From positions 1 to 64,000 of the forward strand of contig JASAMV010005179.1 in NCBI GenBank assembly GCA_030248065.1: DNA of 64,000 nt. Direction: 5' to 3'. Position 1 is the first letter of the stretch. Each line of letters begins with the position of its first letter. Position numbers and translations under genes: made by a program. Positions 1 through 64,000 of this stretch are shown here, piece after piece. Source of the stretch: Rhynchonema sp. JSB1_4. Taxonomy: Eukaryota > Nematoda > Chromadorea > Monhysterida > Xyalidae. The notes under the pieces were generated by a model. That model did not search any database and was not told where the DNA came from. It saw nothing but the letters and a program-made list of their open reading frames with translations.

Positions 1-2026
1 TTTGGATTTTGTCCGTGCTTGTTGCTGGCAGTGTCTTGTTTGTACAGGTCGGGTGTGATGGCTTTGGTTCAGGTGTTCTTGAGTACATTCGCACTGACGA
101 TGACCTGGTGCACAGCCCGCATGTGAGCATAGGTCGAAATGGACAGTCAAAGGCTGCACAGCTCATATCTTTTTGATACAGTTTGTCGCATTTTTTAGTT
201 TGAACTTGATCAATATTTTCCTGCACAAACTGAAAAGTCTTTTTTGCAGGAAGCTGCTCATGAAATCAAGACCCGGCCGATCAAGCGGGACAAACAGGCC
301 AACACAAGGACGGACTTTGTCGACAAATTGCAGGTTTGAATCTGAAATATTGCCGCCAAGTAATTTTCCTGTAATTTTGCCTTTTTGAATCAGGAAACCC
401 TGTTCAACAATTCCGACCTCGTGCTGTACATCGATCAAGAGACATCCGATATTATCTATGATCTGTTACTCGATTCGGCCGAAGTCTACGGAACAGCGTT
501 GGAGCCAGCGAATGAAACATTTGATTTTCTCATTGTTCAATTCAACCATATTCATGTTGTCGCTAACGGTCGGTGCTGGTTTGAGCCACGTCGAACCACA
601 GAACACTTTGGTGCCGTTGGTCTATGCCCCATTGGGTTGGCCCTGTTGTTCGGTGCTGTGCTGCTCACGGCCTGTTTGATGATTAGAAGGATTGAGAAAC
701 GCAGAAATCGGTGGGTTTGCTGCTTGGTGGACTTTATAAGTCGATACTGACGATGACCTGATGCACCGCATGTCTAATAAATCAGACCAAAAGCTACCTT
801 TGGCTGTAACTCCACAAGAGTAACCGATTTGTGTGCATTCCAGCAGCAACTGTGCCATCTGCATGTCCCTGTCCATGTTGTTGTGTTTCTACGTGCTGCT
901 GTTGTGCACGTTGTTCATTGTGCTCGCACTCGTCTTCGACATGGGCGTCTACGAAAGCGTCCGATTTCTGGTGCTGACAGTTTGCGCCCTGCCCGTTGAC
1001 TACTTTTCGATTCCGTGGTTAGCTCGGGGCACTAAATACTTGTTGTTGGTTGTTTAGGTAGGTCAAGTACATACGCAATGGATGGGCATGATAACAACTG
1101 GGCAACGTTTCGTGAGTCTTCTGATCTGGGAGATTTTGGTACCCTGTTTTAGACTAAGCCCATGTAAGCGCACGTTGAGCTACTACTGTATGTAGGCCTC
1201 CATTGGGGCCAGCTGAACTAGCAGGCACCAAGAATTAGCGATTTTTCGGAAAACCTCTTCCCGCACATCTCACTCAGGCCGAACCGTGATTGTACAGTAC
1301 TAGTGCTGCTGATGATCGTGCCCCTGAATGCCACCATCCTGTTGATCCTCGGTCGATTCGGTTGGGCCAAATTGGTCAGATGCATTGCCGGTTATGGCAG
1401 TCAATCGGGCAGTGAATTCTGTCTGATTGATGACACCGATGACAGGTTGGCTACATGATGTTTCATTCAATCAATGTAGCTGTGATGTGACCGACAAATG
1501 CCAACAGCTTTGCAGATGTGAGAAAGTGCACAAACGTATGGCTCAATGCAGTCCGATCGCAGAGGTTCGCGATTTATGTTGGCATGATTTTTTCAAGTCA
1601 ATTTGATTTATTGTATATTGTCTGCTCAAAGAACAGACCCATGTTGTCACGTGCATGCCGGAATTCTAATACAGAGCGATAAATTCGAATTCGCCAGGTA
1701 GCTCGAGCATTTGATCTAGACGAACAAAAACGATTGATGAACCAACCCGACATCAGAGATGACGAGCGCTCATGGTTGGCTGAGGTGAGTTGGGTCAACT
1801 GAAAGAAATAATGCAAAATGTCATTGTGAAATGTTAACAAACATGCCACGTATAATTTTCTCCCCCAAAAAAATTTCAGGTGCGACATTATGACGATCCG
1901 GTGACACCGACCGAAGTTGTGGCCCATCATTTCGGGCCCGATTTCGGCAGCGGTGAAGTGACCACCATTCGCTCGACCATTATTTGTGACACGAATCAGG
2001 CCGACCAGGAAAAGGCCCACATTTGA
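1..2026 (+). CDS. 3' part of an unrecognised multi-exon membrane protein (5' end outside window)
   Basis: I do not recognise the family. Exons I can follow are about 250-333 (ends ..TRTDFVDKLQ), 395-572 (ETLFNNSDLVLYIDQETSD.., probably extracellular), one from about 844 with a strong hydrophobic segment (CMSLSMLLCFYVLLLCTLF), one at about 1302-1451 with a second segment (VLLMIVPLNATILLILGRF), 1699-1784 and 1879-2026. The last two give a soluble tail ending ..NQADQEKAHI and a TGA stop. At least two transmembrane helices separated by a loop are visible, which suggests a multi-pass surface protein with a long ectodomain before the pair. The junction after the 844 exon does not resolve cleanly in phase, so the model is incomplete there. 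The downstream neighbour IFT56 is on the same strand about 460 bp away. Confidence 0.5.
83..120 (+). repeat. Copy of dispersed GGTGCATTCGCACTGA repeat
   Basis: Contains CATTCGCACTGACGATGACC followed by TGGTGCAC. It matches copies near 745, 4516, 6321, 36315 and 41723. It lies in non-coding, probably intronic sequence of the first gene. Confidence 0.55.
745..771 (+). repeat. Partial copy of dispersed GGTGCATTCGCACTGA repeat
   Basis: Contains ACTGACGATGACCTGATGCA, the right half of the family consensus, within an intron of the first gene. Confidence 0.5.
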
Positions 2027-2187
2027 TTGACAGTACAGTTGACTGCCATTAAGAATTATTGAGATTTTGTGATAAACAATGTTTGTGATTATGTCACTTT
2101 CTAACTGCCAACATTATGCATTTTGTAAATAACTTCTGTCATTGCTACATCATCTTGGTCGCAGTAAAGTTTATGGTCCCGTGTGTG

Positions 2188-2193
2188 AATAAA
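2188..2193 (+). terminator. Candidate polyadenylation signal AATAAA
   Basis: An AATAAATAAA run lies about 160 bp after the stop codon of the first gene and before IFT56, a suitable position for 3' end formation of the upstream transcript. It is inferred from position and motif only. Confidence 0.4.
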
Positions 2194-2482
2194 TAAACTA
2201 ATGAAGACAGATGGGTAAGCAGCTTGGTGCCTTTGTGCTATAAATCAAATTTGATTTTTCCAGCTGTTTGAAGTACCAAGGTTGCCTGTCTGTGGCATGG
2301 TGTGTCGCGTGGGTCTCTTTGCAAATGCAGGCGCGGTGTCAGCAACCATGTTGTCATGACGACGAATCACAATGTGCATCAGGTATGGACATGCCCTCTC
2401 GAGAAGTATGAAAAACTGATACTATTCATCTTCTGACGCTCAATCATCTGAAAATTGATATCAATACATTTTTGGAAATAAA

Positions 2483-5400
2483 ATGGTGAGGATTATTCTT
2501 TAAATTTCCAAAAAATAGTGAACTACCAAAACTCTGAAATTTCCCATCATGAACTGCTGCTCTTTCAGTTGCTCTCACGATTCCGTAAAAAGAAGAAAGA
2601 GGCGGAAACTCCCCAAGCAAAGCAGAGTCAGAAGATCCCAGAACTCGCGCAATATCTCGAGCAACGAGACTATGCGGGCGCCATATCGTTGTTGTCGGTT
2701 GGTGAAACATCAACGATAAAGTTAACACATTGTCGAATCAAATAGCGATTTTATTCTCGTTCAGTTTCAAAATCCGTCCAACAAAACCGATAACACGGTG
2801 TCTCTGTGGTTGGCCTATTGTGGATTCCACGCGGGCGATTATAAATTCGCGGCCGATGTGAGTGATGTCATGCTGAGCTCGGTGATGTTTCAGTTAATGT
2901 ATTGCAATTTATCAACGATTTATTCAATCTTTCAGCAATACCAAATGTTGCTCAGAGACAACGCTGCCAGTCCACCAAAATTCGTGGCCACATATCTGGC
3001 TTGCTGCTTGTTCTACATGGGCCTGATTGAAGAGGCGAGAGATGCGTGCGAAAATGGTAAGTCTGACATTCTGTCACACAAAAGAAACAGCCCATCCTAT
3101 TGTGGTTGGATCGGAACATACCGTGAAACATCACTCTCCATCCATTTTAGATGTCAAATCACCGTTGAAAAACCGCCTGCAGTTCTACCTTGCGCACAAG
3201 CTTGCGGACGAGAAGTCACTGATGCAGTACCACTCGCAGTTACAGGTCTGTGACATACAGTACACCTGAATAAATTCCGACCATGTGATATAACTTTAGA
3301 TCCCCGCCTTTTCACTTCAGGACATCATGGAAGACAATCTGTGTCTGGCCAGCATCCATTACATGAGGGGACACTATCAGGAAGCAATTGACATTTACAA
3401 ACGAATACTGCTGTCAAACAAGTTGGGGTACACTTTGTGGCCATTTTGTTGCAGCAACGAGCTCAAATTTTTTTCAGACATTACGTGGCTTTAAACGTGT
3501 ACCTGGCGCTCTGCTACTACAAGCTCGACTATTATGATGTGTCACTGGTATGTGTTCACAATGACAATCAATAATTCAATACAATCAATCAATCTGACTT
3601 GTATCCAGGAAGTGCTTCAAGTGTACCTGCAGCAGTTTGCCGACAGCGCCACGGCGGTCAACCTTCGAGCGTGCAACCACTACAAATTGTACAGCGGAAA
3701 ATCGGCCGAGGTCTGGAATTTATGAATGGTCACATTTTACGAACAGCATCCTAATTCTGTCCTATTGATGTTTCACTCGATCGATTTCAGGCCGAACTTC
3801 GAGTGCTGGAGGAGCAGGCGACGCCAACGTTCAAATTTGCGCAGGATTTAGTCGAACACAATATGGTAAGTGAGATAAGGTTTGCACCTTTCTAAAAGAG
3901 GTGCTCGTTTTGACTGTGACGAATGTTTTCACGAAATGTTTTCATCCAAAAATGTGGGTAAGATGTTTCAAGGCTCTCGCAAAATAGAGTGAAGGATCAA
4001 GCAAGAACGATACATCGGGATCGGGAATTAAGTAACGAATAAAACTACGAAGAACGTCCTCTTATTTTTTTATCAACCTTGCATCAACCAAACAACGTGG
4101 TCATTATTTTTAGCCAAAAACTTCAGAAAAACGGTATGATTGTGCCTCAGGTTGTATTCCGTCACGGCGAGCGTGCGTTGCAAGTGTTGCCCCCGCTGCT
4201 CGACATGCTACCGGAGGCGCGACTCAATTTGGTAAAAAAACATACACATTGGTATACTTCTTTAATAATTTTGAAATATCAAAATTCATTTTGTACCCAG
4301 GTGATTTACCATCTCAAGAATCACCAAGATGTGGATGCAGCGTACGCTCTGCTGCACGATGTCGAGCCGCAGGCACCCAACGAGTACATACTCAAAGCGA
4401 TCGTTCAATGTTTGATTGGGCAGAAGGACATCGATGTGAGAACTTTACGCTTGTTTGGCATTGGAGTCTGCTAGTTTGTTCAGTAGAGTCTGTGGGCAAG
4501 ATGGTACGCCCATCTGGTGCATTCGCACTGACCGATGATCTGGTGCAGAATACAGGTCTGTGAAAACAGTTCGAAGCGAGCAACCAATCCCCGTGCACAA
4601 CTTTATGAATGCAAGCATAACGCACAAGTTCGCCAAAATTATTTCAGAAGTCACAATTGAGCACGGCGCAAGAGTATTTCCGATTGATTGGAAGCAGCCC
4701 GGCTGAATGCGGTAAGATTTTCTGCAGAAAATATCAAACCATAAGAGAGTGGGGGTCTTTGTGCTTCGGGGCATCAGTAAATCTCTAAATATCCTTGATA
4801 TTAAACGCATGGACCCAAGGCAAGACCTGACATACCGAGTGTGAGATTGGCTTCTATTTTCTCTGTTTTTTTAAAATTCCATCCAATTGCAAACATTACA
4901 TCGCAGACACAATCCCTGGTCGTCAGTGTATGGCATCGTCCTTTTTTCTACTCCGTCAATTTGACGAAGTTCTGGTGTATTTGAATTCGATCAAAACGTA
5001 TTTCTACAACGATGATCGATTCAACTACAATTACGGACAAACACTCGCTGCAACGGGGAACTACGTGGATGGTGAAGAGGCTCTACTGCTTGTGCAGGTT
5101 TGGCCCAGTATCCATAGGGATCCAAAATAAAAACTTTAATTCGACCGAATCCACAATCACGCAGAAATGCATACTTGGTAGTCGAATGATTGGATCGGCA
5201 AGGCAGATCCCGTCCCTAATCGGATCAATTTTGATTAGTTTACCGATAATGGGCCACTGTCGATGGCAGATCGATGCGATCAGCCGATCATGAATAAAAA
5301 TTCGCATTTGCAGGATCAGGACATGCGTGTCGATTTCACGTATTTGATGACGCTTGCACGATGCTGTGAGTTGACAAATTGTATTCAAACATTGTGAAAC

Positions 5401-5952
5401 ATCAGACACATTAGTTTGTTGAACGTTCAGACATAATGAACCACAAAGCGCGGCTGGCGTGGGAACTCTACTTGCAGTCAGAATCCGAAACCGATTCGTT
5501 CACAATGCTGCAGTTGATTGCCAATGATTGTTACAGGGTAAATTTGCAATAGGCCTTTTGCATAGCAATTTTGTTCATAAAATTTTTAACATGCAATTTA
5601 GCAGCAAAAATGCATTTATTTTCCATTCAGATGGGCGAATTCTACTACGCGGCTAAGGCGTTTGACGTATTGGAGCGCACGGACAGTAACCCTGAATATT
5701 GGGAAGGAAAGAGGGGCGCATGTGTGGGCACGTTTCAGATGGTCGTTGCCGGCAGAGAGCAAAGGTTCCGTTTTTGTTATTCTTTAGCATGATTTGATTT
5801 ATTTTAATGTTTCATGCACTAATACGTACTGTAATTTCAGTGACGCGTTACGCGACGTGATGGGCATGATACAGACGACCAGTCATCCGCAGGTTGAAAT
5901 GATCGTCAGAGTCATCAAGGGTTGGGCACGCGATAATAAGGTGCCGATTTAG
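2483..5952 (+). CDS. IFT56: Intraflagellar transport protein 56 (TTC26/DYF-13 family), 17 exons
   Basis: IFT56 is a TPR protein of the IFT-B complex that carries cargo in cilia. The ATG (2483-2485) is the last codon of its exon, directly before a GTGAGG donor. Exon 2 (2569-2697) continues [11 protein letters not shown].. and reads through [21 protein letters not shown], matching the start of animal TTC26. Later exons run at about 2765-2857, 2936-3057, 3151-3245, 3322-3427, 3479-3548, 3609-3711, 3791-3865, 4150-4231, 4301-4435, 4649-4711, 4908-5097, 5315-5365, 5430-5538, 5631-5764 and 5841-5952. Diagnostic stretches include [73 protein letters not shown] and [20 protein letters not shown]. The C-terminus ends in ..WARDNKVPI. 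The full family length appears present and no break was seen, so the organism should have ciliated cells such as sensory neurons. Confidence 0.93.
4516..4547 (+). repeat. Copy of dispersed GGTGCATTCGCACTGA repeat in an IFT56 intron
   Basis: GGTGCATTCGCACTGACCGA followed by TGATCTGGTGCA. It sits in the intron between the IFT56 exons ending near 4435 and starting near 4649. Confidence 0.6.
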
Positions 5953-6168
5953 TCTACCGATCACACTTTATGATTAGCCATGTGTTCTTCTGCTTTTTCT
6001 GCAATTCTTGTCGTTTTCTGCGAAAGAGTACCAGTATGACAAAATGACAAGCTCAAACAAATCACAAAAATCATGGAGGTTGCAACAAAATAACTCGAAT
6101 CGCACGCTTGTATCATCCAGTCCAGTCCATCCAATACAGATTATGGAATGAAATGTGAGTATTTTCGG

Positions 6169-7246
6169 TCACGTTTGTCTCAATCGATTGATGACAATGA
6201 CAGCGCCAGCAGCAGCCACACCACCGATCACTCCGATGCCGACCAGACGACCAACGTCCGTTGCGCGCTCGACCTGACAAGCAACATGGACACGAATAGG
6301 TGTGGAGCACGGGGCCACCAGGTGCATTCGCACTGACGATGGTGCGCCGGTCCTTGAAAGCAGATAGAAACGGGCCACGAAAAATCTTATTGCTGCGCAA
6401 TTCACAATGTGGAATAACTTGTGTTTGACAGTGCATCAAGTTGCAATTATTCAGCTGTCACCCACCTGTCCACTCATGAATCGTCCGTATCTGCACCAAG
6501 TTGCGAAATGTTCACAATTGAGCTGACGCAGGTTGTAATCCTGCGAGTTCCATCATTTTGTCGCTCACTTGAAATTAGCCTGGTTAAATCAAATTTGTAT
6601 CCCAAATGTAACCAGACAGCACAAATGAGCAACCTGTGGTCCCTGTGCGGTGGTGGCGCGTTCGATAATGCGCTCCACTCGATATGGTGTGAATCGATGA
6701 TCGTATGAATTGTTGATACGACACGCGTCCTCGTGGGCAACGTCTAGGAATCCGTGCACGCTCACCTGCACATTAGATATAGGAGGAACACTTCGTTCAC
6801 GCAGACAGTGGGGTTCAACATGAAAGGGGTTCGCACTCGCACAAAATTGTGCGTGCTGCAAAATAATCAGATGCAATGTGCGGTTTTCCACACGTTATTC
6901 CTACTTTACCATACAATCATCACACACAACTATAAAGTATGTGCAATGCCTATCCTACAACCACTCACTCCACATCAATGCCCAGCTCGCTGATGTTTCA
7001 CCAACCTCTGCATTGATCGTGTTCAGAATGGCACTCGTCTGTTGTTTGAAAGTGGGGTCAACCAGATGTGCCACACTCCCACCACCAATGTACACAGCCC
7101 AATGCTAAAACAAAGTTGATTGTAATTTCATTTTGATAAAAATTATTTATTAAGTTTTGTACCTTATAGGTGCCCCTATCGAATTCAATGAGATCGCCGG
7201 CCTGTGCATGAATCAGCAAAGCGTGCGGGTTTCGCCACTCCGACAT
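6169..7246 (-). CDS. PLAAT/LRAT-domain phospholipid-metabolising enzyme (H-rev107-like), 5 exons
   Basis: Exons in coding order are 7246-7163, 7104-7006, 6765-6634, 6540-6466 and 6273-6169; all junctions are phase 0 and give 164 aa, close to the usual 160-170 aa of vertebrate PLAATs. The protein begins MSEWRNPHALL, then GDLIEFDRGTYK and HWAVYIGGGSVAHL. His29 and His41 have the family's 12-residue spacing, and NCEHF supplies Cys114, completing the NlpC/P60-type catalytic triad. Between them, INNSYDHRFTPY corresponds to the family's NNKHD-type segment. The C-terminus (LVGIGVIGGVAAAGAVIVIN) is a membrane anchor, as in PLAAT3. Family members act as phospholipase A1/A2 or N-acyltransferases on membrane phospholipids. 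The gene is antisense to its neighbours. A weak alternative is a LRAT-type retinol esterifying role. Confidence 0.88.
6321..6348 (+). repeat. Copy of dispersed GGTGCATTCGCACTGA repeat in PLAAT intron 4
   Basis: GGTGCATTCGCACTGACGAT followed by GGTGCG, inside the intron between exons 6466-6540 and 6169-6273. Confidence 0.6.
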
Positions 7247-8310
7247 GGCTCATTTCAGTAATTTTCAGTGAACATAATAGTCGAGCAGTTTTTTCGAGGA
7301 CAGGCGTATAATTTGGTCAATTAGCGTCCAATTAGACGATTGCATTTGCACAAATTTGCCTTTTCCAGCAAAACGCCAAACTATACAAACAAACAGTTTC
7401 GCTGCAACAGAAAAGTGAAGGCCAGGCTGTTTCGTCTGGCTTGGCTCTGTGAGTTATATTGATTTTGTGCCGTATGCTATGGCTGTGTCGTCTCGAACAC
7501 AGATGTAATGTAGCTGACACTGCGTGTGCAGCCTGGGCGTGTACTGGATGGAACCTAAGCAACGCAGGCATCCGAGGTTGTGCCTACATAACTGTTCAGG
7601 GTGTCAAGTCATTTGCAGACGTGAATCAAAGATGTTCTGGTTCGGTGTTCTGTTGTGTCCTCTGAATGACTTCCACGGTTTTTTCGCCAGTTTGTAATGG
7701 CGATTTCGCCACTTGAGATTTTCAAATCGCCAACTTGGATTTCGAGCTAGGTGGCGATTTTGGCCAGTTCCATTTGCAGGAAGGTTCAGGAAGACCATCA
7801 TTAGTTGAACCCATGAGCGGTTTTCTGTACAATTTCCACCGTTTCTTTGTTCAAAAACCAAAAACTGCGCTGCTCCCAAGAATTCATGATTTGTTGCCTT
7901 CAAAATGCAAAAATCGGTTCTGAAAAAAATGGCCGCATCAATTTGGAAATCTCCACGTGACTTTTGGGTCAAGAAGCGGTTTTCGCCACTGACCATATTT
8001 GAAAAACTTGCGGGGCAAATGCACATCACATGCTCATGCCATGCCATGCCCATGCCCACATGCCCTTGTGGCCCTTCGTTGACCACAGTAAATGGATATG
8101 CACCAGGATTACGGTAATTTCGAACGTTTCGTTCGTTCTCAAAAGAGAAAATAAAAGCGCAGTGGGTCGCTCGCAGCAAAAGCAATGAAGCAAACGCACG
8201 CCCGCCCCAGGCCCGCTGCCCGCACGCAACAGCAATGCACGCAAAACCAAGAAAGGTTCCACATTGCAAAGTTATATAACGTCACTTATCTTGCAGACGT
8301 TGTTATAAAT
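7247..8310. other. Intergenic region between divergent PLAAT-like and SR genes
   Basis: About 1.06 kb separate the PLAAT-like start (minus) from the first SR gene start (plus), so promoters of both are expected here. A 221-codon open frame on the minus strand (7604-8269) has no family features and overlaps the SR promoter side, so it is not called. Copies of a GGCGATTT word occur around 7700-7760. No clear TATA box was seen. Confidence 0.4.
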
Positions 8311-11300
8311 ATGTCCAACACAGCCGGCACTCGAATCTACATTGGCCGCTTGCCGTATCGGGCCACCGAACGAGACGTTGAATATTTCTTTCGTGGCTAT
8401 GGCAAAATTCGGGAGGTGCGCTATTTTAATGCTATTTAGTGGTTTGCGTCGTGCGTTTCTTTTTAATTTGAGAGTGTTATTTTGGCCAGTGTAGTACTTG
8501 GTCAGGGTGTTGACGATAGATAGATTGGGAGTTTGGGTTGGGTGGGACCCGAAATGTGTTGACGATAGATAGATGACCCAAGTCCGAAATCTGGGGGGGG
8601 GTCGACCCAAACTTGTTGACGATAGATAGATGGTGGCGGGGGGTCGCCAAAAATCAAGGTATAGTATAGTGTACTAAGTAGATAATAATGTGTAAATACC
8701 TATTAATGAAAATGTACTTGGGTAGATGTACTAGCGTAGCGCGCGATTTTTTGCCTACCGTAAAAACCTAAATAGAAGGGGGGGGCTCTATTAATTCACT
8801 GACCCCATTTTGGGGGGCTCTATTACGGGGGGGGCTCTATTCCGGGGGGGGGCTCTATTAATTCACTGACCCGAACCTGAAAAATTGTTCCCAGAAATAC
8901 CCCAAAAACCCCTAAAAATGGGTTTAAAAGGATGTTTTTTCGCTTGTAATCGCATTTATTCGTGTCTATTCGTCAATTAGAGGCATATTATGTGCTCTGA
9001 ATGAACAACAAACGTGCATAAATGTACCTGTGCACTACTATCAAGCCTTAATACACTACTGTATAGGGGATGTTACTTTGGGGGGGGCTCTATTCCGGGG
9101 GGGGGGGCTCTATTAATTCACTGACCCCTTTTTTGGGGGGGGCTGTATTCCGGGGGGGGCTGTATTTAGGTTTTTACGGTATTTGGGGTGAAAAATACCG
9201 ATTTTGAGCCATTTTGCGTCAAAAATGTCAATTTTGGGTTCGAAATGTGTTGACGATAGATAGATTGTTCCCAAAATTTATTGACGATAGATAGATTAGC
9301 CCATAAGTGTTGACGATAGATAGATGAAATCAAAAAGTGTTGACGATAGATAGATGAATTTGGGGGGGACCCCCCCGCCCCACCCCCCCCCCCCAAGTAC
9401 TACCCTGATTTTGGCCGTAAAAACCTAAACAGAGTCCCGGCCCGGAATACCCTAACCTAAATACAAGGGATTGGCTAGGGGCTCTAGGTATTCACTGACC
9501 GACCCCATTTTGGAGGGCTCTATTCCAGGGGGCTCTATTAATTCACTGACCCAAATCTGAAAAATCTTTCCCAGAAATATCCCTTGAAACCCCTAAAAAG
9601 GGTTTGAAAGGATGCTTTTTCACTTATCGCATTTATTCATGTTTATTCATAAAAAACAGGCGTATTATATGCTCTAAACGAACAAGAAACGTGCATACGT
9701 CCGTACCTACCTGTGCACAATCGTGTCGCGCGATTTTTAGGGGTTACGAGGTCAAAAACCACCTATTTTTGGCTTAAAGCATAAATCCACTTACGAGATA
9801 TCCTTTGGGGTCGGCTCGAAACCCCCCTAAGGGTTTACTCGAGCAGTGTTGGAGGTGGGGGGGGGAGGGGTAGCCCCCAGTACAGTAGGTATCCCCCGTC
9901 GCCTGGTACAGTAGGTATCCCCCCGATGTTTGGCATGGAACAGTAGGTATCACCCCCCCCTAGGGTTAGAGGTCGGGGGGGGGGGTACCCGACACCCGAC
10001 AGCCGACACCCGACATCTGGAAGTACCCGACACCCGACACCCGACATCTCAGAAAAAAAGCCGACACCCGACACCCGACAGTTGCAAAAAAACCCGACAC
10101 CCGACATCTAGTTTTTGAAAAAAACCCGACACCCGACACCTGTTTTTGGACCAAAAACAGGCAAATTTTTGCTCATTTGCATCATGAGTGCAATTTTTTG
10201 GCTTAAGTTACTGAATTCAGGTATTTTCACACGAAATAAACACCAAAATGTCACATTCTGCGTCGTCGGAAACATTTGGTTCGAAGAAAATTTTCTCTCA
10301 AAATTCTCTCAAGCAATACTGATGTTTTGAACCGTATGTGGGGGGTGTCGGTTGTGGGTTGTCGGGTCCGAAAAAACCCGACACCCGACATCTGGGGGTA
10401 CCCGACACCCGACACCTACACTTTTTTGGCACCCGACACCCGACAGCCGACACCCGACATCTCTCTAACCCTACCCCCCCGATTTTCACCCCGCATAGTA
10501 GTGGCAGGGGGGTTGGGGGCAGTGTTGGAGGTGGGGGGGGGGGGGGGGGGGGGCCAGCCCCCCCCAGTACAGTAGGTATCCCCCCTCGCCTGGTACAGTA
10601 GGTATCCCCCCCGATGTTTGGTATTGTACAGTAGGTATCCCCCCGATTTTCACCCCGGTACAGTAGGTATCCCCCCCGATTTTGCCTCAAAGGTGCCAAT
10701 TTTTGACCAAAATGGCCAAAATTAGTGTAAAATCAGTGGTTTTTACCTGAAATTACCCCAAATTCGCGCGCTACACGCGCAGATACTACGTTTTCACACG
10801 ATTCCACACATAATAAACACATACAAAAATTTTCACCCCAACACAGAACCCCCCCCAACCCCCCAAACCCCCCCTAGGTACATAACCCCCCCCCCCCAGG
10901 CCATCGGCTCTGGTACAGTAGGTATCCCCCCTCTCCGAGCGCGGTACAGTAGGTATCCCCCCCTCCAGAGTACCTCCAACACTGGTTGGGGGGTTGAGTA
11001 CTTACCTCTCACAACTCCAAATCATACCTCTCACAAGCAATTTTATACCTTTTTAAGGCAAAAATGGGTGTTTTTCGACCTTATTTTCCCAAAAATCGCA
11101 AACCCACCCATAACACCTATTTTGAGGCGATTTTCGGCGAAAATTTGGAAAAAGTACTATTTTTACTTCAATTTTTGGCCAAAATTGTATCACAAAAACG
11201 GTGTTTTTTCGCCTGTTTGGGTGACCAAAATCATACCTCTCACGCTTCCGGTCCCAACCCCGCATCATACTTACCTCCCACACATGGGCCTGCCACTACA

Positions 11301-14236
11301 CCCCGGTACAGTAGGCAGTGTAGTTCCTGGGGGGAGGGGGGTCCCCCCCCCCTAAGGTACACTAACCGCCGCGACCAAGGTACACTAGTACACTAACCGC
11401 CGCGCCAGGTACACTAACCGCCTCAATTTTTGCCTAAAATCGGCATTCTTAGGCCTAAAATGGCCATTTTTAGGCCTAAAATGGGTAATTTTTAGGTCAA
11501 TGATGTCAAAAGTCGCCAAAATGATGTCAAAAGTCGCCAAAATACCATTTTTATGCAGAATTTTTTCCAAAAAGGGCCAAAAATCGGTCAAATTTTCCAC
11601 CTCAAAAAGTGACTTTTTCCTGAATTTGGGTCTTCCCCCCCCCCCTTCCCCCCCAGGTAGGTACACTAACCGCCGCACGGAAAAAAGAGGTAGGTACACT
11701 AACCGCCGCGCCGGACCAGGAACTACACTGACAGTAGGTAAGGTATCCCCCGATTTTGCCTCAAAAGTGCCAATTTTTGACCAAAATGGCCAAAATTAGT
11801 GTAGAATCAGTGGTTTTTTCCTCAAATTACCCCCAAATTCGCGCGCTACGCGCGCAAATAACTACGTTTGCACACGATTCCACACAATAAACACATTAAA
11901 AATTTTCACCTCAAAAGCTAATCCCCCCCAACCCCCCTGGGTACATAACCCCCCAGGCCATCGGCTCTGGTACAGTAGCTATCCCCCCTCTCCGAGCGCG
12001 GTACAGTGGGTATCCCCCTCCAGAATACCTCCAACACTGGACTCGAGCGAGATAGATACCCCTTGGGGTGGGGAATCCCCCAGCCACTACAGTGTCAGTG
12101 CTTAATAGAGCCCCGTCTAAAACTAGCATATTATTTTGTCAGATCATCCTGAAAAATGGTTTCGGCTTCGTTGAGTTCAATGACCCGCGAGACGCTGACG
12201 ACGCGGCGCACGATTTACATGGACACGAGATGTGTGGCGAAAAGTTAGTCGGCGCCGCCGAACAATCTCTTATTTATGTGGCATTTCAGCCACGTAATTA
12301 TAGTAACTTGCAAAAATATTTTACAGAATTCAAGTGGAAATCGCACGCGGCACGCCGCACGGTCGCGATCGATTCCGAGGTGCTCGATTTGATGATGATC
12401 GTGATCGGGATCGACGGGACCGAGATCGGGACCGAGGGGGAGACCGCTATCGCGATCGGGGCAGTCGACGGGATCGGGACGATGGCTACGACAGACGCAT
12501 CACGGAGAAGACCGACTATAAGATTCGCGTCGAGAACCTTTCTTCGCGAATTTCGTGGCAGGTTGGTCTCATCCAGAACTCATCGTGCTTATCAATGTAA
12601 AATTCATCGCCGTATTTGCACACTCACTTGGGCTTCGAACTGGGTTCTAAATGAGTGCGTGTCGTCCGTACCGTACGTTTTCTTTCGTCGTCGCGTCACA
12701 TTGTACACTGCATTGGTTTTGCTTCTGTTGTTTTTTGTACGGTGCCCGCCCTTTTATTTTATTTCTGGGTCTATTCGGACAGAATTACGGAATTGAAACC
12801 ACTTTTATTGATACCTTGTAATCAAATCACCAATCTTGCTTCCGGTTTGTGTGGTATTGAGATGCTAGATGCGATAATTTTACTGTACCACCTGAACAGA
12901 TCGGCGTTGGCCAAGTCACAAGACGGGTTATTTATTTGACTGCAACGGTCATAACTTAGTTTTTAGTTAAACTTCAGTAAATAATGAACTTGGCAAACGT
13001 AGTACGCACATCGGCGGTTTTTTCAATTCTGATTCTGACTAATTTTGTAGCTTATCCATGTTCCAATCCTGATGACCTGTCCATAAACCACAACGACAAG
13101 TTGTCTAAGTTGTCCACCACAACCGCAACAACAGCTATCGAGCCAATCACCAATCAATCAATCCACGAGCCCACTTCTTGTCCTAATTGTGTTGCGTGCA
13201 ACATCCTTGCAGTTCCAGACACCCAAACATCGATTATGCTCCGTCAAAAATATATAACTCTCAAAAAGAGTAAGTTTTACGGCGCTACTCTTGTTAAAAG
13301 AGAGAATTATTCAATGCACTTGTCTGTTAAGGGACGTTTTTCAGGGATGTAAATGCTGTCGCGCTAGGACGATTGCGTTTGAATTCAGGAGTTTGTTTGT
13401 AGCGTAACGGAGGTTTATCGACTGCGGTCTGACTAACTTTCGGGCACGGCCACGAGTAGAAGAAATAAAAAAAATTTTCTGTAATATAATCTTTAATTTT
13501 ACTTGCAGGACCTGAAGGATATGTTCCGCAAGATCGGCGAGGTGAACTATGCAAGTGCTCATACGGATCGTAAAAATGAAGGGTTGGTAGTTTGTTACCT
13601 TTTTACCTGTTGCACTTTCCGGTAAAAAATTATATTTTGCACTATATTTTTCGCCTTCAGCATCGTCGAATTTCTACACAAGTCTGACATGGAAAAAGCA
13701 ATCGAAAAGATGGACGGAAAAGAGCTGGAAGGTCGCAAAATCAAATTGGTTAAAGTCAAATCGGATCGTAAACGATCGCGCAGCCGGAGCCGCAGGTAGA
13801 CCTCCAGACTGGCATTGCTGTTGTGGTTATGTAAACCCGCTTTTTCTAACTGTTGAATTTCTCATTTTTTAGCCGATCTCGTTCGCGTAGCAAGAGCAAG
13901 TCGAAGTCTCGATCTCGCTCGCGATCAAAGTCCAAATCGCCCAAGAAAGACGATGCTGTTGGTTTCTTGTGTGATCTTCTTGCGTTTATTTTGAACACGA
14001 AAGACAAAAGGGCAAAACAAAAAATGCTTCAGGAAGATGACAAGGAGAAGGATGACCGTTCTCCGTCGCCAAAACGTTCGCGTAGCAGGAGCCCCAGTCG
14101 CAGCGCCAGTCCTGCTGAGAATGAGGTTTGATTTCGATTATTCGATATTTTTGTGAAATGAACAAAGTTCATGTCACCCGTCTTCTTACAGAAAAACGGT
14201 GACGATAAGGGTGGCAGTGGAGATGAGTCCAACTGA
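8311..14236 (+). CDS. SR splicing factor, SRSF4/5/6 (B52)-type, two RRMs plus RS tail
   Basis: SR proteins bind exonic enhancers and recruit the spliceosome. Exons: 8311-8415 (MSNTAGTRIYIGRLPYRATE.., RNP2 of RRM1), 12143-12243 (GFGFVEFNDPRDADDA, RNP1), 12327-12561 (RD/RG-rich linker, then IRVENLSSRISWQ), 13509-13582 (DLKDMFRKIGEVNYA), 13661-13795 (second RRM end, KLVKVKSDRKRSRSRSR), 13873-13957, 14033-14125 and 14192-14236 (ends GGSGDESN). SWQ and DLKD, split across an intron, form the SWQDLKD signature of SR pseudo-RRMs. All phases close. The intron after the first exon is 3.7 kb and consists largely of nested transposable elements (8487-12039). The next gene is a tandem paralogue. Confidence 0.9.
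8487..9407. mobile_element. hAT-type MITE 'D' with 8-bp TSD and iterated internal motif
   Basis: Ends are CAGTGTAGTACTTGG on the left and, inverted, CAGGGTAGTACTTGG on the right. Target duplication ATTTTGGC is exact at 8479-8486 and 9408-9415. Eight-base duplications with CAG-N-G ends are typical of hAT elements. The interior has seven copies of GTTGACGATAGATAGAT (about 8510, 8559, 8615, 9248, 9279, 9309, 9338). No transposase is encoded. Another element (8758-9179) is inserted within it. Confidence 0.82.
8758..9179. mobile_element. MITE 'E' nested in D, TA target, Tc1/mariner-like ends
   Basis: Inverted ends CCGTAAAAACCTAAATA are flanked by TA on both sides (8756-8757 and 9180-9181). The interior holds G-rich runs followed by CTCTATTAATTCACTGACCC, repeated. 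It interrupts element D, whose iterated motif resumes afterwards. Superfamily assignment from the TA site and end sequence is inferred. Confidence 0.75.
9415..9800. mobile_element. Degenerate second copy of element E
   Basis: Begins with CCGTAAAAACCTAAACAG, then has GGGCTCTATTAATTCACTGA and a tail resembling element E (rough parallels to the sequence around 8930-9030). The right terminus is not recognisable, so the end coordinate is approximate. Confidence 0.5.
9981..10135 (+). repeat. (ACCCGAC/CCGACA) short tandem array
   Basis: Repeated ACCCGACACCCGACATC units are interrupted by A-rich stretches. A second block with the same orientation is at 10375-10465. It looks telomere-like in C-richness but is not a known telomere repeat. 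Confidence 0.7.
10375..10465 (+). repeat. Second (ACCCGAC/CCGACA) array
   Basis: Contains ACCCGACACCCGACATC and ACCCGACAGCCGACA units in the same orientation as the array at 9981-10135, still inside element A. Confidence 0.7.
10520..10984. mobile_element. hAT-type MITE 'B', exact 8-bp TSD, nested in A
   Basis: Ends CAGTGTTGGAGGT / ACCTCCAACACTG. Target duplication GTTGGGGG is exact at 10512-10519 and 10985-10992. It carries six copies of the GGTACAGTAGGTATCCCC motif and long C/G tracts. The length is 465 bp with no open frame. Confidence 0.85.
11316..11730. mobile_element. hAT-type MITE 'C', exact 8-bp TSD, nested in A
   Basis: Ends CAGTGTAGTTCCTGG and its inverse. Target duplication ACAGTAGG is exact at 11308-11315 and 11731-11738, and lies within the iterated motif of element A. 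The interior has five copies of GGTACACTAACCGCCGCG (or close variants) clustered near both ends. Confidence 0.87.
12984..13352 (+). CDS. Possible nested secreted small protein in an SR-gene intron
   Basis: A 122-codon frame begins with a plausible signal peptide (MNLANVVRTSAVFSILILTN FVAYPC). It continues with a Ser/Thr-rich stretch and a Cys cluster (SCPNCVACNIL), then a Lys-rich tail. It lies wholly inside the intron between SR exons ending at 12561 and starting at 13509, on the same strand. The Cys cluster loosely recalls the start of TGF-beta-family prodomains, but no mature domain follows, so no function is assigned. It could also be a chance frame or an alternative exon. Confidence 0.3.
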   Translation: MNLANVVRTSAVFSILILTNFVAYPCSNPDDLSINHNDKLSKLSTTTATTAIEPITNQSIHEPTSCPNCVACNILAVPDTQTSIMLRQKYITLKKSKFYGATLVKRENYSMHLSVKGRFSGM

Positions 14237-15003
14237 TTTGTGTTTTACAAACGAGCGTGTATCTGTCTTCGTCATTCCTCTATTATTTCGGTTTTTTTCA
14301 AAAGGAACTTGTTTGCTCTGTTCTTGTGCTGTATTTTATTTGCACTCGTGCCCCTCACAAAGTACACGAACTGTAACTGACCTGACCTGAAGAACATTGT
14401 GCCTGCCCAGCAGTATCTCTGTTGAATTATTTTGCCGTTGCACATTGCAATGCACATACTTACAATTACTGTTGTGTAAATATATTTTATAAAAAGCATC
14501 CTGTTGTCTTGGTTCTGGATCTGTCTGTGTTACTGAAAATTTTAATTCCCAAAATTTAGTGTTTGGGGAAGCTACTTCAAATCAGAAAATTGTCTGCATA
14601 AGCCATCGCCATCGGTAATAATAAGCGTATCGTCGAGGCTACAATTGCATGCAGACAATCTGGTCCTCATAGATCCGATTGTTCCTGGTTCTCTTCATTA
14701 GTCCATAAACAAACCAGAAAATATTTTTCAGTCTTACGATTTCTTTTGCTCTTGTGTTCGTTCTCTGTTTAATTACTGCTGTTCTATATTTCTGTGGTCG
14801 CGCGGTGTTGTGTTGTGCTCGCTTCTATTGATAAAATATTGTGCAAGATATTATGGAAGCTTTCGTGCCATTAGATACCGTTGACATTCACGGCTCCATT
14901 CTCAGCGGATGGTGTAATTTTGGACGCGGTGTATTTTAATTCAGTGAACATGAAAATACTTACGGTGACTTTCAGCTTTCGTGAGTGTTCTGTTGTCATC
15001 AAC
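14237..15003. other. Intergenic region between tandem SR genes
   Basis: About 770 bp hold the 3' end of the first SR gene and the promoter of the second. A/T-rich sequence at about 14475-14500 may serve 3' end formation. No exons or repeats were recognised. Confidence 0.35.
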
Positions 15004-17710
15004 ATGTCTCGTCTATACGTTGGGCGTTTGCCGTATCGTTGTACGGAACGGGATGTCGAGCGATTGTTCAAGGGATATGGTCGGATTGAGGAGGTCAGTC
15101 GGATTTTGGACTTTCGAGTTTGTTTACAGTTATTTTTATGAACTTTTAACTGTTGCGTTGTTTACACAAGGTGATGATGAAAAACGGGTACGCGTTCGTT
15201 GATCTGGCCGACAGTCGCGATGCTGACGATGCCGTGCATGACATTCATGGCAAAGAGTTCATGGGTGATCGGTAGGCTTGACTGTTTGTCTTGCATTCTG
15301 TCCGATATTGGAGGAACCACAAACAACATCCTCAAATCTGTTTATTACAGTGTGACGGTGGAGATAGCACGTGGCACGCCGCGTGGTCGTGATCGTATGA
15401 TGGACTTTCCTGCTCGTGGCGGACGAGGTGGTGGTTAGCTAACATTTCATGCGATCATCAATCAATTTTTGATTGATAATTCTCTGATCAGGTGCCCCTC
15501 GTGCCGGTCGACGTGACATCTATCGAGTCATTGTCGAGAATCTGTCCACTCGCGTGTCTTGGCAGGTAAATTGTAACGTCTATTTTGTGTTTTAGTCTCC
15601 TCTTAAATAAGCTACACTCCGTTTCTTTTTTCAAACAGGTGCTTTTGATTTTTGTTCTCCTCGGCCACAAAAAACTGATCTAGTGCTCATGTTCTAGCGT
15701 GCACTCACTGCAATCAATTGATCTCGTGTCAATGTGTCAGTCAATTGCCTTCTTAATGGTCAATCAATCAATCAAGTGTTGCTGTGTTGCAATCAGTCAC
15801 GTGACCGAGCAAGCACACATTGTCAGCCCCAATCAATCAATAGCACAATGTTGTTGTTGTCTTCAGTCGTCCACACATGAACCCGGTGGTCGGTCAGTAA
15901 ATGACAGGAAGCTACTGTCGGATCGGGCAGGGGAGATAACAAGGGCGTGTTAAAAGGGCGTTAGGCCTGTAGCTATAGTTTTGTTTGAAACAGCCTTCGT
16001 CGAGACCTAGTTTTTATGTGGGGTTCGACTTGGGTACTGGTACCATGTGTATCCAGTCTCTGGATAGGATTTTGCCAGCTTGGCGAATGAGCTATTTTCT
16101 ATTACGAGATAGAATTGGGTCGTTTTGGCTGCCTCAGCATTTTTTGCGGTTTTTGATGGAACAACTTCCCAGGTCGTTCATTTTCGTAAAAAGTGGAGGG
16201 TTGGGACTAGCAAGGGGGTGGATATTTCAGGAAGACTGCAGGGAGACGCTGGGTTCGTTGTCTGATATGCATTATTTTCTTATCTCGTCCGTATGTTTCA
16301 GGATCTGAAGGACATGTTCCGCAAGTACGGTGAGATCAACTATGCCACGGCGCACACAACCAAGGATCGCGAAGGGTAAGACTCTGTCGTGATATCATGA
16401 CATTGTATCTTTCTCAAAAGTTGCTTCCACTCTATTGTGTTTGAAGAACTTTGCAATTCATTGTAGAAATTAGGTGGCTTCAAAAATACTTGGCGCAAAA
16501 CCAGCAGTGCACAACATGCTGAGTTGATTTGACTGGTTTGTACAGTACAAGGCATACCATACCCTCCATCTAGTGAATCGCTCGGGACACACCATTTTGT
16601 TCACTATATAGAATATTCACTGTGTGGAATTCGCCTCGGTCCATGACCAAAGTTTAGCACGAGGTAACGATTGTACTGAACTGAACATCATGTGAATACA
16701 AAAATTTCAGGTTCACTGTAGAGAGCGAATATTGTATTGCAATCGCCATAGAAGTAGAGAACTGCCATTTTTGCAACACCCCGAGCGAATAGTGGGCAAA
16801 TGTTTCAGTGTACTCGAGTTTTGTCATCGCTCGGATGCGAAGAAGGCGATCAAGGAGATGGACGGCAAGGACCTGGAGGGACGCGAGATCAAGTTGGTGT
16901 TGGAGGAACCACGTAGTGGACGGAGCAGACGCAGTCGGTCGAGGAGTCGATCACGTTCACGATCACGAAGGTACAGCATGGATGGGATTCTCTTGGGATA
17001 ACTTGATTGAGAATGAGCAGTAATACCGGGCTGGTGTGCTTGAGCTGGGATAACTTGATTGAGAATGAGCAGTAATACCGGGCTGGTGTGCTTGAGCTAC
17101 CCAGACATGCCACCAAATTGACAGTGTACCCAAAGTTGTGTTGTACGGGCAAGAGTGGTCTGAATTGTGCCGCAAGATTGCCAGTACTAAAGTAACGCGA
17201 CGAAATCGTATCACTTGTGAACAATGTCGTCCGGCGCTTATTCAAGTGCGATTCGTCCGATTTCCAACTGGCGTCAAGTCAAATGCTTGTGTTTTCAGTG
17301 TTTCGAGATCCCGTTCACGCTCACGTTCGGCTGGTTCAGACAGAAAACGCAGGCGCTCACGGTTGGTTTGGTTTTGTTTTGTTTTGTCGTCAAGTTATGT
17401 CTTCAGGTTTATTTCAGATTCTTTTGTTTACCGTGCTTGCGTTGACCTGGTACTGCGAAATTACAAATAAATAAAACATATAAATAAGTACCAAATTTTT
17501 AATTTTGTTGTTGCATTGCAGCAGTGGCTCAGCAGCGTCGGATCGCAGCGGCAGTGCACAACGAAACGGTGATCGCTCGCCGAAACGTGAAAGAAAGGAA
17601 TCGGAACGGGTACGTAATTTTACATTGCTCATTTGTCTCTAGTTTGCAATCGGTCTGTTTCCTATATATACTGTACATATTCCTAAATTTAGAGCGACCG
17701 CAGCGACTGA
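15004..17710 (+). CDS. Second SR splicing factor, tandem paralogue (SRSF4/5/6-type)
   Basis: Exons: 15004-15093 (MSRLYVGRLPYRCTERDVER..), 15171-15271 (NGYAFVDLADSRDADDA), 15351-15435 (VEIARGTPRGRDR, RGG hinge), 15492-15565 (YRVIVENLSTRVSWQ), 16302-16375 (DLKDMFRKYGEINYA), 16809-16970 (ends in RS dipeptides), 17299-17361, 17522-17609 and 17693-17710 (SDRSD, stop). The architecture equals the upstream gene: RRM1, Gly/Arg hinge, SWQDLKD pseudo-RRM, RS tail. It differs by an extra intron in the hinge (15436-15491) and lacks the transposon-filled intron. Long introns at 15566-16301 and 16376-16808 could hold regulated poison exons, as in many SR genes, but this is inference. Confidence 0.9.
16995..17098 (+). 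repeat. 52-bp perfect direct duplication in an SR intron
   Basis: Unit 16995-17046 is repeated exactly at 17047-17098 (starts GGGATAACTTGATTGAGAAT, ends GTGTGCTTGAGCT). It lies just downstream of the exon ending at 16970. Confidence 0.95.
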
Positions 17711-18414
17711 GAATGAGGACGGTGTTATCCATCAAGAAATGTTACGGTTTCGTTTGCTTCTTACTTGTTTGTGTGAAAAGTGAAAATGTTGGCTTCTCCT
17801 TCTTCTACTGCTCTTTTTGTGTTTTGCTGTTGTTCTTGACTGTTTTTCCTGTAGACCGCAGACGTTACTGTGCAGAGTGACCCGGGAGTGTCTGCCTTAT
17901 TACATTGAGAGACGCCGTAGCCGTCACTTTTGCAACAACTGCGTACGGTATCGATATCGGGTTTCTCATGGAATAAGGCAGATGCCCTACTTTCAAAATA
18001 CCCACACTGAAATAACAAGCCTCCATTGGCGTGATGTAGTCATTCCTTTTGTCTTGTTCTAAGCTTGCACTAATTTTCGATTGTCAGGTATTACGGAGAT
18101 GTACTGCATATTTTTGTTAATTCGCTGAATTTTTGTGTAATCACATTTTGTTTGATGTTTTCATGCCTGTTTCGCGCTGCTGATGAGTTTTTTCATGTGT
18201 TTTTGATGAGGCGAGTCATTTCGGAGTAAAAATATTATCTGTTCATCACATGCGCACGCATGCTTTCTGGCACCATTTCATTCGCAGCAAAGTGATCAAT
18301 GGTTCTACAAGTATGGTCTATTTAAGCTGGATTATCTTCTATCGCCAAATTGATAATAATTTTAACCGTTCATTCTAGTAAGGCACTTTCCCACCATGAG
18401 CAGGCACCACCATT
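17711..18414. other. Intergenic region between convergent SR and Kelch genes
   Basis: This 700 bp stretch must contain the 3' UTRs of the second SR gene (plus) and of the minus-strand Kelch gene. No further exon or repeat was recognised. Confidence 0.35.
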
Positions 18415-20990
18415 CTAACTGCACACGGTGACACCAACGCTAGTGACCCCATACAAAACACCCTTCATCAAATGAGTGTGATGTTCACGCCACATGTTGT
18501 TGATGTAGTCGTACTCTTCGATGACGTCACTCGATGTCGAATTGTAGATGCCAGCGACGGCGAACACACGACCCCACAACTCGACCATGCCTGAAATTCC
18601 AGGAATATTGTTAGTGGAATGTAGATTTGTTTGTCTCACGAGCTGTGTCAAGGTCAAAACCAGTCGTAGTCTATGAAACATCACCCTCACCCAATCGCAT
18701 GCGTGGTTTGGTCAGTTTTGGTCCTGGGCTCCATTTGTTCTCAATTGGGTCATACCACTCGCATGAATCTGATGGTTTACCCAGTTGTCCCTCCTTCAAC
18801 AATGCGTTGTCATAGCCGCCACAGGCGAACAGTTTGCCTGAATTGAAAAGGGCACGCAGGAAGTTTTCGGTTTTTATTTTAAGCTAGATACCGTACCCAT
18901 GAAGTGAACGAATCCGAATTCAGCGCGTGACATCGTTAGTGAAGCGAGCGAGGTCCAGTTGTCGAATTTGCTGTTGTACATCCAGAAGGACTGCAAAGAT
19001 TCCGTGATGTTTTATAAAAACGATGGCATGCATACAGCGCACCCCCTCGGGTTGGATTAAAAATTTTTTTTATTATCGAACTTTTTTTAAAAAAAAACTT
19101 TAAAATTTTTTTTAAAAATCACTTTTTTTATTCCGGACCCCCAAAAAATTGCTTTCTTGAAGAATGAAATTTCTGAAATCATGTTAGTAGGGTATGTTTT
19201 GAGGGATACTAAAGAGAACTTTTTCACTGACTTGCATGTTTACGTAATCACGTGCGATCTAATCCCCTTGGTCATAACTTTGAGAAATTCGAAGGTAACT
19301 GTGGGTGTACATACTGTATGTATATGACAAAGGGAAGACCAACCTTCTGTTTGTGAATTTGGGGATAGATTTGACGATTGATAAAGACTCACACCATACT
19401 CACTTGTGTCACATGAGCAACAAATAGCTAATCCGCACAACTGCAAACAGGCGAGCAACGTGGAGTCTGTCGATAGCTTACGACACGCTCAATCGTAACT
19501 GTACATTATACGGTATGGGGTGTCCTATATTATACATGCAGCTGTTGTTGGGATGTCTGGGAACTGTATGAGTCCATCACAACACCATTTCAAACTGAAA
19601 TATAAGCGCCGCAGGCAATTTTTTAAGGATCCTGGGCAATAAAACACATGAAAATATGCCTTTTTACCTCAAAAAAGTCAGAAAATAATGAAAAAAAGTG
19701 AAAAAATAATAAAAAAAGTGGACCTACTTTTTAAAATTTTAAAATAAAAAAGTGGCCAACTTTTTTTTTAAAAAAATTTTTTTTTACAAAAAAATTTTTA
19801 CTTTTCTTTTTAATCCAACCCCCTGCCTTCTCCTGAGAGACCCGCAAGAAAGTGAATGATGTTTTGGCCCGCTAACCTCGTTGTTCCCACTCCATATGGG
19901 GAACAAAGTAATCAAAAATATTGGATCTCACCCGATCACGTTACTACGAAGAGAGTAGGCAAGATATTGAATACCTTAGCGCCCATGTTGTTGTATCCCC
20001 CAGCGACATACGCATCGCCAAGGAAGTTGACCGCGCGCTGGTTACTGGCAGCAGCGGGCATGGGTGCCACCTGCCAACATTTGCGATCGATGATGCTGCA
20101 GATCTCGCACGAGGATTCACGGTTGAACGCCGAATCTTTGTTACCGCCACAGATCTGCGAACAGTTTTTCTTTTAATTTGGATTTAATGAATAATTTTCT
20201 CTTCCCGAAGCACTAACGAGCAGCACGTCCTTGCCGTACATGTGGTTGTCGCGTAGACACACGCTGAAATGTGACCAACGAGGTTGGGTCATTTGCCAGG
20301 AACCTGCAATCGAAGGTCGAATAGTGATTTTTCGTCAAGATTCGTAACGGTACTTACATTTTCTAAATTTTTGATAAAAATTATTTCCTCCGCCCACATT
20401 ATCATACCCGAGCTTGATGACGTGTCAGTAGCACCATCGTACACAATAATTTCACGCGATGGCATGTCACCGGGCTGCTTCTTGCCGCCAGTGATGTATA
20501 CCTAAACAAATGTGATGTTTCAAGCATGGTATGTATACATGGTGTAAATGTACGGACCTTATCCCCACCGCACGTCGTCACCGAAACGTCCTTTGTATTG
20601 GTGTTCAAACCTGAAATGACATGAAACCTATATCAAACTTGATAATCGGATCTGTCTTGATCACGTTGTACTTTGAAAAAAGGACAAGCGTTCCCAGACC
20701 CATAAAATGAACAACTTTTAGCTCACACAAGAACTTGTGAATCGTTAATTCAAAACCTCGACATATCAGATCCGATCAGGCACCGGCCGCGTAACAGGCC
20801 GTTATGTGCACCAGTACCCCATGTTGAAACATCACTCACCAAAATTCAATTCGCTCAATCCCACCGTCGACATCGGCATCGGGGCATAGATCTGACCGGG
20901 ATAGTCGCCGTTTTCGGCCGGCACCAGAATGCCTGACCAGCACACGGCCATAACTGGCAGCAACACGCACACAAACACGGTACGGTACAT
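18415..20990 (-). CDS. Secreted Kelch-repeat protein, paralogue 1 (326 aa)
   Basis: Exons in coding order: 20990-20840, 20610-20558, 20501-20408, 20303-20218, 20154-19975, 18990-18897, 18837-18691 and 18590-18415; all phases close. The N-terminus MYRTVFVCVLLPVMAVC is a signal peptide, followed by WSGILVPAENGDYPGQIYAP, which is shared with the divergent paralogue. Kelch strands show GG pairs: VYITGGKK, ICGGNKD, AYVAGGYNN, LFACGGYDN and FAVAGIYN, with the typical Kelch Tyr/Trp positions (EYDYINNMW). Cysteine-bearing segments (CEICSIIDRKC) fit an extracellular, disulphide-containing beta-propeller. There are no BTB or BACK domains. The intron 18991-19974 carries an AT-rich TIR element absent from the paralogue. 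Confidence 0.85.
19049..19823. mobile_element. AT-rich element with GGGTTGGATTAAAAA inverted ends
   Basis: The left end GGGTTGGATTAAAAA at 19049 is mirrored by its reverse complement near 19806-19821, followed by C-rich flank. Long A/T runs next to each end are also inverted. No target duplication is clear and no coding frame was found. It fills most of the 984 bp intron of the minus-strand Kelch gene. Confidence 0.6.
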
Positions 20991-22021
20991 TGTGGACGGT
21001 GGGGGTGGTGGGGTACCTGGATTGAAATTCACGTACAAATACATATGTATGAACTGGTGATGAAACATCAGTTTGCATGGTCTACGTACATCAGCTGATG
21101 CTTCAAACATGGCTTTTTCACTCAATACTTCGCGTGAGCTTCACGCAGGCTGATGCTTCACCAGGAATTGTAAAGATGGCATGTTATTTCAACAGTTGAG
21201 AAGAATTTCTGAGGTAACAGTTACATACTTTGGTTTACACTGAACTGAGAAGGCTAAATCTAAGCACAGCTAATCAGCCAGCTCAAAAAGGGGGCAAAGT
21301 GAAAAGCAATTCTCAAAACGGAAGTTGGTGATCGCAAAAAAATCCAAGGCCCGACTGGCGCCTCGCAAAAAAGTAAGAGCCGACCGCATTATCAAATCAA
21401 AACAACCCTTATTTACTATCTTTCTCAGCTACAGTAGCACATTTTAGTGATAATGTGACTAGTTTTATGACCCCAAATGTCCCCTTTTACGAGTGCACAT
21501 CAGGGCCAGCTCAGCTGTTGCCATCAAAACAATTGCATTTTTTCTGTAATCTTTATGGCGCCATAAAAGCAATCTTGTCAAAACGGGTTGTAAAAATTTT
21601 CCAGTGGCTCAAATCGTAAATTTTATTGCGTTTAGATTGGCTCCTGAAACAAACTGTCTTTCTTTAACCTCGTACTGATAACGGAATCATTTTCGTCGCT
21701 GACACCGTGCAATCGCTTGTTATTTGGTGGTTACCTAACCGTACCGTACTTTTATGTGTCCAAAGAATTCCTCAACCTTTGAATTTTTCTCCTGGAATAA
21801 AGTGGAAACCCGTTTTATGGTGGCCCTCTCCATTGCGTGAAACCCTCTATGTTGTGAATAATTCTAACCGTATTTTGGTGCTCGATGTAATCATCACTAA
21901 TGGGAATATTCTTTATTGTCACCGAAAACGGCGAGGCCCGTTTCATACCACTATAAAGAAGGTACACTGTGTTTTCAAGACTGAACTGAAGACACCTCAT
22001 TCAGCTCTCGAACCCACAGCG
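20991..22021. promoter_or_regulatory. Bidirectional intergenic region of the Kelch pair
   Basis: The two Kelch start codons are 1.03 kb apart and divergent, so both promoters lie here. A TGAAACATCA word occurs at about 21060. Direct control elements are not identified beyond the TATA-like site at 21952. Confidence 0.5.
21952..21957 (+). promoter_or_regulatory. TATA-like box of plus-strand Kelch gene
   Basis: TATAAA lies 65 bp upstream of the ATG at 22022, a spacing that leaves room for a start site and a short 5' UTR. The assignment is positional. Confidence 0.5.
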
Positions 22022-23904
22022 ATGAAGTACGTTGTCTGTGTCCTGCTCTTGCCAGCCCTGGTCTCAGCATGGAGTGGAATTCTGATACCGGCTGAAAATG
22101 GGGACTACCCCGGTCAAGTATACACGCCGGGTATTGTGCCCATGACCGGGCAGAATCACCATAATTTCGGTTAGCATTATTGAAATGGTACATCTGTTGA
22201 CAAATTTTATTGAAAAGCCGTTTTTGTCATAAATTTCAGGAATTAACTCGACCTCATCCGACAACGTCGCGGTTGCATCGTGTGGTTTCCTCGTCTACAT
22301 CACTGGCGGCTACAATCCGATGACGAAAATGGCCACCAACAAAATCTTGGTTGGCGATTTCTTAAACTTGCTTTAATTTCTTTATATTCTATCCTTAAAA
22401 TTGTTGATTCTGGGGATTGACAACTTATTAATTCAACACAGGTCTATGACGCGAATGTGGACCGAACCTGGGAGGACAATATGACGATGGTCAAACCACG
22501 ATTGGCACATTTCGCCGTGTGCATGAAGGGAATGGGACGACACGGACATCGACTTCTGGTCACTGCCGGGTTGCGGTAGGTATACGGTACAAGGCGGTGT
22601 ACGGTAAATTGACTTTTGTTGCAGATCTGTGGCGGCAGCGCAACGAAACCCGATGGTTCCCGTATTGCTGATTGCGAGATCTGTGACACGCACGAACAGA
22701 AATGCAAACCGGTACCGACATCAGCGGTTGTAATGAAACGTGGTACTCGAATCGGATCTGCTTAGTCACGTGACTAGTTTGAATTCAGGATATTTTCAGG
22801 GCGTTTTTTGTTCTGACCAACGTAAAAGTCATACACTATGATGTCCAAAGCTTTATCAAGCACCAAATAATTTTTAAAAACAGTCACGTGACCGAGACCA
22901 AGTGATGACGATGACCACGTTTGATTTCAACCGGTGCGCTTGTTCCTCTGAACCATAATCTTTCCAATCACAATCTCTGTTGTCACCACCACCCAGGTGG
23001 CATCCCTGCCAGCAGCAGGCACCAACCAACGGGCCATTGAGGCCTACGGCAAGGTGTACGTGGCTGGTGGCTACACCAACATGGGACACGACGTCTTCTG
23101 GGTGTACGACCCGATGACCGACAAGTGGAGCACCAAATTGCCCAAAATGATGACTGCCAGAGCTGAATTCGGATTCGCGCATATTCATGGTAAGAATGAA
23201 TGACAAGGCGAAGCAAAACGGGCACTGCGTTGCGTTGTGAAGATCGCGTCGGGTGTTTTCCAGCTTTCTGTTGGGGTAACTCTAGGGCTTATGCAGCCGC
23301 ACCGAGACCAAAGTCGTAGCATTAAAAATACATAAGCCCAAATCTAAAACACCACCCGGTGGCGCGCGCTTTACCAGTCCCCAAGACCGCAATTATTTGA
23401 AAATTGAATCCGATTTTCAGGCAAATTCCTGGCCTGTGGCGGATGGAAGGGTGCGGTTAAAGCGGGTGCTGGTTTGGACACGTGTGACATGTACTGTCCG
23501 TTCGCCAATGTCTGGTATCCGGTGGCCAAAATGCACAGGGAGCGCATGCGTTTGGGTAAGTGCGAATTCGAAGTGTGTTTTTAAGCCTTAGGCCGAATTC
23601 ACAATGCATGCACGTTTGCGTGTCCGTGTCAGCATATATAGTGTTGAACTATACCCAGGCTGACGCTCAAACGCGCATGCATTATGAAGCCCGCCTTATT
23701 CTTCAAACCTAAATGTGCCTGAATTCAGGCATGGTCGAGCTGAACGGTCGCATCTACGCGGTTGGCGGCATCCACGACAACAAACCGACCAACATGATTG
23801 AAGAGTACGACTACTTCAGTGATAGTTGGACTGAACATCAGACGACACTCATGTCACCGCAGATGTTCGCTGAGACTAGTGTGCCTGCGTACACGTGTTA
23901 CTGA
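22022..23904 (+). CDS. Secreted Kelch-repeat protein, paralogue 2 (321 aa)
   Basis: Exons: 22022-22169, 22240-22349, 22442-22558, 22625-22711, 22997-23189, 23421-23555 and 23729-23904; all phases close. The signal peptide MKYVVCVLLLPALVSA precedes WSGILIPAENGDYPGQVYTP. Kelch-blade GG motifs are LVYITGGYN, LICGGSATK, VYVAGGYTN, FLACGGWKG and IYAVGGIHD, each followed by the YD..W-type pattern (VYDPMTDKW, EYDYFSDSW). Cys pairs CEICDTHEQKC and CDMYC suggest disulphides. The partner gene has the same order of blades, so a duplication followed by divergence is likely. The exon break after CKP (intron 22712-22996) is absent in the partner. A secreted role, for example in cuticle or extracellular matrix, is only a guess. 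Confidence 0.87.
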
Positions 23905-25154
23905 GCTGTGTGGTCTGGCACCGTGTGTTCGAGAGTTCATGTTGTGTAACTTTAAGCTTTTTTGGTCGAGATTGTGATAATTTCTCAATTTAGAGTGATC
24001 CATACTGTAGTCAAATTGTTAGCTCGATAAAAGTTACTGCGTAGAATGTGCACGCGAATTCGTTGGACAGATGGACTTCGATATTGCACTTCCATCAAAA
24101 AACTACATCCATGTCAAACAAACCACACCAGACGGGAAGACACACGCCAGAGAGCAGCGACCAACCAGTAACTTTTGTGAACAAACAATAATGGCCAACA
24201 CTTTGGTCATCTATTGTTACCAACGCGCAGTAGGCACAGCGCAGTATGATGTACGTATGAGTAGAACATTGTCAGACACCGGACAAAAGCGCATTCACTA
24301 TCCGAACCCCGAATCACATTCTGGAACAACGGGACGCATGGCATATGATTCGTTTATTGTCATCGCTGTTGGATTGATTAGAGGTACTCGCTCGCTAACG
24401 ATCGTCACGGATGGAAAGTGAGAAGTATTGTGATCGATGCCGAATTATTTGTCACCAAGTTCTTGTCGTGGTCACAAAGAAATTGCATAGGACTCCTGGA
24501 GACATGTGGAAATCTCAACCCTAAGATAAGCCCAAGCCTAAATGCAGGCCCATCTCTAAGCATAACCCAGACATAAATTACCGAAAATTTTTTTAGCAAG
24601 CACGAAAAGAAAATAAGTTTTCAAAAGTGGAACAAGTACCAGATAAAAAGACGTTTTGGATTTGGCCCCTCCCTTCCCAAGCCTTGGCTGGATCCGCCAT
24701 TATGTACAGGCACATCAGCAGCAGCCAGTGCTAGCTTTCTGTTGTGTCATTTGGAATCAAAGGCACGAAATTCAATTGAATGTTTTGTTCTCAACGTTTG
24801 GAATTGGAGTAGGGTCTTAACGTGGACATGGAATGCACAGTTGGTGACTTCATTCACATGTTGAAAATTGCAGCTCTGAACGAGCGTCAGAAATTATACA
24901 TGGGAGTTGATGATCTGGGGTGACGACATCATGAAAATTATGATAATATAATCGGAAATGAATGGTTCGGAAATCATTTTATTCTCAAAAACAACTAGCG
25001 CGTCGAACAACATTTGCATTGGTTCGTTCATATTTTTTCAGCTGGCCGCGCGTGTCGCTACGCTCGTTCGCATGAGACGGTCCCCTATCTGATACTACAC
25101 ACACACAGAGTGCAGCAGCGTGCTGTGTGGGTGCAGTGTGTGTACATGTACGTA

Positions 25155-25177
25155 CGTGTGTGTGTGTGTGTGTGTGT
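25155..25177 (+). repeat. (GT)n microsatellite
   Basis: About eleven GT dinucleotides in a row upstream of the Spen start. Confidence 0.9.
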
Positions 25178-25355
25178 CAGAGTGTACACCCCGCCGAGCT
25201 TGGGTTGTACATGCTGGTTGGTCCCTGATGTGAACGGCCTTGCCACACGATGCTGCCTGTACGCTTTGCTGCGTCTCTGCTCTGTTCTCGAAGCTTCGCT
25301 CGCTGTGTTGCGACGTACGCTGCTCTCTCCCGTTGCTGTGGTCTTTCTTTATTCC

Positions 25356-25375
25356 GTCTCTCTCTCTCTCTCTCC
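25356..25375 (+). repeat. (TC)n microsatellite
   Basis: A run of about nine TC dinucleotides, about 390 bp upstream of the Spen ATG; pyrimidine tracts of this kind are common near promoters. Confidence 0.85.
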
Positions 25376-25762
25376 CCGACATTTTAGCCAAATTATACGA
25401 TCAGACTGACGCGGCCCCTCGGCTCGTTGTTCGGTCGTTTCTCGTGCGCTTGTTGTTTCTTCCTGTTTTTCGCACACATTTTCAAACCCTTTACTTCAAA
25501 AGTTCTGGTTCGGTTTCAACTTCCATAAGTTTCCTCATTGATTCGAACAGATAAAGTTAGCAACTTGTTCCTGTTGATTGCCATCATTTCAGATATAACC
25601 ATCCACTGACGGCACGGCATCATGTCGTGATGCCGAAGCAATTCTAAGTTCAACACTTCGTCAACTGACATCAACAAATCTGCATAAACTCAAACTCAAT
25701 GATCGAAACGGGACCATTATTATCGTGATATTGGCTCGGTGAGAAGTCAAACATCAGCGGAA

Positions 25763-28700
25763 ATGGCTCGCGAAACTCGATACCTACGCATCTGGAACGT
25801 ACCGGCATCGGTCAGCGATCAGCAATTGATGGACTATTTTGCAGAGTGAGTGGCATTTTGTTTTCGCTGATTTTGGTTCATTTTCTTCTCCGTATGACCT
25901 GAAACATCCCCGATGTGAAGCTCGAATCTCATCTTCCCTTCCCTTCCTGATTCAGGCACGGTCGCGTGCAGAAGGTCGACCGTCCGCGCGACCAGTCCAG
26001 TTCGGTGGCTATCGTGTCGTTGGTGGACGTGCGGACAGCGTCCAAGGTGCTCAAAGAGTCACACAAACTCGATGGTACCCAACTTCGCATCGATTTCTAC
26101 ACGCCACCAGCCGGATCAGGACCATCTGACGATCGATCGGGCTCCAAAGACAGCAGCCAAGGGGCAAGGGGCAAAGCGCGATCCAGTTCAAGGGAACGCA
26201 GACCGAGGTACACGATCGTTTTTATTTGTGGCTGTTGTTTTTTGTTTTCCATTCAAAGTTATTTTTGTGACCTCTGTCATGCCAGATTCACTTGTTTGAG
26301 TTTTTTCCTCCATGATCAAAAGTATTTTGCATGTGTAGAGGGAATGCGAAGGAACACCCTGATTTTGAAAGGGGACGCATTCAGCCAACGATGTCAACTT
26401 TGCACCCAATATCATGGACATGTATATTGGGTGTGGTCCAGCAACTCCCTACCAAACAAATTCGGCCCCAAACATGTGAAACATCACTAAACAGCGCCCG
26501 ACCGTTTTTCTAGCCGCACCGCAAGACGTGCCCCATCGGCGGCCGGTTAAATGTGTCCCTTATAATGTTTATAGCCGAAGCAGGAGTTTAGCGATCAGCG
26601 ATGTCGACTATAAAATCGATGGATTTACAACACGATCCGATCGGCCGATCGATTCGTATTGATTGATGAATCCAGCAGCTCAGCTCCCTTCTGTCTTGCA
26701 TGACTGTGCATGCCAACAACAACAGCAACAGCTGCAATGATGATGTTTCACGACCCATACGAATCATGTTGATTGCTCACACCAGTGCGCTGTGACGCTT
26801 CACCACTTCCATATAAGCGGGTCAAACCTCGAGCTGTGATTTTTTTGTTTCCATGTTCTGATCTCAAACTGTGATGTAAACATGAGGCTAAAGTTCTAAT
26901 AATAAACACTATTATTTGCATAACAAAATGATAATGATGCCGATGCTACGCACAAAGTGATGAGGGGATGGGATATGGGGCCTGACCATTGGATGTGATG
27001 TGTGCTGCATTGTAAGCATCTTATCCGTGCAGCTGACGTGGATGGTGTGATGTCGGATCCCAATCAAAGAAAATTGGTCCGACTTGCATGAACATCAATC
27101 AGGCGTTTATTGTGTACAAAGCATTGAGTACACCACTATGTGAAACATCAGGCGAGCAATGCAACTTTCCTGCGCGACAGTATATGAACGCAGATGCTGT
27201 GCTTCGCTCAAGTTTCACGACTGTGTGCACACGTGTCGTGAGTGAGAGACATTCAAACACCGACCAAATCCAAAGTTGGTGATGTTACACTCATTAGTTG
27301 GTGCTGACCAATCAAAACTTTAACATCCAATCAGAATGTATTGTGATGTTTCACGCTATTGTGTTGCTGCAAGGCTGTATCGCCATCTACCGGCCTTCAC
27401 TTACTCAGTCTCTCAGCGTCCGCTCTGTGTGGTACGCATTGCGTTATGTTGTGTGTTTCAGCCACTGTCTGTTTGTTGCTATCGTATTTTTTGAGCGAAT
27501 AGTGCGCTCTAGTGCCATGTTCCGCCGAAGGGTTTCACATCATTTAGTCGAGATAAGAAAAAACTCGTGTGTACACATTAAATGATGCATCGTGCGTGGT
27601 TTAGATCGGCAGAAAAACGCACCTATTTATTGCGCAACAACCGTCGAGTACTATTTTACTATTTTTGTGTCGTTACGATTTTTGAACAACAAACTTGTGA
27701 TGCGATTCTGTGAGTCCGGCGTTTGCCCGACTAAAAATTTGTGTTGTGTCCACACAGTTGTTGTTGTATCGTTGCGTAATTCAACACAAATCCAATTGTG
27801 AACGACTAAAACATTTGCTGGCATCCCCGTGCCAGGCCCCCGATTGCCCGCAACATGCCGTGAATGCGTATGTGTATTATTGTCGTGTCGACCCCTTCGT
27901 GCGCATTATGTTTCGCAATACCGCACCGAATGCACCATTAAACTTTATTTTACGTTTTCGTAATGGATAATTCGTTGTTTCGTTTGTGCGTGTGTGTACG
28001 AAACAAGTGTATATTGCGATGTTACGAGACACACATGTGGTGTTTTAGTGTTGCCGAAATTCTGCGAAAATGTGCAAAACCCCGCAGCGAATACATGTAA
28101 AACCCGACATTTAAGCGGGATTTGAATTCATTGATTTGAAGTTTACCGCACGTGAGCTTGTGCGTATGTTCACTTGTTTTGACTGCCACAACGCGATTGG
28201 TAATGTGATTTACGGCATTTTTAATCTGAAATAATGACGTACTGTACGTATATTTTCGAAAACACCATCAAACAATTTTGTAAAGTGTGTGTCCGAAGTA
28301 CAATACGGCGGGGAAGCAAGCCGTAACATAACGCCCTTGCTGCATAGCTTTCGTACATGTACATATGTACATACATAACCTGTCTACTGTACATTGTACA
28401 TGTGTTGGGGGTTGGTGGAACTGTCAGCAACTGCATAGCGAGCGAATATTGATTTGCCTCTTATATGACTGGTTGAACACAGCAGCAACAGGGGTACATT
28501 GAAGTAGCTGCCACGTTGGAACTTCAGCTCAGTGTGACAGTCCGGTCACGTGCATGTGCTGTACCCACTAGGCATGCGTACACCTAGCGTACATGTGTGC
28601 AAGGGCCTGGCTAGCTAATGCTCGCAAGGTCTCTGCTTGTTTGCATTGCTGGGTGGGGATGTGAAAGGTTTTGAACAGGCAACCTCCTTGAAAATTGGGG

Positions 28701-31700
28701 GGTTGATTTTTTATTTCGATTTTTGTGCTCCATGTCTGTTGATTTATCCCATCTCACACAATCACATGTATGCATATCCCATAATTCAACCTTGCCGGCT
28801 CAAACTATCGCAAAGTTCAATTAGAAACCACACGATCGCGAAAGAAAATTTTGTGGTGAACAAAAATGTGCGGAGGACAAGCATGATAACACGTTGGCCT
28901 GCGACAAGAACATTGTGCGATAGCAAGGTCACGTACACAAAGTTTGTGTCTGCACGGGTTCGACGTGTCAAAACTTTGTGTCGATTACATGCACTCAGCC
29001 AAGGTCGATGAGCTGCTATGAACTTGAGACAACAAAATTGAAAGAGTTTCAGCAGTTGTTCGTTTCAGCGTAGTTTCGTTTGTCCGTTCCTTTGAGTTGC
29101 TCTTCGCTGAGGGTTCTCCATAACCATCACTGATGCTGAGGGTGTCCGTTTTTTGCTCAACTGATGATTACAGATCATCAATCTTCCCTTGTCTATCGTA
29201 CGCTGCTAAAGTCACTCACTATCTGCACCCACGCATCTGTAGTCAAATGCGTTCAGTCAACTTTCGCATCTGCACCCCGAAGTCAATGCAGCGTGTGTAT
29301 GCACCACAGTCAAGGCCAAAACGCAGTTGTTGCTTGCCGCAGAATGTATACTAAACCGAAGCCAAGCCAACCAGCCAGCCTCTTTTCCTTTATCCTTTTT
29401 TTCCTTTGCAGCCGGAGGATTCTAGCTTCGAGAACTGCGGGAAACGTACATTCTAACGCATAGAACCTCTCTTCTTTTTGTGCGTTTTTCGTTCCCCAAC
29501 ACAAAGTACACATTGAGACAGCAAGGATTTGATGCAGCCCCGCCATCGTCACAGTACAACCCTATGCACCTACATACGCGAAAAGACGCCGTTTTTTTGT
29601 TTGCCGCGCGCTCGGGGAAGGCAGTGGGGGGGCATCTGGCCAAACCGCAGGGTTGAACGAACGCACTCCAATAAAATGTGCTCAGATGTTGGGCGGCCAA
29701 ATGACACCCCACGCCCCCCCGCGCCCCCCCGCGCCCCCCCGCGCCCCCCCGCGCCCCAATGTATTTGATGTAAAACGAGTTCCGTGCGGTAAAACGGCCA
29801 AATTACAGGGTGTGTTTTAATTTTTGGCGGGAAAAGTATGCGCACCCTGCGCCCCTTTTCTGTAGCCTGCCTGGCTGGCGCCGCTGTTCAGTCTGCATAT
29901 ATGTGAGAGACCCACTCGCGCCCCTCTTCCCATCACCCCTACCTAGGTAGCACGGATGTCTGCTGCGTGGAGAACTGCTGCGATCCTACAAGCGCCCGTC
30001 TCGGAGCCGGCTAGACCTAGGTTGCCTGGATCCCCCTTTTCCGTTCATATTTACGATACCGCAACATTTATGAACACAGTTTCATTCAGAACACATAGTT
30101 AAGTTACAGTTAGCTAAGCTATAACAAACTATAGCTATAGTTAATGTTTTCTGACAGTCAAATTTTATGAACTTTTCCTGTATACATTTATCAACCCAGC
30201 TTCATTCATAACAGATGGTTAAGTTACAGTTACCTAAGTTACAGTTAACGTTTTTTATTTATGAACTTTGCGTGTGAACATTTATGAACGCACCTTCATT
30301 CAGAACAGGTAGGTAAGTTACAGTTACCGTTAAACAATTTATAATTAACGTTTTTTTTACATATAACATTTATAAACTTTTCGTGTAAACATGTATGAAC
30401 GCACCTTCATTCACAACAGGTGGGTAAGTTACAGTTAATGTTTTTTGGTAGATAATATTTATAAACTTGAAATTATGTATTTACTTACATTCAACAATTA
30501 CCAACAACAGCGTTCCTTACAGAATTACCACACCACACGGCATTGCCTGAGTTCCTGTTTCGGTTTGCGAAACGTTTAAAATTAGTTTCTTTCAAAAGTG
30601 AACCACCACATGGCACTCACAAACTGTTTGAGAAATGGTTATGTGCGTTTTTATTGCCATGGCTTGGCCTTAGGCGTTTGTCCTTTGTTACCTGCAAGGT
30701 AATCACCAATATTAGTATCACCGGTCATTAATGTGTTGCTGCGGCTGCGGTACAGCCAGGTTCTCAGTGGGTGGGCTGGTGTAATAACAAATTTTATGAG
30801 CGCACGTACTGATGAATGCATGCGTAAATTGCGGTACATTTATCTGGCAACTGAGGTTTTTGCGTCATCATATTCCTCTTCCTCATTCGTTCATTTTGCT
30901 TGCCCCGATCTAAGGGCAATCTACCGTTGTCCAACATGGATGCACACGCTGCGCACGTTCTTGCTTTAGGTCTTTTTGACTCCTTACGGCTTCTGTCTTC
31001 TTTCTTCGTGCTTCTTTCTTCGTCTGAAAGCTAGAAAAGGAGAAGGTTTGACCTGAAATAAATGCACACACAGAAAAATGCAAACAAACAAGCCAGCCAA
31101 GTCAGCTGGCTGCAGCAATTCTGCAGTTCTCGCGCTGCTCGAACTGAATGACCCCGTGAGCCGGCTCAGCACACTTTATCCGGGGTTAGCACGATAAACG
31201 GAATGTAAAAACGGCAATAAGGAAATCAACGGCGCAACAAAATATCCTCTGACTGCCAGCGACGAAACGAGCCTCTATTTTCGAATTCAATACAAGAGAA
31301 TCACGTTTTCAGAATGCATCCACGCATTTTCACAGTTCACAGTCACCAAGCGGAGGGATTGGCAGTCACACTTGATCCAGCAGCAGTGTAACCATGCACG
31401 CGAGGGTCACAACGCCTTATACAAGTACAGTTTGTGCGTCCGCGAGCCGTGCACCAGTATTAGATATCTTAGCGCCTGCCTTGTTACGTACTATTAATTT
31501 TTAAGGCGAGCGTGGTACAGCTGTCGAATAATTTTGATTCGTTTTGATTCGGATTCGAAAAGTTCATAAATGTTACTGCCAAAAAACATTAACTTTAACT
31601 TAGGTAGCTGTAACTTAGCTATCTGTTATGAATGAAGCTGGGTTCATAAATGTTCACACGAAAAGTTCATAAATGTTATCTGCCAAAAAACATTAACTTT

Positions 31701-34700
31701 AACTTAGGTAACTGTGACCTACCTATTTGTTATGAATGAAGCTGGGTTCATAAATGTTCACACGAAAAGTTTATTAATGTTATATGTAAAAAAATGTTAA
31801 CTATAAATTGTTTAACGGTAACTGAACTATCTGTCCTGAATGAAGGTGCGTTCATAAATGTTCAGACGAAAAGTTTATTAATGTTATATGTAAAAAACGT
31901 TAACTATAAATTGTTTAACGGTAACTGAACTATCTGTCCTGAATGAAGGTGCGTTCATAAATGTTCAGACGAAAAGTTTATTAATGTTATATGTAAAAAA
32001 CGTTAACTATAAATTGTTTAACGGTAACTGAACTATCTGTCCTGAATGAAGGTGCGTTCATAAATGTTCAGACGAAAAGTTTATTAATGTTATATGTAAA
32101 AAACGTTAACTATAAATTGTTTAACGGTAACTGAACTATCTGTCCTGAATGAAGGTGCGTTCATAAATGTTCAGACGAAAAGTTTATTAATGTTATATGT
32201 AAAAAACGTTAACTATAAATTGTTTAACGGTAACTGAACTATCTGTCCTGAATGAAGGTGCGTTCATAAATGTTCAGACGAAAAGTTTATTAATGTTATA
32301 TGTAAAAAGTTAACTATAAATTGTTTAACGGTAACTGAACTATCTGTCCTGAATGAAGGTGCGTTCATAAATGTTCAGACGAAAAGTTTATTAATGTTAT
32401 ATGTAAAAAACGTTAACTATAAATTGGTTAACGGTAACTGAACTATCTGTCCTGAATGAAGGTGCGTTCATAAATGTTCAGACGAAAAGTTTATTAATGT
32501 TATATGTAAAAAGTTAACTATAAATTGTTTAACGGTAACTTAACTATCTGTTCTGAATGAAGCTGTGTTCATAAATGTTGCGGTATCGTAAAAATGAATC
32601 CGACGACAGCCATTCCGATTGTCCCATGACAGTCTATCACAGCACGGCTGCTCACAAGTATTTTTATCCACACATAAATCTCATGTCATTTCTGTTGTCA
32701 ATTTTACAGTGTTAGCAAGTGTCACCAAACTGTGCTTATATCATATCATATGTCATTAATTATGCCAATGGATTACAAAATAACTGTGCTCATATCATAT
32801 CTCATTCATTATCATTTTTAAAAAAGCACAATTAGCATGCCATGCTGATGTTCTATTGGCCAGTGAACCAACAAATTGCCAGTGCTCTCGCGTAGTTTGT
32901 GCTGAAACTGTGTTCATAAATGTTGCGGTATCGTAAATATGAACGGAAAAGGGGGATCCAGGCAACCTAGGTCTAGCCGGCTCCGAGACGGGCGCTTGTA
33001 GGATGCGCAGCAGTTCTACACGCAGCAGACATCCGTGCTACCTGGGTGGGGATGATAGGAAGAGGGGCGCGGGCCGGGTCTTTCACTTATGTGCTCGGGC
33101 TGGGCCTTGACTTACATGCAGACTGAGCAGCAGCGCCAGCCAGGCAGGCTACACTAGAAAAGGGGCGCGGGATGGGACTAACAGCTGAAAAGGAGCGCGG
33201 GTTGCGCATACTTTTCCCGCCAAAAATTAAAACACACCCTGTAATTTGGCCGTTTTACCGCACGGAACTCGTTTTACATCAAATACATTGGGGCGCGGGG
33301 GGGCGCGGGGGGGCGTGGGGTGTCATTTGGCCGTTGGGCGGACATGGGAACAATATGGGACACAAATTTAGGAAGGATGAAATTGTTGTGCTGGTGCAAC
33401 ATCTAATTTTTTTTTAAAATTGACATAATGCTCTGTGCATAGTAGACAACGATGCCATATTTTCAACCGATCAAATAAAAGTCCCACACGGTTCTGTATG
33501 CACAGGGTAGATGTTTTTGATAAAATGTAGTCGTACGAACGTGCATTGCACCGATAGTGCGCATTACAGGACAACATCGATGTTCGTTCAATGCGCGTTC
33601 TCCGATTAATGCACATCAATGCACTTTTGGGTGTTCAGGATCTCTCTCTCTCTCGGTGTGTGTGTAGTGTTTTTGCAGTCAGTGCATTCCCAACACAGGC
33701 ATAAGGGGGCATCACATCGCTATGAAAAATAATTTTTTGGGCTGCGAATGTTTAGTATTATTTCACAGAAAAATCTTTTCCAACGTCAAAATCTAACGAG
33801 TATTCGGTGTGAATCTGGCATGACAGAATTATTGTCAAACAGAATAAACGATGGAGCAACATTAATTTCTTCACTTTTCAGGGCGTATTCACGCGAGCGA
33901 CAAACGGCACGATCGGGCAGGGATGCAAACAGGTTGGAATCTGTGATGGGATATGGAAACTATCGGAATAAATTAACTCTTGAAGTTTTTGCTTGAAACA
34001 AGCTTGTTGTATGGGAACAGGGGTGGGTGTTTTGCATGCTGCGATCAGCCATGCATGGACACTATACTGTATATGCGGCTTATTCCAACGTCGTCCACGC
34101 AAGTCGTATGTAGGTGATCGCAATCGAAGTTTGCCCGGTCCCTCTTGTGCTGATTTGAGGCTTGCGTTTTTATATCTACGATTTGCGTCGACAACATCAG
34201 CACTAGCCGTATGTGTCTGCAATCAAGCCCGTGACCACTTTCACCGAACAGACAAGGAAACTGCTCCGTTTCAATCCCACGAGTGAATGCACATGCGAAC
34301 GAAATCTCAGCACTATTGTACATAGCTTGCACATATTTTTCAGGAATTACCTGGTAAACTGAAATATACAGTAGGCGCTCCGCTGACGATAGTGAACGGT
34401 TTTTCTATGACAAAAGCATTTCTTAGTTTCGCATATCAACAGTTTTCTGCATACAAGAAGCCAAACGAGGTGTTCGTAATGACGAGCCAGCAGCGATGCA
34501 CCAGCTGTGGTCACCACAGCCTGTTGGTTTACTGAACCAAACCCACCACACAGTTAAAGTATCCTCCCCATTTACGAGATTGCGAAATTCACACAAGCCC
34601 CTGCCCGGTCCCTCAAAGCCCTTGCTTTGCATTGCCCTCCTATTCAGAAAGCGCTGCTACTGGCTGGCCCAGCTATGTGGGGCCAGCGCTCCCTCCGATC

Positions 34701-37700
34701 TAAGCGCTATGCGGAACGTACAGTGCAGCTAGTGCCAGCCTTGTAGCCATGGTATTACGTGTCCCTCGAAGGTTATTACGTTTGGCACACGCTATGTGCA
34801 TGACACGATTGTGAACCTGTTTGGAAAAGGCCATACACATTTTATGTAACACAAAGGCGCCCTGTGAACTACTAAACATGTGTCGCATGTCGACTGAGCG
34901 CAAGACCTATGTATAGTGCCATACGCTGCTTGCTTTATGTTACGAAAGCTATACATGTACATATGTACATGCGAACAGCTAACCACTAGGTGCTACCGCT
35001 ACTGCAGCACATGACTCGATGGCATTCACAGCAGTAACGCTATAGTAGTATTTGCATTTTTCATGAATGTTTCTACGCCCCAAAGTCAGCTCATTTCACA
35101 TGCCTGCGGCCAATTTTTTGCCAGAGTCTTGCCAGCTGGTCCAAAAACGTGTTTTTTCATCGCAATCTAAAAATGAAAATTTTTACCCGGAAAACTCTGA
35201 GCAATCAAAAAACTTGATTGATTGAATTATTATGGTGAACGGTACTGTACAACGCATACAGTTCCGAATCCAGGATAAGCCCACACCCTGGCATGCGTCA
35301 CGGGCGTCAACAAGCAATGATACAAACAGGTAGTTCTGAAGGCATAACGGCGCACGTCTTAAAGTTCATGTCCGATCGAATACAGTACCTGCGGGCGTTT
35401 TTTGGCACGAAGCCAGTTCACCAAATCAGATATTCTAATGTACACTCTAACCTCTGTAGAGTAGAGTTAATCATTATTGTACAATACACGTGGTACTGGG
35501 AACTACCCTCTGCCGCCAGGCCAGCCACATATGGTGAACGAAAAAGAGTTCCGGGTTCCAATGAAATCACTATAATGGACAATAGGCGGTGTAAGTTAAT
35601 GAAACATCAACAAGCAAGTACACATTTGCAGCCGATCGAACTACAGTAACCGGGACAACTCGGCACCGACGCGTGACGGTCATCGTAGTGGCTCATCGGA
35701 ATGGAGTGGACGTCGTGGAGACAACATCAGCACTCGACGACCGCAGCAAAGGGGTTGGGATGACCGGGGATTGGGCATGAGACGTAGGCCTGGCGGCATC
35801 ACATACACACCCGTCTCGACGCAGCACAACAGGGCGCGAACACGCAGTCCACCGAATAGGTGAGTGACATTTCATACCCAGCCCAAGCCACCCTGTACAT
35901 TCCACACACGCAGTGAATGAAATTGAGTCCCGTCCCGATCGACTCACCACAACCACGGCGGACTGTAAAAATCCAAGTGACCAATATTATCAACTGATGT
36001 TCAACAAATTATTTTCTGTTTGTTGCGAAACAATGCAATTTGCTGCAGACCCCCCGAGATCGACCGTTCCCGTTCGGGCGAGTCGTCCCGTGTCGTGCCC
36101 CCGACGACCACCAAGTCAGCGAGTCTCGCCAGTCACAGTCGCAGTCCGAGTCCCCGTTGTTCCAGTCGTTCATCACGCAACAGTCCCGGTGCGAGTGTCA
36201 GCAGCTCGCGTAGTGTCGCACGACGAACGGACAACAACACTGAACGACCTTGCTCGTCCGTCGCGTTCAATGCAAATGATGCCGGTATGTAGGGACTTGT
36301 GTTGGTGGCCAGCTGGTGCCTTTGCACTGATGATGTCCCAGTGCACCACTCGTCGGTAAACACCGGTCGATTAATGAATGTGCCCCAGCACAACTGCATA
36401 TTGCAAAATAGACACCAGACGCAATCGTCAATCCCGGACATGATTTTTGTGGTGCACTGGTTCACAATCATCCTTGTTGTTTCAGGCAGTTCCACAGCTG
36501 GCGGCAATTCAAAAATCACGCGCGACTACGAAGGCATCACGATTCGCGGTCTCTCAACGCGTCAAACCGACGTTGCCCTCAAGGAGGCGTTGTTCTTCGC
36601 GTACAAGAAATTCGCGCCAGTCGCGCGGACGGCCGTTTTCGCTGAAGATGAAGCAAGATACGGCGTGGTGGTGTTCCATAAAAAGTTGGTCGAGCTTGCT
36701 GATGCGCGTGGCACTAGCATTACGACGATTTTAGACACCTAACTTAGTTTGTTCAAAGTTGGCTATGTCTTGTGCTTATGCGTGTGGAACTAATATTTTT
36801 TAAACTCAATTCAGCCATCCAATTTATTGCAGAGGTGTCGACCTGAGCAAACTGATCGCCGAAGCGAGCGAAGTGAAATTCCTCGGATCACGTGTTCAAA
36901 TCGAGGCGGCCAGCCACGAACAGGTCACACTCGTGTTCAATGAAGAGAAGCGGGCGCCGAGTGAGAAGGGCATCGATCCCTACCATCCACGATCGGCCAG
37001 GTTAGGGTTGGCCGGCTCCCTGAGTTGTTTGACAAATTCAATGTTTTTGTGTGTCATTGAAAATTTGAAGCAAAGAAACTGCGTTTTCCAGAACGCTCTA
37101 CGTTGGCAACCTCGAGTCGCGCTGTAGTGAAACATCACTGAGAGATCGATTTGGTGAATTCGGCCAGATTGTGGATTGTGAAATCAAAAATCGTGACACG
37201 CCGGCGCCGTTCGCGTTCATTCAGGCATGCGTTTCGCGATCAATTTTGATTAAAAGTTGGCAATCGACAATGACATTATAATTTGGTCATTATCTGAATA
37301 ATTTTTAGTACGCCGACATCCGCAGTGTGTGTCGTGCTATCACGGAAATGCAGGATGATCTGAGCAAACAACGAACCGATGGGCACAGAATGAAAATGAA
37401 GGTTCGCATCATTATTCATCAGATTATTTTGCAACTTAACTGTACGCTTTTTATTACAACAAATTGATTGTGTCCCTGATCTTCAGGTTGGATTCGGCAA
37501 GACCCTACACTCTCACGTTGTGTGGATGGACGATCTGCCTGATAATCTAGAGGAGGAGTATCTACGTCGCAAAGTCAAAGTGCACGGATTGGACGAAGTC
37601 GATGACATTCTCATTGATACTGTCAATCATCAGGTGAAAATGTCCCCTGATAAATTAGGCGTAATCCTTGATGAATTATGCAACATTGTTTGTAATGTTT

Positions 37701-40700
37701 CAGGCCCTAATCACATTCCGATCACAAGAATCGGCCGAAGAACTAGTGAAACAGATCAAGAATCGTGAGCGCACGATCGCCGGCGTGTACCCACAAGTGG
37801 ACTTTGGCAGCACCCAGTTGCAGGATGTGTTTGTCGATAGGGTCTATGGCAAGAAACAGGTAGCCAAACCGACGCCAACGCCAGACGCACCGCTCACAAA
37901 TGGACCGACGAGTAATGGACGGCCAGGCAGCAGGGAGTGAGTTTGATCATTTTCGTCGCAGCTTTGATGTGTGATGTTCCACTGTAGTGTGTTCCGAACC
38001 GATAGGCATGATAACAATTCTGACAGAGCCACGATCTGACATTTTGCTAGTTATTATGGTTATCAGATCATTTTCCAGTTGTGAATCTGGAACCAAAACT
38101 GTTCGACTGTTGTCGACGAGTGAGCTTTCACTCATCGGTCCAGTGCAATCCTAAATCCTCCGATTCAGGTCCGGTCGTCGTGGTGGCGCACGCAGTCCGA
38201 CGTCACGTGACCGACACCACAGACACCATCGATCGTCACGACATTACGAATCTCAACGTTTCGACACAGAGAGACACGACACTGAAGGTATGCGATGGTG
38301 TTTATGTTTGTGTTTAGGATCATGTTTGTGTCTGCGTTTATGTTTTTGTTCATGTTTATGTTTACTTATATATTTTCAATGCTCATTTCAGCTTCTGCTT
38401 CAATATCAGGTTCGAGTCCTAGCAGCTCCTCATCGACCGACACCAGCGCCGTCGGCGATCAGCAAGACAAACAGACGTTCGATACTCGCCTTGATGATCA
38501 GGCAACGACGACGCACGAAGATGGCAAATCAAAACCACAACGATTGAACATTAATGTAAACAGAGCTGCACACAAATCAGACGATACCACATCCAGGTGC
38601 GCGTTCAGGTTTTAGAACTTTCTAATTTTGATATAGGTGCAGTTCGACAACAACAGTCTGATGTTTCAGTAGCGGCGGTGACCACCAACCGTTACGGCGT
38701 CGCGGCAGTGCCAAATTAGCCGATGTTTTCGACCTCGATTGGCAGAAAGCAGTGGACGCGGAGAGCAACAAGACCGCGGTCAAGAACACGACCAGTCCCA
38801 CACATCAACTGCGACCGCCGAGTCCCGTCACTCCGGATGAATTCCCGCAACGGTCACCCGTTTATGCTGGGTTCGTTTTGTTGATTTATGCATATTACAA
38901 ACTTGTGTATAACATACAAACTTTATGTATAAAAACTGCATTTTCGTGCGCTGCATTTAAACAATAAGCATTTATTATCGCAGGATCGACCAAGTGAAAC
39001 GTCCCAAAACACCCGCCACCCCGCCCACTCCACTACACGATGCCAAACCCGTTCCATACGAACCCGGAGAGGACATGATATTCGATGATTCCGATGGTAC
39101 ACCTCCACCGGCGGGCACCCCGCCACCCAGGGGTGCGCACACACCGCCTTTGGACGCCGCTGGCACGCCGACTGACGTGAAACTGAGCGATTTCGCTGAA
39201 AATCTCGCGAAAATTGTCGCCAGCCAGGCGAAGACGCCGACGAAAACTGGCATGTTTTTGTTATTTTTGTAAGGCTTTTGTACGTTTTTGTCGTCTTTTG
39301 TACATTTTTCTTAATTTTCCCCCTTTCAGATTTTTCACCATCCGTAAGTGTCGAAGACACCAAACCCCTCGTGCAATTGACCATGGACATTGTGCACAAG
39401 CTGCACGAAAGACTCGAGAAACAATCAACGAGCGCCGGTCCGTCGCCCGAGAAGAAACAGGGCGAAACGGAAAAGTCCTCGTCTGAGACGGGTGGACAGC
39501 ACAAAACAGGCGGCAGTTTGAAATCGGCGCAGACCGGCACCGGCAGATCACAACATTCCAGTAGTCACTCAGGTCGGGAATGTTGTTTGTGCCGTGAACC
39601 TTCTGATTGCTTTTATTGAATAACTTGTATGTTATGGTAAACTTGAGATTTTTTCCCTGAAATCTATTGATTGAATGATTTATCATATGATTCCAATACA
39701 GGCGTATCATCAACGGGCAAACACCCTCGTAGCATTCCACTGATGAGCACATCGACTGCGACCGTCACCGATCCGAGAAACAAACACAAAACTGTGGTCA
39801 CGCACCGGGAACACTCAAATCTGCGCATACCAGATTTCGGCTTGCGATGGGTACGTTTCGCTTTTCCATGCAACATTTCTGTCTATCTTCTTTCTGTGCT
39901 GCCTGTGACTGGTGCCATATTTGATGACTGAGACGGATAATTTGAGATGGCAGCAGTAACCTCGTCAGTGTCCGGGAACAGCTTCTGCACTAGTCGGGTT
40001 TGGTGGCGTCAGTAAACTCAAAATATATCCCGAACGCAGAAACCGTCCTGTGACCATGATGCATTCACTCCGGCCAAATCATCAAATTTTATACGTTTTC
40101 ACAGCTCAAACAACGGCAAGAGGACAAACACCGTGCTGATCTGGCGGCATCTGGTTTTGGTGCATCGAGCCACGACGACCAACCTCCGAGTCCGATCCCT
40201 GGTGACAGGCACAACTCGGCCAGTCGATCTGCCAGTGCGAGCAGCAATGATGCACCACCATGTTGGTGGATTTTGTGACTGTTCGGAAGGCTGAATTCAT
40301 CAAGCAACACTGACCCTCTTCGTTGTAAAGCCCACTGCTGTACATAGCGGATATTTCTGCACCATGTTTTGGTGCCCAACCTGCCGTTAACCACCTGATT
40401 ACCACTTCATATTTATTTGGAACGTTGAAACAACCTTTTTGATTCAGGCACAACCAGTGCGCACAACGAGCCATTATCAGCATCGGCCACCAGTTCCACA
40501 TTCGATATCTTTGCATCGCCACCTGGATTCAGTCGGTCATTTAGTGGCAGTCATCCGGTGAGAGGGGGTGGGCTGTTCAAGTTTTTTGGCTCATGTTGCC
40601 TACGCTTATAAATCGATATTATTTATTTCATAGTCAGTGCACGCTTTCTGCGCTGAAATTTTTAACTATTTCTTTCTTTCAGAGTGGTTCACCAGGCAGC

Positions 40701-43700
40701 CGTCCGTCCCTCGAGGAACGCATCCGAGCGTTGGATGCACAATTCCACAGCGCCGACTTGCAGCAGAGCAAAGTGAACACGATATCGAGCACGGTCGATT
40801 ACAGGTGACAGGGGAATTTGTTTTTACCGCTGTCAAACTTGGCAATTTAACCAGACATGGACCAGTTATGTCGATGTCACCGTGACTCGTTCCTGAGGAT
40901 ATTTTGAGTGTACTGTTTTTGATAGGACAACTTTTACTCTGCCCGAAATTAGGAGCATCGATAGATCTCGAAGTAACCTCAGTACTGAAACTTATTACCA
41001 ACGCAGGCCCGGATGGATAAGCAGGGCTTCAATTGAACATTTGAACTTTTCAGTCCGAAAACATTGCCAAATTTATAGCAAATACAAGAAACACAAACGC
41101 TCGGCGTTGGAGTCGACGTCATCGTCAGGTGGCACCCCGACCACGTCCACCCCGTCATCGAGTATTCCACGTCGATCGGTGTTCGATCAGGATTTGGAAC
41201 GATTGCAGAAAAAGTTGAACAGCAGCGCGACCACTGAGACACCGTCGTTGGCCAATTATCTGGCCATCAGTGGGGGTGGGTCGCATGAAGGATCGACTGG
41301 ATCGCAAGGTTGGTGCATGAACTTTGAACATCTGAGAAAATAAATGGTGTTCAGGTCACCTTTTTATCGTTGCCCATTTGATCAGCTGATGACAATCGTA
41401 AAATCCCGAACTATGAAACATAATTTTTTCCATCAGATCGCAAACTATTCGATCCCCTGGACGAGTTGCTTCCGATCACTACGGCATCGAGCTCAAAAAC
41501 GTCGACTTCTGTGTCCCGATCTCGAACGGGCAACAAAACACCGTTGTCCATTCAAATTCCGGTGACGTCAGCAAGCGGTGATCATGTGCCCGTTCCAGGC
41601 ATGACCCTGCCACCCACACCTATCACACCTGCTGGGGTGAGCGGTCAAGCTGTTTGAGACATTTTTCGGCACAATGTCAATGAGCGCAATAAGACTTGCT
41701 TTCTGGGTTCAAGTGGTCACGTGGTGCATTTCCACTGAAGAGGTCCTAATGCACCGCCCGTCTGTGGAAATAGATTGAAACGAATAATACTCACTCGTAC
41801 TGTTATCATTCATTACGTGGATGCACCATAATCTTGACAGTTTTTATCAAAGTGTGTTGTATGTACTTCAGTTACAACAAGCTCAGCAACCATCCACCGG
41901 CGGTATCGTCCTATCCCCACCTCCACTTCATGGCATTCTCAAAAAACCGTCCTACACCACGCCCGTTTTCCCACCTCAAAATTCAGCGACGAGCTCCACC
42001 AGTCCACCGGTTGGTGGTTGGGTTATTGGCCCACATTCTCAAACTGTGAATTGGAATCATTCTGTTATGCAAGATTTCTTGAAAACGAACAAAATTTTTC
42101 AATGTCTCACTGAAAATGTCCTTGTTTCAACGTCAGATATTCCCACCGAATCTATCGGTGCCGCCCCCTCCACTCGACCCACGATTACGTCGTGACTCAA
42201 CAACATCTTCATCTGTGAAGAGTCCCAACACGCCCATTACACCACTCGTGCCACCACCGATGCCGCCAAGCAGTTTCGATGCGTTCGGTGAGTTATAGGT
42301 CGTTGTTTGACTGATTGTGTTGTCTACTTGCACTAAAGATGACCCCTGTGACTCAAAATGACCTGTTTTCAGTGCATGGTAACAAGCGTGACCATGTTCT
42401 ATATATCGTTTTGCGCCCAATTTTCCATCCACAGGACGTGCCATTTCAGCCTCCACACGCCCAGCCCAACAGCCGCAATCCGCTGGCGCCTTCTATCAAC
42501 AGAAGACACCACAGTCAGCCAATGCATTCTGGCCATCCACAAGCTCCAACACCACGGCATCGAATCGACCGGCGTTTGTGTCACGGCATGGATCGATCGA
42601 TACCGGAATGGTATGTTTGGGTATATAGTTGAATTTGAAATATATTCGAAATTTGCTGACAACGCGTTCGAACTTGGTTCGGTTTTGTATTTATTGATAA
42701 CTTCACCAATGGGCATGATAACAGGTTATGCCGCGTTCATGACTCAGGCCCAGGCCATGACAATTTCACGTTGCAGAGCCGCATGCCATTCATTTTGACC
42801 AGCGCAAAAGTTGGTTGTCAATTATAACTGCCAAGACAAAAACTTTTAGGTTAACAAGTGTGTTGGGGGATATCCCAATAGTTACCTGTGTTAGTTACCT
42901 TTCATTCTGCAGTCACATCTGCCTAATTTTTCAGGGTTCCAAGTCAGCGATGGAGCATCGTTGGTCGTCGGTGTCCAAGTCCTCGACCCCAACATCATCC
43001 AAGTTCGGGTCGAATCTGAACGCATCCTTTCCATCCGACCGACGACCGTCCCAATTCGGTCAACATTCATCACGGCTGGACTCCAATCGACCACCGACAC
43101 AGACGAAGACAAAAGAATTGAGAAATAAAGCGTTGGATGAACTGTTCAGACAACAGGCCGCTGATGGACCGAAATTGGTACGTGTTGTTTCATTTCAGTA
43201 GTTCACTTAGAAAAAAGACTGATTTAAGGGGCCACATTTCTGACAGGCTCTTGTGTCATATGAAACATCTAAACATCTGACCATTCCAGGAGACCCAAAC
43301 ATCGCGTCCAACGTTGCCTAAAATAAAAAAGAAGGATCCGAACCGAAGTCTACCCCCACAGCGACCGCCAACGTCCGATAAGAGCTTGGAGCGAAAAGTG
43401 TCCAGCGAACATCAGGTACGATTGTGTACTGTAAATGTGGTTCTTATCTTATTTGATTGATCTTAATTGAAAGTAGTCAAATTTGGTGATGTCAGATCTG
43501 CCTTTAGTCATGGATGTTATCGCTGTTGCCTCGAATTTCTACCTGCAACATTTTGTTGTCGTGACCTTGTCATGGACCCTGCATAAAAAATTAATTTGAC
43601 AGACAAGGCTGATGATCTGAATCTGAGCAAGTCACCAATCTCAGTTTCGTCCATTAATCCGTCAAATCTCCTTGCCCATTCAGGACTCGGCCAAGAAACA

Positions 43701-46700
43701 CAAGGACAAGGAACGATCCAAACTGAATGACCGTGACGCTGATCGGCATAAGCAGCCTTCGTCCTCGAAAACCATCGAGAAACAAAAATCCTCCGAAAAA
43801 CTGCAACAGGAGAAATCTTCGTCGAAACAACAGCTGGACCGATCCACGGACAAACAACGAAATAAAGAGCAGCAGAAAGAAAAGGACAAGGAAAATCATC
43901 AACAATCTGGGAAAACACCACAGAAAACACAACAGCAACAGGCGAAATCAGGGAAAGAGAAAGAGAAAAAGGAGGACAGCACGAAGAAACAGAAGGGAAA
44001 AAAGAAGAAATACACCAGCAGTGATAGTGAAGACGAGTCAGGGTCGGACTCGGAGTCGGACACCGATAGCGTGAAGGCACAAAAATCATTCGACAAAGTT
44101 GGTGTTTGCAAGTTACACTTACAGGGCAGGTATCAAACTTCGTGGTCGTGCCTTGGTCATGTCACGTGACTTTTTTTGAATATACAGGATCAGACACTCT
44201 CGAAGTATCATTCGCACAACAAAGTGGTATGACCAAGGCAAAACGGATCCGATCTCGATCACCAATTTCGATCATCATTATTTATAAATCATAGCATGTC
44301 AACAAATGCACAAGTTTTGTCTCGCAGGAACTGCAAGCTATTCTGGCTGAGGAGGCAGCGTTAGGTCTGGGACAGTCAATGTATGACAGGGTGAAACGGT
44401 CACGTCGCTCGTCAGCGATTCGTAGTGGATTCGGTGAACGTACCGAAGAGCAGAAAAAGGCGGACTCATTGGAGAAATTGAAGGAACAAAGAAAAGGTGA
44501 GCGTAGCAATCTTGTGTGGCCACTCACTGTATTGTCGGAACTTGCTGTTAGGTCGATTCCTGTTTTTGATCATCGTGACTTATGATCAGGAAAGACAAGA
44601 ACGACACGAAACGTTACCAAGCCAGAACCGATCACCACCCTTGATACCCAATCTAATTTGCTTCACCTTAAAGGGGGCATTTCGCATTTCAAACCCCGTT
44701 CAAACTTCGCATGTGTTTAGACAGTGGTCAAGGCGTCATAAAAGTCAAACACCCGGAGGTCTAACGTTCAGCATGCGACCAGGAGATGCCATTCAAGAGG
44801 AACATCCGCGAACAAAATCAAATGTGGACCAGCCCAATTTCTACCTGCGCATTCAGGCAACTCGCCTGATGACAAGGGCGGTCAAGGCGCAGAATGTTTC
44901 GCACGATATTTGCCCCTGCCTCATTATAGAATTTCGCTTTTCTTTTTATTTCGAATTGCAACGAATTGTTCATGCGTGGCTGCTAAATGTTTCATGGTCT
45001 GCTTGTCGCGCTGGAACAATTCGTTGAAATTCGAAATATAAAGAAAAGCGAAATTCCATAGTTAGTGGTGTTGCACGTTTCATGCGAAACATTCATTCGC
45101 CTTGACACCTTTTTGATCAAGCAGTTTGCCTGAATGCGCAGGTATAAATTGGGCTGGTCCGCGACACACTTTGTTCCTGGATGTTCTTCTTAAAGTGCAT
45201 CTCCTGGTCGCATGCTGCAGATTGGGTTCTTGGTGCGTGAGAGTTTAATAACGCCCTGAACAATATTCAAATGCGTGCAAAGTTTGAAGACGGTTTGAAA
45301 TGCGAAAGGCCCCCTTTAATGCTCCTCCGTTCCCTTTCTTTTTCAGGTAAAGAGAAGCGCAAGAAACGCGTTCGGGACAGTTCGAGCGAAGACGAAGAGG
45401 GCGACGGTGACGAGTCACAATCAGAGGACGACACCGAATCGGTCCGGTCCAAGCAACACGCCAAACGACAGCAATCGCCGAAGAAACAGTCGCGTTTCGC
45501 GTCGGATACGGCCGAATCGAGGACTCAGACTGAGGAATCAGATAACGATCAACCCCAACCAGCACCAGCTGCCGCCAAATCGCAACCAAAAACTGTCAAA
45601 AAGAGAAAAACTGAGAAACAATCATCGGCCAGTGCCACCAAGAAGGCGAAGTCGGACAAGCTCGAGATCAGCGACGTGTTCGGGCATGGTGAAACATCTG
45701 AAGAGGACGAAGGGTCGGTGGCAAAACCGGTCGAATCGCCTCCAGCAGCATCACTGAAGAGGAAGGAGAAGGAAAAAGAGGGACAACAGCAGATGAAGAA
45801 ACAGAAATCGGTGGACACGCCTGGAAAAGAAAAGGAAAAGGACAAAGAGAAAAGGGCTAAAGGCAAACAGCCAGCAGCACCAGGCTCGTCAGATGACATC
45901 ACGACGACGATAGCTGAAACGGCCGTTAGTCGAAAAACGGAGAAACGGGCGGCGAAGGAGGGCAAGAAATCGAAAGAAAAAGCAGCTGCAGCGACCACAC
46001 AGCAGCAAGAAGATGAATCACAACAGGAACCGGCCCCCAAGAAACAGAAGAAAACAACGGCAGCCGAAAAGGATAAAGAAAAAGAGTCAACAGCAGCAAC
46101 CACTACAGAAAGTGTGGTATCGGACAAGCCAAAGTCGAAGGCCGAACTTGAGAAAGAAAAACAACAGCGCAAAATCGAGAAATACGAACGAAAGCTGAAG
46201 AAACAACAACAGAAGTTGCGCGAACAGGAGGAGAAAGAACAGCGTGAGAAACAGAACAAAGAACAACAGTCACAAGCGGATGCTGCTGACAAACCAGTGA
46301 CATCGTCACCTAAAGGGGCCGTCTTGTCGCCAAAAGCTGTCGGGTCACCAAAAGGACTTGGCTCGCCAAAACGGACCACATCCCCGAAAGGGGTCAAGCT
46401 GGAACCGAAACCGGTCAGTTGATGATGACTTACACTGCCTTAATTTGTAGAATCCAGGCGAATTTAATTGTTGCAATATGCTTGCAGGAGCCCCAATCAC
46501 CCGAGATTAAGTCCGAGCCAACCGTGTCCGCATCCGAACATCGCAGCACAAGTGGGTCGGCATCGCCTCAACCGCGATTCGTGTCGAAAGGCGCTGTCAA
46601 AGCCACAGCTGTGCAGAAAATGGTCAAGTCACCCGAAATGCACACACCACCCGCCACAACGTTGGATACTCGTGAAGAGGTACGAATATGTTGGTTGCTT

Positions 46701-49700
46701 TTGTCGACAAAGTACGGAAGTTGCTTGAAAAACATAACTTTCTAGATCATATATGTGTGATCTGATCTGATAGGATCTAAGCTGATTTTTTGCGTTTCGA
46801 GATTTAGTGATGGCTCTGGTGTACTCATTTGGACCAACTTTGTTTATCACGCTTATCACTCCAGTGAAATCAGGAAATCTCAAATTATCTGCGTATGATA
46901 CGAAAAGAGTGACATAACCAAAAAGTCACGGTAACTCGCTTCGTAAAACCTCGCCTTGAAACATCACAGGTGTCATCCGACCTAATAGCAGCGTTGCGCA
47001 ACACGTCAGCCAATGAGGATGACCAAACAGCCGGCATCTCCGATGAGCACGTCCCGGTGGTGGAGTACACCGAAGAGATCGTGGACGAAGGCGAACCCGA
47101 GCTCGTCATTGCTGAGGAGCAGGTGATGGAGCCTGATACTCGGGAGGATACGCCACCGGTAAAACAGACAACTGTTGATTCAAGTTCGGATTTTTAAAAA
47201 CTAACTCTTAAGCATACTTGTTCCGCGGAACTGAAGGAACGAGTGGAGGAACGAGCGTTTTTGCTTGCAGCGTAATGCTCGTTTAACTAATCATCAACAA
47301 CACTCAGCCGTTGGTCACAAGGCACATGCACAATGAACAGCTTGGGTAGCGCACATACGGCTGAAGCAAAATCACTGTTCCTCCACTTTCAATGTATTGA
47401 AGCGGGTGGAGGAATTTGTGTTTATAAACAGCCCGACGGTTTCAAGGTCTAATGTTCTGTGTGCTGATGCATTGAGACCTGCTTGTCAATTTAAACACCA
47501 CCCAAACCCCCACCCCCCCAACTAACTTCTTTAAAAATGCTATCAGACAAAAGCAATTGCTGTTTCAGACCGAACCCGAGCTGACCATACCTACGGCTGA
47601 AACATCAGCCAGACCGGCGAACAGTCACGTCGATGAGGTTTGTCCGGTTGTGATGAATTTATGTGTCATTTTCTCTTATTTCTATGGAGATCACGAAAGT
47701 CACACATCGATCTAATTTCAGATAATCGACGACATTGTTCGCGGCTACGTTGAGATCGACCCGGACAAACTGATCAAAATGACGGCCAGCAAGGCAGCGG
47801 AACAAATGGTCCAACAACAACAACAGCAGTCCACATCAACTGAACGCAATGTACATCAGCCAATCATCACCACTCCATCCTGTGCTGTGGCCGGTTGGTT
47901 GGACTTCTGAATAATGTTGCAAAATAGATTTGACAGTTGCCGAACTTGGTTCACGCCTTGATCATGTGAAACCAAGTTTGGCGCCGGCTTTTATGTTTTC
48001 ATCTAAACACCAGAGGCCGTCTGATGTTTCATAACTCAATTGCAGCAGCAGCTGGCGGCATTGGCACCAATCAGCAGTCGGGTCAAGCAACGGTCACTCT
48101 TCCGCCGTCATGTCAACGTCGACAAGCGCAACAGCCCACTGTCGTCCACCATCAAGCCAATGCACAACAACAACAACATCAGTTAGTGACAACGTCAGCA
48201 GCTGTCCAGGTCCAACAACCTACTTCGGCGGCCAGTATAGTGGCACCCGTTACGACCAGTGCCGCTGCGAACATGACTGCTTCCTACGATCAGCTGGTGC
48301 TTGAACAGGTATGAAGTAGTTGGAAACATCAAATTGTGCTCCATACTGCAATAATTAATCTGCCCTTGGATTACAGCAAGCCCAACAACTTCTCCGTCAA
48401 CAACAACAGCAACAAGCAGCAGCCAAAGCACAAGTCGCACAGTCCTATCCTAATGTAACGGGCTACACAGCACCGGTCACATCTGTTGCATCGGGCTATG
48501 CTGCCACGCAACAACTGGCTGATCAACAGGCCAGGGCCATCTTTGAACTCCAGGTACTGTAACATCTTTTACGTTGGTCCAACATCAGCGGAAGTAATGC
48601 CATTCAAAAAACACCACTGATGCATGAGCATGATTAACGTTTTGCAGCAACAGCAACAACAACAACTGGCGGTGATTCAACAGCTGCGACAGATGGGACT
48701 GCCCGATGACCAAATCCAACAGTACCTGCAGCAGTACGGCATGGCCATACCGCCGACCAGCGCTGCCGTGCAGAACCCCGCAATTTTGTTGCAAGAGCAC
48801 GTCGCCTTGCTGGATCAGGGTGCACAGGCGTACGGGGTGCAACAACGACAGCAGCAGGACCCGAATGATGGGGGAGAGGTGTTGGCCGTAAGTCAACGAA
48901 CTTCTCGTTTTTGGATGTTAATTTTTTGGTAATTTATGAAGGCTGATATCAAACTTGCGGATCGGGTTTACTTTGATTGCATTTTGTCTGCCTCGGTCAT
49001 TTGATTTGCTTAGCTGATGCAATCAGGACAGCTGACACTGACGAGCGCAGAGAAGTTACTCAATAACCACTGAAACTTTCACGCTGTTCGAAATCAGAAC
49101 CGTCGATGTGCAAAATGTTTAAAAAACCAATGTCCAATGTCGATCCGATCTCCCTCACCATGTTTTACACCATTCGTAATTTATTTTGTTCCAGAAATAC
49201 CCGATTCGGTGGCAAGGTTTGCTCGGTCTGAAGAACGTCGAGGCTCTGGTTCAAATGCACTTCATAGCGGGTAACGACTCGCTGATCGGTGCGTCTGTGA
49301 ACGAGGCCAGCCAATCAACGCCCTACAATGGCAATGATGCGTTGATATTGAGGATCAATCAACGAATGAGAATGGAGCCCGGACAACTGGATGGCGTGCA
49401 GGGACGAATGATGGTTAGTGCTGAAGATCAATGTGATGTTTCACTGGCTGCTTGTATTTATCTTCTCAATGCTAAAGAATTCAACACAATCATCGTTTAC
49501 CAATGTTTCAGCTCGGCAACGAGCACTGTGTCCTGCTTGCATTGCCCTGTGGAACATCAGCCAATGACATTATGGCCAACTCTGGTCGATTGCAGGAGAG
49601 TTTCATCCAGTACCTCACATCCAAGCAGGCCGCCGGCATCATCAATGTGCCCAGCAGGGAGGATCCGGTATGTCTTTCTTAAAACGTACTACTTAATTGA

Positions 49701-49967
49701 CTTAAAATAAATTAGCCAATCTCAGTCCGATGACATTGCACACTCTTCTTTCATTCCCAGGCAATGATAATGTTTCAACGCATACTGTTGCAGACGAATC
49801 CAATGGGCGGTTACGTGATCCACATTTTCCCGCCGTGCGACTTTTCCGACCAACATCTGACGGTAACGGCTGCCGATTTCCTGGCCAAAGTGCGCGCCCG
49901 TCACACTTCATACCTGTTTGTGGTCATCACAACAGTGGGTGGCCCGGCCGCACAAGTGATGCCCTAG
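25763..49967 (+). CDS. spen: Spen/SHARP (split ends) family transcriptional regulator, about 39 exons
   Basis: Spen proteins are large nuclear RNA-binding corepressor scaffolds. RRM1 is in exons 25763-25845 and 25956-26207 (RYLRIWNVPASVSDQQLMDY). After a 9.4 kb intron come RS-rich exons 35647-35859 and 36049-36284, then RRM2 (36486-36687, 36833-37000, ITIRGLSTRQTDVALKEALF), RRM3 (37092-37224, 37309-37401, TLYVGNLESRC..FGEFGQI) and RRM4 (37488-37633, 37705-37936, VVWMDDLPDNLEEEYLRR). A long low-complexity middle follows, with PSLEERIRALD at 40681-40804, Lys/Glu-rich exons 43684-44096 and 45349-46416, and Gln-rich exons at about 48043-48888. The SPOC domain is in 49193-49413, 49510-49667 and 49761-49967 (KYPIRWQGLLGLKN, GGYVIHIFPPCDFSDQHL). 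Middle exon limits are approximate. One or two GC-AG introns are needed. Full RRM4-to-SPOC architecture identifies the family firmly. Confidence 0.92.
26208..29688. other. 5' part of Spen intron 1, no gene recognised
   Basis: About 3.5 kb of non-coding sequence. It holds four copies of the TGATGTTTCA word (about 26478, 26740, 27139, 27343) and GTACAT-rich palindromic stretches near 28350. Open frames are short and featureless. Alternative promoters or enhancers are possible but not visible. Confidence 0.4.
30060..30480 (+). repeat. Left subterminal array of the long-TIR element
   Basis: Three to four degenerate units containing ACATTTATGAAC, CATTCA(G/T)AACA and GTTACAGTTA. They are the reverse complement of the array at 31560-32590. 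Confidence 0.75.
31560..32590 (-). repeat. Right subterminal tandem array, 103-bp period
   Basis: Near-identical units start TTCATAAATGTTCAGACGAA at 31851, 31954, 32057, 32160, 32263, 32364 and 32467 (period 103, one unit 101). Units upstream of 31851 and after 32467 are more diverged. Homogeneity in the centre suggests recent tandem expansion. Confidence 0.92.
33339..35646. other. 3' part of Spen intron 1, no gene recognised
   Basis: 2.3 kb without a convincing exon. Contains a (TC)n/(GT)n stretch near 33640-33665 and a palindromic ACATGTACATATGTACAT near 34953. Open frames here lack splice-consistent neighbours or domain features. Confidence 0.4.
36315..36348 (+). repeat. Diverged copy of dispersed GGTGCATTCGCACTGA repeat in Spen
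   Basis: GGTGCCTTTGCACTGATGAT then CCCAGTGCACC, in the intron between exons ending 36284 and starting 36486. Confidence 0.5.
41723..41759 (+). repeat. Diverged copy of dispersed GGTGCATTCGCACTGA repeat in Spen
   Basis: GGTGCATTTCCACTGAAGAG then TAATGCACCGCCCGTCTG, intronic in Spen. The tail resembles the copy at 83-120. Confidence 0.55.
44672..45315. mobile_element. 644-bp foldback MITE in a TTAA site (piggyBac-like target) in Spen intron
   Basis: Flanked by TTAA on both sides (44668-44671 and 45316-45319). The ends are AGGGGGC(A/C)TTTCGCATTTC inverted. Inverted homology continues almost to the centre (GAATTTCGCTTTTCTTT near 44930 against its complement near 45045), so a single strand could form a hairpin of roughly 300 bp arms. 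No coding sequence is present. The TTAA target is typical of piggyBac elements; the family assignment is inference. Confidence 0.85.
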
Positions 49968-51110
49968 CAAGTGAAACATCGCATGTGTCAAACTATGACA
50001 ACATATACTTCAACAAAACACAACATTCTTGTGTTCATATTGGTGCTATGTATATCGCTGCATCGTTGTTTCACATGATGAAGATTAGTTGTACCTGTCA
50101 CACACTGTTTGTGATGGAAAGAAGGCTGGTTTGCAAACATACGGTCACGCAGGAGATTTACGGTGACTCCAGCAACGCACAGGTGTAACAATGCAAACCG
50201 GCCCTATATGTAGTTTTCAGATTTGGCTAAATCCGTGAAGAGTTCCGGAGTTCCTTATTTGTTACTACACTCTCCTGTGATACTGTGCAGATGTAGATCA
50301 AGCATATTTACATACTGTTCCATAGTAAGATCGCCTTTAGGTTTGGAATGAGGTAGAATTTGTCCGATTGTGTCGCTCAGTGTTGTAATTGACTGCTGGG
50401 CGGCATAAATGGACAAACTGTCCACAACTTTCTTTATCATAAACATCAATAGTCTGTTATTCGCTAGTTCTTGTTTGATTTTTCTTTTTTCGATCCGAAG
50501 ATAAGATGTTTGATCAGTTGCTCCTATACATCTGCCTGCACTTTCAGAAACTTCTATATTATTCCCGTTGTTCGTTCCAAGAAACTTTGATCATATGATT
50601 ACTGTTCGTTTCAGGCCCGTTTTTTTCTTTTTTTGTGTGCTTTTTCTATTGTATGTTTATAAAGTTCTTTTGCGTTTCTATTTATGATGTTTATTCTCTT
50701 ATTATTGGTTCTTAAATGTGCGTGTGTGTATGTGTGTCGTCCTATTAGTCATTCTGTTACACGGTTGGATACTCTTTGGCTACAAACGCAAACAAGTACA
50801 GAAAAGTAATAAACTATTGCAAAAGTCGATGACAGGATATTTTATTAACAATCACAAAAATGATATGGTTATTTCCTGAATCTGACAAAAAGCAAAGCAA
50901 ATACAAAGAATTGCGGAACCACATACAATACGGTACATAGTGTTGCTGAACTTCACGCACGTGATGAAGCTGCTCTGAAAAGCACACAGGAAGCATACAT
51001 AGTTCATTTGCACATATATGAAGGTATATTACGAAAGAATACGCAAGATTAACAAATAAGGAACGACCACAATTATTTAGCTCACGCACCGGGACGAAAC
51101 AAATAGCCAG
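49968..51110. other. 3' regions of convergent Spen and receptor genes
   Basis: Spen (plus) stops at 49967 and the receptor (minus) stops at 51111. A TGAAACATC word lies 4 bases after the Spen stop. AATAAA on plus at about 50807 and on minus at about 50840-50845 are candidate poly(A) signals that would make the two 3' UTRs meet or overlap slightly. No other gene was recognised. Confidence 0.4.
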
Positions 51111-54100
51111 TCAGGTCCATCCATAACTCAGGAACCAGAGCAGACACGCGACGACAGTGACCATGAACGTGATTAGGGACACGTTCTCGACTCTGTCGGC
51201 CAGTCGCAACCAATCCATCTTGATCTTGGTTGTTCTGTCGTGTTTGTCCCATCTCAACTGCGCTTTCTTGATGTGTGTGCGTACGTCGCCCAACACCGAG
51301 TCCAATTCGGCTAACGTTGTGGTTGTTGTTGCTGTCTGGCTGGGTGATGTTTCATGCTGCAACTGCATTTCGTGCTGCTGTTGTTTGCGAGACGCGGCCG
51401 ACTCTTTTCGTGCAGCTGTGGCTGAGCAGGGGTAGTCGGGGGAGAGCAATGATGACTCCATGTAGTTGGACGACAGAATGTGGTTGGGCGCCTGAACGTG
51501 GTGAACGTGTTCACTATGAAATTACCCTACCTGGTGACCGACAATTTGGTCCCAATTTTTTTACTTTGTACATTAGGCTGAATATGCACTGCGCCCGGAA
51601 TGAAAATTGGTGATCGTATCGGACATGGGCTAGGACATGTTCAACAAACTGATCACTTTGATGCCGTCTCATCACAGTTTCTGTTACTGTCAGTATGCGA
51701 TCGACAAACCCGCCCATTGTGGCAGAAAATCGCGAGTACCGATGAGGCCACCAGAAAGAGCAGGGAACTTGATTTTCATACCTGATGACATTGCGGTGGT
51801 GTATCCCCAGTGGCCTGTGCATCGAGCAGCTTTTCGTGCATCTCGGGTGCAGTCCGACCGGTGGTGCCCAGCCGTGTGCTTACGTCACCGTTGATGTACA
51901 GCCGACATGAACAGTCAAGCTGAAACATCTGTGCGACAATCTGGCGGAAATTATCTTATTTTCATGAGTCGCTATCTAGCTTGGTGAGCGGATCGGTAGA
52001 CTTACTGATGCCGCTTCTGTCGACCAGCGGAAAGTTCATTGTAACTGTCTAGGAACAATTGTAAGGTTGGCAGTGTTTGCGTGGCATCTGTGAAGTTCGA
52101 AAGATCATTACTTCAACAACATCACGCAATGAAGGTTTACGGCATGTATGTAGTGTGTCCTATCCGACCCGATCACCAAGCTTTTATGCCACACTCGGTT
52201 TCTTGTCCTAATTTTCATTCCTATGGTCTCGCACCACCGCCTACCATTCTGCATTGCATCGCATTTCGGCATTTCTTGCGTTTGTTGCCCATCCTTCCAC
52301 TGGTGGGACGTGAGCCGGGCACAGTGCTGCTTGGCTGTACACTTGTCTTCAGGCACATAAACTTGGCTGCCCATGTTGGTACCTGCAATTTATGCGTGTA
52401 CATTGGGTGGTATAGGTAATCCGCCAGCTCATGGCACTCGGACACACAGGCTACATGCTACATTACTGCCGTCAATGAATGGATCTATTCTCTGCAGTTA
52501 TCCGTTGAAACACCCCCAAATTTTGCAGCAATGCAGAAAAGTGTGATGTTAAGTAGCAAATGAAAACCGGATAAATTAAAAAGCGGTCATCAAAGTATGA
52601 CACTCGCTCAAAGTGTACATTTTGTTTAGAAAATGGCGTGTGCTGCTGCATGCGCTGTGTGTCTAAAAAGTGCCATGAGCCGATGGACTGCCCATACATA
52701 CCGGCCACGTGTGTACAGTCTGACTTTCTTCAGTGACATGATCGGGCACTTTATGGTGGAAGAGCGTTACTAATGAAGAAAGTACACAAAAAGTGTACAC
52801 GAATGCAGCCACATTTGATTCATCCGAAAGCAGCGTACACCCACCGGTTTATTGTAGATGCCCTGTTTCTCAATGACGATCACAAGTGAACTGCTGATGA
52901 TTGCACACGACAACAGGCCGACCATGCACGAGTAGTAAAAGGCTGCAGTTGCAGTAAACGGTAGTCCTTTTATGTTTCAATCATTGATTTTTTAAAAACA
53001 ATATTTGGTTTTATCCACCAACCAATGAGCGGTACGCCATCGGATGTGCGAGGCAGTTTATCGGACACGCCTGTTTGCAGGAAGAATATCGCCAGAATCG
53101 TGGTCAGACCCATTTTGACCTGAATGAAAATAAAGAATGAAGAAATCATTTTCAGTTGTTACGCACAGATATGAAACCTCACAACTGGCGAGCTGATGTT
53201 AAGCAAGGACATTATCATAAGAAGCGTGGCCCCACATACAGTGACACAAAAATGAAAAAAAAGACATTTCGCGCACCTTTTCCTGATGCGTGCCACTGCC
53301 AACGCTGGCCATGTGGAAGCCGAGCAGCGCCGAGACCGTGAGTGTGAATGAAGGGAACACCAGATTCATGACGTAGAAGAACGGTTTGCGCTTGATGTGT
53401 ACGTTGTAGGACAGGATGGGGAAATAGCCGTACGAGTAGAACTCGCGTGTTCGGGTGACGGTCATTTTGAGCAGATGCCACTCCTCGTTGGCCAGGAAGA
53501 TCGACAGATCGACCTGTGAATGGATTCGAAGTGATTAGAATTGATTGTATTGATCGGTTGATTGATGATCGATTGATTGGCCAGCCCAATCTGCTCTCGT
53601 CTGCGGCTTGAACGTTGGTTAGGTTGTCTGACAGCAAGCGTTGGCGCGTTGAGGACAGCACACGAACACTGTGGCAGCTGCAGCGAAATCGTTTGCGGCA
53701 AGATGAACTGAGCTGGAGCTAGCGTCGCCGAAACCGAATATGGTACAGCGGTACAATTATAGAGCCAAGCGGGATGAAACCAAATTGAAGGAAAGACAAC
53801 TGAGAAAAACTAAAAACAGAAACCATATGCTAAACAGCCAGATATTGCGTTGTAATAATGAGAAGCGCTTCAATAACCCAAGTAGAACGACAGCCTTGTG
53901 CTAACAGCCTGAGGTAACCGACATAAAATAATAAATTCAGCGAAAGACGCACGAGAGGCATGAAACTGAGGCCTTGTGTACGCTGAGAAAATTTCCGCTC
54001 TTGAAACAGCTTTGCAATTATAGGATGCCTTGCATTGGCAAGAATTAGACAGAAATCAAAGACACAAGGCTTGCAGTGAAAGCAAAGATGTTACATATAG

Positions 54101-55704
54101 GTACTGTATGTATATACATAGAGCTGGTGACGACGGCCTGCTCTTACGCATTCGTGAAACTCACATCTTGCTGAAAGACAGGAATGATCGGTAGACCTTA
54201 TCGAGCTTTGGACAATCGACCTTGTTACAACTATTTTAAAATTATGAATCTAAAATCTCAATTGTGAACACGGAGCGTGTAAAGAATTTTTTATTTGCCA
54301 TGTGGAAGTTAAAGGAATAACACAGGGGAAAGACTCGTGGACTGAGGATTTGTTTACTGTAGGTACATAATGGAGGAATTCACCATAGGTACAGCGAGAA
54401 GTTCACTCACTAGGCTGTGCGTCGACTGCAACAATATCATTTTAAATTATCAATATGGATTTAAAAAAAATTAAAAAAACTCCCCGTACCGTATTGTTCA
54501 TCATCCACAGATCCATGTATCGATCGTCCATATGCCAGTTGGCCATCTGCATTGAACAGCTATGTTCATCGAAAGGAAAGTTGGCCACGTCGAACTTGCA
54601 TGGGAAACTGCAGTGTTGTGAAACATCAGCTAGTAAAGTTTTTAAACAGCGAAATAGTTGCGGTAACACATACCCACCTGTAAGAGAAGTAATAGCCCCT
54701 TTGGACGCGACCATCGTGATACACGTGCACGGGACAATGGGTACACGTGGCTGGGCTTGGCTCGTCCTTTCTGCAAAATGTCGTTGGGTGGGATAATAAT
54801 AGAAATTTCAGAATAGACGACTTTGCATAAACCTGACTGCAAGTCTAGCCTAAGCCAATTTTGAGCCTGAACAACAGCCGGGCGGCAAATGCGCGAGTGG
54901 ATGAGGAAGACCAGCGTTCAGCATTACCCTGTTAGTGAACATAACAACTCGAACGGATTGTTAACTGTGACAAAGACAAAGTACAGCATCGGGATCCCGT
55001 TCGAGCACTCCACATATGTGGATAAGATGGTTTGTGAATCATGGTACCGATTCTTGCGATAGAACTAACGCTCATTTTTTGGAATTTAACCGCCCCCAAT
55101 TTATTGCGGTCCAACCGCGGCGGTACATGCAGTATGTATTGCGTGCGATAACGTTGCGGGACCTCCTTTTCGCAATTTTAATACAGAACCTGTAGTAAAT
55201 GTCAATTTCAGGTAGCCAGAGTTCACTTCGAACGATGAATGTTTCGTTTAAATGACCGTAGTCCGCTGGATCCCATCTTAGCTGTGGATCGGTCCAGTAC
55301 TGAAACATCAAATGATAAAAGCCACGCGTGTGTAGCAATAAACGTCCGCTGATTCAAAAATCCATTCTGGTCAAGACATTACCATATCAATCCAGCCACA
55401 GATTTTGATCGCGCTCTTAGCCGGTTCCTGAGAAAAATCAGACGAATGTTCATTCTATTTTGTAATGTGCCAGGGTACATGCATTGTACAGTAAGTATAT
55501 GAGGAATAATGTCACATACATAACGTACCACAAACAAAATGTCATAGGGCCACATATATATGCTGACATTGACTGCTTTCCTTGTGATTGCATCCACCGG
55601 CACCCTTGTCCGTTCGTAATGGCGCAGCAGTCGCTCATGCAACCGGTCCACATCAGTGCGCACGGTCGAGTCCATGCGTGATATGTGGGACACGCCGTTG
55701 TCCA
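51111..55704 (-). CDS. Cys-loop ligand-gated cation channel subunit (nicotinic-type, non-alpha), 5' exon missing
   Basis: Exons in coding order: 55704-55529, 55427-55383, 55299 to about 55195, 54964-54928, 54770-54678, 54607-54490, microexon 54425-54411, 53513-53277 (M1), 53119-53023 (M2), 52942-52845 (M3), 51919-51782 and 51491-51111 (M4). Visible landmarks are YWTDPQLRWDPADYG, ELWLPEIDIYY, the Cys-loop CKFDVANFPFDEHSC with exactly 13 intervening residues, M2 VKMGLTTILAIFF preceded by EK (cation-type) and followed by LPRTSDGVPLIG, and M4 VSLITFMVTVVACLLWFLSY. Loop C (EFYSYGYFPILSY) lacks the vicinal Cys pair, so this is a non-alpha subunit. The signal peptide exon was not found; Penelope sequence begins about 190 bp upstream. 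Confidence 0.87.
52410..52697. mobile_element. Small TIR element (MITE) in receptor intron
   Basis: The left end GTATAGGTAATCCGCC then AGCTCATGGCACT is mirrored by AGTGCCATGAGC then GATGGACTGCCCATAC on the right. It resembles the ends of the element at 61397-61731. It sits in the intron between M3 and the cytoplasmic-loop exon. Confidence 0.6.
54411..54425 (-). other. 15-nt microexon of the receptor gene (STHSL)
   Basis: On the minus strand the 15 bases are bounded by TTGCAG and GTGAGT and are phase 0 on both sides. They join ..MMNNT to VDLSIFLANEEW. Omitting the microexon also keeps the frame, so it may be alternative. Confidence 0.5.
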
Positions 55705-55889
55705 CTGGAACACTGCTTGGATTGGAATGTGCATAACACAATTGGCAATTCCATCGTCTTTGTAGGAGATCGATATCTGATATTTTCGGCCAGTAAATTT
55801 CGCCAAGAGCAGTAAATTGGGCATTTCGTTGTCAAAAATTGAAACATATCTTTGATGTTGCCGGGATGGCAGTGCCGTGATGCAATCAT

Positions 55890-56287
55890 GTTGTTGTGTG
55901 TCTTTGAGAGACGAACAGCACCAAATTCCAATACACAGAATATATTGCCGAATTTTCGACACTCAATAGTGTCCTCGTCAGGGCTAAAATCAACAAAAAG
56001 AGAGATAGGAACCGGTTGTCACAAGACATCATTTCAGAAAACGCAAACAAGGTGCAAAACAGTCAGATAAACAAGTGGCATTTTGATACAGATATTGGCT
56101 ATTGTTGGGTTTCAGTGCTCTGTTGATGTATGGATTGCGAGCGAGAATAAAGGCCGACTCCATAACACGCAGTTGTTTTTCTGTGTTACAGTGGTCTAGC
56201 ACCTTTACGTGTTGCACTGTACATTGATGTGTGCGCATATGAATGGTCATGCCTGAGGCATTGTTGTTTTGCTTGGTGGTGCCATTG
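55890..56287 (-). pseudogene. 3' part of an antisense Penelope-like element, split by an insertion
   Basis: Encodes the same C-terminus as the full copy (starts MTIHMRTHQC, ends CLSDCFAPCLRFLK) and its 3' flank, near-identical to 60615-61016 in reverse orientation. It stops at TGCCATTG (56280-56287), where element 56288-58730 begins. The matching 5' part resumes at 58731. Confidence 0.9.
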
Positions 56288-58730
56288 GATTATGTGTCAT
56301 TTCCTCGCGTGAGAAAGTTCCTTGCGTGAACATTCTCATCGCGTGTGACTTTTCCTTGCGTACATTTTCCTCGTGCTGCGACACTTCCTCGCGTCCATAG
56401 TTAAGGAATATTTGAAGTTTCCTCCTTATCACACCATAAGCAAGCCATGAAGCTATCAAAATCTCCGCATGACTTCAGCTTCCAGATACCTAATAACCCA
56501 TTGCAGAAAGAACCACGAAGTTGGCGCGAAACACGAAATAAATAAAAACTTGCATATTTGTGTTCACAGCTCGTTTATTACCTACTTTACTGAAAGTGAC
56601 TTTTTGCAAAGTTGCGGAGATTAAGCTTATGGTGGGAGATAGAAACGTGCGATGGTATGAAAAGTATGTATCAATGGAATCCGCTGCTCCATCTGCGTGC
56701 GATGGTGCAAAGTACAATGCTATCTGAACAAGTGGGAAGCCGTGAAGCCATCAACAGCAATTGCATGCACATGTATACAGTATGTACATAGGTATGTACC
56801 CAAGACACCATCAAGATGTTGCAGCCAAGCGCACACGCACGTAAACACTGCCGAGGATCAGCCAGAGGATGTACACGACGCGAATACAGAATTTGAACAA
56901 CCGCCTCACACCCTTTTGCAACATTACCAGTCAACGGATTATGTTCAAACTTGAGACTGGCGGCCTGTGCGTGCACATTGCGTGCCTTGTCAGCCAGTGT
57001 TGTTTGCAACGCAGTGCTGTGCTTTTGCTTTGTTTGCCCATCTGAAAATCTTTTTTGATGTTTATTTTTCCGCTTTTCAGCATTGGAATGTTCGGAACAC
57101 AAGCCCGTAACAGGGGCAGAGACTTCGGTCCAGCGATCCAGGACCATTTGAATGTCAGAAAAGACGCAACAATTTTCCCGTTTCACTCAGCCCGGCATCG
57201 TGACGTTGTGTACGAATTCGCAGTCAGGAACACGTACAAGAATGGAACGCAACGCTGTGCATGTCTTGGATGTGAGAAAGCACATTGGGTACGGTTATGA
57301 TTGGATTCTTTGACTAGTTTAGCGCTGTTATCATGCCCATCGACAGAAGTGAGTAGATTATAAGGTGACACTGAGCATTGATTACCATTTTTGGCATGGT
57401 CGTTCTTGTGGTCATGTGTCATGTCTTGTCTTGTGTTCCATACCTTTCATCTTCATTTGTTTTCAGAAACAGAAAGCGATTGATCAGAAGAAGAACAAAC
57501 AAGACTACAAGAATCTGAGGATCGCTAGGGTGTCGGTCAAAAATGGACGATTCGTGGACACCGACCCCGATTACCCGGAGCACGCCAATGTCTTTATTGG
57601 GTCTCATCAGATCAATTTACATGTGAGCAACTAACTCGCGCTGATGTTTCAGGCAAAAATGCAAAGAACTACAAACAAATGGTCAGGTGCCACTAAACGC
57701 CTGGGACAACATGACCGACCAAGTCCGAAATCAGTACGCTGGTCAACCATCGAAAATCAGGCAGATTGTGGACCAGTTGCCCGATTACAACGTTGCTAGG
57801 AGAACGCTGTCGAGAAACGCGTCAACTGGACTGCAGCGCATCCAATCTGAGCGCACTGCCGCCGCCTGGACCAGATGGGTCATGCACGACTATCAAGTTG
57901 CACGGCGCTAATACGACGCAGTCCATTTTGCCGGTTCGTTCCATTAGTTTGGATTTCGTGTTATCATATTCATTGCTGGATGAGCGTATCTGAAATCCAA
58001 ACGTCACTGCACCGTTGTGCAGACAGATGGACTGAGTCGAGATGCTTGAGCTCTCTTCCTTACATTTACAGGGCACAAGCACTCCGATTGAAGGCCGCAG
58101 CAATGTCCGTAGCAATGTCCGTCCGAAGCACAAGCAACGTCCAATCAGTATGAATCTGAATCCGCCCTGTTGTTTGATGCTAGGTACTTGAATCCAGCAC
58201 TGTCATACGATACGCCAAATCATGATTTCTCTTATTTGTCCACTATGTGATTGTTGCATTTTCATTTTCCACCACTATATTGTTTCATTTTCGTTATCTT
58301 CCTTTCATTGTGTTTTGTTTTGCTCTCCCCTTAGTCTGTCTCTTTGCTTTATCTTGGGAATCAATGATATGATCGGTTTGCTTTATTTTGTGTTTCTCCA
58401 GTGTATCGTGTCAAATGTTGGTTTTTTATATTTTGTGTATCGGTTCTTTTTAATTTGAGCAAATAACTGTGGAATAAACAAAACAGTTAATATTGAACCA
58501 GCATATACATACGCAACAATCCATTAATCGAAATACTGATGGGTTGGTTGCCCTTGGTCACCGCTCACGCACGCGAGGAAGTGTCCTGGGGTCAATCTGT
58601 CCAGGTACGGTAGCACACGCGAGGAAAAGTCGCAGCGCGAGGAGAATCTGGCTTCACGTGAGGAACTTTCCCACGCGAGGAACTGACACAGGCAAGGAAA
58701 AGTCGCAGCGCGAGGAACTGTCCCCGGACC
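56288..58730. mobile_element. 2.44 kb insertion with 8-bp TSD carrying a FLYWCH-like gene
   Basis: Target duplication TGCCATTG is exact at 56280-56287 and 58731-58738, and the Penelope reading resumes across the gap, proving insertion. The termini lack a long perfect TIR. Each end carries an array of TTCCTCGCG-type words, six at 56297-56395 and seven inverted at 58571-58720, spaced roughly 15-20 bp. Subterminal arrays, an 8-bp duplication and a FLYWCH-like cargo suggest a Mutator- or hAT-related element; this is inference. No transposase is seen, so it is non-autonomous or a captured gene. Confidence 0.8.
57082..57911 (+). CDS. FLYWCH-like zinc-finger protein carried inside a transposable insertion
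   Basis: Exons: 57082-57291 after a TTTTCAG acceptor (possible start ATG at 57088), about 57469-57624, and 57687-57911 ending ..MHDYQVARR with TAA; junctions are phase 0. The first exon contains VYEFAVRNTYKNGTQRCACL followed by GCEKAHW. The second has LRIARVSVKNGRFVDTDPDY then PEH. The order Y..N..C-x4-C..A-R-V..NGR..H resembles a FLYWCH zinc finger, a fold related to Mutator transposase DNA-binding domains. The third exon (MTDQVRNQYAGQPSKIRQIV..) is unrecognised. The gene may have an additional upstream exon. The open frame across three exons suggests recent function. Confidence 0.6.
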
Positions 58731-59341
58731 TGCCATTGATGTGTTCTTGCACGCGCTGTTTTAGGGTTCGTGTGGTAGAGCCGATGTATGTGTAGCCTTG
58801 TGGACATGAACACGTTAATTCATACACGCAATTGCGACTGTCTGTGACTTGGGTGTTGGTGTTACGTTTGTAGTAGAGGAGCCCCCGCAGCGTTTGTTGC
58901 TTGCTGAACACCAGTTGAGTGTCGTGGTGTGTGCGCATGTACCTTTTGAGTTGATGTGAGATGTTCCCGTCAAATGGTATTGACATTCTGTTTGTGCATT
59001 TGATGGCCTGATTGTCAGGGCGAGTTAATTGTTGTGTGATGAACTGGTGACCGTAGCCGTTGCGTTTGAGTTGCGAAATGATGTAGTCATGTTCAGCGCG
59101 TAATGTTTCAGGATCGATGCAGTAGCGATCTGCGCGTTTCCTGAGACAGCTGATAAGAGCACGTTTGGTGCTCATGTCCACAAACGACGAAGCTGGCAAT
59201 GTTCGGCCGGAATTGTTTGCTTTGCGGAAGACTGATGTTTCAATGTGCGTGTTGCGTTGCGTAATGTTTATGTCAAGAAAGCTGAGCTGACCGTTGACAG
59301 TGTGTTCAGTTGTGAACTGAATGGTCTGGAAAATGTTGTTG
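58731..59341 (-). pseudogene. 5' part of the split antisense Penelope copy, head-to-head with the full copy
   Basis: The minus strand reads ANNIFQTIQFTTEHTVNGQL through CSCPQGYTYIGSTTRTLKQR to EHING, near-identical to 60017-60625. It is truncated near 59341 where the sense copy begins, giving the inverted, pseudo-LTR-like arrangement often seen in Penelope elements. Confidence 0.9.
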
Positions 59342-60877
59342 GCCCTCCTCAAGCCCAAGCTAACGCCCTCCCAACTCCACGCCCTTATCCCCAGCCAACA
59401 CAAATGCTCCACCCCCACTCCCTACGCCCTCATCAAAACCCACAAACCCGCCCGCCCCCTTCGTCTCATCACCCCTACCATCCCGTTTCCCACCTACCCC
59501 CTCTCCAAGCAACTCCATCGTGTCCTCACCCCCGCCGTCCAACAAATCCCCCATCGTATCATCAACTTCACAGACCTCGTTTCTCAACTGCGATCCCTTC
59601 CCCTCACCCCCACGACCCAAATCATCTCAATGGATGTCAAAGCCCTCTATGACAGCGTTGATACGTCCCACTTCATCCAAATCCTCCCTGACATCCTCAC
59701 TCGCACCGAACACCATTGGCGTCCTCTCACCCCCCTGCTCAGCTCTCTTTCGATCGCTGACATCGTTGAGCTATTTCGCATCGTGTTCGACACCGCATTT
59801 CTACAGTTCAACAACGTCATCTACCGTCAACACTCTGGCTGCCCAATGGGTCACCCGTTGAGTTGTGCGGTCAGTGATCTCTACATGTTCGCCCTCGAAG
59901 AAACGCTTCTCTCTGACCCCAACATCTCTCAACCCATCCTCTACGGTCGTTTCGTCGATGATACGATTGTTATTTTCAAATGTGTTGAGGATATACAACC
60001 GTTCGTTGACAAAGCCAACAACATTTTCCAGACCATTCAGTTCACAACTGAACACACTGTCAACGGTCAGCTCAGCTTTCTTGACATAAACATTACGCAA
60101 CGCAACACGCACATTGAAACATCAGTCTTCCGAAAAGCAAACAATTCCGGCCGAACATTGCCAGCTTCGTCGTTTGTGGACATGAGCACCAAACGTGCTC
60201 TTATCAGCTGTCTCAGGAAACGCGCAGATCGCTACTGCATCGATCCTGAAACATTACGCGCTGAACATGACTACATCATTTCGCAACTCAAACGCAACGG
60301 CTACGGTCACCAGTTCATCACACAACAATTAACTCGCCCTGACAATCAGGCCATCAAATGCACAAACAGAATGTCAATACCATTTGACGGGAACATCTCA
60401 CATCAACTCAAAAGGTACATGCGCACACACCACGACACTCAACTGGTGTTCAGCAAGCAACAAACGCTGCGGGGGCTCCTCTACTACAAACGTAACACCA
60501 ACACCCAAGTCACAGACAGTCGCAATTGCGTGTATGAATTAACGTGTTCATGTCCACAAGGCTACACATACATCGGCTCTACCACACGAACCCTAAAACA
60601 GCGCGTGCAAGAACACATCAATGGCACCACCAAGCAAAACAACAATGCCTCAGGCATGACCATTCATATGCGCACACATCAATGTACAGTGCAACACGTA
60701 AAGGTGCTAGACCACTGTAACACAGAAAAACAACTGCGTGTTATGGAGTCGGCCTTTATTCTCGCTCGCAATCCATACATCAACAGAGCACTGAAACCCA
60801 ACAATAGCCAATATCTGTATCAAAATGCCACTTGTTTATCTGACTGTTTTGCACCTTGTTTGCGTTTTCTGAAATGA
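59321..60877 (+). CDS. Penelope-like element polyprotein: reverse transcriptase plus GIY-YIG endonuclease (5'-truncated)
   Basis: 518 codons. RT motifs in order: YALIKTHKPARPLRLI, ISMDVKALYDSV (first catalytic Asp), GCPMGHPLSCAVSDLYM, and YGRFVDDTIVIF (catalytic DD, the VDD form). The C-terminal part has the GIY-YIG endonuclease (CVYELTCSCPQGYTYIGSTT then RTLKQRVQEHI). The first few codons, including ATG 59321, lie in the inverted fragment 58731-59341, so the start is fortuitous. The element proper begins near 59342 and lacks the usual N-terminal region. The 3' end is near 61016, where similarity to the second copy stops. An intact long frame implies fairly recent insertion. Confidence 0.93.
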   Translation: MVWKMLLALLKPKLTPSQLHALIPSQHKCSTPTPYALIKTHKPARPLRLITPTIPFPTYPLSKQLHRVLTPAVQQIPHRIINFTDLVSQLRSLPLTPTTQIISMDVKALYDSVDTSHFIQILPDILTRTEHHWRPLTPLLSSLSIADIVELFRIVFDTAFLQFNNVIYRQHSGCPMGHPLSCAVSDLYMFALEETLLSDPNISQPILYGRFVDDTIVIFKCVEDIQPFVDKANNIFQTIQFTTEHTVNGQLSFLDINITQRNTHIETSVFRKANNSGRTLPASSFVDMSTKRALISCLRKRADRYCIDPETLRAEHDYIISQLKRNGYGHQFITQQLTRPDNQAIKCTNRMSIPFDGNISHQLKRYMRTHHDTQLVFSKQQTLRGLLYYKRNTNTQVTDSRNCVYELTCSCPQGYTYIGSTTRTLKQRVQEHINGTTKQNNNASGMTIHMRTHQCTVQHVKVLDHCNTEKQLRVMESAFILARNPYINRALKPNNSQYLYQNATCLSDCFAPCLRFLK

Positions 60878-61396
60878 TGTCTTGTGACAACCGGTTCCTA
60901 TCTCTCTTTTTGTTGATTTTAGCCCTGACGAGGACACTATTGAGTGTCGAAAATTCGGCAATATATTCTGTGTATTGGAATTTGGTGCTGTTCGTCTCTC
61001 AAAGACACACAACAACAAAAATTGAAAGTTTTACAATGAGAGGCCCACATTCAAAGATTGGTTTCAATCAAGACATTGATGCAACTCACTCAACAAGGCC
61101 CTCTTGGTCGGCTCGGTGCCAAATGTGCCGACGATCATAAGTAAGCCAGTGATCAACAGTTGAAAGTATCTTTTCGGCCACATGTCAAATATTCAATGGT
61201 GATACAGAAACGATAATTACAGACAAACGCTGAAACAAAAAGCTGAAGTCAGGCTATTGTGCTCACACAAAAGGAGGCCGTAACGCAAAACCATAATCAT
61301 GTCATGCCGTAAGTTTGGGCTGGGGGTTGTTTTTAAGCTCTGATCTCAGTGTTTCCGCGTGTCAAAAGTGGTCGCAGTTCTAACCACATACGGTAT

Positions 61397-61731
61397 GTAT
61401 AGTCCGTAAATCAGCTCATGACACTTTTTTCTGCTGCTGGCTGATTTGTTCCCTTCCTCCACGTTCAAATGAAAGAGAAATTGAGTTTCCGAAAAACATT
61501 GTTTTTTGCTCCTAAATTTTGAGTTTTATGAAATCCACGTGTTTTAACCATATTAATTTAATTTAATTTTAAATTTGATCGAATTCAATCCTTTTCGACA
61601 CATTCTATCATTTTTTTAGTTTTTTTGCAAAATCGGTCCCACTCAATTTCTCTTTCAATTAGAACGTGGAGGAACGGAACAAACCAGCCAGCAGCAACAC
61701 AAAGTGTCATGAGCTGATGGACGGACTATAC
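61397..61731. mobile_element. 335-bp MITE with GTATAGTCCGT inverted ends
   Basis: The left end GTATAGTCCGTAAATCAGCT then CATGACACTTT is mirrored by AAAGTGTCATGAGCTGATGG then ACGGACTATAC. Inverted homology extends about 100 bp (CTCCACGTTC, AAGAGAAATTGAGT). The centre is AT-rich. No clear target duplication. Related to 52410-52697. Confidence 0.8.
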
Positions 61732-62894
61732 CTACGTGCTCATGTTTTATTTGTACCCACGGCACTTGCGGTTTCAAAATGAATAATTTGAAAAACCAAC
61801 ATCACATGCAGTGCGACACCACACACATGGGGCCGGTTCGGTTGGTCCAGAGAGCGGAAGGCCGGACGCAGCTTCCGTGAATCACGGGGCCGAGCTCAAA
61901 AAATGATCAATTAGAGGGCTTCCGGGGCACATGAGCGTCGTGTTTGAGTTGAAATTTCTTTTGAAAGAAGACACCATAAGCTGATCTGATGTGCCATAGC
62001 TTGTGGTTGGCTTTTTGTTCAAAGTCAGCCAGCCGGAGGCTTATTATGATCCGCCCGTCCGTCACTCAGCTGAGAGCACTGCATCTTTGTTAAAACTAAA
62101 TTTAGTCTTATTGTTGTGCGATGACACTGCGAAAATAAACATCAGTACCTTTTCAGCTGCAACACCAGAGAATTGGATGACAGCAAATGCTTGCGCGCTC
62201 AACTGTCGTTTGACGCCCCGCGGTAAGCAGCGCAGAATGCAAACTCATTCATGAACAGGTCACAGCCGATAAGTTTCTACAGCATGGTTCAATGGAAACT
62301 CAAGCCACGGGCATTTGGTAACTCACATGAACATTTATTTCAAAAAGGCTCCAGGGTGGGAGCAAACACACACAAACCGGTCTCTATTAATCGGTGAGCC
62401 GTGGAACTGCAAACACGCATTTTTCTGGTAAACAAAGTGCTATACCTAGAAACTGAAAATAGCGGCTCAAAACAGGCAATGCAACCATTGATGAAAGCTT
62501 GAATGACACATCATACCAGAGGACACGTGACAAGTGAGTTGGGTAACATGAAGCCCAAGATTATTCAGACATTTCGAGAGACACAGGAAGGCACACGTAG
62601 ACCAAGAAGAGACATACGTGTTTCCTGAGGAACGAACACAGCATAATGAAAAGGGTAAGTGAGCCTTGAAATTGTCACACGATTCGGGACTCAAAAAGCA
62701 CATGCGTCTTGCGTTTCAGGCGCACGTGAGCACCTAATACGCAGATTTAGCAGAGAGTGAGGCAAGGCGTGGTGGTGGGCTGGTGCGTTTGGCGTGTTTG
62801 TTAGATAAAGCGATATACACGCCTGGCTCGGTGTGTGCTCCATAAATAAAAAAGAGTAAAAACTCGCAGGCGCTTCAGAGAAATTAGGAAGGAT
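61732..62894. other. Non-coding region, nothing recognised
   Basis: About 1.16 kb with short featureless frames and no repeats that I can identify. Confidence 0.35.
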
Positions 62895-62989
62895 TTAGCG
62901 CCCGGGCGGGCATGCCAGCGCGTGTGTAACCCAGTCGGGTAACCATGTATGGCGACCGGTGCCAGTAGTAGTGGACTGATGTTTATTTG

Positions 62990-63561
62990 GCATCGCTGGA
63001 TTGCGCCCTGCACTCACACCGACTGCCAGGATGGGCTCGTGTTCTCCGAAACGAAAAAACAATCGCGCCGCGCACGAAAAGTGCACATTGAACAGCGCAT
63101 CCGGCACGAAAGTTCGCACCAGCACTAATTTAGTTAATGCTCATTTGCTTTAAAAGTGCCACACTGGCAACGATATTCGTGCGTTAAAGTCACCGGCGCA
63201 TTACAAACACCCACGTGGGGAAGGAACGGGAATGACTTCTCGAGAGGACGATAATGAAAAGAAAGCATCCGGTCATTCAAAAAGAAAACGATCAGGTGGC
63301 GCGAGCATGGGGCCAAAGCATCTCACATTGAAAACAAATGGAAGATCAAGTCACACACACGCAGTCGTTGACCAGTTGTGCAGGCATGCCCAGTTCACGG
63401 GTTACTGTGGTGCCTTGGAGTGTCATCAACCTGATACCACCGGAACACATTTGCCGGATGATGCGAGATAATGCAAATACTGTCGCCGGTTTGGGTGCCC
63501 ACATCCTGGGGCGCATGTTTGCACACCGCGCCGGTTCTTTCTTGATCAGAGACAGAGGGTG
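62990..63561 (-). pseudogene. Weak nucleoside-diphosphate-kinase-like signal, possibly decayed or multi-exon
   Basis: After an acceptor at 63562-63564, the minus strand reads HPLSLIKKEPA..., FALSRIIRQMCSGGIRLMTL. Then, in other frames, FHYRPLEKSFPFLPHVGVCN (about 63180-63250) and LVRTFVPDALFNVHF... RLFF (about 63035-63120). In order these loosely parallel the LIKP, helix, FY..PFF..GP and N.VH..D...E..FF segments of NDK domains (NME7 type). The frames differ, stops intervene and the splice junctions are unresolved. It may be a pseudogene or coincidence. Confidence 0.22.
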
Positions 63562-64000
63562 CTGCAATAAAGTGGAGCCCATTAAACGAACGGCCGCGAT
63601 GTGATGCGATTTGATGATAAACGCGCATAAACTTGAAGGGTTATGTGCCGATTTGGGGCTGCACGTGGACGGAAACTTATTTTTGATGCCACGGCGTCGG
63701 GTGCTGTCCTCATCTTGTACATTTTGGCTGCACGCGTGCTAGTGCACTTGCCTAAATGCATTATTTATTTTTCGAGGGCATATACATACCCATGCCCATA
63801 TAGCTAGTCAGCCTCACGTCATCATAACTTTGTGCGTGCGACCGCATAAAAATTGGGTGGAATCAGGAACTGCACCTTTGAAAGATGACACATCTCGAGC
63901 TGGTTTATCTGTCAAAAACACACCTACCGCAGCCCATATGGTAAGCAACATGGCACTCAAGGATGGGTAAGTTGCTTTTTGAGGGTTTTAATGAATGCCG
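63562..64000. other. Window end; possible plus-strand exon at 63866-63968
   Basis: A frame reading ..PLKDDTSRAGLSVKNTPTAA is followed by a GGTAAGTT donor near 63968, which could be the first exon of a gene running off the window. No family is recognised. Confidence 0.2.

What the first reader, a model, noticed from the sequence alone, without database searches (positions are those of the whole stretch)
1457..60121. TGATGTTTCA/TGAAACATCA is massively over-represented across genes, introns and a retroelement
By eye I count about 33 copies of the 9-mer GATGTTTCA (either strand); about 28 extend to TGATGTTTCA. Random expectation for a 9-mer on both strands of 64 kb is about 0.5. Approximate positions: 1457, 2703, 2883, 3123, 3765, 3962, 5394, 6991, 18674, 20513, 20824, 21060, 26478, 26740, 27139, 27343, 35598, 37127, 38660, 43262, 45689, 46957, 47598, 48021, 49433, 49971, 51346, 51923, 54617, 55301, 57643, 59232, 60112. 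Contexts are mixed: just after donors (GTTGGTGAAACATCA at 2698 and, minus strand, 7005), at acceptors (TGATGTTTCAG at 38660, 57643, 55301), in exons where it encodes Glu-Thr-Ser, between genes, and in the Penelope frame. It is absent at 7.0-18.6 kb (SR genes) and 27.4-35.5 kb (transposon). No flanking sequence is shared, so it is not a transposon copy. The word resembles the C. elegans piRNA (Ruby) motif CTGTTTCA, itself related to the snRNA promoter element, so a small-RNA promoter role is one hypothesis. A replication, recombination, nucleosome or splicing element are others.
Basis: partly seen in the sequence, partly recalled or inferred. Interest (0 to 1): 0.9.

Follow-up and report, generated by a model that had tools for sequence, protein, structure and literature searches.

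The report
Genome-wide snRNA-promoter word in a nematode
One ten-letter DNA word occurs about 37,500 times across this genome assembly, at least fourteen times more often than chance models predict, and the same word sits in front of some of the genome's own U1 and U4 splicing-RNA genes; in this likely nematode it would mark start points for thousands of small genome-defence RNAs, but the start signal expected beside the copies was not found.

Summary
TGATGTTTCA occurs 28 times in the window (0.45 expected) and 37,556 times in the 204-Mb assembly, equally on both strands, against 345 for the reversed word. Copies share no flanks apart from some duplicates. The site is a sharp core, RATGTTTCA with T preferred before it; other one-base variants sit near background. 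In 17 diverged duplicate pairs the word is intact 12 times against 5.0 expected. A window gene (IFT56) is closest to the nematode Plectus sambesii. The word lies at the promoter position of this genome's snRNA genes: exact at -45/-47 in 4 of 28 U1/U2/U4/U5 genes, within one mismatch in 17, within two in 24. One PIWI-clade exon was found. This fits the published link between the nematode piRNA 'Ruby' motif and the SNAPc motif. But the copies lack the second snRNA box, and 202 non-redundant copies show no start-site signal (YRNT or T) where snRNAs start. Best reading: Ruby-like SNAPc half-sites that likely drive Piwi-class small RNAs, transcripts unproven; a DNA-level role is the main rival.

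The parts
1456..1465 (+). TGATGTTTCA copy
   Evidence: exact match
2703..2712 (-). TGATGTTTCA copy, IFT56 intron 1 just after the donor (exon ends read by eye)
2883..2892 (+). TGATGTTTCA copy, IFT56 intron (by eye)
3124..3133 (-). TGATGTTTCA copy, IFT56 intron
3766..3775 (+). TGATGTTTCA copy, IFT56 intron near the acceptor (by eye)
3962..3970 (+). GATGTTTCA copy (A before it)
   Evidence: NRATGTTTCA variants are enriched
5395..5404 (-). TGATGTTTCA copy, IFT56 intron
6991..7000 (+). TGATGTTTCA copy
18674..18683 (-). TGATGTTTCA copy
20513..20522 (+). TGATGTTTCA copy
20825..20834 (-). TGATGTTTCA copy
21061..21070 (-). TGATGTTTCA copy
25900..25908 (-).
26477..26486 (-). TGATGTTTCA copy
26741..26750 (+). 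TGATGTTTCA copy
27141..27150 (-). TGATGTTTCA copy
27344..27353 (+). TGATGTTTCA copy
35600..35609 (-). TGATGTTTCA copy
37128..37137 (-). TGATGTTTCA copy
38659..38668 (+). TGATGTTTCA copy
43261..43269 (-). GATGTTTCA copy
45690..45698 (-). GATGTTTCA copy, inside a long open frame (45241-46422)
46957..46966 (-). TGATGTTTCA copy
47598..47607 (-). TGATGTTTCA copy
48022..48031 (+). TGATGTTTCA copy
49434..49443 (+). TGATGTTTCA copy, inside the open frame 49180-49710 that holds a SPOC match
49972..49980 (-). GATGTTTCA copy
51345..51354 (+). TGATGTTTCA copy
51921..51929 (-). GATGTTTCA copy
54619..54628 (-). TGATGTTTCA copy
55301..55310 (-). TGATGTTTCA copy
57642..57651 (+). TGATGTTTCA copy
59233..59242 (+). 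TGATGTTTCA copy in an inverted duplicate of Penelope-like sequence
60115..60124 (-). TGATGTTTCA copy in the Penelope-like open frame (59321-60877)

Best explanation
The word TGATGTTTCA lies at a fixed place in front of some of this genome's own U1 and U4 snRNA genes and is repeated about 37,500 times as solitary sites, each of which likely recruits the SNAPc-type complex to start a short Piwi-class RNA, as Ruby motifs do in nematodes, of which this is likely one. Shown: the excess, its even split between the strands, the sharp RATGTTTCA consensus, better conservation than the flanks in 17 duplicate pairs, a fixed place 44-48 bases upstream of Pol II snRNA genes (exact, or with one or two changes), the grouping of one gene with Plectus, and a PIWI-clade exon. 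Inferred: that SNAPc (SNPC-4) binds the solitary copies, that Pol II starts near them, and that PIWI carries the products. Because no initiator signal is found downstream, either the start point would be loose or only a minority of copies would be active.
For: Excess. Consensus: none of the 24 one-base changes at positions 3-10 of the word exceeds 4 copies in 264 kb, against 67 for the word; all 8 NRATGTTTCA words are enriched (5-67 copies, 1.0-3.0 expected) and the 8 NYATGTTTCA words have 0-3 copies each. Soft flanks C(-5) T(-4) G(-2) C/G(-1) and C(+10) look like a protein footprint. Conservation: 12 of 17 diverged duplicate pairs intact against 5.0 expected; 5 mismatches against 28.1. snRNA genes: exact word at -45 in 2 of 9 U1 and at -47 in 2 of 3 U4; one mismatch or fewer in 7/9 U1, 1/8 U2, 3/3 U4, 6/8 U5 (17 of 28); two or fewer in 24 of 28; chance per gene 0.0014 and 0.0053. 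Taxon: IFT56 best hit Plectus sambesii, grouping with it at support 1.000. PIWI: exon L129 matches Siwi, Piwi-A, Piwi and Piwi-like 2 chains at 38-31.5 bits against 23.4 for AGO1. Precedent: the Ruby motif derives from a SNAPc motif with a GTTTC half, and P. sambesii snRNA and piRNA promoters match in sequence and spacing (PMC6436959, section 9).
Against: No YR, YRNT or T enrichment 38-56 bases downstream in 133 exact copies or 202 RATGTTTCA copies; 49.6% have a YRNT starting at 42-50 against 44-56% in control windows. A YRNT excess at offset 46 (16 of 133, P = 0.027; offset 35 has the same count) is not stronger in copies with better flanks (5 of 58 against 4.1 expected; 5 of 27 poor-flank copies against 1.9), is absent from windows around it and shrinks to z 1.2 in the broader set, so I take it as chance. 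The copies lack the second snRNA box (ACTACC 0 of 133 within +10..+30). U1 genes mostly use TTATGTTTCA, a variant near background elsewhere (3 copies in 264 kb, 1.5 expected). No small-RNA data. PIWI rests on one exon, which scores only 24.4 bits with Piwi-like 1 and 15.1 with Drosophila Piwi. The 17 duplicate pairs are not independent. Plectus was the only named nematode in the tree, and both branches are long.
Confidence: 0.48

Rival explanations
1. The solitary copies are bound by SNAPc or a close relative for a DNA-level job (chromatin state, spacing, chromosome pairing or segregation) and make no small RNA.
For: The site is conserved but nothing downstream of it stands out; copies are equal on both strands and in mixed orientation within one gene (5 in IFT56: 2 sense, 3 antisense).
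Against: No precedent in the papers seen for SNAPc half-sites without transcription; dispersed promoter half-sites are the known use in nematodes (PMC6436959).
Confidence: 0.25
2. The copies bind an unrelated abundant transcription factor, which also helps at snRNA genes.
For: A short footprint with graded flanks is what many DNA-binding proteins have.
Against: The place at Pol II snRNA genes is fixed at -44 to -48, as for a core element that sets the start, and U6 has a related word at -56 before a TATA-like stretch.
Confidence: 0.13
3. The word is spread or kept by a mutational process (biased conversion, site-specific insertion) without function.
For: A sharp word with no halo of decayed variants can arise that way.
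Against: Identity with the snRNA promoter word would be a coincidence; graded tolerance at the first two bases looks like binding; no shared flanks.
Confidence: 0.07
4. The copies are remnants of one repeat family.
For: Some copies lie in duplicates (20 of 153 were dropped as redundant, some of them the same place fetched twice).
Against: 124 non-redundant copies show no base preference at chi-square over 14 outside -5 to +10 within 200 bases.
Confidence: 0.02

Closest known systems
Ruby motif of type I nematode piRNA (21U-RNA) loci
   Same: Contains GTTTC (the C. elegans core CTGTTTCA, recalled, shares TGTTTCA); related to one half of the SNAPc motif; solitary, many thousand copies; spread over the genome as piRNA loci are in Pristionchus (PMC6436959).
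   Different: Sharper word; no YRNT or 5'-U signal found downstream; no small-RNA data; a genome whose one tested gene lies far from the nematodes named there.
Bipartite SNAPc + GTTTC piRNA promoters of Plectus sambesii and P. murrayi
   Same: Closest named relative; same GTTTC half; snRNA and other sites share the element.
   Different: Plectus sites are bipartite, 3,082 by motif scan in P. murrayi before 39 were removed (PMC6436959); here the copies are single and far more numerous (37,556 in an assembly that seems to hold redundant haplotypes).
Proximal sequence element (PSE) of snRNA genes
   Same: Same word at -45 to -47 before some U1 and U4 genes and, with one or two changes, before most other U1, U5 and U2 genes in this genome.
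   Different: Many of these snRNA genes also carry a downstream box (such as GAATGACTACCCC or GATAGACTACCCC) that the solitary copies sampled lack.
HIP1 of cyanobacteria (recalled)
   Same: A short word in great excess genome-wide with no shared flanks.
   Different: HIP1 is a bacterial palindrome; this is an asymmetric word tied to snRNA genes.

Membership tests
Ruby-type piRNA promoter motif | GTTTC-containing core in great genomic excess | tested here: met
Ruby-type piRNA promoter motif | related to the snRNA SNAPc motif of the same genome, as a half-site | tested here: met
   (that the snRNA element is the SNAPc site is inferred from its place)
Ruby-type piRNA promoter motif | PIWI-clade protein encoded in the genome | tested here: met
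   one exon on C1663, with matches of like layout on C3368 and C4595:
Ruby-type piRNA promoter motif | YRNT initiator / 5' U at a set distance downstream | tested here: not met
   202 non-redundant copies
Ruby-type piRNA promoter motif | 21U-RNAs made from the loci | not testable with these tools
   no RNA data
snRNA PSE | fixed place 44-48 bases upstream of Pol II snRNA genes | tested here: met
   17 of 28 genes within 1 mismatch, 24 of 28 within 2:
snRNA PSE | second box downstream, as in many snRNA genes of this genome | tested here: not met
   solitary copies: ACTACC in 0 of 133 within +10..+30
snRNA PSE | bound by SNAPc | not testable with these tools
   needs ChIP or footprinting
Transposon or repeat copies | shared flanking sequence | tested here: not met

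The most novel reading that the evidence does not exclude
A genome-wide lattice of snRNA-promoter half-sites, tens of thousands of them and held nearly invariant, that works at the level of DNA and chromatin rather than as start sites of small RNAs: the core snRNA promoter complex reused as a chromosome-wide organiser in an animal.
Probability: 0.25. Interest if true: 0.88.

Novelty: new variant of a known kind. Interest (0 to 1): 0.64.

Why it matters
The published survey found PIWI outside clade V only in plectids, and took the Ruby motif to be a co-opted half of the snRNA promoter (PMC6436959). A genome that groups with Plectus, in which the snRNA-gene word itself is repeated 37,500 times as solitary sites, would be a direct test of that co-option. 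If the sites make small RNAs, they show the half-site system outside clade V. If they do not, a core promoter complex may have an unknown genome-wide job.

Tried and rejected
Rejected: transposon copies for most sites (no shared flanks); a splicing element (equal strands; sense and antisense within IFT56); an Rfam RNA or tRNA at the copies (none found in the window); a 21U-type start at snRNA spacing for most copies; significance of the empty stretch at 7.0-18.6 kb; Echinomermella matsi as source (its assemblies span 52.6-64.6 Mb and its contig plot runs from GC 0.2 to 0.45, passages of PMC13233069; the window's 4-kb bins have GC 0.42-0.48). A search for nematode SL1 RNA found nothing, but its controls were silent too, so it says nothing. 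Of the 17 contigs with Piwi-domain matches I read pieces of 11: seven look like AGO proteins (C4344 by comparison with solved chains; C2124, C3198, C3630, C3982, C802 and C2030 by eye); C1663 is PIWI-like; C4479, C971 and C5352 were left unassigned. The bacterial ParB papers listed hold part of the word; I take that as chance. One search found 487 papers holding at least one of six forms of the word, 40 of them listed; by titles and abstract starts none of the 40 treats it as a genomic motif of an animal. Searches likewise list no paper on such a motif, again by titles and abstract starts.
Full report
Observation. TGATGTTTCA occurs 28 times in the window, 0.45 expected from shuffles; GATGTTTCA occurs 34 times, 1.14 expected. 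In the whole assembly of 203.9 Mb (5,747 contigs) the 10-mer occurs 18,829 times on one strand and 18,727 on the other; the same letters read backwards occur 345 times. Markov models of order 2 to 5, fitted to 264 kb (the window plus the first 10 kb of 20 contigs between C100 and C632) with the word masked, predict 1,228 to 2,612 copies. The excess is therefore 14- to 109-fold, depending on the yardstick. Counted by how many segments of up to 10 kb hold it, it is the commonest of all 10-mers, 21 of 27 segments. Copy number varies between the 20 contig stretches (0 to 10, variance/mean 2.8), and the largest gap in the window is not significant (P about 0.10).

Anatomy. In 264 kb, of which the window gives 28 copies, the exact word is present 67 times and its reverse not at all; of the 24 one-base changes at positions 3 to 10 none exceeds 4 copies. 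At the first two positions the rule is graded: all eight words NRATGTTTCA are enriched (5 to 67 copies against 1.0 to 3.0 expected) and the eight NYATGTTTCA words are not (0 to 3 copies). Outside the word there is mild preference for C at -5, T at -4, G at -2, C or G at -1 and C at +10, and no other position within 200 bases passes chi-square 14 in 124 non-redundant copies of 141. A faint T excess at about +15 to +21 (z about 3, TATA at +19 in 4 of 133 copies) is no larger than the extremes elsewhere and stays unexplained. That is the shape of a protein footprint, not of a repeat. Besides the 20 contig stretches, I fetched 80 of the 100 places that one search listed (contigs C2 to C24). Repeats do contribute: 20 of 153 copies were dropped as redundant, some of them the same place fetched twice, and the pair 59233/60115 belongs to an inverted duplication of Penelope-like sequence.

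Constraint. Where copies lie in diverged duplicates (flanks differing by more than 4%), the word is intact in 12 of 17 pairs; other 10-base windows of the same alignments predict 5.0. Mismatches in the word number 5 against 28.1 expected. The pairs overlap and come from few loci, so the nominal P of 0.0001 is too good; six further pairs with more similar flanks were not counted, and L001-L008 and the snRNA loci were left out.

Whose genome. The window's IFT56 gene (about 2569-5950, + strand) matches Plectus sambesii best (765 bits, 65% identity; next 735 bits; 2,137 hits, 120 listed). In a FastTree of 32 sequences, 31 chosen from the listed hits plus the query, the query groups with P. sambesii at support 1.000. 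Plectus was the only named nematode among them and both branches are long, so it is neither that species nor close to it. A nematode related to Plectus is the inference, from one gene. Five exact copies lie in IFT56. By my reading of exon ends all five are intronic, two in the sense and three in the antisense direction; the tblastn blocks themselves run on through three of these introns. Most of the IFT56 region is present on three contigs at about 98% identity, U4 on three contigs and the PIWI-like exons on three contigs, so the assembly probably holds about three haplotypes, and the number of distinct sites may be near 12,500.

snRNA genes. Rfam searches gave 9 U1, 8 U2, 3 U4, 8 U5 and 5 U6 matches above cut-off. 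I read upstream sequence of all 28 U1, U2, U4 and U5 matches above cut-off, of 4 of the 5 U6 matches and of one U1 match below cut-off. At -44 to -48 the word is exact in 2 U1 and 2 U4 genes; within one mismatch in 7/9 U1, 1/8 U2, 3/3 U4 and 6/8 U5; within two in 24 of 28. The chance for a five-start window is 0.0014 for one mismatch or fewer and 0.0053 for two or fewer. The genes are families of duplicates, so the 28 are not independent. Misses: two U1 genes with identical upstreams (L112, L116), two U2 (L089, L096; three mismatches) and the below-cut-off U1 (L118; three mismatches). Three of the four U6 upstreams (both full-length genes and one partial) have TGATGCTACA at -56 followed by a TATA-like GATAAAA; the fourth (L100) has neither. 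Many Pol II snRNA genes also carry GAATGACTACCCC, GATAGACTACCCC or a close variant a few bases further on; the solitary copies do not (ACTACC in 0 of 133 within +10..+30; GACTA in 2 against 1.5 expected).

PIWI. The Piwi-domain family matched 54 pieces on 17 contigs. Of eleven contigs read in part, seven look like AGO proteins, one by comparison with solved chains and six by eye. The piece on C1663 reads YRDGVGEGQ and matches solved PIWI chains (Siwi 38 bits, Piwi-A 34.6, Piwi 34, Piwi-like 2 about 32) better than AGO1 (23.4 bits), though Piwi-like 1 (24.4) and Drosophila Piwi (15.1) score low. C3368 and C4595 have matches of the same layout. A PIWI-clade gene is therefore present, on the evidence of one exon.

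The expected signature that is missing. In the published nematodes transcription starts two bases upstream of a 5'-U RNA, with YRNT at the start (PMC6436959; section 9 read in full, other parts as passages). The snRNA spacing here predicts YRNT near offset 46 from the first base of the word. In 133 exact copies YRNT at 46 is 16 (P = 0.027 alone; offset 35 has as many), but windows around it show nothing, it is no stronger in copies with better flanks, and in 202 RATGTTTCA copies (of 240) it is z 1.2, with no YR, YRNT or T excess in windows at 38-56. If most copies were 21U-type genes with spacing held to a few bases, I estimate that this sample would show it. In P. pacificus 20% of Ruby motifs in active and 2% in regulated domains had detectable 21U-RNAs (PMC6436959); a fraction that small could escape this test, but then the constraint on the remaining copies needs another cause.

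Judgement. The word matches the snRNA promoter half-site of this genome, and its solitary copies look constrained. By the nematode precedent they are most likely SNAPc-dependent promoters of Piwi-class RNAs with loose starts. Because a defining feature (initiator and 5' U) was tested and not met, I do not file them as Ruby piRNA loci; they would work like them. A DNA-level role for the same sites is the main rival. Papers: PMC6436959 was read in section 9 and in passages, PMC13233069 in passages; all others were seen as search listings.

Noticed in passing
58654-60877: Penelope-like open frame (RT plus GIY-YIG, 59321-60877) with an inverted partial duplicate just upstream; the two word copies at 59233 and 60115 are one site duplicated.
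   Followed up: partly
30060-32580: Array with a unit of about 103 bases (AACATTTATGAA, GTTACCGTTAA, ACGCACCTTCAT repeat in register), with copies of the same words inverted near 30.1-30.4 kb.
   Followed up: no
9880-10950: Clustered CAGTAGGTATC and CCGACACCCG repeats; the same words recur in other contigs (L011, L014).
   Followed up: no
15796, 22765, 22883, 38202, 44161: Perfect palindrome GTCACGTGAC five times in the window and twice in 200 kb of other contigs, above chance.
   Followed up: no
   Followed up: no
window 2000-6487, with C1189 and C4779: Three contigs carry most of this region at about 98% identity; a triploid or uncollapsed source is likely.
   Followed up: partly
loci L089-L121: Many Pol II snRNA genes share a second box, GA(A/T)(T/A)GACTACCCC or close to it, about 15-25 bases after the start of the word.
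   Followed up: partly
+12 to +21 from the word, 133-202 copies: Faint excess of T, of YRNT at +12 and of TATA at +19, no larger than the extremes elsewhere.
   Followed up: no
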